Below are positions 1 through 64,000 of a DNA stretch of 64,000 nt, piece after piece. The notes under the pieces were generated by a model. The model ran no database searches. It worked only from the letters and a program-made list of their open reading frames with translations, and was not told the origin of the DNA. This stretch comes from Chondrilla cf. caribensis (lineage: Eukaryota > Porifera > Demospongiae > Chondrillida > Chondrillidae): positions 4,386,001 through 4,450,000 of the forward strand of contig OZ026556.1 of assembly GCA_964020155.1 (NCBI GenBank), written 5' to 3'. Both the position numbers and the translations under genes were made by a program. How positions within the stretch are numbered: the first letter of the stretch is position 1; each line of letters starts with the position of its first letter.

Positions 1-230
1 CCTTCTGATAACAAACTTGATTCGTTTTGTCTTCGACCAAAATTCACTCGTCTGACACATAATAATGCATAATACTTTTGTATGTACATTCCAATATAAG
101 TGTAAATTGTGATCACTCAGGTGTTTTCACATTTTGTTAGTGGTGCCCAAGGGCTGTCCAGTGTTCATGCCAAACTCATCAACACAATTTTGAATGCATA
201 CACACTGTCCTGAGTGTGCTAAAGACCTCA

Positions 231-270
231 TGGTGACAAGTAAAAATGTCAAAATTTTTACTTGTCACCA
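231..270. repeat. Perfect 17-bp inverted repeat (hairpin)
   Basis: The left arm tggtgacaagtaaaaat (231-247) is exactly complementary to 254-270 across a 6-nt spacer. It lies inside AT-rich intergenic DNA between two copies of a diverged direct repeat. It could be a remnant of a foldback element. No gene function is implied. Confidence 0.75.
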
Positions 271-988
271 CGGCCTCTCCTGTGTGCATGTGATGCATCA
301 TAGCTCAAATATGGATGCATGGACACACTCCTGGAACTAGTACGGTCCTTCTGATAACAAAATTGGTATGTTTTATTGTGGATCAAAAATTCTCCCATGT
401 GTCCATATGGCACATATAATATTGCATATAGTTTTGTATGTACATTCCAATATAAGTGGAATACGCCTTCTGGTACCTCTGAATGTAGCTGGGGTTACGA
501 GTTATCTATGGAGATGGGAATTACTTCACAAGTTAGATCATGTCCCCAGCTAGGGTTGGCTAAAATATTAAGTTGATACACCAGTCTCTTCCCCATGAGC
601 TATGCAAGAAAGGTGCTTAGTGTTTTCTCTCCTATAAGCACCTCCACATGTAGTTAGAGTTAGGGACCACCTACGGAGATGAAAATTATTTCATAAATTA
701 GTTTACATCTATAGCTAGATACCCTTAAAATATCATGTTGACGATGTATTAGCTCTATGTGGTATGCCTGTTTTAAGTTGTAATGTACATAACCTATTAC
801 TTATTAATATACTTGTTGTTTCTTATGTAGGATAATCCAGTTATCATTGTATCTTGTGGAGTGTTACATTGGACCTCTCTGTGTCCTAGCACCTTATGGT
901 GTGCTTCACTTTAATAATATTGATTAATTGATCGATTGATATACGTAATAGTAATACGTAGCTTTAATAGCTAAGTTTTGTAAGCATT

Positions 989-1021
989 GCCTGAAGAAGC
1001 CCAAGAGGGCGAAACGTTGCA
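989..1021 (+). repeat. cctgaagaagcc...gaaacgttgca hairpin motif, copy 1
   Basis: A short GCCC/GGGC stem sits between cctgaaga and gaaacgttgc. A second copy lies at 57208-57241 inside an intron of the PIK3R5-like gene. Motifs of this shape recur at the ends of retroelement copies in many invertebrate genomes, and the core resembles a hammerhead ribozyme (CUGANGA...GAAA) with one extra base. Assignment to a retroelement is an inference. Confidence 0.45.
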
Positions 1022-2350
1022 ATTATTTGCCAACAAGTGACGTGCGTAATTGTCCAAATAAATAGACATCAATCTATTAAGGCTCAGCATGTCAACTAAC
1101 TTCTATCATAATAATACGTAGCTTATTAGTAGCTTTTGTTTACCATGCAATTTTTCGATTCAACTTTGTATTAATAATTATTTTTTATCTCATCATTTAC
1201 TACATACGTATTTGATGTAAGCCCCTCTATGCCTTGCCAGTTACGTCCGTTAACACCCTCTGTCGCGGCCATTTTGTAGCTGCGCCCGCCATTGATCACG
1301 TGATAGACGTCCCCGACTGTCCATCTATTGTGCAATTCATGGTGAAATGGTGGAACTGCGCGTACTTCTTACAAAATCGACCGGTACAGCTAGGGTCTAT
1401 GGGTACAGCATCCGGACATGCGTAACTTTGGAAATACTAACTTTCGACTTTCATGTAAGGTGATTGAATGATATTTAAATTATTGCTAGTCAAATTCGGT
1501 CGTATTCCAGCCCACAGATCTATAGATGTGAGAACAGAAGCTATATACGTAATAGTTTATAGCTACTTAGCTTAGTAGCTTTTGTTTACCATGCAATTTT
1601 CCAATACACCTTTGTATTAACAATTATTCATCTTATCATTTATTATGTACATATTTCATGTAACCCCTATATGCCTTGCCAGTTACTTCCATGATTTTTT
1701 TGCAGATTGTAAATCTACCCCTGTGCCTGAGCCTCATAGTTTTAAATCCATTATTGCACACATACATTGAGAGTAATTGTGTGTTTCCCGCTATTTTCAT
1801 TGTTACCAACATCTCCCAATAAGGTATGGTCTCTTGGAGTCAGACTGATTTCCACCACTTTGGAGGTAGGGTCTGACTCCGCAAGACTGAAAGGATTCCG
1901 TATGCACCATACAAGATGTGAAATATGTTGTTCTCAGCTGGCCTATCCTGAACACCACACTGTTGCTTGCCAACTCTGTCCTCCTGAACCAAGTATTGAA
2001 CGTAGCATTGATAGCATTCCTCTAACTAGTCCCTGACAGGTGTCTGTGACTAAATGAATGATTAACTAGGTTGGACATGCAATATATGTCTTTTTTAATG
2101 CGACTACAGTAGAACCTACCTGACATGAAATCCAATACATATTTATTTCATGTTCACTGGATTGTATCCTATCAAAATACATCACCATAGTAATATGTAC
2201 CGTACATGTGGTTGGTGTTAGGAGCTTCCAGACTTCTGCATGAATCAAACATTCCCGTGAGGTGGGTCCAACTGTGTTCTTACTTAGTCCACAGATATCC
2301 ATCACCCATGCAGTTGTGGTTAGCATTCAGGAACCTCCCCCACCCTCAAG

Positions 2351-2420
2351 TGGTACACATGCGCTTCACCGATGTGGCTTGTGTTATGCATTCTTCTTGT
2401 TACAACTGTTATCATGCAAA
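2351..2420 (+). promoter_or_regulatory. Relic of ancestral promoter/signal exon upstream of gene 1
   Basis: The string tggtacacatg...accgatgtgg, followed by an atgcattcttcttg block, matches the sequence just upstream of and including exon 1 of genes 3-5 (tggtacacatgac...accggatgtg, then atgcacttcctcg). Here the candidate start is out of frame by a one-base deletion, and no functional signal exon follows. The exon used by gene 1 lies 1.3 kb downstream. The relic interpretation is an inference from local similarity read by eye. Confidence 0.4.
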
Positions 2421-2788
2421 TGCTGTGTGAATACCCATACCTTCTCCACCCCCAATTCCGCATAGAATTGGTTCGCAGCAATGTTGACGCTATGTTGGTA
2501 TCCTAACCATGCATGTTGGCCTACATGCTGTATGCAGCAAGTCATACAAGATGTACACCCCCCTCTCAACGTGATGCCGCTGCTGCACTAGTACATATGG
2601 GAATGTCCTCTTATCCCCGTCTATCACCAATTGCAAAGGATTCCTGTATTGGAATGTGGTGTGGTGAAATGTCAATCACTATGCAGCATTAACCTACAGA
2701 GGCAATAAAACACGAGGTATTTATGTATGTGCCTCCATTTAGATTAATTGTAATCACTCCTTTATACAGTACGTACCGCTGTATGATC

Positions 2789-2792
<4 letters not shown>

Positions 2793-2840
<48 letters not shown>
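2793..2840. repeat. (TG)n microsatellite
   Basis: An uninterrupted TG dinucleotide tract of about 48 bp. Open frames running through it are low-complexity artefacts. Confidence 0.95.
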
Positions 2841-2848
<8 letters not shown>

Positions 2849-3638
2849 TGCGTGTGTTATTAAGTATTCTTTTGATATTGTAATCCCTATTAGAATGGAG
2901 AATGTAAGAAGGAATAAAAACTGTGTTTGAATCAATAGCAGCTGCTTCATTTCTGAATTCAGACCAGTTAGGACTCAGCACAATACTTATCAAATGATGC
3001 CCATAACCAGGTCTGGGATGAACTGCAGGAAGACCACAGGAATGTATGGCCCTCATGTGACATCTTGACCTACATCTGGATACAGTGCCTCCACATACAT
3101 GAACACTTCCCAACCTAAAACACTACAAGTATACCCTCTCACAGTGCATATGTTGAATTTGTACAACTCTGATAGGTTTGTTTTTATTTTGCAAAAGGTA
3201 AAAATGTGTATGATACACAATTTTGTGTAATACTAAAAAATCATAGTCCAACATTTGGGTTGTGATTGCATTCTTCCAGAGGTGTTGCAGCATCTCCTAA
3301 CCACAACAGACAGTCTTTACAGTCAGAGCAGTTGATTTGTAACTACCCAACAACCCACTTTCAGTGATTTCACCCCTCAGGCTGATAAAATGAACACAGT
3401 GAATGTAAGCATAATACAGAAGGCCAATGTTGTAAAAAGTAGGTTTTAAGCTTCATTTGGAGGTGTTCATTCATAATAGAGTACACATGCTAACCCAAGG
3501 ATGTGGGATGGGCATATGCATAATGTATTACACACACTATGTAAACTCAGATTCCTGGCCATTCCTCCCTACACACAGGAATTGCAGTAATTTTTGCAGG
3601 AGTTGTGTTTGTGGCAGGATCTGCACCTTGGCAGTGGC

Positions 3639-3687
3639 ATGTACAGTGTCTTTGTTCTCTGGTTACTGCTCACTAATGCTTCTACAG
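3639..3687 (+). CDS. Gene 1 exon 1 (signal peptide exon)
   Basis: This 49-bp exon encodes MYSVFVLWLLLTNAST plus the first base of a Gly codon and ends at a donor acag|gtttgt. The peptide is a short hydrophobic signal sequence with no other content. The same exon, one residue different, sits at 9374-9422 upstream of gene 2. The phase-1 junction fits the acceptor at 4203/4204 exactly and restores the reading frame of the large second exon. The exon is too short to be found by open-frame length; it is supported by conservation across five paralogs. Confidence 0.82.
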
Positions 3688-6600
3688 GTTTGTTTCTCCC
3701 TGTGATGTATTTAGGTTTATTTGTTGTAAAGCTTAGGGGAGATTAGGGACTAGGGATTTCTCGTTAAGGTGTACAAACAAACATATAGTGCATATATCTG
3801 TGGCTACATCCGTGACTACTGCTGCTAGTGTTGTCCGGGGTGTACGGTACAGCGTGACTTGTCTCTAGCTGTTATGGTGTTATGCACAGCGGTGATGAAA
3901 GGGGTACCTTTGAGTAACTCGCCTAGTACATTTCAGACTGAAAATAGATTCATTTTGCTGCATAAAGATTTAAAGGTATCTTGTCCCTACATACCTATCT
4001 CCCTTAGCCCACATGTACATACGTACTTTCACAACACATCATTTATGTACATGTGTACTAATGTGATATTCTTGTGTTGCATATGAATGAATGTAAGTCC
4101 TTCTACTGCCTCAACAACAAATACGACAACTATTTCCCAGGGACATGAGTATCATTTGTCGACTAATAGGTTGTTATACTGTCTCTACTACCTCTTTTCC
4201 TAGGAAGAAGTGCTGTTCCATCAGCTATGACCCTGTTATCATCTGTTGAACTGTCATATTCGAGTGGAACATCACCATCTGGACAATCCTTGTCTGTTGG
4301 ACCAACATTGTCTACTAACTCGTCATCATCGTATATCGAACCAACATTGTTTGCTAACTTGTCATCATCGTACATGGAACCAACATTGTCTGCTAACTTG
4401 TCATCATCGTACATCGAACCAACATTGTCTGCTAACACGTCATCATCGTACATCGAACCAACATTGTCTGCTAACTCGTCATCATCGTACATCGAACCAA
4501 CATTGTCTGCTAACTCGTCATCATCGTACATCGAACCAACATTGTCCGCTAACTCGTCATCATCGTACATCGAACCAACATTGTCTGCTAACTCGTCATC
4601 ATCGTACATCGAACCAACATTGTCTGCTAACTCGTCATCATCGTACATCGAACCAACATTGTCTGCTAACTCGTCATCATCGTACATCGAACCAACATTG
4701 TCTACTAACTCGTCATCATCGTACATCGAACCAACATTGTCTACTAACTCGTCATCATCGTACATCGAACCAACATTGTCTGCTAACTCGTCATCATCGT
4801 ACGTCGAACCAACATTGTTTGCTAACTCGTCATCATCGTACGTCGAACCAACATTGTTTGCTAACTCGTCATCATTGTACATCGAACCAACATTGTCCAC
4901 TAACTCGTCATCATCGTACGTCGAACCAACATTGTTTGCTAACTCGTCATCATCGTACATCGAACCAACATTGTTTGCTAACTCGTCATCATCGTACATC
5001 GAACCAACATTGTCCACTAACTCGTCATCATCGTACATCGAACCAACATTGTCTGCTAACTCGTCATTATCTGTTGAGATGTCATCGTCTGTTGAACGAA
5101 CATTGTCTGTTAAGCCATCATCATTGTCTTTATCTAGTGGAACATTAGCATCTGTTCAACCATCATTATCACTTGTCGGGCAGTCATCTGCTCTTGAGTC
5201 ACAATTTCTTAAGCCATCATTTTCTATTGAGCCATCATTTTCTATTGAGCCATCATTGTCTGTTGAGCCATCATTGTCTGTTGAGCCATCATTTTCTATT
5301 GAGCCATCATTGTCTGTTGAGCCATCATTTTCTATTGAGCCATCATTGTCTGTTGAGCCATCATTTTCTATTGAGCCATCGTCGACTGTTGAGCCATCAT
5401 TGTCTGTTGAGCCATCATTTTCTATTGAGCCATCGTCGTCTGTTGAGCCATCATTTTCTATTGAGCCATCGTCGTCTGTTGAGCCATCATTGTCTGTTGA
5501 GCCATCATCATCTGTGAAACTGACATTATCTGTTAATCAGTTATCATCCTTTCTGCTACCATCATCTGTTGAGATGGCATTATTGACATTATCGTCATCA
5601 TTGTCTGCCAGACCTCCATCATCTGTTGAACCATCATCATCTGTTGAACCATCATCATCTGTTGAGCCATTATCATCTGCCGAGTCTTTTTCACCTGTTG
5701 CTGTTTCACTGTCCAGCGGACTTTTTTCATCTTTTGTGCTGTCCTCCCCTGCTAAACCATCATTACCAGTTGGACCACCCTCATCTGTTGGACCATTATC
5801 TTCTGTCGGACCATCATCTGTTGGTTCAACATTGTCTGCCACGCTATCCTCAACTATTGGAGCATCATCATCTGTTGGGCCATCACCAGTCCCATCTTCA
5901 CTTCCCCAAACATCAGCGATACAGTCAGTCTCCATCACAACCAGCTCTTTGTCCACAACCTCAATGTATCCGGAAACATCTTCTGTACCATTGCTCACTA
6001 CCACTTCTTCAGCACTCACATCCTCTGTGCTGCCCATGACTCCATCATGTGGTCCAATCCCTGATTCCACACCACTATCTCAGCCAGTATGCCCTGGGAC
6101 CACTGCCACTAGCGGACTGAATGTGATTGTCCTCCAGTCTGAGGAATACCAGTTAAAGCACTTCACTGAAGTTACCGAGGAGCAATGCTTTACAGTTTGT
6201 TGCAGCGATGACGATTGCTATTCCTTCACCCGGTCTCTGACCTCCAACGAATGTTGGTTCCACAGAAAGCATCCACTAACAGCTGTCCAATCCAGCGAGC
6301 ACCACACCACATTCTACATGGTCAGGGACAGTCCCGGTCCTTATCTGGACACCTGGGTATACAGCGGAGAAGGATGTACATCTCTACCTAGCTACTCCAG
6401 CTATTCTTTGGATACGTGCATTCCATACAGAGGACTGGACTATCAGGAGCACTCCTATCAGGTGTTCCAATTGGACTGCTATACAGATTCCAGTTTCACA
6501 TTACGTCATTTGGTGTGGTACGAGGCACCTGGGTGTACTGTCCCCAGAAATCAGTGGTCGTTGCCAAATGTGAACGTCAGTGTGAATTCGAGTAGTTGCT

Positions 6601-7307
6601 ATGGAAACGTAAGGTTCTGGTCAGTAAAGGACCAACCTCGAGACATTCCAGTAGAAGCTGTCACCGAAGTGGACAGTTTCATCCCCACCTATGTCAACTA
6701 TGTGAAGTACAGCTCCTGTTCTTCAAGCAACGTCATCAGTCGAGTATCCTACAAGACAGGTGTCTGTTATAGTGAGGACGGAGACAGTTTCATGTACGAG
6801 CAGACTACCAGTAACCCATCATTTGGGTACCAGATGAAGGTTAGGTGGTGGAGTGGGACAAGAAGCTGTTCCGGAAGTCCCTCTCAAATGTTTGATGTTG
6901 TGTGGGGATGTCAAATGACGTCAGTACTCACTGGTGTCTTCTCGTTCACAGACAGTGCTCTGTTTGCAATTCCCGGGCAGTCTATATCAGTCACACCCAC
7001 TACTACATCAACCCCGCCCACATATCCGCCTCCATCTGCAGAAGACCAATCCTCCACTATCATTGCAGTCGGTGTGTCTGTGCCTATTGTAATCATTGTG
7101 GTTGTCGTGCTGGCAGTGGTAGCGATTGTTGCTATGGTGATGTTCAGAGGGAAGAAAGTGAAATCCATCAGATCACCTGACAACCTCACCAACTTTCCGG
7201 AGTGTAAATTGGACATGTTTGGCTATGGAGGGGAGCCCAATACGGTGACTATACGTAACCCCCTTAACACCCATGATGCTGGGAATATTGAGAGTGGTTG
7301 GAATTAG
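3639..7307 (+). CDS. Gene 1: short-form mucin-stalked receptor paralog
   Basis: Exons 3639-3687 and 4204-7307 (intron 516 bp, phase 1, acceptor ttttcctag) give 1050 residues. Order: signal peptide; a Ser-rich stalk with about 19 copies of a 13-residue SSSYIEPTLSANS-like repeat and then 6-residue PSFSIE/PSLSVE repeats; a conserved Ser/Thr linker; one membrane-proximal 14-Cys module; a TM helix (7056-7145); and a tail with NTVTIRNPLN. Unlike genes 2-5 it has no N-terminal module array, so the stalk follows the signal peptide directly. The C-terminal module and linker are almost identical in DNA to those of gene 2. It is probably a type I surface glycoprotein. I do not recognise the family. The ATG at 4227 is internal to exon 2 and is not the start. 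Confidence 0.85.
4309..5068 (+). repeat. 39-bp coding minisatellite, gene 1 stalk
   Basis: About 19 tandem copies of a 39-bp unit encode SSSYIEPTLSANS-type peptides. Third-position and a few replacement changes (I/V/M, S/F, A/T) separate the copies. The unit is a multiple of three, so copy-number change keeps the frame. The opposite strand is also open and would encode an acidic repeat; I treat that as a composition artefact. Confidence 0.95.
5211..5512 (+). repeat. 18-bp coding minisatellite, gene 1 stalk
   Basis: About 16 tandem copies of an 18-bp unit encode alternating PSFSIE and PSLSVE hexapeptides, with PSSSVE variants near the end. It forms the second half of the mucin-like stalk. The alternation suggests expansion by a 36-bp or larger dimer unit. 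Confidence 0.92.
6088..6990 (+). other. Membrane-proximal module of gene 1
   Basis: A single 14-Cys module: head with QC, VCC, DDC and EC cysteines, then FTLRHLVWYEAPGC and VRWWSGTRSC halves ending in FDVVWGC. The same module occupies the membrane-proximal position in all five paralogs and is distinct from the repeated ITWGC modules. It is followed by a Pro/Thr-rich 30-residue spacer and the TM helix. Confidence 0.85.
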
Positions 7308-9373
7308 TTGTGCATGGTTTGTAGTTACTTTAGTTTCCACTGAAAAGTGTGTAACTGACTGGAGGACATTGTCATTGTGTGTGAAATGGATTTTGTTTAG
7401 TACTGTTTATATGATTATCATTTTCATAGGTGTATGTACATGTGAACATTTTCCTTTAATATTATGTTAATTGTTGTTTGATATTAACATTAATTATTTA
7501 TAATTATTGTGTATGTACCATATTATGATATTATGTTGAATACAATGAATCTCATTTGATCACGAACTATCTAGCGACAACCACATGCCTAGCTGTCCAG
7601 GGTGGACTCCTACAAAGTAAAAGATTCTATATAATGCGTGGGTCGGGTCGCGAAACCAGACCCACTCCGCCATCATTTGAATGGTGGAGAAGCGCTAATT
7701 TTCACCACTAATGCAGAACGAGGACTCCCTTTCTCGGTTACCCAGCGAAATGTGATTAACGCGAGAATAGCGGTCTTACGTGTCTATTGCAAGCTAAATT
7801 CGAACCATAGATAATACAAGCGCACCGTTGTGTTTTATACGTAGTACTTATCTTTTTGTCCAACGACCATACCTATTTGCGCAATACTCCGGAAACAGTC
7901 CGGTTACTCCCGTATTTTCCTTCACGCCATGGTATCGGGCGCTTTCCTGTCAAAATTAGTCAATATCAATAGAAGCTGTTCGTGAGGCAGACAAGCTCCT
8001 AATCTTCTCCTTCCGACGTTGGTATGGTAACCAGTGAAGCTAGTCAAGCAGTACGGTTTTATTCTGAGTCCCAGTTGTGTGAGGAACAACATCTAGGCAT
8101 TTATCATTCACTCCCACTCAGGTTTGCATGCACTGCACAATGTGTGAAATATTTGATACGCTGTTCTCGGCTTGTCTATTGTGAATACCATACTGTTACA
8201 TGCCAGCACCGTGCTACTCAACATGGTATTGAATGTGATCTGTTGATATCATTCCCGTAACTATTCACTGACAGGTGTTGATGCATCAATGCTGTATCTA
8301 CATTGTGGTATCTGTTGTAGAATACTCAATTATACATGCAATATTCTTTTTTTTAATGACTGCAGTAGAACCTACTCCATGTGAAATTCAAGTGACTTCG
8401 TGTTTATTCACATGATATTAGAATTTAATCTGGTCAGAATATTGAATTGCCGTAGCTGCAATATGTATGGTTGATGACAGGAGCTGATGTTTGCACAAAC
8501 CAAACTACCATCTTAAGTGGGTCAGATGTACTCAAAAGAACAGACAGTGCTCAGGGGGGAATTCCTAAATAATAAATCTTAACCCAACCAAAACCCTGAA
8601 ACCAATTGGTACAATGTTAACAAACATCCTTTAGCTGGAAGTCCGTTCTTTTTAATAGACCAAATCGGTCCAACTGTAAGTCTTATTTGGCAGCTATTCC
8701 ACCAGTCAGTTTGAAATAGCGGGAACCACCCTGCAGTGGTACACATGCGCTACACCGGATGTGGAATGTGTCATGCATTCTTCTTGTTACAACTGTTACA
8801 ATCCAAGTGCTTCCACCTCCAAAGTTTCACGTGGTTTGTGGCAATGTGGCCACTATGTTGGTATCCTACAATAAGGATGTCTGCTGTCCTATATCCTGCA
8901 TGCAATGGTACAGGATGCATTTGTGTTCTTTGCTTCAGGTGATGTTCCCACACTAGTACAAATGGTGGATATGCACTAGTAACTGTGCATCACAGATGAA
9001 AGCTATTTCGAAGGATGCAGGACTTGCGAAATTTTCCTACAACAATAATCAGTGCTATGGAGTATTGTTCTACAAATTCTGAAGTAATGGAACACGAAAT
9101 GCATTAATGTATGTGTTTACACTGTATCATAATGACAACATTGCAAGAAGATTTACAAGAGGTTTTCAAATAAACTTACATTTAGAGGTGTTGATGCTTA
9201 ATAGGGTACACATGGTGAGCCCAGGATGTTAAAATGTGGGATTGTCATATTATGCCTTTACTATATATACACTATGTAAACTCAGATTCCTGGCCATTCC
9301 TCCCTACACACAGGAATTGTAGTTATTTTTTGCAGTAGTCGTGTTGTGGCAGGATCTGCACCTTGGCAGTGGC
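7308..9373. other. Intergenic region between genes 1 and 2
   Basis: The stretch contains the gene 1 3' UTR (no good AATAAA seen) and unique sequence to about 7.95 kb with a GTGGGTC...GACCCAC inverted repeat near 7639-7666. From there to 9.37 kb it is a diverged copy of the block upstream of gene 1, including the relic promoter-like block at 8737-8810 and near-identical sequence around exon 1. No gene was recognised; short open frames here are not conserved. Confidence 0.6.
8737..8810 (+). promoter_or_regulatory. Relic of ancestral promoter/signal exon upstream of gene 2
   Basis: A paralogous copy of the block at 2351-2420: tggtacacatg, accggatgtgg, then catgcattcttcttg. It aligns by eye with the 5' region and signal exon of genes 3-5 but carries a one-base deletion after the candidate ATG. 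The exon that fits gene 2 lies 0.6 kb downstream at 9374. Confidence 0.4.
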
Positions 9374-9422
9374 ATGTACAGTGTCTTTGTTCTCTGGTTA
9401 CTGCTCGCTAATGCTTCTACAG
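9374..9422 (+). CDS. Gene 2 exon 1 (signal peptide exon)
   Basis: Encodes MYSVFVLWLLLANAST plus one base and ends at the donor acag|gtttgt. The flanking sequence for more than 100 bp on both sides is nearly identical to gene 1 exon 1. Joining phase 1 to the acceptor at 10168/10169 (gtag|gtgaagc) gives Gly-Glu-Ala-Ala-Cys, the mature N-terminus shared by genes 2-5. Confidence 0.85.
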
Positions 9423-12400
9423 GTTTGTTTCTCCCTGTGATGTATTTAGGTTTATTTGTTGTAAAGCTTAGGGAAGATTAGGGACTAGGCATTTCTTGTT
9501 AAGGTGTACGAACAAACAGATAGTGCATAAATCTGTGGCTACATCCGTGACTACTGCTGCTTGTGTTGTCCGGGGTGTACGGTACGGCGTGACTTGTCTC
9601 TAGCTGTTATGGTGTTATAGGCCTATACTCTGCGGGCCGGGGAAGAAAGGTGTTGTAGCTACCTTGGAGTATCTTGGAAAGGTGAAACCTTTGAGTATCT
9701 TGCTTAGAACATTTCAGACTGAATATAGATTCACTACCGCATTAAGATCTCTTTCCAGCACACGTTGTTATAGTGCGTGAATCTACACTAACTTTCGCGC
9801 TCCATACGTACGTGGATTTTGCCATTATGGCCGTCCAAGAGAAAATCTTTGAAAAAATCTTAAGGATTTCTTTCTTTTCTATGAACGACGGTGGCAATTT
9901 CTTCGGCCACTACCTTTAGATGATATTCCCACTCCTTCCTACAATACGTGTGTGTGTTAAAGGTAAACGGGGACTTTTGCGTTCGTTCGTTTTGATTCGA
10001 TTTGATTTTGATTCACGAACTTTGACAATGTGTAACTCGATTATTAAATTAAATGTATACATGCATGTAAATATGCGTACAGTATAAGTATTATTGAAGT
10101 TGCATATCTTCTATGGTACCAACGAAGGATACTCTGTTATATGTGTGTATATCTATACAAAAACGTAGGTGAAGCTGCTTGTACAAGTACAGATGCCAAA
10201 ACGAGTTATGTCTCAAGCACATACAGTATTCAGACATTATCTGGCATGACCAAGGATGACTGTGTTGAAGCATGCTGCAGTAATACCAACTGCTATGCCG
10301 TGTTGATCTACAGGAGCAGTGGGACCTGCTACTTGAGAAGTACCTTCCCGTCTAGTGCAGTATCATCGTCTTCATCTTACTACCTTTACTACCTGGTCCG
10401 AGATTCCGTTTCTAATTATTTGGATGTTCGAAAGTATGGAAACAGCGACTGTTCTGGTAGTGTGACCACATATCGTAGCTATGCCATTGATTCCTGTGTG
10501 CCCTATCTAGAGCTGGCCTACACCGAGCATGCCTACCACTTGTATGAGTTGGAATCCTCCACCAGTTCATCTGACTTCACCGTCCGTCACTTAGTGTGGT
10601 TTGAAGCTCCAGGCTGTACTGCTGCGGAGAATGAATGGACCACACCAGACATCAACGAAACCCAGGGAAGTTCCGATTGCTACGACTATTATCGTAATTA
10701 CGAAGTTGGCAGTACTCCAAGAGATATTCCAGTGACTGGTGTGACCACTGAAGACAACTACCAACCACAGTATGTGATATGGAGGAAGTATGCGAATACC
10801 TGCGATGAAGGTCCACCATCGAGAGTATCCTACAGTGTTGGACAATGCCACGAGGAGGAGACTCTGAGAGACAGTTTCAAGTTTGAGAGTACAGGAACCC
10901 ATCCGACAGAAGGATATCAGATGGAGGTGAGCTGGTGGGACTCATCCACTACTTGTGGCGGCTCTCCAAGTTCCCAATTCAACATTACTTGGGGATGTCG
11001 TTCTACTTATCCCGGAAGTGGATACTTCACATTCAGCTCCACTTCACTGTCATCCTCCTGTTCAGCTACTACCACAACAGGTGTATCACAGTCTGTGAGT
11101 ACATCGTACAGTATAACATCATATTCGTACACAAGTTGGGATTCCTGTTTTAGCTCATGTTGCAGCAGATCAGACTGTTATGCCTTCATGCTGAGTTCCT
11201 CAAGATGCTACATTCTTCGGCAGTTTTCATCCAGTGTAACATCTTCCAGTACTACCTACACCCTCTACTACATGGTTCGCGATGCAAAGAGCAAACCTGG
11301 TGCATTCCTGGATACTCGCGTGTACAACAGTGAAGGTTGTGGAGGATCAGTGACAGACTACATCAGTTACCCCATTGAATCGTGCGTCCCCTACAAGTAC
11401 CTCGCCTACCACAACAATGCATATCAAATGTTCCAAGTAGATTCGTACACCAGCACTAGAAGCTTTGTTCTTCGTCACTTGGTGTGGTTCGAAGCTCCCG
11501 GATGTACTGCACCAGAGAGTGATTGGGACACTCCAGACATCAACACGACTCGTAACAGCGACTCATGCTACAAGAACTACACATTCTACGAACTGAAGCA
11601 TGCTCCGAGAGACATTCCAATAACGGCTGTATCAACCCAAGACAACTACGAACCTCAGTATGTGATATGGAGGAAGTATGCCGATACATGCAGTGGAGGT
11701 CCACCTAGAAGGGTATCCTACAGTGTTGGACAATGCCACGAGGAGGAGACTCTGAGAGACAGTTTCAAGTTTGAGAGTACAGGAACCCATCCGGCAGAAG
11801 GATATCAGATGGAGGTGAGCTGGTGGGACTCATCCACTACTTGTGGCGGCTCTCCAAGTTCCCAATTCAACATTACTTGGGGATGTCATTCTACTTATCC
11901 CGGAAGTGGATACTTCACATTCAGCTCCACTTCACTGTCATCCACCTGTTCAGCTACTACCACAACGGGTGTATCACAGTCTGTGAGTACATCGTACAGT
12001 ATAACATCATATTCGTACACAAGTTGGGATTCCTGTTTCAGCTCATGTTGCAGCAGATCAGACTGTTATGCCTTCATGCTGAGTTCCTCCAGATGCTACA
12101 TTCTTCGGCAGTTTTCATCCAGTGTAACATCTTCCAGTACTACCTACACCCTCTACTACATGGTTCGTGACGGTAAGAGCAAACCTGGTGCATTCCTGGA
12201 TACTCGTGTGTACAACAGTGAAGGTTGTGGAGGATCAGTGATAGACTACATCAGTTACCCCATTGAATCGTGCGTCCCCTACAAGTACCTCGCCTACCAC
12301 AACAATGCATATCAAATGTTCCAAGTAGATTTGTACACCAGCACTAGAAGCTTTGTTCTTCGTCACTTGGTGTGGTTCGAAGCTCCCGGATGTACTGCAC

Positions 12401-15400
12401 CAGAGAGTGATTGGGACACTCCAGACATCAACACGACTCGTAACAGCGACTCATGCTACAAGAACTACACATTCTACGAACTGAAGCATGCTCCGAGAGA
12501 CATTCCAATAACGGCTGTATCAACCCAAGACAACTACGAACCTCAGTATGTGATATGGAGGAAGTATGCCGATACATGCAGTGGAGGTCCACCTAGAAGG
12601 GTATCCTACAGTGTTGGACAATGCCACGAGGAGGAGACTCTGAGAGACAGTTTCAAGTTTGAGAGTACAGGAACCCATCCGGCAGAAGGATATCAGATGG
12701 AGGTGAGCTGGTGGGACTCATCCACTACTTGTGGCGGCTCTCCGAGTTCCCAATTCAACATTACTTGGGGATGTCGTTCTACTTATCCCGGAAGTGGATA
12801 CTTCACATTCAGCTCCACTTCACTGTCATCCACCTGTTCAGCTACTACCACAACGGGTGTATCACAGTCTGTGAGTACATCGTACAGTATAACATCATAT
12901 TCGTACACAAGTTGGGATTCCTGTTTTAGCTCATGTTGCAGCAGATCAGACTGTTATGCCTTCATGCTGAGTTCCTCCAGATGCTACATTCTTCGGCAGT
13001 TTTCATCCAGTGCAACATCTTCCAGTACTACCTACACCCTCTACTACATGGTTCGCGATGCAAAGAGCAAACCTGGTGCATTCCTGGATACTCGCGTGTA
13101 CAACAGTGAAGGTTGTGGAGGATCAGTGATAGACTACATCAGTTACCCCATTGAATCGTGCGTCCCCTACAAGTACCTCGCCTACCACAACAATGCATAT
13201 CAAATGTTCCAAGTAGATTCGTACACCAGCACTAGAAACTTTGTTCTTCGTCACTTGGTGTGGTTCGAAGCTCCCGGATGTACTGCACCAGAGAGTGATT
13301 GGGACACTCCAGACATCAACATGACTCGTAACAGCGACTCATGCTACAAGAACTACACATTCTACGAACTGAAGCATGCTCCGAGAGACATTCCAATAAC
13401 GGCTGTATCAACCCAAGACAACTACGAACCTCAGTATGTGATATGGAGGAAGTATGCCGATACATGCAGTGGAGGTCCACCTAAACGAGTATCCTACAGT
13501 GTTGGACAATGCCACGAGGAGGAGACTCTGAGAGACAGTTTCAAGTTTGAGAGTACAGGAACCCATCCGGCAGAAGGATATCAGATGGAGGTGAGCTGGT
13601 GGGACTCATCCACTACTTGTGGCGGCTCTCCAAGTTCCCAATTCAACATTACTTGGGGATGTCGTTCTACTAATCCAGGAAGTGGATACTTCACATTCAG
13701 CTCCACTTCACTGTCATCCTCCTGTTCAGCTACTACCACAACGGGTGTATCACAGTCTGTGAGTACATCGTACAGTATAACATCATATTCGTACACAAGT
13801 TGGGATTCCTGTTTTAGCTCATGTTGCAGCAGATCAGACTGTTATGCCTTCATGCTGAGTTCCTCAAGATGCTACATTCTTCGGCAGTTTTCATCCAGTG
13901 CAACATCTTCCAGTACTACCTACACCCTCTACTACATGGTTCGTGACGGTAAGAGCAAACCTGGTGCATTCCTGGATACTCGTGTGTACAACAGTGAAGG
14001 GTGTGGAGGATCAGTGACAGACTACATCAGTTACCCCATTGAATCATGCGTCCCCTACAAGTACCTCGCCTACCACAACAATGCCTATCAAATGTTCCGT
14101 ATAGATTCGTACACCAGCACTAGAAGCTTTGTTCTTCGTCACTTGGTGTGGTTCGAAGCTCCCGGATGTACTGCACCAGAGAGTGATTGGGACACTCCAG
14201 ACATCAACACAACTCGTAACAGCGACTCATGCTACAAGAACTACACATTCTACGAACTGAAGCATGCTCCGAGAGACATTCCAATAACGGCTGTATCAAC
14301 CCAAGACAACTACGAACCTCAGTATGTGATATGGAGGAAGTATGGTGAAACATGCAGTGGAGGTCCACCTAAAAGGGTATCCTACAATGTTTCACAGTGC
14401 CACAAGGAGGAGACTCTGAGAGACAGTTTCAAGTTTGAGAGTACAGGAACCCATCCGGCAGAAGGATATCAGATGGAGGTGAGCTGGTGGGACTCATCCA
14501 CTACTTGTGATGGCTCTCCAAGTTCCCAATTCAACATCACTTGGGGATGTCGTTCTACTTATCCCGGAAGTGGATACTTCACATTCAGCTCCACTTCACT
14601 GTCATCCTCCTGTTCAGCTACTACCACAACGGGTGTATCACAGTCTGTTAGTACATCATACAGTATAACATCATATTCGTACACAAGTTGGGATTCCTGT
14701 TTCAGCTCATGTTGCAGCAGATCAGACTGTTATGCCTTCATGCTGAGTTCCTCAAGATGCTACATTCTTCGGCAGTTTTCATCCAGTGCAACATCTTCCA
14801 GTACTACCTACACCCTCTACTACATGGTTCGTGATGGTAAGAGCAAACCTGGTGCATTCCTGGATACTCGTGTGTACAACAGTGAAGGGTGTGGAGGATC
14901 AGTGACAGACTACATCAGTTACCCCATTGAATCGTGCGTCCCCTACAAGTACCTCGCCTACCACAACAATGCATATCAAATGTTCCAAGTAGATTTGTAC
15001 ACCAGCACTAGAAGCTTTGTTCTTCGTCACTTGGTGTGGTTCGAAGCTCCCGGATGTACTGCACCAGAGAGTGATTGGGACACTCCAGACATCAACACAA
15101 CTCGTAACAGCGACTCATGCTACAAGAACTACACATTCTACGAACTGAAGCATGCTCCGAGAGACATTCCAATAACGGCTGTATCAACCCAGGACAACTA
15201 CGAACCTCAGTATGTGATATGGAGGAAGTATGGTGAAACATGCAGTGGAGGTCCACCTAAAAGGGTATCCTACAATGTTTCACAGTGCCACAAGGAGGAG
15301 ACTCTGAGAGACAGTTTCAAGTTTGAGAGTACAGGAACCCATCCGGCAGAAGGATATCAGATGGAGGTGAGCTGGTGGGACTCATCCACTACTTGTGGCG

Positions 15401-18400
15401 GCTCTCCAAGTTCCCAATTCAACATTACTTGGGGATGTCGTTCCACTAATCCAGGAAGTGGATACTTCACATTCAGCTCCACTGGACTGTCATCCACCTG
15501 TTCAGCTACGTCCACAACGGGTGTATTTCAGTATGTTAGTATATCAACATACAGCTTTCGAACATATTCTTACACAACTTGGGATTCCTGTTACAGTACA
15601 TGTTGCAGCTGGTCAAACTGCCATGCTTTCATGCTGAGTTCCTCAAGATGCTACGTTCTATACTACTTTTCACCCAGTGTTCCAACCTCCAGTACTACCT
15701 ACACCCTCTACTACATGGTTCGTGATGGTAAGAGCAAACCTGGTGTATTTCTGGATACTCGCGTGTACAACAGTGAAGGTTGTGGAGGATCAGTGACAGA
15801 CTACATCAGTTACCCCATTGAATCATGCATCCCCTACAAGTACCTCGCCTACCACGAACATGCCTATCAAATGTTCCGTGTAGATTCGTACACCAGCACT
15901 AGAAGCTTTGTTCTTCGTCACTTGGTGTGGTTCGAAGCTCCCGGATGTACTGCACCAGAGAGTTATTGGGACACTCCAGACATCAACACAACTCGTAACA
16001 GCGACTCATGTTACAAGAACTACACATTCTATGAACTGAGGCATGCTCCGAGAGACATTCCAATAACGGCTATATCAACCCAAGACAACTACGAACCTCA
16101 GTATGTGATATGGAGGAAGTATGGTGAAACATGCAGTGGAGGTCCACCATCGAGAGTAGCCTACAATGTTTCACAGTGCCACGAGGAGGAGACTCTGAGA
16201 GACAGTTTCAAGTTTGAGAGTACAGGAACCCATCCGACAGAAGGATATCAGATGGAAGTGAGCTGGTGGGACTCATCCACTACTTGTGGCGGCTCTCCAA
16301 GTTCCCAATTCAACATCACTTGGGGATGTCGTTCTACTAATCCAGGAAGTGGATACTTCACATTCAGCTCCACTTCACTGTCATCCACTTGTTCAGCTAC
16401 TACCACAACGGGTGTATTTCAGTATGTTAGTATATCAACATACAGCTTTCGAACATATTCTTACACAACTTGGGATTCCTGTTACAGTACATGTTGCAGC
16501 TGGTCAAACTGCCATGCTTTCATGCTGAGTTCCTCAAGATGTTATGTTCTACTATACTTTTCACCCAGTGTTCCAACCTCCAGTACTACCTACACCCTCT
16601 ACTACATGGTTCGTGACGGTAAGAGCAAACCTGGTGTATTTCTGGATACTCGTGTGTACAACAGTGAAGGGTGTGGAGGATCAGTGACAGACTACATCAG
16701 TTACCCCATTGAATCCTGCGTCCCCTACAAGTACCTCGCCTACCATGAACATGCCTATCAAATGTTCCAAGTAGATTCGTACACCAGCACTAGAAGCTTT
16801 GTTCTTCGTCACTTGGTGTGGTTCGAAGCTCCCGGATGTACTGCACCAGAGAGTGATTGGGACACTCCAGACATCAACATGACTCGTAACAGCGACTCAT
16901 GCTACAAGAACTACACATTCTACGAACTGAGGCATGCTCCGAGAGACATTCCAATAACGGCTGTATCAACCCAAGACAACTACGAGCCTCAGTATGTGAT
17001 ATGGAGGAAGTATGGTGAAACATGCAGTGGAGGTCCACCTAAAAGAGTATCCTACAGTGTTGGACAATGCCATGAGGAGGAGACTCTGAGAGACAGTTTC
17101 AAGTTTGAGAGTACAGGAACCCATCCGACAGAAGGATATCAGATGGAGGTGAGCTGGTGGGACTCATCCACTACTTGTGGCGGCTCTCCAAGTTCCCAAT
17201 TCAACATTACTTGGGGATGTCGTTCCACTAATCCAGGAAGAGGAGACTTCACATTCAGCTCTGCTGGACTGTCATCCACCTGTTCAGCTACTACCACAAC
17301 GGGTGTATTTCAGTATGTTAGTATATCAACATACAGCTTTCGAACATATTCTTACACAACTTGGGATTCCTGTTACAGTACATGTTGCAGCTGGTCAAAC
17401 TGCCATGCTTTCATGCTGAGTTCCTCAAGATGCTATGTTCTAAACTACTTTTCACCCAGTGTTCCAATCACCAGTACTACCTACACCCTCTACTACATGG
17501 TTCGCGATGGTAGTGCTACTCCCAGGGGATTTGTGGATACTCGTATCTACAGCAGCAGTTCTTGCAGTGGATCGATCAGCTCATACACCAGTCTTCCTCT
17601 GGGTCATTGCACCCGGTACACCTACCTGGAGTATACTGATCACACCTATCAGATGCTGTATTTGGATTCTTATACTGACCGAAGTAATTATGTTCTACGT
17701 CATCTTGTATGGTATGACGCTCCAGGATGTACTGTTAATGAGAGTCAATGGGACACTGCAGATATCAACACAACACGTCGAAGTGGAGACTGCTTTCAAG
17801 ATTACAACTTTTGGACAGTGAAATACGCTCCATACAGTAGGAGTGTGGGGTCAGTGGTGACAGGAGCTGATAACTTTGTCCCCTCGTATGTGAACCACAG
17901 GAAGTACAGCACTCCTTGCTCCTCAACAGTGACAGAACAGGTCTCTTATCAGCTTGGATACTGCTACGAAGGTAATGGTGGGAGCTTTACCATCCAGCGA
18001 ACAGTCAATCATCCTACCTCCGGTTACCAGATGAAGGTTAGAATATGGAGCGGGTCGACAGTTTGTTCAGGAGATCCTTCAGAAATCTTCAATCTGGTGT
18101 GGGGATGTCGTGTGGCAACATCATTCAGTGGTAGTTTCACTTTCACAAGTAGTGCATCCTACACTGTTCCTCAAGGGTTTGAGTTTTCAACTTCCACTTC
18201 CTCGATGACCTCGACGATGTCTATGTCATCTTCCATCCCTCCAACTACATCTGTGATGTTCAGTTCATCATCCATCTCTTCATTTTCTCCGTTGCTATCA
18301 AGCAGTACTGTCTTGTCATCTATGACATCTGCTGTGTCATCATCATCTATTAGATCCTTATCCTCTCTAGGACCATCATCATCTGTTAAGCCGACATTGT

Positions 18401-20730
18401 CTGTGAAGCTGTCATCACTCGTTGAGATGTCTATGCCTATTCAACTGTCATCATCCTATAGATCATCATCATCTTATGTACCGTCTTCATCCATTGAGTT
18501 TTCCATGTTTGTTGAGCCATCACTGTCCATAGAACTGCCATCGTCCATCAGATTGTCATCATATGCTGGTCCAGCATCATCCGCTGAAGTGTCATCTACC
18601 GACCTGTCATCTCCTGTTGAGCCATCACTGTCTATAGAACTGTCATCGTCCATTGGAATGCCATCATATGCTGGTCCATCATCATCTGCCGAGGTGTCAT
18701 CTACTATTGAACTGACATCTCCTGTTGAGCCATCATTGTCTGTTGAGCTTTCATCACCCATCGAAATGTCATATGCTGATCCATCATCATCTGCTAAAGT
18801 ATCACCTACTACTGAGCCATTGTCACCTGTTGAGTCACCTTCGTCTGTTGTGCCATCATCGTTAGTTGATCCATCTTCGTCTGCCATGCCATCATCATCT
18901 TCTGTCAAGCAATCTTCGTTTCTTGGACTATCATCGTTAGTAGGTCCATCTTCGTCTGCCATGCCATCATCATCTTCTGTCAAGCAATCTTCGTTTCTTG
19001 GACTATCATCGTTAGTAGGTCCATCTTCGTCTGCCATGCCATCATCATCTTCTGTCAAGCAATCTTCGTTTCTTGCAACATCATCGTTAGTTGGTCCATC
19101 TTCATCTGCCATGCCATCATCATCTTCTGTCAAGCAATCTTCGTTTCTTGCAACATCATCGTTAGTTGATCCATCTTCGTCTGCCATACCATCATCATTT
19201 AATGAGCCATCTCTGTCTGTTGAACCATCATTTTTTGTCAAACAATCATCTTCGTCTGTTGTTAGATCATCTTCGTCTGTTGAGCCATTTTCGACAGTTA
19301 AGCCATCACCTTCCCAATCTTCACTTCCCCAAACATCAGCGATACAGTCAGTCTCCACCACAACCAGCTCTTTGTCCACAACATCAATGTATCCGGAAGC
19401 ATCTTCTGTACCATTGCTCACTACCACTTCTTCAGTGCCCACATCCTCTGCGCTGCCCATGACTCCATCATGTGATCCCATCCCTGATTCCACACCACTA
19501 TCTCAGCCAGTATGCCCTGGGACCACTGCCACCAGTGGACTGAATGTGGTTGTCCTCCAGTCTGAGGAATACCAGTTGAAGCACCTCACTGGAGTTACCG
19601 AGGAGCAATGCTTTACAGTTTGTTGCAGCGATGATGATTGCTATTCCTTCACCCGGTCTCTGACCTCCAACGAATGTTGGTTCCACAGAAAGCATCCACC
19701 AACAGCTGTCCAATCCAGCGAGCACCACACCACATTCTACATGGTCAGGGACAGTCCCGGTCCTTATCTGGACACCTGGGTATACAGCGGAGAAGGATGT
19801 ACATCTCTACCTAGCTACACCAGCTATTCTTTGGATACGTGCATTCCATACAGAGGACTGGACTATCAGGAGCACTCCTATCAGGTGTTCCAATTGGACT
19901 GCTATACAGATTCCGGTTTCACATTACGTCATTTGGTGTGGTACGAGGCACCTGGGTGTACTGTCCCCAGAAATCAGTGGTCGTTGCCAAATGTGAACGT
20001 CAGTGTGAATTCGAGTAGTTGCTATGGAAACGTAAGGTTCTGGTCAGTAAAGGACCAACCTCGAGACATTCCAGTAGAAGCTGTCACCGAAGTGGACAGT
20101 TTCACCCCTACCTATGTCAACTATGTGAAGTACAGCTCCTGTTCTTCAAGCAGCGTCATCAGTCGAGTATCCTACAAGACAGGTGTCTGTTATAGTGAGG
20201 ACGGAGACAGTTTCGTTTATGAAAAGACTACCAGTAACCCATCTTTTGGGTACCAGATGAAGGTTAGGTGGTGGAGTGGGACAAGAAGCTGTTCCGGAAG
20301 TCCCTCTCAAATGTTTGATGTTGTGTGGGGATGCCAAATGACATCAGTGCTCACTGGTATCTTCTCGTTCACAGACAGTGCTCTGTTTGCAATTCCTGGG
20401 CAGTCTATATCAGTCACACCCACTACTACATCAACCCCGCCCACATACCCGCCTCCATCTGCAGAAGACCAATCCTCTACTATCATTGCAGTCGGTGTGT
20501 CTGTGCCTATTGTAATCATTGTGGTTGTCGTGCTGGCAGTGGTAGTGATTGTTGCTATGGTGATATTCAAAGTTAAGAAAGCAAAGTCTGTCGATTTGGT
20601 TGACAACCTCACCAACTTTCCGGAATGTAAATTGGACATGTTCGGCAATGGAGGGGAGCCCAATACGGTGACTATACGTAACCCCCTCAACACCCATGAT
20701 GACGACAACATGGACATAGTATATATATAA
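9374..20730 (+). CDS. Gene 2: 10-module receptor paralog
   Basis: Exons 9374-9422 and 10169-20730 (intron 746 bp) give 3536 residues. Layout: signal peptide; module 1; five type-A modules (head GVSQSVSTSYSITSYS, FSSCCSRS); three type-B modules (GVFQYVSISTYSFRTYS, STCCSWS), the last with a divergent body (SATPRG, ending NLVWGC); a Ser-rich stalk with a 25-residue repeat; the membrane-proximal module; TM helix (20479-20568); and a tail with NTVTIRNPLN ending in DIVYI. Most modules carry about three N-glycosylation sequons (NTT, NYT, NIT). The 10.6-kb second exon has no intron and no frameshift. The ATG at 10141 lies in the intron and is not the start. Probable type I surface glycoprotein; family not recognised. 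A poly(A) signal follows at 20887. Confidence 0.9.
10169..18180 (+). repeat. Gene 2 module array (9 tandem modules)
   Basis: Modules start near 10169, 11059, 11947, 12835, 13723, 14611, 15499, 16390 and 17281, which gives periods of 888 bp (type A) or 891 bp (type B, one extra codon). Adjacent copies differ at only a few percent of bases by eye. Periods divisible by three allow unequal exchange without loss of frame. Module 9 is the most diverged and always sits last before the stalk. Confidence 0.95.
18181..19503 (+). repeat. Gene 2 mucin-like stalk
   Basis: Ser/Thr/Pro/Val-rich coding sequence. It includes four full copies of a 75-bp unit (18871-19170; peptide PSSSAMPSSSSVKQSS...), preceded by looser repeats of SVEPSLSIELSS type. 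The last 200 bp (TTTSSLSTTSMYPEASS and following) are conserved in all five genes. Dense Ser/Thr suggests heavy O-glycosylation, which is an inference. Confidence 0.9.
19504..20380 (+). other. Membrane-proximal module of gene 2
   Basis: A 14-Cys module nearly identical in DNA to that of gene 1 (6088-6990), which suggests recent conversion or recent duplication. The TM helix 20479-20568 follows after a TPPTYPPPS spacer. Confidence 0.85.
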
Positions 20731-20886
20731 TGTATTTAGGTTTACTAACTCAATAGTGTGTAACTGACTGAGAGTGATATTGGAATTAAGTTTGTTTAGT
20801 ATTGCTTATATCATCTGATTAAAATGTTCAACATGGATTATTACAACATAGACACATTACATGTAACAAATTCATATTAAAATTAT

Positions 20887-20892
20887 AATAAA
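20887..20892 (+). promoter_or_regulatory. Gene 2 poly(A) signal
   Basis: AATAAA 157 bp after the gene 2 stop codon, in AT-rich sequence. It is a good candidate by motif and position only. Confidence 0.5.
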
Positions 20893-21351
20893 ATTTACTT
20901 GTTATTGCCTATTTAATGTAAATGGGATAGTTGATACAGCTTTTACATACAATAATAATAATAATAACATTATAATGAACCTAATACATAAATTTAATCT
21001 TACTTTAGGAATTATTCACTTCCTGCAATAGGGGTAAATTACTGTCTCTGCTCTTTACAGACGTATATTCGGCACACACCAAAAATATTAGCAATTTTTA
21101 GTCGGCTACTTCATGTTGTCATCCCGTGATGCGAGCGGTCATTTTGGACGACGTGTACAGTTGCCATGGTGAACGTACCCCTGAAGACCCGAATTATTAT
21201 TTAATGAGGCCGGGACCCAATTATTAATGCTCCTTATATGAATACAGTAGACCCTCGATTATCCGGACCCCTTCGGTCACAACAAATTTCTAGGTGTCCG
21301 GATAAGTGAAATCGTCCAGATAACTGAAATTACAGTTTGTGCACACATGCA

Positions 21352-21589
21352 TTATTGAAAATCATTACCTAACCAACTGACTATGTCACCAGGCTCGATC
21401 TCAACACCAAGTTCTCCGAACAAAACCTGGAAGTCTTCAACTTGCACATCATCAGAGATAGCAGGTACATCTTCAGGGTTAGCAGGTACATTATTTGAGA
21501 TGGTAGTGGATTCTTGATCATCAGAGTGACTAATTCTAACTCTTAATCCCCTCCAAATACCATACCCACAAGACGCTAAGGGTTCTGGT

Positions 21590-21590
<1 letters not shown>
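21352..21590 (-). pseudogene. Transposase C-terminal fragment
   Basis: A minus-strand open stretch of 79 codons plus stop reads ...QVEDFQVLFGELGVEIEPGD... and ends LGNDFQ-stop just inside the element's left end. Acidic tails of this type are found in pogo-family transposases. The start and the DDE core are missing because of the internal deletion, so it cannot encode an active enzyme. Confidence 0.5.

Positions 21591-21592
<2 letters not shown>

Positions 21593-21637
<45 letters not shown>
21593..21637. repeat. Poly-T tract inside the pogo-like remnant
   Basis: 45 consecutive T residues. It may mark the deletion junction in the element, or a length-variable or assembly-uncertain site. Confidence 0.9.
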
Positions 21638-21638
<1 letters not shown>

Positions 21639-21769
21639 TTATAGCACTAACCTGATTATTGAAACCGGATAATCGAGGGTCCGGATAACCGAGGCCCGGA
21701 TAATCGAGGGTCTACTGTACGTTTGACCTCCACACAAGGATCACCAACGGATAATAATAATATGTGAGC

Positions 21770-22279
21770 GTGCAAGCGAAAAGGGCCCTTAGCCATTGTT
21801 ATCATAATGTTCAGAATGTATCAAAACAGCCAAATAACACAAAATTTTCGGTTTTCGTTTTATTCGATCAAATTGCTTATATAGTGATAAAGAATAAGTT
21901 CTGAAAGCGTCCCGCCGATACGATTTGTACTTTTCGAGAACGAAGCCTTTTCGTCAAGCGTTCAAAGTCGCCATTTTAAATTATACGGAGTTATGCGGTT
22001 CCATCTTGAATGTGGATTCGCCTTGAATGACGTCATGAATTTCCATTGGTCAGTATACTTTACATCTTCAGTATACGGATCCAGGGCCAAAAACGGAAAT
22101 GAGCCTGTTATCCGTTATAACGTTGCGCGGAGGGACTCAAACAAAGACCCGTAGCGCATAAATAGTCGCTCCTATGCTCTATATGATAGCGCCATCGTCT
22201 GCAGTGTGGAATAGGCTATCGAACAATACCAAAAACGCGCATTCGACAAAAAATCGCTAAGGGCCCTTTTCGCTTGCAC
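21770..22279. mobile_element. 510-bp MITE-like element with ~24-bp TIRs
   Basis: 21770-21793 (gtgcaagcgaaaagggccct and 4 more bases) is the exact reverse complement of 22256-22279. The interior has no coding capacity that I can support. The right end is 57 bp upstream of the gene 3 TATA box and 103 bp upstream of its ATG. Similarity just outside the arms (atatgtg on both sides) may mean that the true ends are about 10 bp further out. No superfamily was assigned. Confidence 0.75.
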
Positions 22280-22303
22280 ATACACATATATCGCTGACAC
22301 CTG

Positions 22304-22342
22304 TGGTACACATGACGAGTATCGGAATGGGCGGCTATAAAT
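22304..22342 (+). promoter_or_regulatory. Gene 3 core promoter candidate
   Basis: tggtacacatgacgag at 22304 matches the conserved 5' block upstream of genes 4 and 5. A TATAAAT box lies at 22336-22342, 40 bp before the ATG of exon 1. Only gene 3 has a clear TATA box here. Placement is by motif only. Confidence 0.5.
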
Positions 22343-22381
22343 TCTCCGTGGAGCCAAGAAGGCCGAAGGAAAGTGCTCGCC

Positions 22382-22430
22382 ATGTACTTTTTCGTCGTTG
22401 TGTCTTTGCTGCTTTCCTTGGCTACGACAG
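22382..22430 (+). CDS. Gene 3 exon 1 (signal peptide exon)
   Basis: Encodes MYFFVVVSLLLSLATT plus one base, with donor acag|gtttgt. Same length and phase as exon 1 of genes 1 and 2, but the peptide is closer to genes 4-5. It joins the acceptor cctag|gtgaagctgcc at 23265/23266. Confidence 0.85.
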
Positions 22431-25400
22431 GTTTGTTTTGTGTATATAGGTGAAGTCAATGTGTTTTGATACATGTGCTCCAAGCGTGTACTGTCGAAAT
22501 CGTAGTCGGGTTATCCAGCTAAAAAGCAGATACAAAAAGCATACCGGCTTATGTGTAATATTGCTTGATTTAACGTGATGCAGTCTCAATCATTTCAGCG
22601 ATGTGGTTACGGTATAACGATATTGCTTACGGTATAACATAGTGATGTACCATGATATAGTTTTCTACGTACATGTATCATAGCCGTGATTTTTCGCGGA
22701 CATTGACCTTCAATGCTTTAGTCTCGCCATAATGTGGTGAGTTTTCCTCATTCGCTAAATTTGTGCTCAACGAATTTTATGTCTATTTACGATAATTGAG
22801 CTTGCACTGGTGATTTCGGTTCCTCTTCTCTCCACCTTCGACACTAGCTGCGTACGGAGTGCAGAACCTAGCGTAAATCGTACGAAATTTCTAAGAATGT
22901 GATATCACAATTTTTCATGAAAATCCTAAATTTACATTCTACTAGAGTTACTACACACGCAGTAATATTATGAGGACTGCAATTTTAAGAGAACATACTT
23001 GTGCAAGTTTTCAAAGATTTCAAACCACACCTTATCATCTGTCGAATTTGTAAGATGTTGACAAGAATTTGTGATTTTTCACCAGTTTAAGTGTATCTGC
23101 AGGAAAACTGAAATTTTGCTCTACACTTTTACACCATTGCACTATACATTATATGAGTGTTAATGCTATGTGATTTGCTAAGTCTGCTTATAGATGAACT
23201 GGACATGTGGTAGGAAAAATATTCACTATACCCATTTAAAGTATCCTGTTCGTCACTGATCCTAGGTGAAGCTGCCTGTACAAGTACAGATGCAAAAGCG
23301 AGTTATGTCTCAAGCACGTACAGTATTCAGACATTATCTGGCATGACCAAGGATGCCTGTGTTGAAGCATGCTGCAGTAATACCAACTGCTATGCCGTGT
23401 TGATCTACAGGAGCAGTGGGACCTGCTACTTGAGGAGTACCTTCCCGTCTAGTGCAGTATCATCGTCTTCATCTTACTACCTTTACTACCTAGTCCGAGA
23501 TTCCGTTTCTAATTATTTGGATGTTCGAAAGTATGGAAACAGCGACTGTTCCGGTAGTGTGACCACATATCGTAGCTATGCCATTGATTCCTGTGTGCCC
23601 TATCTAGAGCTGGCCTACACCGAGCATGCCTACCACTTGTATGAGTTGGAATCTTCCACCAGTTCATCTGACTTCACTGTCCGTCACTTAGTGTGGTTTG
23701 AAGCTCCAGGCTGTACTGCTGCGGAGAATGAATGGACCACGCCAGACATCAACGAAACCCAGGGAAGTTCGAATTGCTACGACTATTATCGTAATTATGA
23801 AGTTGGCAGTACTCCAAGAGATATTCCAGTGACTGGTGTGACCACTGAAGACAACTACCAACCTCAGTATGTGATATGGAGGAAGTATGCTAGCACCTGT
23901 GATGAAGGTCCACCATGGAGAGTATCCTACAGTGTTGGACAATGCCACGAGGAGGAGACTCTGAGAGACAGTTTCAAGTTTGAGAGTACAGGAACCCATC
24001 CGGCAGAAGGATATCAGATGGAGGTGAGCTGGTGGGACTCATCCACTACTTGTGGTGGCTCACCAAGTTCCCAATTCAACATTACTTGGGGATGTCGTAC
24101 TACCTATCCAGGTAGTGGATACTTCACATTCAGCTCCACTTCACTGTCATCCACCTGTTCAGCTACTACCACAACGGGTGTATCACAGTCTGTGAGTACA
24201 TCGTACAGTATAACATCATATTCGTACACAAGTTGGGATTCCTGTTTCAGCTCATGTTGCAGCAGATCAGACTGTTATGCCTTCATGCTGAGTTCCTCGA
24301 GATGCTACATTCTTCGGCAGTTTTCATCCAGTGTAACATCTTCCAGTACTACCTACACCCTCTACTACATGGTTCGTGACGGTAAGAGCAAACCTGGTGC
24401 ATTCCTGGATACTCGCGTGTACAACAGTGAAGGGTGTGGAGGATCAGTGACAGACTACATCAGTTACCCCATTGAATCGTGCGTCCCCTACAAGTACCTC
24501 GCCTACCACAGCAATGCCTATCAAATGTTCCAAGTAGATTCGTACACCAGCACTAGAAGCTTTGTTCTTCGTCACTTGGTGTGGTTCGAAGCTCCCGGAT
24601 GTACTGCACCAGAGAGTGATTGGGACACTCCAGACATCAACACAACTCGTAACAGCAACTCATGTTATAAGAACTACACATTCTACGAACTGAAGCATGC
24701 TCCGAGAGACATTCCAATAACGGCTATATCAACCCAAGACAACTACGAACCTCAGTATGTGATATGGAGGAAGTATGGTGAAACATGCAGTGGAGGTCCA
24801 CCTAAAAGGGTATCCTACAGTGTTGGACAGTGCCACGAGGAGGAGACTCTGAGAGACAGTTTCAAGTTTGAGAGTACAGGAACCCATCCGGCAGAAGGAT
24901 ATCAGATGGAAGTGAGCTGGTGGGACTCATCCACCTCTTGCGGTGGCTCTCCGAGTTCCCAATTCAATATTACTTGGGGATGTCGTTCTACCTATCCAGG
25001 AAGTGGATACTTCACATTCAGCTCCACTTCACTGTCATCCACCTGTTCAGCTACTACCACAACGGGTGTATCACAGTCTGTGAGTACATCATACAGTATA
25101 ACATTATATTCGTACACAAGTTGGGACTCCTGTTTTAGCTCATGTTGCAGCAGATCAAACTGTTATGCCTTCATGCTGAGTTCCTCCAGATGCTACATTC
25201 TTCGGCAGTTTTCATCCAGTGTACCGTCCTCCAGTTCAACCTACACCCTCTACTACATGGTTCGTGATGGTAAGAGCAAACCTGGTGCATTCCTGGATAC
25301 TCGCGTGTACAACAGTGAAGGTTGTGGAGGATCAGTGACAGACTACATCAGTTACCCCATTGAATCATGCGTCCCCTACAAGTACCTCGCCTACCACAAC

Positions 25401-28400
25401 AATGCCTATCAAATGTTCCGTATAGATTCGTACACCAGCACTAGAAACTTTGTTCTTCGTCACTTGGTGTGGTTCGAAGCTCCCGGATGTACTGCACCAG
25501 AGAGTGATTGGGACACTCCAGACATCAACATGACTCGTAACAGCAACTCATGTTACAAGAACTACACATTCTACGAACTGAAGCATGCTCCGAGAGACAT
25601 TCCAATAACGGCTGTATCAACCCAAGACAACTACGAGCCTCAGTATGTGATATGGAGGAAGTATGCTGATACATGCAGTGGAGGTCCACCTAAAAGGGTA
25701 TCCTACAGTGTTGGACAATGCCACGAGGAGGAGACTCTGAGAGACAGTTTCAAGTTTGAGAGTACAGGAACCCATCCGGCAGAAGGATATCAGATGGAGG
25801 TGAGCTGGTGGGACTCATCCACTACTTGTGTCGGCTCTCCAAGTTCCCAATTCAACATTACTTGGGGATGTCATTCCACTAATCCAGGAAGTGGATACTT
25901 CACATTCAGCTCCACTGGACTGTCATCCACCTGTTTAGCTACTACCACAACGGGTGTATCACAGTCTGTGAGTACATCGTACAGTATAACATCATATTCG
26001 TACACAAGTTGGGACTCCTGTTTCAGCTCATGTTGCAGCAGATCAAACTGTTATGCCTTCATGCTGAGTTCCTCGAGATGCTACATTCTTCGGCAGTTTT
26101 CATCCAGTGCAACATCTTCCAGTACTACGTACACCCTCTACTACATGGTTCGTGATGGTAAGAGCAAACCTGGTGCATTCCTGGATACTCGCGTGTACAA
26201 CAGTGAAGGGTGTGGAGGATCAGTGACAGACTACATCAGTTACCCCATTGAATCGTGCGTCCCCTACAAGTACCTCGCCTACCACAATAATGCCTATCAA
26301 ATGTTCCGTATAGATTCGTACACCAGCACTAGAAACTTTGTTCTTCGTCACTTGGTGTGGTTCGAAGCTCCCGGATGTACTGCACCAGAGAGTGATTGGG
26401 ACACTCCAGACATCAACACGACTCGTAACAGCAACTCATGCTACAAGAACTACACATTCTACGAACTGAAGCATGCTCCGAGAGACATTCCAATAACGGC
26501 TGTATCAACCCAAGACAACTACGAACCTCAGTATGTGATATGGAGGAAGTATGCCGATACATGCAGTGGAGGTCCACCTAAAAGGGTATCCTACAGTGTT
26601 GGACAATGCCACGAGGAGGAGACTCTGAGAGACAGTTTCAAGTTTGAGAGTACAGGAACCCATCCGGCAGAAGGATATCAGATGGAGGTGAGCTGGTGGG
26701 ACTCATCCACTACTTGTGGTGGCTCTCCGAGTTCCCAATTCAACATTACTTGGGGATGTCGTTCTACTAATCCAGGAAGTGGATACTTCACATTCAGCTT
26801 CACTTCACTGTCATCCACCTGTTCAGCTACTACCACAACGGGTGTATCACAGTCTGTGAGTACATCGTACAGTATAACATCATATTCGTACACAAGTTGG
26901 GATTCCTGTTTCAGCTCATGTTGCAGCAGATCAAACTGTTATGCCTTCATGCTGAGTTCCTCGAGATGCTACATTCTTCGGCAGTTTTCATCCAGTGCAA
27001 CATCTTCCAGTACTACCTACACCCTCTACTACATGGTTCGCGATGCAAAGAGCAAACCTGGTGCATTCCTGGATACTCGCGTGTACAACAGTGAAGGTTG
27101 TGGAGGATCAGTGACAGACTACATCAGTTACCCCATTGAATCGTGCGTCCCCTACAAGTACCTCGCCTACCACAACAATGCCTATCAAATGTTCCAAGTA
27201 GATTCGTACACCAGCACTAGAAGCTTTGTTCTTCGTCACTTGGTGTGGTTCGAAGCTCCCGGATGTACTGCACCAGAGAGTGATTGGGACACTCCAGACA
27301 TCAACACAACTCGTAACAGTGACTCATGTTACAAGAACTACACATTCTACGAACTGAAGCATGCTCCGAGAGACATTCCAATAACGGCTGTATCAACCCA
27401 AGACAACTACGAGCCTCAGTATGTGATATGGAGGAAGTATGGTGAAACATGCAGTGGAGGTCCACCTAAAAGAGTATCCTACAATGTTTCACAGTGCCAT
27501 AAGGAGGAGACTCTGAGAGACAGTTTCAAGTTTGAGAGTACAGGAACCCATCCGGCAGAAGGATATCAGATGGAGGTGAGCTGGTGGGACTCATCCACTA
27601 CTTGTGTCGGCTCTCCAAGTTCCCAATTCAACATTACTTGGGGATGTCGTTCTACTAATCCAGGAAGTGGATACTTCACATTCAGCTCCACTGGGCTATC
27701 ATCCACTTGTTCAGCTACGTCCACAACGGGTGTATTTCAGTATGTTAGTATATCAACATACAGCTTTCGAACATATTCTTACACAACTTGGGATTCCTGT
27801 TACAGTATATGTTGCAGCTGGTCAAACTGCCATGCTTTCATGCTGAGTTCCTCAAGATGCTACGTTCTATACTACTTTTCACCCAGTGTTCCAACCTCCA
27901 GTACTACCTACACCCTCTACTACATGGTTCGTGACGGTAAGAGCAAACCTGGTGTATTTCTGGATACTCGCGTGTACAACAGTGAAGGTTGTGGAGGATC
28001 AGTGACAGACTACATCAGTTACCCCATTGAATCATGCATCCCCTACAAGTACCTCGCCTACCACGAACATGCCTATCAAATGTTCCGTGTAGATTCGTAC
28101 ACCAGCACTAGAAGCTTTGTTCTTCGTCACTTGGTGTGGTTCGAAGCTCCCGGATGTACTGCACCAGAGAGTGATTGGGACACTCCAGACATCAACACAA
28201 CTCGTAACAGTGACTCATGTTACAAGAACTACACATTCTACGAACTGAAGCATGCTCCGAGAGACATTCCAATAACGGCTGTATCAACCCAAGACAACTA
28301 CGAGCCTCAGTATGTGATATGGAGGAAGTATGGTGAAACATGCAGTGGAGGTCCACCTAAAAGAGTATCCTACAATGTTTCACAGTGCCATAAGGAGGAG

Positions 28401-31400
28401 ACTCTGAGAGACAGTTTCAAGTTTGAGAGTACAGGAACCCATCCGGCAGAAGGATATCAGATGGAGGTGAGCTGGTGGGACTCATCCACTACTTGTGTCG
28501 GCTCTCCAAGTTCCCAATTCAATATTACTTGGGGATGTCGTTCTACTAATCCAGGAAGTGGATACTTCACATTCAGCTCCACTGGGCTATCATCCACTTG
28601 TTCAGCTACGTCCACAACGGGTGTATTTCAGTATGTTAGTATATCAACATACAGCTTTCGAACATATTCTTACACAACTTGGGATTCCTGTTACAGTATA
28701 TGTTGCAGCTGGTCAAACTGCCATGCTTTCATGCTGAGTTCCTCAAGATGCTACGTTCTATACTACTTTTCACCCAGTGTTCCAACCTCCAGTACTACCT
28801 ACACCCTCTACTACATGGTTCGTGACGGTAAGAGCAAACCTGGTGTATTTCTGGATACTCGCGTGTACAACAGTGAAGGTTGTGGAGGATCAGTGACAGA
28901 CTACATCAGTTACCCCATTGAATCATGCATCCCCTACAAGTACCTCGCCTACCACGAACATGCCTATCAAATGTTCCGTGTAGATTCGTACACCAGCACT
29001 AGAAGCTTTGTTCTTCGTCACTTGGTGTGGTTCGAAGCTCCCGGATGTACTGCACCAGAGAGTTATTGGGACACTCCAGACATCAACACAACTCGTAACA
29101 GCGACTCATGCTACAAGAACTACACATTCTATGAACTGAGGCATGCTCCGAGAGACATTCCAATAACGGCTATATCAACCCAAGACAACTACGAACCTCA
29201 GTATGTGATATGGAGGAAGTATGGTGAAACATGCAGTGGAGGTCCACCTAAAAGGGTATCCTACAGTGTTGGACAATGCCACGAGGAGGAGACTCTGAGA
29301 GACAGTTTCAAGTTTGAGAGTACAGGAACCCATCCGACAGAAGGATATCAGATGGAGGTGAGCTGGTGGGACTCATCCACTACTTGTGGCGGCTCTCCAA
29401 GTTCCCGATTCAATATTACTTGGGGATGTCATTCCACTAATCCAGGAAGAGGAGACTTCACATTTAGCTCTGCTGGGCTATCATCCACCTGTTCAGCTAC
29501 GTCCACAACGGGTGTATTTCAGTATGTTAGTATATCAACATACAGCTTTCGAACATATTCTTACACAACTTGGGATTCCTGTTACAGTATATGTTGCAGC
29601 TGGTCAAACTGCCATGCTTTCATGCTGAGTTCCTCAAGATGCTATGTTCTATACTACTTTTCACCCAGTGTTCCAATCACCAGTACTACCTACACCCTCT
29701 ACTACATGGTTCGCGATGGTAGTGCTACTCCCAGGGGATATTTGGATACTCGTATCTACAGCAGCAGTTCCTGCAGTGGATCGATCAGCTCATACACCAG
29801 TCTTCCTCTCGGTCATTGCACCCGGTACACCTACCTGGAGTATACTGATCACACCTATCAGATGCTGTATTTGGATTCTTATACTGACCAAAATAATTAC
29901 GTTCTTCGTCATCTTGTATGGTATGAGGCTCCAGGATGTACTGTTAATGAGAGTCAGTGGAATACTGCAGACATCAACACAACACGCCAAAGTGGAGATT
30001 GCTTTCAAGATTACAACTTTTGGACAGTGAAATACGCTCCATACAGTAGGAATGTGGGGTCAGTGGTGACAGGAGCTGATAACTTTGTCCCCTCGTATGT
30101 GAACCACAGGAAGTACAGCACTCCTTGCTCCTCAACAGTGACAGAACAGGTCTCTTATCAGCTTGGATACTGCTACGAAGGTAATGGTGGGAGCTTTACC
30201 ATCCAGCGAACAGTCAATCATCCTACCTCCGGTTACCAGATGAAGGTTAGAATATGGAGTGGGTCGACAGTTTGTTCAGGAGATCCTTCAGAAATCTTCA
30301 ATCTGGTGTGGGGATGTCGAGTGGCAACATCATTCAGTGGTAGTTTCACTTTCACAAGTAGTGCATCCTACACTGTTCCTCAAGGATTTGAGTATTCATC
30401 TTCCACTTCCTCGATGACCTCAACAATGTCTTCATCGTCCACCTCTTCGTCCTCTACTTCATTGTCCACCTCTATGCCTACTAGTTTTTCATCTACCTCT
30501 TTGTCTTCTACTTTATTGTCAACCTCTATGCCTACTAGTTCATCATCCACCTCTATGCCTACTAGTTCGTCATCCACCTTTCCATCCTCTACTTCATCGT
30601 CCACCTCTATGCCTACTAGTTCGTCATCCACCTTTCCATCCTCTACTTCATCGTCAACCTCTATGCCTACTAGTTCATCATCCTTCTCTTTGTCTTCTAC
30701 ATTATCACCATCCTCTATGTCCACTACTTCCTCATCCACTCCTTTGTCTTCTAGTTCGTCAACTACCTCTTTTTCATTGTCCATTTCTTCGTCTCCTCTG
30801 TTGTCTACCTCATTATTATCATCTGCTGAAGTAACATCTACTATTGAGGTATCATCACCTGTTCAACCGTCTTCATCTGTCCCACCATCATCATCATCTG
30901 TTGGGCAATCCCCATCTGTCACATCATCGTCTGTTTGGCCATCTGCATCCCTTAGGCTATCATCATCTGTTGGGCCATCACCAGTCCCATCTTCACTTCC
31001 CCAAACATCAGCGATACAGTCAGTCTCCATCACAACCAGCTCTTTGTCCACAACCTCAATGTATCCGGAAACATCTTCTGTACCATTGCTCACTACCACT
31101 TCTTCAGTACTCACATCCTCTGTGCTGCCCATGACTCCATCATGTGGTCCAATCCCTGATTCCACACCACCATCTCAGTCAGTATGCCCTGGGACCACTG
31201 CCACCAGCGGATTGAATGTGATTGTCCTCCAGTCTGACGAATACCAGTTAAAGCACCTCACTGGAGTTACCGAGGAGCAATGCTTTACAGTTTGTTGCAG
31301 CGATGACGATTGCTATTCCTTCACCCGCTCTCTGACCTCCAACGAATGTTGGTTCCACAGAAAGCATCCACTAACAGCTGTCCAATCCAGCGAGCACCAC

Positions 31401-32402
31401 ACCACATTCTACATGGTCAGGGACAGTCCCGGTCCTTATCTGGACACCTGGGTGTACAGCGGAGAAGGATGTACATCTCTACCTAGCTACACCAGCTATT
31501 CTTTGGATACGTGCATTCCATACAGAGGACTGGACTATCAGGAGCACTCCCATCAGGTGTTCCAACTGGACTGCTATACAGATTCCGGTTTCACATTACG
31601 TCATTTGGTGTGGTACGAGGCACCTGGGTGTACTGTCCCCAGAAATCAGTGGTCGTTGCCAAATGTGAACGTCAGTGTGAATTCGAGTAGTTGCTATGGA
31701 AACATAAGGTTCTGGTCAGTAAAGGACCAACCTCGAGACATTCCAGTAGAAGCTGTCACCGAAGTGGACAGTTTCATCCCCACCTATGTCAACTATGTGA
31801 AGTACAGCTCCTGTTCTTCAAGCAACGTCATCAGTCGAGTATCCTACAAGACAGGTGTCTGTTATAGTGAGGACAGAGACAGTTTCGTTTACAAGCAGAC
31901 TACCAGTAACCCATCTTTTGGGTACCAGATGAAGGTTAGGTGGTGGAGTGGGACAAGAAGCTGTTCCGGAAGTCCCTCTCAAATGTTTGATGTTGTGTGG
32001 GGATGTCAAATGACGTCAGTACTCACTGGTGTCTTCTCGTTCACAGACAGTGCTCTGTTTGCAATTCCCGGGCAGTCTATATCTGTCAAACCCACTACTA
32101 CATCAACCCCGCCCACATACCCGCCTCCATCTGCAGAAGACCAATCCTCCACTATCATTGCAGTCGGTGTGTCTGTGCCTATTGTAATCATTGTGGTTGT
32201 CGTACTGGCAGTGGTAGTGATTGTTGCTATGGCGATGTTCAGGGTGAAAAAGGATGAGTTTACTAACTCAGATGACAACCATGTCAACTTTCCGGAGTGT
32301 AAACTTGACATGTTTGGTGATGAGGAAGAGTCCAATACAATGACTATACGTAACCCTCTTAGTACCCTTGATGCCGAGAAGATAGAGCATGGTAGGGATT
32401 AG
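22382..32402 (+). CDS. Gene 3: 9-module receptor paralog
   Basis: Exons 22382-22430 and 23266-32402 (intron 835 bp) give 3061 residues. Layout: signal peptide, module 1, four type-A modules, three type-B modules (the last the divergent SATPRG form), a stalk of STSMPTSSSS repeats, the membrane-proximal module, TM helix (32151-32240) and a tail with NTMTIRNPLS. Exon 2 has no ATG upstream of 23343 in this frame although the frame is open and homologous there. This shows that the true start must be in an upstream exon. The tail is of the NFPECKLDMFG class, as in genes 1 and 2. Function unknown; adhesion or recognition is inferred from the architecture. Confidence 0.9.
23266..30380 (+). repeat. 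Gene 3 module array (8 tandem modules)
   Basis: Modules start near 23266, 24156, 25044, 25932, 26820, 27708, 28599 and 29490. About 27300-28190 and 28191-29080 are nearly identical over one 891-bp period. That register does not coincide with the domain boundary, so the exchange breakpoints lay inside a module. Confidence 0.93.
30381..31180 (+). repeat. Gene 3 mucin-like stalk (54-bp repeats)
   Basis: About five SMPTS-containing copies of an approximately 54-bp unit (STSMPTSSSSTFPSSTSS) followed by SVPPSSSS/SVGQSPS sequence and the conserved TTTSSLSTTSMYPE linker. The same repeat family occurs in genes 4 and 5 with different copy numbers, and is absent from genes 1 and 2. Confidence 0.9.
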
Positions 32403-32515
32403 ACTAGGTTCCTAGATTATTAGTTATTGCTGAGCCGTTATACAGTAATATTTGTGACTGACTGAAGGACATTGTTTTTGCATAGGATAGAATTGGGCTT
32501 GTTTAATAATACTGC

Positions 32516-32788
32516 TTATCTCATGATATTCATTGTTTAAATTCAATGTACATGCCTGCACTAGGCCATTGCTAGTCTTACATTGCCCAGACTACTTCAC
32601 ACTCCATTTTTGTCCCTGTTCAAACAACCCTCCTAGCAAAGTACAATGGGTGTGGCAAGGGTCTGGCTTTGTTAGACTAATAAATTGCTTGTATATAGCC
32701 ATTTCATACTAACACACTAGAATAACATAACACCATGACATTCACGATAATATAAACCAGTTCAACATTCATTTGAAGCTGGAAACGT
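32516..32788 (+). repeat. Segmental duplicate, copy 1 (pair at 44818-45095)
   Basis: Extended similarity to 44818-45095, including gcccagactacttcaca, ggtgtggcaagggtctggct and accatgacatt. It marks a duplicated intergenic segment and shows that the gene 3-4 and gene 4-5 intervals share ancestry. Confidence 0.85.
32679..32684 (+). promoter_or_regulatory. Gene 3 poly(A) signal candidate
   Basis: AATAAA 277 bp after the stop codon. It lies within a block that is duplicated downstream of gene 4 (44818-45095). Confidence 0.4.
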
Positions 32789-32853
32789 GGCAGTCTTTAT
32801 TGACGGAATCACATGATTGAGCAGATATTCTGGAATATAGACATTTACAGGGA

Positions 32854-32911
32854 GTTTCGTGTTCCTTGCGAAAGCACCTGAAATCAGAAGTCACGTATAT
32901 ACTGTGCATCA

Positions 32912-32954
<43 letters not shown>

Positions 32955-32991
32955 ATGTCTGACTTCACGTGCTGTTGCAAGGAACACAAAC
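32854..32991. repeat. Imperfect ~41-bp inverted repeat around a CA microsatellite
   Basis: 32854-32895 and 32951-32991 are complementary with a few mismatches (gtgttccttgc against gcaaggaacac). Between them lie 18 bp and a CA tract (32914-32951). It may be a small foldback element with an expanded centre. Confidence 0.7.
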
Positions 32992-33237
32992 AGTTGCCAG
33001 GGAAACACTCCCCCCCCCCTTAGAATTTTTAATTGGCGGCATCACGTGATTTGAACGGATATTCTGGAAGACAATGTAATAAGAACTGTTGCCAGGGAAA
33101 CGCTCCCCCCTTGGAATGTTATGACAGAGGCAGGTTCTGTTTGGACAACTGATGGAATTAGCACTTTTTATTTCGTGAATATACTTAACCTCCCTAAACA
33201 TGGACCATCTCTGTCTACTGCTGGCACTATGACACCT

Positions 33238-33265
33238 TGGTACACATGACCAGTACCGGATGTGC
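33238..33265 (+). promoter_or_regulatory. Conserved 5' block upstream of gene 4 exon 1
   Basis: tggtacacatgaccagtacc... is shared, with small changes, by genes 3 and 5 at the same distance from exon 1. More diverged copies lie far upstream of genes 1 and 2. It is the most conserved non-coding stretch near the starts, so it is a promoter or 5' UTR element candidate. Confidence 0.45.
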
Positions 33266-33288
33266 ACGACAGATCCGACCGAAGCCAA

Positions 33289-33343
33289 ATGGTCGTCATG
33301 TACTTCCTCGCAGCTGTTTTGCTGCTTTCCTCGGCTACGTCAG
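33289..33343 (+). CDS. Gene 4 exon 1 (signal peptide exon)
   Basis: Encodes MVVMYFLAAVLLLSSATS plus one base and ends at tcag|gttagt. Two in-frame ATGs exist (33289 and 33298); the second aligns with the start of gene 3, and I gave the longer form. It joins the acceptor at 33969/33970 in phase 1. Confidence 0.82.
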
Positions 33344-36300
33344 GTTAGTTTCTGTAGTTGTTAATGGGAAAATGTATTGCAAGCGTGCGTATTGTCTAGT
33401 CTTCTGGTACGTAGTCATTGTCGAAACACTACCATAGTCGAGAAATGCCATATCAAACGAACCACGTACAAGGACCTCCATAGGCTTTTGTGAGTGCAAT
33501 ATTGCGCGATTCAACTATCTTTCTTAATATTCCTACTTATTTGTCTGTTTTAAGCTTTCTTTCTGTCATATACCGGGCACCTTAATAGCAGCTTCACCCC
33601 TCGCAGCTGAAGGTGTGTCCCTATGATAAGGATATGAGGCAAAGAGAAATTGCATAAGCGCAGTTGTATGCAATCATATAATAGATATTGTATACTCAGG
33701 TTACGTGAGTATACAATATCTATGATACAATTAAGATGATGTACTGTACTTTTGATCCTGCATTCCCACCGACCAATACACGGGAGAGATATGCAACCAG
33801 GTAGACAAGTTAATCTACAGCTTGTCTCATCTGATTATCTGTATTGAAGTAACTTCAAGTTTCACAAGTTTCTTTAATTTGCTCACAGTAATACGAACAT
33901 ACCATTAATATGATTATGTGATACTAGATTCCCTTCTTGTGTTACGGTTATGTTTATTACTGATCCTAGGTGAAGCTGCCTGTACAAGTACAGATGCAGA
34001 AGCGAGTTATGTCTCAACCTCGTACAATATTCAGACATTATCTGGCATGACCAGGGATGCCTGTGTTGAAGCATGCTGCAGTAATACCAACTGCTATGCC
34101 GTGTTGATCTTAAGGAGCAGTGGGACCTGCTACCTGAAAAGAACCTTTTCTTCTAGTGCAGTATCATCGTCTTCATCCTATGACCTTCACTACCTGGTCC
34201 GAGATTCCGTTTCTAATTATTTGGATGTTCGAAAGTATGGAAACAGCGACTGTTCTGGTAGTGTGACCACATATCGTAGCTATGCCATTGATTCCTGTGT
34301 GCCCTATCTAGAGCTGGCGTACACCGAACATGCCTACCACTTGTATGAGTTGGAATCCTCCACCAGTTCATCTGACTTCACTGTCCGTCACTTAGTGTGG
34401 TTTGAAGCTCCAGGCTGTACTGCTGCGGAGAATGAATGGACCACACCAGACATCAACGAAACCCAGGGAAGTTCGAATTGCTACGACTATTATCGTAATG
34501 ACGAAGTTAGCAGTACTCCAAGAGATATTCCAGTGACTGGTGTGACCACTGAAGACAACTACCAACCTCAGTATGTGATATGGAGGAAGTATGCTAGCAC
34601 CTGTGATGAAGGTCCACCATGGAGAGTATCCTACAGTGTTGGACAATGCCACGAGGAGGAGACTCTGAGAGACAGTTTCAAGTTTGAGAGTACAGGAACC
34701 CATCCGACAGAAGGATATCAGATGGAGGTGAGCTGGTGGGACTCATCCACTACTTGTGTCGGCTCTCCAAGTTCCCGATTCAATATTACTTGGGGGTGTC
34801 GTTCTACAAATCCAGGAAGTGGATACTTCACATTCAGCTCCACTTCACTGTCATCCACCTGTTCAGCTACTACCACAACGGGTGTATCACAGTCTGTGAG
34901 TACATCGTACAGTATAACATCATATTCGTACACAAGTTGGGATTCCTGTTTCAGCTCATGTTGCAGCAGATCAGACTGTTATGCCTTCATGCTGAGTTCC
35001 TCCAGATGCTACATTCTTCGGCAGTTTTCATCCAGTGCAACATCTTCCAGTACTACCTACACCCTCTACTACATGGTTCGTGATGGTAAGAGCAAACCTG
35101 GTGCATTCCTGGATACTCGCGTGTACAACAGTGAAGGGTGTGGAGGATCAGTGACAGACTACATCAGTTACCCCATTGAATCATGCGTCCCCTACAAGTA
35201 CCTCGCCTACCACAACAATGCCTATCAAATGTTCCGTATAGATTCGTACACCAGCACTAGAAGCTTTGTTCTTCGTCACTTGGTGTGGTTCGAAGCTCCC
35301 GGATGTACTGCACCAGAGAGTGATTGGGACACTCCAGACATCAACATGACTCGTAACAGCAACTCATGTTACAAGAACTACACATTCTACGAACTGAAGC
35401 ATGCTCCGAGAGACATTCCAATAACGGCTGTATCAACCCAAGACAACTACGAACCTCAGTATGTGATATGGAGGAAGTATGCCGATACATGTAGTAGAGG
35501 TCCACCTAAAAGGGTATCCTACAGTGTTGGACAATGCCACGAGGAGGAGACTCTGAGAGACAGTTTCAAGTTTGAGAGTACAGGAACCCATCCGGCAGAA
35601 GGATATCAGATGGAGGTGAGCTGGTGGGACTCATCCACTACTTGTGGTGGCTCACCAAGTTCCCAATTCAACATTACTTGGGGATGTCGTACTACCTATC
35701 CAGGTAGTGGATACTTCACGTTCAGCTCCACTTCACTGTCATCCACCTGTTCAGCTACTACCACAACGGGTGTATCACAGTCTGTGAGTACATCGTACAG
35801 TATAACATCATATTCGTACACAAGTTGGGATTCCTGTTTCAGCTCATGTTGCAGCAGATCAGACTGTTATGCCTTCATGCTGAGTTCCTCCAGATGCTAC
35901 ATTCTTCGGCAGTTTTCATCCAGTGCAACATCTTCCAGTACTACCTACACCCTTTACTACATGGTTCGCGATGCAAAGAGCAAACCTGGTGCATTCCTGG
36001 ATACTCGTGTGTACAACAGTGAAGGTTGTGGAGGATCAGTGACAGACTACATCAGTTACCCCATTGAATCGTGCGTCCCCTACAAGTACCTCGCCTACCA
36101 CAACAATGCCTATCAAATGTTCCAAGTAGATTCGTACACCAGCACTAGAAACTTTGTTCTTCGTCACTTGGTGTGGTTCGAAGCTCCCGGATGTACTGCA
36201 CCAGAGAGTGATTGGGACACTCCAGACATCAACACAACTCGTAACAGCGACTCATGCTACAAGAACTACACATTCTACGAACTGAAGCATGCTCCGAGAG

Positions 36301-39300
36301 ACATTCCAATAACGGCTGTATCAACCCAAGACAACTACGAACCTCAGTATGTGATATGGAGGAAGTATGCCGATACATGCAGTGCAGGACCACCTAAAAG
36401 GGTATCCTACAGTGTTGGACAATGCCACGAGGAGGAGACTCTGAGAGACAGTTTCAAGTTTGAGAGTACAGGAACCCATCCAGCAGAAGGATATCAGATG
36501 GAGGTGAGCTGGTGGGACTCATCCACTACTTGTATCGGCTCTCCAAGTTCCCAATTCAACATTACTTGGGGATGTCGTTCTACTAATCCAGGAAGTGGAT
36601 ACTTCACATTCAGCTCCACTTCACTGTCATCCACCTGTTCAGCTACTACCACAACGGGTGTATCACAGTCTGTGAGTACATCGTACAGTATAACATCATA
36701 TTCGTACACAAGTTGGGACTCCTGTTTCAGCTCATGTTGCAGCAGATCAAACTGTTATGCCTTCATGCTGAGTTCCTCCAGATGCTACATTCTTCGGCAG
36801 TTTTCATCCAGTGCAACATCTTCCAGTACTACCTACACCCTCTACTACATGGTTCGCGATGCAAAGAGCAAACCTGGTGCATTCCTGGATACTCGCGTGT
36901 ACAACAGTGAAGGTTGTGGAGGATCAGTGACAGACTACATCAGTTACCCCATTGAATCGTGCGTCCCCTACAAGTACCTCGCCTACCACAACAATGCCTA
37001 TCAAATGTTCCAAGTAGATTCGTACACCAGCACTAGAAGCTTTGTTCTTCGTCACTTGGTGTGGTTCGAAGCTCCCGGATGTACTGCACCAGAGAGTGAT
37101 TGGGACACTCCAGACATCAACACGACTCGTAACAGCAACTCGTGCTACAAGAACTACACATTCTACGAACTGAAGCATGCTCCGAGAGACATTCCAATAA
37201 CGGCTGTATCAACCCAAGACAACTACGAACCTCAGTATGTGATATGGAGGAAGTATGCCAATACATGCAGTGGAGGTCCACCTAAAAGGGTATCCTACAG
37301 TGTTGGACAGTGCCACGAGGAGGAGACTCTGAGAGACAGTTTCAAGTTTGAGAGTACAGGAACCCATCCAGCAGAAGGATATCAGATGGAGGTGAGCTGG
37401 TGGGACTCATCCACTACTTGTGGTGGCTCTCCAAGTTCCCAATTCAACATTACTTGGGGTTGTCGTTCTACCTATCCAGGAAGTGGATACTTCACATTCA
37501 GCTCCACTTCACTGTCATCCACCTGTTCAGCTACTACCACAACAGGTGTATCACAGTCTGTGAGTACATCGTACAGTATAACATCATATTCGTACACAAG
37601 TTGGGACTCCTGTTTCAGCTCATGTTGCAGCAGATCAAACTGTTATGCCTTCATGCTGAGTTCCTCGAGATGCTACATTCTTCGGCAGTTTTCATCCAGT
37701 GCAACATCTTCCAGTACTACCTACACCCTCTACTACATGGTTCGCGATGCAAAGAGCAAACCTGGTGCATTCCTGGATACTCGCGTGTACAACAGTGAAG
37801 GTTGTGGAGGATCAGTGACAGACTACATCAGTTACCCCATTGAATCGTGCGTCCCCTACAAGTACCTCGCCTACCACAACAATGCCTATCAAATGTTCCA
37901 AGTAGATTCGTACACCAGCACTAGAAGCTTTGTTCTTCGTCACTTGGTGTGGTTCGAAGCTCCCGGATGTACTGCACCAGAGAGTGATTGGGACACTCCA
38001 GACATCAACACGACTCGTAACAGCAACTCGTGCTACAAGAACTACACATTCTACGAACTGAAGCATGCTCCGAGAGACATTCCAATAACGGCTGTATCAA
38101 CCCAAGACAACTACGAACCTCAGTATGTGATATGGAGGAAGTATGCCAATACATGCAGTGGAGGTCCACCTAAAAGGGTATCCTACAGTGTTGGACAGTG
38201 CCACGAGGAGGAGACTCTGAGAGACAGTTTCAAGTTTGAGAGTACAGGAACCCATCCAGCAGAAGGATATCAGATGGAGGTGAGCTGGTGGGACTCATCC
38301 ACTACTTGTGGTGGCTCTCCAAGTTCCCAATTCAACATTACTTGGGGATGTCGTTCTACTAATCCAGGAAGTGGATACTTCACATTCAGCTCCACTTCAC
38401 TGTCATCCACCTGTTCAGCTACTACCACAACAGGTGTATCACAGTCTGTGAGTACATCGTACAGTATAACATCATATTCGTACACAAGTTGGGACTCCTG
38501 TTTCAGCTCATGTTGCAGCAGATCAAACTGTTATGCCTTCATGCTGAGTTCCTCGAGATGCTACATTCTTCGGCAGTTTTCATCCAGTGCAACATCTTCC
38601 AGTACTACCTACACCCTCTACTACATGGTTCGCGATGCAAAGAGCAAACCTGGTGCATTCCTGGATACTCGCGTGTACAACAGTGAAGGTTGTGGAGGAT
38701 CAGTGACAGACTACATCAGTTACCCCATTGAATCGTGCGTCCCCTACAAGTACCTCGCCTACCACAACAATGCCTATCAAATGTTCCAAGTAGATTCGTA
38801 CACCAGCACTAGAAGCTTTGTTCTTCGTCACTTGGTGTGGTCCGAAGCTCCCGGATGTACTGCACCAGAGAGTGATTGGGACACTCCAGACATCAACACG
38901 ACTCGTAACAGCAACTCATGCTACAAGAACTACACATTCTACGAACTGAAGCATGCTCCGAGAGACATTCCAATAACGGCTGTATCAACCCAAGACAACT
39001 ACGAACCTCAGTATGTGATATGGAGGAAGTATGGTGAAACATGCAGTGGAGGTCCACCTAAAAGGGTATCCTACAATGTTTCACAGTGCCATAAGGAGGA
39101 GACTCTGAGAGACAGTTTCAAGTTTGAGAGTACAGGAACCCATCCGGCAGAAGGATATCAGATGGAGGTGAGCTGGTGGGACTCATCCACTACTTGTGTC
39201 GGCTCTCCAAGTTCCCAATTCAACATTACTTGGGGATGTCGTTCTACTAATCCAGGAAGTGGATACTTCACATTCAGCTCCACTGGGCTATCATCCACTT

Positions 39301-42300
39301 GTTCAGCTACGTCCACAACGGGTGTATTTCAGTATGTTAGTATATCAACATACAGCTTTCGAACATATTCTTACACAACTTGGGATTCCTGTTACAGTAT
39401 ATGTTGCAGCTGGTCAAACTGCCATGCTTTCATGCTGAGTTCCTCAAGATGCTACGTTCTATACTACTTTTCACCCAGTGTTCCAACCTCCAGTACTACC
39501 TACACCCTCTACTACATGGTTCGTGATGGTAAGAGCAAACCTGGTGCATTCCTGGATACTCGCGTGTACAACAGTGAAGGGTGTGGAGGATCAGTGACAG
39601 ACTACATCAGTTACCCCATTGAATCATGCGTCCCCTACAAGTACCTCGCCTACCACAACAATGCCTATCAAATGTTCCGTGTAGATTCGTACACCAGCAC
39701 TAGAAGCTTTGTTCTTCGTCACTTGGTGTGGTTCGAAGCTCCCGGATGTACTGCACCAGAGAGTGATTGGGACACTCCAGACATCAACACGACTCGTAAC
39801 AGCAACTCATGCTACAAGAACTACACATTCTATGAACTGAAGCATGCTCCGAGAGACATTCCAATAACGGCTGTATCAACCCAAGACAACTACGAACCTC
39901 AGTATGTGATATGGAGAAAGTATGGTGAAACATGCAGTGGAGGTCCACCTAAAAGAGTATCCTACAATGTTTCACAGTGCCATAAGGAGGAGACTCTGAG
40001 AGACAGTTTCAAGTTTGAGAGTACAGGAACCCATCCGGCAGAAGGATATCAGATGGAGGTGAGCTGGTGGAACTCATCCACTACTTGTGGGGGCTCTCCA
40101 AGTTCCCAATTCAACATTACTTGGGGATGTCGTTCTACTAATCCAGGAAGTGGATACTTCACATTCAGCTCCACTGGGCTATCATCCACTTGTTCAGCTA
40201 CTACCACAACGGGTGTATTTCAGTATGTTAGTATATCAACATACAGCATTCGAACCTATTCTTACACAACTTGGGATTCCTGTTACAGTATATGTTGCAG
40301 CTGGTCAAACTGCCATGCTTTCATGCTGAGTTCCTCAAGATGCTACATTCTATACTACTTTTCACCCAGTGTTCCAACCTCCAGTACTACCTACACTCTC
40401 TACTACATGGTTCGCGATGGTAAGAGCAAACCTGGTGTATTTCTGGATACTCGCGTGTACAACAGTGAAGGGTGTGGAGGATCAGTGACAGACTACATCA
40501 GTTACCCCATTGAATCATGCATCCCCTACAAGTACCTCGCCTACCACAACAATGCCTATCAAATGTTCCGTGTAGATTCGTACACCAGCACTAGAAGCTT
40601 TGTTCTTCGTCACTTGGTGTGGTTCGAAGCTCCCGGATGTACTGCACCAGAGAGTGATTGGGACACTCCAGACATCAACACGACTCGTAACAGCGACTCA
40701 TGCTACAAGAACTACACATTCTACGAACTGAGGCATGCTCCGAGAGACATTCCAATAACGGCTGTATCAACCCAAGACAACTACGAACCTCAGTATGTGA
40801 TATGGAGGAAGTATGCCGATACATGCAGTGGAGGTCCACCTAGAAGAGTATCCTACAGTGTTGGACAATGCCACGAGGAGGAGACTCTGAGAGACAGTTT
40901 CAAGTTTGAGAGTACAGGAACCCATCCGGCAGAAGGATATCAGATGGAGGTGAGCTGGTGGGACTCATCCACTACTTGTGTCGGCTCTCCAAGTTCCCAA
41001 TTCAACATCACTTGGGGATGTCGTTCCACTAATCCAGGAAGAGGATACTTCACATTTAGCTCTGCTGGGCTATCATCCACCTGTTCAGCTACGTCCACAA
41101 CGGGTGTATTTCAGTATGTTAGTATATCAACATACAGCTTTCGAACATATTCTTACACAACTTGGGATTCCTGTTACAGTATATGTTGCAGCTGGTCAAA
41201 CTGCCATGCTTTCATGCTGAGTTCCTCAAGATGCTATGTTCTACTATACTTTTCACCCAGTGTTCCAATCACCAGTACTACCTACACCCTCTACTACATG
41301 GTTCGCGATGGTAGTGCTACTCCCAGGGGATTTGTGGATACTCGTATCTACAGCAGCAGTTCCTGCAGTGGATCGATCAGCTCATACACCAGTCTTCCTC
41401 TGGGTCATTGCACCCGGTACACCTACCTGGAGTATACTGATCACACCTATCAGATGCTGTATTTGGATTCTTATACAGACCAAAATAATTATGTTCTTCG
41501 TCATCTTGTATGGTATGAGGCTCCAGGATGTACTGTTAACGAGAGTCAGTGGAATACTGCAGATATCAACACAACACGCCAAAGTGGAGATTGCTTTCAA
41601 GATTACAACTTTTGGACAGTGAACTACGCTCCATACAGTAGGAATGTGGGGTCAGTGGTGACAGGAGCTGATAACTTTGTCCCCTCGTATGTGAACCACA
41701 GGAAGTACAGCACTCCTTGCTCCTCAACAGTGACAGAACAGGTCTCTTATCAGCTTGGATACTGCTACGAAGGTAATGGTGGGAGCTTTACCATCCAGCG
41801 AACAGTCAATCATCCTACCTCCGGTTACCAGATGAAGGTTAGAATATGGAGTGGGTCGACAGTTTGTTCAGGAGATCCTTCAGAAATCTTCAATCTGGTG
41901 TGGGGATGTCGTGTGGCAACATCATTCAGTGGTAGTTTCACTTTCACAAGTAGTGCATCCTACACTGTTCCTCAAGGGTTTGAGTTTTCAACTTCCACTT
42001 CCTCGATGACCTCAACAATGTCTTCATCGTCCACCTCTTCGTCCTCTACTTCATCGTCCACCTCTATGCCTACTAGTTCTTCATCTACCTCTTCGTCTTC
42101 TACTTTATTGTCAACCTCTATGCCTACTAGTTCGTCATCTACCTCTTCGTCCTCTACTTCATCGTCCACCTCTATGCCTACTAGTTCATCATCCACCTCT
42201 CCATCCTCTACTTCATCGTCAACCTCTGTGCCTACTAGTTCATCATCCTTCTCTTTGTCTTCTACATTATCACCATCCTCTATGTCCACTACTTCCTCAT

Positions 42301-43967
42301 CCACTCCTTTGTCTTCTAGTTCGTCAACTACCTCTTTTTCATTGTCCATTTCTTCGTCTCCTCTGTTGTCTACCTCATTATTATCATCTGCTGAAGTAAC
42401 ATCTACTATTGAGGCATCATCACCTGTTCAGCCGTCTTCATCTGTCCCACCATCATCATCTGTTGGGCAATCCCCATCTGTCACATCATCGTCTGTTCGG
42501 CCGTCTTCATCCTTTAGGCCATCATCATCTGTTGGGCCATCACCAGTCCCATCTTCACTTCCCCAAACATCAGTGATACAGTCGGTCTCCACCACAACCA
42601 GCTCTTTGTCCACAACCTCAATGTATCCGGAAGCATCTTCTGTACCATTGCTCACTACCACTTCTTCAGCGCCCACATCCTCTGCGCTGCCCATGACTCC
42701 ATCATGTGGTCCAATCCCTGATTCCACACCACTATCTCAGCCAGTATGCCCTGGGACCACTGCCACCAGTGGATCGAATGTGATTGTCCTCCAGTCTGAC
42801 GAATACCAGTTGAAGCACCTCACTGGAGTTACCGAGGAGCAATGCTTTACAGTTTGTTGCAGCGATGACGATTGCTATTCCTTCACCCGCTCTCTGACCT
42901 CCAACGAATGTTGGTTCCACAGAAAGCATCCACCAACAGCTGTCCAATCCAGTGAGCACCACACCACATTCTACATGGTCAGGGACAGTCCCGGTCCTTA
43001 TCTGGACACCTGGGTATACAGCGGAGAAGGATGTACATCTCTACCTAGCTACACCAGCTATTCTTTGGATACGTGCATTCCATACAGAGGACTGGACTAT
43101 CAGGAGCACTCCTATCAGGTGTTCCAATTGGACTGCTATACAGATTCTGGTTTCACATTACGTCATTTGGTGTGGTACGAGGCACCTGGGTGTACTGTCC
43201 CAAAAAATCAGTGGTCATTGCCAAATGTGAACGTCAGTGTGAATTCGAGTAGTTGCTATGGAAACATAAGGTTCTGGTCAGTAAAGGACCAACCTCGAGA
43301 CATTCCAATAGAAGCTGTCACCGAAGTGGACAGTTTCATCCCCACCTATGTCAACTATGTGAAGTACAGCTCCTGTTCTTCAAGCAACGTCATCAGTCGA
43401 GTATCCTACAAGACAGGTGTCTGTTATAGTGAGGACGGAGACAGTTTCATGTACGAGCAGACTACCAGTAACCCATCTTTTGGGTACCAGATGAAGGTTA
43501 GGTGGTGGAGTGGGACAAGAAGCTGTACCGGAAGCCCCTCTCAAATGTTTGATGTTGTGTGGGGATGTCAAATGATGTCAGTGCTCACTGGTGTCTTCTC
43601 GTTCACAGACAGTGCTCTGTTTGCAATTCCCGGGCAGTCTATATCAGTCAAACCCACTACTACATCAACCCCGCCCACATACCCACCTCCATCTGCAGAA
43701 GACCAATCCTCCACTATCATTGCAGTCGGCGTGTCTGTGCCTATTGTAATCATTGTGGTTGTCGTACTGGCAGTGGTAGCGATTGTTGCTATGGTGATGT
43801 TCAAAGGGAAAAGAAGTCAAACTTTGAATTTAACCAATGACCTACCAGCCCATCCAAAGGAGAAATGGGATATGTTTGATGATTTTGAGGAGCACAATGT
43901 AATGACCATACGCAACCCTTTGAGCAATATTGATTTCTCGAAGATGGATGGGGAAGATGATGACTGA
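33289..43967 (+). CDS. Gene 4: 10-module receptor paralog
   Basis: Exons 33289-33343 and 33970-43967 (intron 626 bp) give 3350 residues. Layout: signal peptide, module 1, five type-A modules, three type-B modules (the last divergent), an STSMPTSSSS stalk, the membrane-proximal module, TM helix (43713-43802), and a tail of a second class (HPKEKWDMFDDFEEHNVMTIRNPLS, an acidic DGEDDD end). The tail and 3' UTR are nearly identical to gene 5, whereas the module array resembles genes 2 and 3, so the gene looks mosaic. An alternative in-frame ATG at 33918 would read MILDSLLVLRLCLLLILG straight into the module (see findings). Surface receptor of unknown ligand. Confidence 0.9.
33681..33723. repeat. 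18-bp perfect inverted repeat in gene 4 intron 1
   Basis: ATAGATATTGTATACTCA (33681-33698) is perfectly complementary to 33706-33723 with a 7-nt spacer ggttacg. The identical structure is kept in gene 5 intron 1 (48172-48214), although the surrounding intron sequence has accumulated changes. Confidence 0.85.
33970..41969 (+). repeat. Gene 4 module array (9 tandem modules)
   Basis: Modules start near 33970, 34860, 35748, 36636, 37524, 38412, 39300, 40191 and 41082. The copies 36636-37523 and 37524-38411 encode proteins that differ at a single residue by my reading (Y or N after CRST) and differ at only a few bases, so they are a very recent duplication. Confidence 0.94.
41970..42740 (+). repeat. 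Gene 4 mucin-like stalk (54-bp repeats)
   Basis: Four copies of an approximately 54-bp STSMPTSSSSTS unit, then the Ser/Pro-rich and conserved linker sequence shared with gene 3. The copy number differs from gene 3 (about 5) and gene 5 (7). Confidence 0.9.
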
Positions 43968-44817
43968 AGTTGGTCGTTGCTAGTGTCTAAAATTAAATTA
44001 TAGATGGTGTGTTCACTTGTGTATTATATTACATATATACGCGTGTAGATAATTGTAATGAGCACCACTATACACATTTTTTGACTTATAACTATCATTA
44101 TGATTCCACATGTACGTAGGACATTTTGTATTATTGCACCTTAGTATGGTTTTGAGTGATGTGGCCTTCAGTGCTACTGTTATAATGTCAATATTAACTA
44201 TGAAATTTTTATAGTTGACATTATGTAATTATCCTGTACTTTATGCATTATAATGATTATTATTGTGTATAATATATATTACAATGTCTCTATGTTCAAA
44301 ATACGTATTTACATAACACTCGGTATGGTCAACCCTCCAACACACTTGATGATGAGAACACGTGGTGAAGTAATCACCCCTCAGTACGAGTCAGTAGGCT
44401 TTGGGCACCTCAGACTATAGCTATTGTAAGCTGCATCTAATTGATGCCTATGTATGGACAGACTGGACATGGATAGGCTATGCACCCAACAGTCCCTCTG
44501 CCACAGTTCAAGGACTGTCACCAAGGCACATGCGCTCACCAACTGGTGTGTCACCTTGTGCTGCTTGGATAATGGCAGTCTGTCCATGGTTGCCATGAAA
44601 AACACGCCCACTCAAGAAAACCTACTGTGAGCCAAATTAACCAGCTAGACAAGGTACATTCCACCCAGAACTGATTGACCTAATGCTCTCTATCTTATAA
44701 ATAGTATTTGACCACAAGTGGCGGCTCAGTGGTGGATTATTGCTATGGTGATGTACATAATAACATCATAACTCACATAACTGGTCAGCTCTAGGGCACT
44801 GTAATGTCATATGCTTA

Positions 44818-45095
44818 TCTCATGTCATATTCATTGTTAAAATCAAATGTATATACATGCTGGCACTATATAGGACATTGCTAGTCTTACATGGCCCAGA
44901 CTACTTCACATTCTATTTTTGTCCCTGTTCAAACAACCAGCCTAATGAAGTACAATGGGTGTGGCAAGGGTCTGGCTTTGTTAGACTACTACATTACTTG
45001 TATATAACAATTTCATACCAACACACTAGTATAACATAATACCATGACATTTACGATAATATAAACCAGTCAACATGCATTTGAAGCTGGAAATA
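44818..45095 (+). repeat. Segmental duplicate, copy 2 (pair at 32516-32788)
   Basis: A diverged copy of the block downstream of gene 3. Together with the copied 5' blocks of genes 4 and 5 it indicates duplication of a unit comprising intergenic DNA plus gene. Confidence 0.85.
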
Positions 45096-45139
45096 CGTGG
45101 AAGCCAGTTTTAATTGGCGGCATCACGTGATTTGAGCTG

Positions 45140-45148
45140 GAAGACAAT
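45140..45148 (+). repeat. 9-bp target-site duplication, left
   Basis: GAAGACAAT directly abuts the left end of the 2.4-kb element. The same 9-mer follows its right end at 47557-47565. The paralogous gene 4 upstream region has one copy and no insertion (near 33066). Confidence 0.85.
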
Positions 45149-47556
45149 TAGTCTGGCCTGCTCACGGCTGTTCGATTCGGGAAACTTAGTTTTTTCCGCC
45201 CCATGGCGCCTGTTAGAGGCGTTTAGCTAGTTGAACAACTTCGTATTGTCATCCATACTTGTACGGTTAGTTACGATGACCTGTGCTACAGCTCAGGGAG
45301 TTTTCAACCAGTCGCCGCTGTTGCTATCAGAAAGAAGACTATGCCTACTATCTATTCCTACTTTTACCTTAGCATAGTCATTTTTTTCCCGATATTTCAG
45401 AAGCGTCGGTTAGGGACGTATATTTTCAGTGCGCGCACACTCGCCGTCGACGCAATCACGTCCACATAGCTCCGTATACGTAATTACATCTTCTAAGTTG
45501 TCACTAAGAGATGCACAGGTGCGCAGGAATAGGAAGTACCCTGCAGCTATATGGGCCACCTTTAGTGGGCTTTTCATTGGCTCCAGGCGATCTGACTCTG
45601 AAACGAATCTTAACCTTATTATAGCGTAGTCTGGCATAGCCAACCCTTCAAGGGTCGGCTATCCCAGACTAATTATAACGCATGTATAGATACTTGTATC
45701 TGCAACTCAAGGTAAGTATATTATTACTGTATTAATATCATAATTAGGGTAGCGGAGCCATATCCCGGACACCTAATGGTTCAAAGTAGATAGCCTCGGA
45801 TAGAGAGCGTATTTAAACTGAGTAAAGGCGCGTTTGGATAGATCTTCTATTCCTTCATTCCAACATATTCTGTTCTTCGCAGAAATATCCTCTCTTTTTC
45901 TGCCGCCGAGTCATTCTATAACGCGACGTCATTTTCCCTATTTCCGGACATGTTTTCCTGAAGTCGGACAGCAGTCTCGAAAGTATTTTAGAAGCTGCAA
46001 ATCGCAACTTAAAGGAGGGGAAATGTGCCGAACAAATTAAACAGTCGTGGCATACCTAGACAACGCCTTGAAGACCCTCTTGCTCAGCGTTACGAAGGTT
46101 AAAATACGGAAGATGGTGCTGACACGTTGAATGATTCCAAAGGCTGCTGCTACCTGCCCAAGGAACATTTTCCATCTACCACCATCGTTAGGGCCTTGTT
46201 TGGATAGATCTTTCATGTTCGCAGGTGCCATAATTTGCACATTCAAAAAACTGCACCATTTGTTATTACTGTCCGACAATTGGTATGAAAAAGTAGTTTG
46301 AATATTCCCCTGTAGCTAGCCTCTTTTTGCTGGTGTAGGCTTTTAAGTACTATATAACTGATGCTGGTGATTTGATGTTAAAATTAGCGTTTACCGCAAA
46401 TTAATTGGTCACTCTATGCCTATTTGGCAGGTCAAAGAAATATGCATATTTCTTACGTCGCCTCCTGCTGCAGTTTGTATTGCGCAATAAAATATGACCA
46501 TTGCGTCATCTTCTCGATTAGTGTACAGAATACCAGCGCTCTTCGCAGGACGACTGTATTCATTTGAATTAAGATAGTTCAAGTTTCCACCAAGTATGTT
46601 ATAGCTTTGAAAACTTGGACTGTTCGTTTATTACCGAACGTATTCTAGAAAGTGTCCGACTAATGGCATTGTCCAGGATATGGCATACCTACCCTATTCA
46701 TTCATATTTCGAACAACATCATGATTAAACTTTAATGTAGCTGCTACACCAGATTCAGCCACTTCAAACTCCGAAGTTGATATCTTGAGAGCAAGTACAG
46801 CAACACTGAGGAAAGATATTAGTAGTAAATTATGTGAGGGAAATGATTTTGAAAGGCTTGTTAATATTCAAAGAACACCAATTACAGATAGGTCCTAAAC
46901 GCTATTCACAATCATGATTTGATGTGCACCAGGCTGTGATGGTATTATTACGTATGAATTTATACTAAAATTCAATATCGAAACTGCATGCGTGGATTAT
47001 AGTATAGGGCATGCACAGTAATGAAGATACATAGTACATCGAGAGGAGCGTATTTATGATTTTACCAAAAAAATGACAATGGGAAATCAAACACATAGGA
47101 GACATCACAAGCATCTATACTTCAAACAACCACCAGTGGTTTTGGTCAGAAAACTCTGCCGAGTCGAAACAACAGCAAAAACGCTTACCTTCAAAATCGC
47201 TCGATATTTTCAACCATGAAGGCTCTTCGAAGGCAAAATTCAGATATTGCACTAGATTATCACTGGGTCCACGTCTTAATACAAAAAATAGGCCAGTTAA
47301 GCATCTTTCAAGAGAAGCAAAAGCTATTAAAGACAAAGCGTTGAAATGGCCCCATTCAATGTTCCGTATATTACCGTAAATTATGCACAACAACTAAGTT
47401 TCCGTATGCCTATAGTACTTGAACCATAGAGTGTCTATGCTTGAACCATAGATACTCAAACACAGCCGTGCTGCTACGACCGTCCCACCAAGCGCTCTGG
47501 GCGAGGAAAGGGAGGGACGGAGGCGTTTAGAAAGACGGTCGTAGCAGGCCAGACTA
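45149..47556. mobile_element. 2.4-kb DNA transposon insertion (14-bp TIR, 9-bp TSD)
   Basis: The element begins TAGTCTGGCCTGCT and ends with its exact reverse complement, flanked by GAAGACAAT on both sides. Nine-base duplications are typical of Mutator-like and some other DNA transposons. The interior has no recognisable transposase. It does hold subterminal inverted repeats (ctgctacgaccgtc against gacggtcgtagcag near 47468-47546), a near-palindrome at 45628-45671, and a few exon-like open stretches on the minus strand (47115-47393, 46037-46279). It is therefore non-autonomous, possibly with captured host sequence. The boundaries are secure because the empty site is seen in the paralog; the superfamily is not. 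Confidence 0.8.
45628..45671. repeat. Near-perfect palindrome inside the 2.4-kb element
   Basis: Two abutting ~22-bp arms beginning TAGTCTGG and ending CCAGACTA pair with about two mismatches. TAGTCTGG is also the first 8 bp of the element's TIR, so this may be an internal terminus from a nested or rearranged copy. Confidence 0.7.
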
Positions 47557-47565
47557 GAAGACAAT
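47557..47565 (+). repeat. 9-bp target-site duplication, right
   Basis: GAAGACAAT immediately after the right TIR. From here the sequence resumes homology with the gene 4 upstream region. Confidence 0.85.
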
Positions 47566-47727
47566 GTAATATGAACTGTTGCCAGGGAAACGCTCCCCTC
47601 TTGGAATGCTATGACAGAGGCAGGTTCTGTTTGGACAACTGATGGAATTAGCACTCTTTATTTCGTGAATATACTTGACCTCCCGAAACATGGACCATCT
47701 CGGTCTATTGCTGGCACTATGACACCT

Positions 47728-47755
47728 TGGTACACATGACCAGTACCGGATGTGC
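47728..47755 (+). promoter_or_regulatory. Conserved 5' block upstream of gene 5 exon 1
   Basis: Identical over its length to the gene 4 block at 33238-33265 and at the same distance from the signal exon. A promoter or 5' UTR candidate. Confidence 0.45.
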
Positions 47756-47778
47756 ACGAAAGAACCGACCGAAGCCAA

Positions 47779-47833
47779 ATGGTCGTCATGCACTTCCTCG
47801 CAGCTGTTTTGCTGCTTTCTTCGGCTACGTCAG
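47779..47833 (+). CDS. Gene 5 exon 1 (signal peptide exon)
   Basis: Encodes MVVMHFLAAVLLLSSATS plus one base, donor tcag|gttagt. One residue differs from gene 4. It joins the acceptor at 48549/48550 in phase 1. Confidence 0.82.
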
Positions 47834-50800
47834 GTTAGTTTGTGTAGTTGTTAATGGGAAAGTGTATTGCAAGCGTGCGTATTGTCAAGTTTTCTGGTAC
47901 GTAGTCATTGTCGAAACACTACCATAGTCGAGAAATGCCATATCAAACGAACCACGTACAAGGACCTTGGATAGGCTTTCGTGAGCGCATTGTTGCGCGA
48001 TTTAACTATCTTTCTTAATTTTCCTACTTATTTGTCTGTTTTAAGCTTTCTTTTTGTCATCTACCGGGCACCTTCATAGCAGCTTCACCCCTCGCAGCTG
48101 AAGGTGTGTCCCTATGATAAGGATATGAGGCAAAGCGAAATTGCATAAGCGCAGTTGCATGCAACCCTATAATAGATATTGTATACTCAGGTTACGTGAG
48201 TATACAATATCTATGATACAATTAAGATGGTATTTAAAATGATATATCTCTTTATTTTAATGGGGTTCGGTATAAGGTCGCCTCAAAGTAGTGGCATCAA
48301 CCGGACCCAGTGTCCCTGCACTGTACTTTGATCCTGCATTCCCACCGACCAATACATGGGAGGGATATAGAACCAGGTAGACAAGTTAATCTACAGTTTG
48401 TCTTATCGGATTATTTGTATTGGAATAACTTCAAGTTTCACAAATTTCTTTAATTTGCTCATGATAATGTGAACATATCATTAATATGTAGGATTATGTG
48501 ATACTAGATTCCCTTCTTGTGTTACAGTTATGTTTATTACTGATCCTAGGTGAAGCTGCCTGTACAAGTACAGAAGCAAAAGAGAGTTATGTCTCAACCT
48601 CAACATACAGAATTCAGACATTAACTGGCATGACCAAGGATGACTGTGTTGAATCATGCTGCAGTAATACCAACTGCTATGCCGTGTTAATCTTAAGGAA
48701 CACTGGGACCTGCTACCTGACAAGAACCTTTTCGTCTAGTGCAGTATCATCGTCTACATCTTACTACCTTTACTACCTTGTCCGGGACTCCGTTTCTAAT
48801 TATTTGGATGTTCGAAAGTATGGAAATAGCGACTGTTCTGGTAGTGTGACCACATATCGTAGCTATGCCATTGATTCCTGTGTGCCCTATCTAGAGCTGG
48901 CCTACACCGAACATGCCTACCACTTGTATGAGTTGGAATCCTCCACCAGTTCATCTGACTTCACCGTCCGTCACTTAGTGTGGTTTGAAGCTCCAGGTTG
49001 TACTGCTGCGGAGAATGAATGGACCACACCAGACATCAACGAAACCCAGGGAAGTTCGAATTGCTACGACTATTATCGTAATAACGAAGTTGACAGTAAT
49101 CCAAGAGATATTCCAGTGACTGGTGTGACCACTGAAGACAACTACCAACCACAGTATGTGATATGGAGGAAGTATGCTAGCACCTGTGATGAAGGTCCAC
49201 CATCGAGAGTATCCTACAGTGTTGGACAATGCCACGAGGAGGAGACTCTGAGAGACAGTTTCAAGTTTGAGAGTACAGGAACCCATCCGACAGAAGGATA
49301 TCAGATGGAGGTGAGCTGGTGGGACTCATCCACTACTTGTGGTGGTTCTCCAAGTTCCCAATTCAACATTACTTGGGGATGTCGTTCTACCTATCCAGGA
49401 AGTGGATACTTCACATTCAGCTCCACTTCACTGTCATCCACTTGTTCAGCTACGTCCACAACGGGTGTATCACAATATGTGAGTACATCATACCGACTAG
49501 CATCATATTCGTACACAAGTTGGGATTCCTGTTTCAGCTCATGTTGCAGCAGATCAGACTGTTATGCCTTCATGTTGACATCATCAGTATGCTACATTCT
49601 TCGGCAGTTTTCATCCAGTGTACCAACCTCCAACTCATATTACACCCTCTACTACATGGTTCGTGACGGCAAGAGCAAACCTGGTGCATTCCTGGATACT
49701 CGCGTGTACAACAGTGAAGGGTGTGGAGGATCAGTGACAGACTACATCAGTTACCCCATTGAATCGTGCATCCCCTACAAGTACCTCGCCTACCACAACA
49801 ATGCCTATCAATTCTTCCAAGTAGATTCGTACACCAGCACTAGAAGCTTTGTTCTTCGTCACTTGGTGTGGTTCGAAGCTCCCGGATGTACTGCACCAGA
49901 GAGTGATTGGGACACTCCAGACATCAACACAACTCGTAACAGCAACTCGTGCTACAAGAACTACACATTCTACGAACTGAAGCATGCTCCGAGAGACATT
50001 CCAATAACGGCTATATCAACCCAAGACAACTATGAACCTCAGTATGTGATATGGAGGAAGTATGCCGATACATGCAGTGCAGGGCCACCTAAAAGGGTAT
50101 CCTACAGTGTTGGACAGTGCCACGAGGAGGAGACTCTGAGAGACAGTTTCAAGTTTGAGAGTACAGGAACCCATCCGGCAGAAGGATATCAGATGGAGGT
50201 GAGCTGGTGGGACTCATCCACTACTTGTGGTGGCTCTCCAAGTTCCCAATTCAACATCACTTGGGGATGTCGTTCTACCTATCCCGCGAGTGGATACTTC
50301 ACATTCAGCTCCACTTCACTGTCATCCACCTGTTCAGCTACCACCACAACGGGTGTATCACAATATGTGAGTACATCATACCGACTAGCATCATATTCGT
50401 ACACAAGTTGGGATTCCTGTTTCAGCTCATGTTGCAGCAGATCAGACTGTTATGCCTTCATGTTGACATCATCAGTATGCTACATTCTTCGGCAGTTTTC
50501 ATCCAGTGTACCAACCTCCAACTCATATTACACCCTCTACTACATGGTTCGTGACGGCAAGAGCAAACCTGGTGCATTCCTGGATACTCGCGTGTACAAC
50601 AGTGAAGGGTGTGGAGGATCAGTGACAGACTACATCAGTTACCCCATTGAATCGTGCATCCCCTACAAGTACCTCGCCTACCACAACAATGCCTATCAAT
50701 TCTTCCAAGTAGATTCGTACACCAGCACTAGAAGCTTTGTTCTTCGTCACTTGGTGTGGTTCGAAGCTCCCGGATGTACTGCACCAGAGAGTGATTGGGA

Positions 50801-53800
50801 CACTCCAGACATCAACACAACTCGTAACAGCAACTCGTGCTACAAGAACTACACATTCTACGAACTTAAGCATGCTCCGAGAGATATTCCAATAACGGCT
50901 GTATCAACCCAAGACAACTACGAACCTCAGTATGTGATATGGAGGAAGTATGCCAATACATGCAGTGCAGGACCACCTAAAAGGGTATCCTACAGTGTTG
51001 GACAGTGCCACGAGGAGGAGACTCTGAGAGACAGTTTCAAGTTTGAGAGTACAGGAACCCATCCGGCAGAAGGATATCAGATGGAGGTGAGCTGGTGGGA
51101 CTCATCCACTACTTGTGGTGGCTCTCCAAGTTCCCAATTCAACATTACTTGGGGATGTCGTTCTACCTATCCCGCGAGTGGATACTTCACATTCAGCTCC
51201 ACTTCACTGTCATCCACCTGTTCAGCTACCACCACAACGGGTGTATCACAATATGTGAGTACATCATACCGACTAGCATCATATTCGTACACAAGTTGGG
51301 ATTCCTGTTTCAGCTCATGTTGCAGCAGATCAAACTGTTATGCCTTCATGTTGACGTCATCAGTATGCTACATTCTTCGGCAGTTTTCATCCAGTGTACC
51401 AACCTCCAACTCATATTACACCCTCTACTACATGGTTCGTGACGGTAAGAGCAAACCTGGTGCATTCCTGGATACTCGCGTGTACAACAGTGAAGGTTGT
51501 GGAGGATCAGTGACAGACTACATCAGTTACCCCATTGAATCGTGCGTCCCCTACAAGTACCTCGCCTACCACAACAATGCCTATCAAATGTTCCAAGTAG
51601 ATTCATACACCAGCACTAGAAGCTTTGTTCTTCGTCACTTGGTGTGGTTCGAAGCTCCCGGATGTACTGCACCAGAGAGTGATTGGGACACTCCAGACAT
51701 CAACACGACTCGTAACAGCAACTCGTGCTACAAGAACTACACATTCTACGAACTGAAGCATGCTCCGAGAGATATTCCAATAACGGCTATATCAACCCAA
51801 GACAACTACGAACCTCAGTATGTGATATGGAGGAAGTATGCCGATACATGCAGTGCAGGACCACCTAAAAGGGTATCCTACAGTGTTGGACAGTGCCACG
51901 AGGAGGAGACTCTGAGAGACAGTTTCAAGTTTGAGAGTACAGGAACCCATCCGGCAGAAGGATATCAGATGGAGGTGAGCTGGTGGGACTCATCCACTAC
52001 TTGTGTCGGCTCTCCAATTTCCCAATTCAACATTACTTGGGGATGTCGTTCTACCTATCCCGCGAGTGGATACTTCACATTCAGCTCCACTTCACTGTCA
52101 TCCACTTGTTCAGCTACGTCCACAACGGGTGTATCACAATATGTGAGTACATCATACCGACTAGCATCATATTCGTACACAAGTTGGGATTCCTGTTTCA
52201 GCTCATGTTGCAGCAGATCAGACTGTTATGCCTTCATGTTGACGTCATCAGTATGCTACATTCTTCGGCAGTTTTCATCCAGTGTACCAACCTCCAACTC
52301 ATATTACACCCTCTACTACATGGTTCGCGATGGTAAGAGCAAACCTGGTGCATTCCTGGATACTCGCGTGTACAACAGTGAAGGGTGTGGAGGATCAGTG
52401 ACAGACTACATCAGTTACCCCATTGAATCATGCGTCCCCTACAAGTACCTCGCCTACCACAACAATGCCTATCAATTCTTCCAAGTAGATTCGTACACCA
52501 GCACTAGAAGCTTTGTTCTTCGTCACTTGGTGTGGTTCGAAGCTCCCGGATGTACTGCACCAGAGAGTGATTGGGACACTCCAGACATCAACACGACTCG
52601 TAACAGCAACTCGTGCTACAAGAACTACACATTCTACGAACTGAAGCATGCGCCGAGAGACATTCCAATAACGGCTGTATCAACCCAAGACAACTACGAA
52701 CCTCAGTATGTGATATGGAGGAAGTATGCCGATACATGCAGTGGAGGTCCACCTAAAAGGGTATCCTACAGTGTTGGACAGTGCCACGAGGAGGAGACTC
52801 TGAGAGACAGTTTCAAGTTTGAGAGTACAGGAACCCATCCGGCAGAAGGATATCAGATGGAGGTGAGCTGGTGGGACTCATCCACTACTTGTGGTGGCTC
52901 TCCAAGTTCCCAATTCAACATTACTTGGGGATGTCGTTCCACTAATCCAGGAAGTGGATACTTCACATTCAGCTCCACTTCACTGTCATCCACCTGTTCA
53001 GCTACTACCACAACGGGTGTATCACAATATGTGAGTACATCATACCGAATAGCGTCATATTCGTACACAACTTGGGATTCCTGTTTCAGCTCATGTTGCA
53101 GCAGATCAAACTGTTATGCCTTCATGTTGACATCTTCAGTATGCTACATTCTTCGGCAGTTTTCATCCAGTGTACCAACCTCCAACTCATATTACACCCT
53201 CTACTACATGGTTCGCGATGGTAGTGCTACTCCCAGGGGATTTGTGGATACTCGTATCTACAGCAGCAGTTCCTGCAGTGGATCGATCAGCTCATACACC
53301 AGTCTTCCTCTGGGTCATTGCACCCGATACACCTACCTGGAGTATACTGATCACACCTATCAGATGCTGTATTTGAATTCTTATACTGACCAAAATAATT
53401 ACGTTCTTCGTCATCTTGTATGGTATGACGCTCCAGGATGTACTGTTGATGAGAGTCAATGGGACACTGCAGATATCGACACGACACGTCGAAGTGGAGA
53501 TTGCTTTCAAGATTACAACTTTTGGACAGTGAAATACGCTCCATACAGTAGGAATGTGGGGTCAGTGGTGACAGGAGCTGATAACTTTGTCCCCTCGTAT
53601 GTGAACCACAGGAAGTACAGCACTCCTTGCTCCTCAACAGTGACAGAACAGGTCTCTTATCAGCTTGGATACTGCTACGAAGGTAATGGTGGGAGCTTTA
53701 CCATCCAGCGAACAGTCAATCATCCTACCTCCGGTTACCAGATGAAGGTTAGAATATGGAGCGGGTCGACAGTTTGTTCAGGAGATCCTTCAGAAATCTT

Positions 53801-55961
53801 CAATCTGGTGTGGGGATGTCGTGTGGCAACATCATTCAGTGGTAGTTTCACTTTCACAAGTAGTGCATCCTACACTGTTCCTCAAGGGTTTGAGTATTCA
53901 ACTTCCACTTCCTCGATGACCTCAACAATGTCTTCATCATCCACCTCTTCCTCCTCTACTTCATCGTCCACCTCTATGCCTACTAGTTCGTCGTCTACCT
54001 CTTCGTCCTCTACTTCATCGTCCACCTCTATGCCTACTAGTTCGTCATCTACCTCTTCGTCCTCTACTTCATCGTCCACCTCTATGCCTACTAGTTCGTC
54101 ATCTACCTCTTCATCCTCTACTTCATCGTCCACCTCTATGCCTACTAGTTCATCATCCACCTCTTCGTCTTCTACTTCATTGTCCACCTCCATGCCTACT
54201 AGTTCGTCATCTACCTCTTCGTCCTCTACTTCATCGTCCACCTCTATGCCTACTAGTTCGTCATCTACCTCTTCATCGTCTACTTCATCGTCAACCTCTA
54301 TGCCTACTAGTTCATCATCTTTCTCTTTGTCTTCTACATTATCACCATCCTCTATCTCCACTACTTCCTCATCCACTCCTTTGTCTTCTAGTTCGTCAAC
54401 TACCTCTTTTTCATTGTCCATTTCTTCGTCTCCTCTCTTGTCTACCTCATTATCATCATCTGCTGAAGTAACATCTACTATTGAGGCATCGTCACCTGTT
54501 CGGCCGTCTTCATCTGTCCCATCATCATCATCTGTTGGGCAATCCCCATCTGTCCCATCATTGTCTGTGATACAGTCGGTCTCCACCACAACCAGCTCTT
54601 TGTCCACAGCCTCAATGTATCCGGAAGCATCTTCTGTACCATTGCTCACTACCACTTCTTCAGTGCCCACATCCTCTGCACTGCCCATGACTCCATCATG
54701 TGGTCCCATCCCTGATTCCACACCACTATCTCAGCCAGTATGCCCTGGGACCACTGCCACCAGTGGATTGAATGTGATTGTCCTCCAGTCTGAGGAATAC
54801 CAGTTGAAGCACCTCACTGGAGTTACCGAGGAGCAATGCTTTACAGTTTGTTGCAGCGATGACGATTGCTATTCCTTCACCCGGTATCCGACCTCCAACG
54901 AATGTTGGTTCCACAGAAAGCATCCACTAACAGCTGTCCAATCCAGTGAGCACCACACCACATTCTACATGGTCAGGGACAGTCCCGGTCCTTATCTGGA
55001 CACCTGGGTGTACAGCGGAGAAGGATGTACATCTCTACCTAGCTACACCAGCTATTCTTTGGATACGTGCACACCATACAGAGGACTGGACTATCAGGAG
55101 CACTCCTATCAGGTGTTCCAATTGGACTGCTATACAGATTCCGGTTTCACATTACGTCATTTGGTGTGGTACGAGGCACCTGGGTGTACTGTCCCCAGAA
55201 ATCAGTGGTCATTGCCAAATGTGAACGTCAGTGTGAATTCGAGTAGTTGCTATGGAAACGTAAGGTTCTGGTCAGTAAAGGACCAACCTCGAGACATTCC
55301 AATAGAAGCTGTCACCGAAGTGGACAGTTTCACCCCTACCTATGTCAACTATGTGAAGTACAGCTCCTGTTCTTCCAGCAACGTCATCAGTCGAGTATCC
55401 TACAAGACAGGTGTCTGTTATAGTGAGGACGGAGACAGTTTCATGTACGAGCAGACTACCAGTAACCCATCTTTTGGGTACCAGATGAAGGTTAGGTGGT
55501 GGAGTGGGACAAGAAGCTGTTCCAGAAGTCCATCTCAAATATTTGATGTTGTGTGGGGATGCCAAATGACATCAGTGCTCACTGGTGTCTTCTCGTTCAC
55601 AGACAGTGCTCTGTTTGCAATTCCCGGGCAGTCTATATCAGTCAAACCCACTACTACATCAACCCCGCCCACATACCCGCCCCCATCTGCAGAAGATCAA
55701 TCCTCCACTATCATTGCAGTCGGTGTGTCTGTGCCTATTGTAATCATTGTGGTTGTCGTACTGGCAGTGGTAGCGATTGTTGCTATGGTGATGTTCAAAG
55801 GGAAAAGAAGTCAAACTTTGAATTTAACCAATGACCTACCAGCCCATCCAAAGGAGAAATGGGACATGTTTGATGATTTTGAGGAGCACAATGTAATGAC
55901 CATACGCAACCCTTTGAGCAATATTGATTTCGAGAAGATGGATGGGGAAGATGATGACTGA
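47779..55961 (+). CDS. Gene 5: 7-module receptor paralog
   Basis: Exons 47779-47833 and 48550-55961 (intron 716 bp) give 2488 residues. Layout: signal peptide, module 1, five modules with a third head type (type C: GVSQYVSTSYRLASYS, FMLTSSVC), the last of which has the divergent SATPRG body, a long STSMPTSSSS stalk (seven repeats), the membrane-proximal module, TM helix (55707-55796), and a tail nearly identical to gene 4. There are no type-A or type-B heads. An alternative in-frame ATG at 48498 gives MILDSLLVLQLCLLLILG. It converges on the minus-strand PIK3R5-like gene, whose stop codon is 523 bp away. Confidence 0.9.
48172..48214. repeat. 18-bp perfect inverted repeat in gene 5 intron 1
   Basis: The same two 18-bp arms and 7-nt spacer as in gene 4 intron 1 (33681-33723), unchanged. 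Confidence 0.85.
48230..48319. mobile_element. ~90-bp insertion specific to gene 5 intron 1
   Basis: Gene 4 and gene 5 intron 1 align on both sides, but gene 5 has about 90 extra bases (tatttaaaatgat...gtgtccctgc) 15 bp after the inverted repeat. No clear target duplication was seen. It is either an insertion in gene 5 or a deletion in gene 4. Confidence 0.55.
48550..53883 (+). repeat. Gene 5 module array (6 tandem modules)
   Basis: Modules start near 48550, 49443, 50331, 51219, 52107 and 52995, with 888-bp period. Modules 2-6 share the type-C head and are highly similar to one another. Their bodies match those of genes 2-4, so heads and bodies have different degrees of divergence between genes. 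Confidence 0.94.
53884..54735 (+). repeat. Gene 5 mucin-like stalk (seven 54-bp repeats)
   Basis: Seven tandem copies of a 54-bp unit encoding STSSSSTSSSTSMPTSSS, followed by Ser-rich sequence and a shortened version of the conserved linker (the PSSLPQTS part is missing). It is the longest stalk of this repeat family in the cluster, attached to the shortest multi-module array. Confidence 0.92.
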
Positions 55962-56484
55962 AGTTGGTCGTTGCTAGTGTCTCAAGCATGGATAGCGTTT
56001 TCACTTACATTTTGTAGTTTATATTAGGCTTATTACGTACATACGTGTGTAGATAATAATGTAATGAACACCACTATATGCATTTTTTGACTATTATGAC
56101 TACATACATATGCATGTAACACATTTAACTCATTATGATTCCACATGTACGTAGGACATTTTGTATTATTGCACCTTAGTTTGGTTAGTCATGTGGCCTT
56201 CAGTGCTACTGTTATAATGTCAATATTAACCATGTATACCTATATATTATATGAAGCTATTTGTATATCATTAACATCATGTAATTAATAAATCCTGTAT
56301 TAGATGCGTTATAATGATTTTGTCATAAATAACACACATTATAGTATACAATATATAGTTAAAAACTTGCATAAAAATAGTCCTAACATTTGCACAAATT
56401 ATGTATATTATGCATGTTACATAATTATAATTATGATATTAATAAAATAATTATAAAATATTAAGAAAAGAAAAATAGTTGAGG
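55962..56484. other. Convergent 3' intergenic spacer
   Basis: 523 bp between the stop codons of gene 5 (+) and the PIK3R5-like gene (-). It is AT-rich and contains the gene 5 AATAAA at 56287. No clear poly(A) signal was seen for the minus-strand gene, so its transcript may run into gene 5. Confidence 0.6.
56287..56292 (+). promoter_or_regulatory. Gene 5 poly(A) signal
   Basis: AATAAA 326 bp after the stop, in a 3' UTR otherwise matching that of gene 4. In gene 4 the corresponding gtaattaataaatcctg reads gtaattatcctg, so the hexamer is lost there. Confidence 0.5.
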
Positions 56485-63344
<6,860 letters not shown>

Positions 63345-64000
63345 CTGGGAGAGAGGCAGAGAACAACAGATGAAAACGCACCAATGTGTATACAGTACAG
63401 GTTGGACAAGAGGATGGTTGTAAGACTATACAATGGAATGTTTGGGCTATCGAGTTGTGTGTTGTGTGCGGTATGCTCCAATAGTGGGTGCGGTACGACG
63501 CGTGGGTGGGTATGGTCTAGCAATGGGTGCGGTACGACGTGTGGGTGGGTATGGTCTAGCAATGGGTACAGTATGACGTGTGGGTGGGTATGGTCTAGCA
63601 ATGGGTGCGGTATGATGTGTGGGTGCGGTATGCTACAGCGGTTGGGAAGATAGGATGCAACTCATTGGGAATGACTGGCAGAACAAAAGGAGTACAAACA
63701 ACACATCCGTTTGACCCCAGGTGAAACCTTTCTCTGCCAGGGATGAAACCACCGCATAGGAGACAGGACAAGCACAACAAAGACATAGAAATACTCCACT
63801 AAGTGAGCTTCTGTTACTAGCAACCACCATGGGGGCTTCAATGGGTCTTACATCATAGCTGGTAACCATAGCAATCGAAAATACCAAGAATAGCAAGGAA
63901 GTGTGACGTAATTGGAACAAGCGATTGTAGGTCTTCTCTAATTGAATAAACATGATGGGACTTTATTGCAACACAGAATGCTACTCATCAAGCAACCTGG
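63345..64000. other. Upstream part of PIK3R5-like gene, no exon resolved
   Basis: Intron sequence upstream of exon A must continue here. A 39-bp repeat (63486-63640; gtgcggtacgacg...agcaatgg) and a minus-strand open stretch at 63633-63953 are present. I could not link the latter to p101, so the first exon remains unplaced and may lie beyond the window. Confidence 0.5.
63486..63640. repeat. 39-bp tandem repeat
   Basis: About four copies of a 39-bp unit, the last truncated, just upstream of exon A of the PIK3R5-like gene. Confidence 0.88.

Follow-up and report, generated by a model that had tools for sequence, protein, structure and literature searches.

Five neighbouring genes in a 64,000-nucleotide window (the whole stretch of Chondrilla cf. 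caribensis DNA analysed here) encode an ectodomain and membrane helix that have been kept alike from gene to gene, silent sites included, whereas their tails and most of their flanks have diverged. This between-gene homogenisation, with its break at the inner membrane face, is new. Judging from sequence, the products are best taken as multivalent recognition or adhesion receptors that probably bind glycans and would have one shared binding surface but different outputs. We give a probability of roughly 45% to the reading that gene conversion keeps this surface common to the five receptors, and that differing tails and promoters provide several read-outs of one ligand.

The cluster occupies positions 3639-55961. 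All five genes lie on the + strand and have two exons each, as predicted from open reading frames and consensus splice sites. The first exon is short, resembles a signal peptide and closes with a phase-1 donor; the second is a giant exon, which in genes 2-5 contains a module array, a Ser/Thr-rich stalk, a membrane-proximal module, a membrane helix (TM) and a tail. The parts are:

3639..3687, + strand: gene 1 signal-peptide exon, MYSVFVLWLLLTNAST, phase-1 donor, consensus splice site
4203..7307, + strand: gene 1 exon 2, with a stalk built of a 13-residue N-glycan-sequon repeat, membrane-proximal module (6078-6965), TM (7053-7145) and tail (7146-7307)
9374..9422, + strand: gene 2 signal-peptide exon, consensus splice site
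10168..20730, + strand: gene 2 exon 2, with nine PAN-body modules (10174-18159), stalk, membrane-proximal module (19501-20388), TM (20476-20568) and tail (20569-20730)
22382..22430, + strand: gene 3 signal-peptide exon, MYFFVVVSLLLSLATT, consensus splice site
23265..32402, + strand: gene 3 exon 2, with eight modules (23271-30368), stalk, membrane-proximal module (from 31170), TM (32148-32240) and tail (32241-32402)
33298..33343, + strand: gene 4 signal-peptide exon; an alternative in-frame ATG at 33289 is possible
33969..43967, + strand: gene 4 exon 2, with nine modules (33975-41960), stalk, membrane-proximal module (42735-43622), TM (43710-43802) and tail (43803-43967)
47788..47833, + strand: gene 5 signal-peptide exon; an alternative in-frame ATG at 47779 is possible
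48549..55961, + strand: gene 5 exon 2, with six modules (48555-53873), stalk, membrane-proximal module (54729-55616), TM (55704-55796) and tail (55797-55961)

With the membrane-proximal module included, genes 1-5 have 1, 10, 9, 10 and 7 modules (37 in total). The module is ~296 residues long and consists of a PAN part of ~80 residues and a body of ~220, and every gene has one membrane helix and a tail of 53-54 residues. The stalks contain 42-69% Ser+Thr over 262-625 residues and are built with tandem repeats; such Ser/Thr-rich repeats ahead of the membrane are of mucin type. Twenty N-glycan sequons are found in the gene 1 stalk. The stalk repeats are weakly constrained. Frames that remain open for up to 10.7 kb, together with pN/pS values of 0.28-0.34 in the four module groups measured, are far more than chance would give, and the modules overall are under purifying selection. 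Four further modules, located on another contig beyond the window, were read as one additional gene. The mitochondrial contig of the same genome uses TGA for Trp and carries an ATP-synthase subunit C gene and 24 tRNAs, features that suggest a sponge. The sequence-only reading had described a same-strand tandem cluster of five giant, modular, mucin-stalked and homogenised single-pass receptors with one to ten modules per gene, and the exon anatomy, stalk composition and module counts bear this out; the common plan it proposed stands for genes 2-5 but not for gene 1, which lacks the N-terminal array and has only a stalk and the membrane-proximal module.

Profile matches and the cysteine pattern place the first ~80 residues of the module in the PAN/apple/MANEC clan. 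Three exons (gene 2, gene 5 and one on contig C3) were scanned whole, a procedure that adds up repeats. Gene 2 exon 2 scored 72.2 bits for KIAA0319_N (cut-off 27), 42.7 for MANEC (25.5) and 39.0 for PAN_3 (21.1); gene 5 exon 2 scored 46.8, 27.8 and 35.1, respectively, all over cut-off, and the C3 exon exceeded the cut-off for PAN_3. Lone modules mostly stay under the cut-off (best PAN_3 score 20.7 against 21.1 in one profile search; eight of ten modules listed at E <= 10 in another). Scanning the genome with PAN_3 gave two lone stretches over cut-off, one on C3 and one in gene 2, and a third that attains it only jointly with its neighbours. Five cysteines (C30, C34, C35, C40 and C52, in the pattern C..C-C..C..C) are invariant across 11 sequences and reproduce the conserved framework of the PAN clan. 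The two fold models are of low quality (mean pLDDT 35.6 and 36.3); one of them, inspected for a PAN fold, has a strand-helix-strand-strand order at residues 22-56 with block pLDDT of 61-70, against <50 elsewhere. When the PAN profile was compared with the PDB, five of the six chains listed were MIC4, HGF (three) and L2, which are apple-domain proteins that bind sugars; because these matches are non-significant (E 0.15-0.4), they provide only a sugar-binding lead.

The remaining Cys-rich body of ~220 residues has no significant match in Pfam, nor in the PDB by sequence, and would constitute an undescribed domain. A CfaA_B_C match in one module (E 0.041-0.046) and a glycoside-hydrolase match in the PDB (E 0.33) were taken as chance. 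The two halves of the body align weakly with each other (hhalign score 19.2, probability 3.8%, a score attained by two of 300 column shuffles), which is suggestive of an internal duplication that we do not claim. The family had been called unrecognised at first sight: this is true of the body, in Pfam and by sequence in the PDB, but not of the PAN part. The first reading could name no allorecognition family with such domain content, a point set here against Pfam and a few papers. A PAN_1 scan of the same genome picked out seven stretches; contig C25 has five of them, C19 and C3 one each. The C25 genes examined were rejected as family members, their PAN domains being part of right-handed beta-helix proteins, and the C19 stretch was assigned to no family on inspection. 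Pattern matches numbered 32 in GTDB contigs and 44 in IMG/VR, and none was confirmed as a relative. Among the literature matches listed for sponge PAN or apple proteins, 'PAN domain' was unmentioned and 'apple domain' occurred once, in a sea anemone paper, which is not proof of absence from print.

The modules had also been called almost identical in DNA, which holds within a position class (92.5-99.4%) and not between classes. Identity is 95.4-99.4% for the central modules of genes 2-4, 95.3-97.9% for the final one or two central modules in these genes, 97.2-98.9% for the central modules of gene 5, 95.2-96.9% for N-terminal, 92.5-98.7% for pre-stalk and 96.8-98.0% for membrane-proximal modules, against 47.6-69.4% between the N-terminal, central, pre-stalk and membrane-proximal classes. 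The membrane-proximal module has a pS of 0.034-0.079 in the ten gene pairs, and the tail has a pS of 0.39-0.81 in nine of them; the exception is genes 4 and 5, with nearly the same tail (pS 0.04, pN 0.01) and similar flanks. Across the nine tail-diverged pairs, third-position differences amount to 0.03-0.12 as far as the helix, 0.20 in the interval with the border and 0.31-0.60 past it. The 300-bp flanks are 57-71% identical in eight of the ten pairs, and only one of 32 flank values (71%) exceeds the maximum of a random-pair control (20 pairs, mean 59.9%, maximum 69.2%). Homogenisation is bordered by the start of exon 2 on the 5' side and the inner membrane face on the 3' side.

These borders bear on a rival explanation, in which the proteins are structural or adhesive cell-coat glycoproteins (giant epithelial or matrix mucins) with arrays passively homogenised by unequal crossing-over and conversion, and with tails that differ because they lie outside the repeats. 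Such a role would agree with the Ser/Thr-rich stalks, the sequons of gene 1, purifying selection on the modules above weakly constrained stalk repeats, and tails in which no signalling motif was found. However, the membrane-proximal module and helix are single-copy in each gene, unarrayed, and are still homogenised between genes, and the borders do not fall at the array ends; we regard a cell-coat function as rather unlikely. PAN and body are exchanged as separate cassettes. The pre-stalk module of gene 5 shows the switch: as far as codon column 75 almost every informative site agrees with the remaining modules of gene 5 itself, and from column 83 onwards almost every one agrees with the pre-stalk modules in genes 2-4.

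The tip PAN gives the only hint of diversification. Over four genes, amino-acid-changing and silent changes number 24 and 14 in the tip PAN, but 13 and 23 in the body that follows it (Fisher p 0.036, in one of eight groups and failing multiple-test correction). Gene 5 differs from the other three genes in its tip PAN by pN 0.090-0.095 and pS 0.101-0.104, with a body pN of 0.010-0.015. This pattern, along with tandem, cassette-built, single-pass surface receptors in a sponge genome, would suit an allorecognition locus, as first proposed, where receptors polymorphic between individuals decide tissue fusion or rejection. Repeatable graft specificity in sponges likewise points to a polymorphic genetic system, according to an excerpt of PMC5450542. 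Yet the figures come from one assembly, with no second haplotype seen, genes 2 and 3 have nearly the same tip PAN (pN 0.012), and PAN has lower pN/pS than body in the central classes (0.15 v 0.22, 0.19 v 0.31 and 0.12 v 0.16). The ratio of about 0.3 in four module groups, and concerted evolution, which opposes diversity by rendering paralogs alike, leave the proposal so far unsupported and, in our estimate, improbable.

Neither ITIM, YxxPhi nor acidic dileucine motifs were found in the five window tails by pattern search and by eye, the C3 tail has no ITIM, and by eye the membrane helices have no charged residue, so none of the known signalling routes of paired receptors can be seen. The tails of genes 1-3 are mutually related and a DMF...TIRNPL motif is common to all five, so outputs could be alike, and the near-same tails of genes 4 and 5 mean that not each gene has its own. 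The lack of a recognised immune signalling motif in the tails also counts against pattern-recognition or symbiont-handling receptors, whose arrays would bind glycans of microbes in feeding, in the choice of symbionts or in defence. Sponges are filter feeders that house microbes, invertebrate immunity commonly involves tandem receptor families, and the nearest apple-type domains in the PDB, at non-significant scores, are sugar binders, all of which favour this role, but we hold it to be quite unlikely.

The shared-surface reading would work as follows. Five linked genes would produce giant type-I membrane glycoproteins, each presenting one to ten PAN-body modules on a mucin-like stalk. We infer that repeated gene conversion or unequal exchange keeps one binding surface in all five receptors and leaves divergence to promoters, signal exons and tails, which would give one ligand several outputs. 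Many module copies may confer avidity for a ligand that is itself repeated. Glycans on the surface of other cells, whether own, foreign or microbial, are the likeliest such ligand, because the profile-nearest apple-domain proteins, MIC4, L2 and HGF, bind sugars. The tip PAN, the most protein-variable part between genes, would hold any differences in specificity. Against this, central PAN types vary by gene, so the binding surface is incompletely shared, and the conversion borders could merely follow past divergence, without selection. A sponge system of self/non-self recognition or of paired receptors that uses apple-type domains, with a shared, conversion-kept giant ectodomain, one ligand, diversification of the tip PAN and different tails, is unlikely; in it, the ligand would possibly be a copy of the ectodomain on another cell. 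If true, it would be a recognition or allorecognition chemistry that belongs to none of the immunoglobulin, lectin or aggregation-factor types. To our knowledge, sponge self/non-self receptors are still unsettled, and the cluster offers a specific candidate family with a selection-like sequence structure, shared outside and different inside. Paired-receptor logic is familiar from vertebrate immune cells; if the pattern holds across individuals and species, this logic would have arisen separately in an early-branching animal and on a different domain.

Among known systems, the PAN/apple/MANEC clan (PAN_3, MANEC, KIAA0319_N) resembles the first ~80 residues of the module in cysteine pattern and whole-exon scores, and differs from the cluster in the fusion to an unmatched body, the arrays of up to ten and the mucin-like stalk found here. 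In paired receptors such as Siglec-11/Siglec-16 and CD300A/CD300C, gene conversion holds the extracellular parts of neighbouring genes alike, and the tails differ (PMC5701461 and PMC12447643, in excerpt). The homogenised ectodomains and diverged tails of the cluster, except in genes 4 and 5, follow this arrangement, but the receptors are not of immunoglobulin type, number five rather than two, and show in their five tails and helices none of the opposing motifs (ITIM against a charged helix residue or ITAM adaptor). The Hydractinia Alr allorecognition complex likewise belongs to an early-branching animal and encodes, in tandem, surface receptors that cross the membrane once. Its proteins have V-set and I-set immunoglobulin-type domains and number 41, as excerpted from PMC11999971. 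No immunoglobulin family was found here among Pfam matches at E <= 0.1 in gene 2, gene 5 and the first C3 exon, or at E <= 5 in gene 1 exon 2. Sponge aggregation factors, large glycosylated cell-recognition molecules, carry Calx-beta and Wreath domains. They are extracellular proteoglycan complexes (PMC11999971, in excerpt), whereas the cluster proteins are anchored by a membrane helix and have no Calx-beta match in Pfam (gene 2, gene 5 and C3 exons). The likeness to known systems extends to a giant surface protein of tandem modules homogenised by concerted evolution. That protein is abalone VERL, an egg receptor with ZP-type repeats; in the sponge cluster the modules combine PAN with an unmatched body, and homogenisation also acts between genes.

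The five genes of the tandem cluster lie on the + strand, and each comprises a short signal-peptide exon with a phase-1 donor followed by a single giant second exon, the splice sites being placed by consensus only. The second exons of genes 1-5 encode 1034, 3520, 3045, 3332 and 2470 residues and hold 1, 10, 9, 10 and 7 modules of ~296 residues, respectively; gene 1 lacks the N-terminal module array. The stalks are 262-625 residues long with 42-69% Ser+Thr. Twenty N-glycan sequons are found in the gene 1 stalk, in which most 13-residue units of a tandem repeat bear one, unlike the stalks of genes 2-5, which have none. This anatomy points to a cell-surface receptor or adhesin.

Window 4301-5071: tandem repeat in the gene 1 stalk, 39-bp unit, 19.8 copies, 95% matches

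The first ~80 residues of the module are assigned by sequence profiles to the PAN/apple/MANEC clan. Pfam scores for the whole second exon, which are sums inflated by the repeated modules, reach 72.2 bits for KIAA0319_N (cut-off 27), 42.7 for MANEC (25.5) and 39.0 for PAN_3 (21.1) in gene 2, and 46.8, 27.8 and 35.1 bits in gene 5. Scored singly, modules mostly fall slightly under the Pfam cut-offs; individual stretches of gene 2 and of contig C3 exceed that of PAN_3. For the remaining ~220-residue body, Pfam yielded no significant match, and the body profile found none among PDB sequences, where the whole-module profile retrieved one chance-level match (E 0.33). Two AlphaFold2 runs yielded poor models (mean pLDDT 35.6 and 36.3). 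When the two body halves (module codon columns 86-306) were aligned, 2 of 300 column shuffles reached the observed score, and the halves may have arisen by an old internal duplication.

The window occupies bases 4386001-4450000 of contig C11 in a genome of 137 Mb in 37 contigs. The mitochondrial contig C37 (19,283 bases) carries COX1, with TGA read as Trp, 24 tRNA calls and a gene for ATP-synthase subunit C (53.2 bits with Pfam ATP-synt_C, against a cut-off of 24). Among animals, atp9 in the mitochondrial genome is a mark of sponges, and we therefore take the organism to be a demosponge. Genome searches with the central module and with the gene 1 body each found at least 41 places, the same 37 in the window and four on C3, both counts being lower bounds.

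C3:2536082-2541243, outside the window: probable further family gene, two exons, each with two modules and a stalk
C3:2534953-2535028: candidate signal exon of this gene
C25:2073001-2297000, in part: PAN_1 plus right-handed beta-helix genes, several near-identical frames of 900-980 residues

Two large frames, separated by ~100-200 bases, hold the C3 modules. Because the consensus donor ending the first frame and the acceptor ahead of the second share a phase, we infer a single gene with two module-module-stalk exons, helix and tail being on the second only. By our reading it lacks the membrane-proximal module, and the two copies it holds are less similar to each other (pS 0.25 and 0.29). The C25 frames place PAN_1 within a right-handed beta-helix protein, the one frame scanned matching Beta_helix, DUF1565 and GH141_M; they are a separate local gene family.

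Window 58436-60689, - strand: possible PI3K p101-like adapter gene frames, PF10486 18.2 bits, under the cut-off of 23

These frames are broken up by tandem repeats, and no Pfam family was found in the adjoining frame (59526-60689). Immediately left of the window lie a split Forkhead domain, held jointly by two frames, and frames that look ATAD5-like by eye, one of which was scanned without a Pfam match; both are ordinary neighbours of the receptor cluster.

Modules of one position class share 92.5-99.4% DNA identity, and those from different classes (N-terminal, central, pre-stalk and membrane-proximal) share 47.6-69.4%. Silent divergence between genes is low: pS is 0.034-0.079 in all ten gene pairs for the membrane-proximal module (one per gene), and over six gene pairs each it is 0.094-0.105 for N-terminal and 0.034-0.149 for pre-stalk modules. 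In eight of the ten gene pairs, 300 bp of flanking sequence (upstream, at both intron ends and downstream) shows 57-71% identity; 20 random pairs average 59.9% and reach at most 69.2%, which one of the 32 values (71%) exceeds. BLAST found short alignable stretches of 76-82 bases (77-79%) linking gene 3 to genes 4 and 5, in their introns or upstream regions. Since protein constraint cannot account for low silent divergence, gene-to-gene copying is its simplest cause. Flanks are more alike in genes 1-2 (67-88%) and 4-5 (83-95%), and recent duplication therefore also contributes.

The homogenised region has borders on both sides. On the 5' side, identity goes up at the start of exon 2. Toward the 3' end, third-position differences in the nine pairs other than 4-5 stay at 0.03-0.12 as far as the helix, rise to 0.20 in the window of ten codons that spans the helix/tail border, and are 0.58 in the first tail window and 0.31-0.60 along the tail. 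Measured as pS, the helix gives 0.00-0.11, and the tail 0.39-0.81 in the nine pairs and 0.04 in genes 4-5.

Within modules, PAN and body behave as cassettes that are exchanged separately. In the gene 5 pre-stalk module, nearly all informative sites up to codon column 75 match gene 5 central modules and nearly all from column 83 match the pre-stalk modules of genes 2-4; the gene 2 pre-stalk module switches likewise, with the other PAN type, and there are a few exceptional sites on both sides of the pattern. Five modules of gene 5 therefore have a PAN type particular to that gene, which at the DNA level is 87.6% identical to the central PAN of genes 2-4 and sits on bodies that are 96.4% alike. 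Overall pN/pS is 0.31 (central), 0.28 (N-terminal), 0.34 (pre-stalk) and 0.29 (membrane-proximal). N-terminal modules show 24 replacement and 14 silent changes in PAN, versus 13 and 23 in the body (one of eight groups tested; Fisher p 0.036, uncorrected). Comparing gene 5 with genes 2, 3 and 4, the tip PAN gives pN 0.090-0.095 and pS 0.101-0.104, and the N-terminal body 0.010-0.015 and 0.091-0.105. This is only a hint of tip PAN diversification, because the tip PANs are nearly alike in genes 2 and 3 and, within the central classes, constraint is stronger on PAN than on the body.

The tails (53-54 residues) are of one broad type in genes 1-3 and another in genes 4-5. DMF and TIRNPL are kept in all five (gene 1 tail, 7146-7307), though the remainder has diverged, and form a candidate motif for adaptor binding, for which no known match was found here. 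Pattern searches of the five tails and the C3 tail found no ITIM, YxxPhi or acidic dileucine.

Allorecognition is a live but weaker explanation. In an Amphimedon grafting transcriptome study, aggregation-factor-mediated adhesion was reported to be without significant enrichment (PMC5450542), which leaves room for other receptors. We favour a receptor set with a common multivalent binding surface, its ligand probably a glycan, and partly different outputs, because an outside common to the genes with a different inside, as under gene conversion, resembles Siglec-11 and Siglec-16. These are described as paired receptors that undergo gene conversion and keep a similar ligand preference (PMC5701461).
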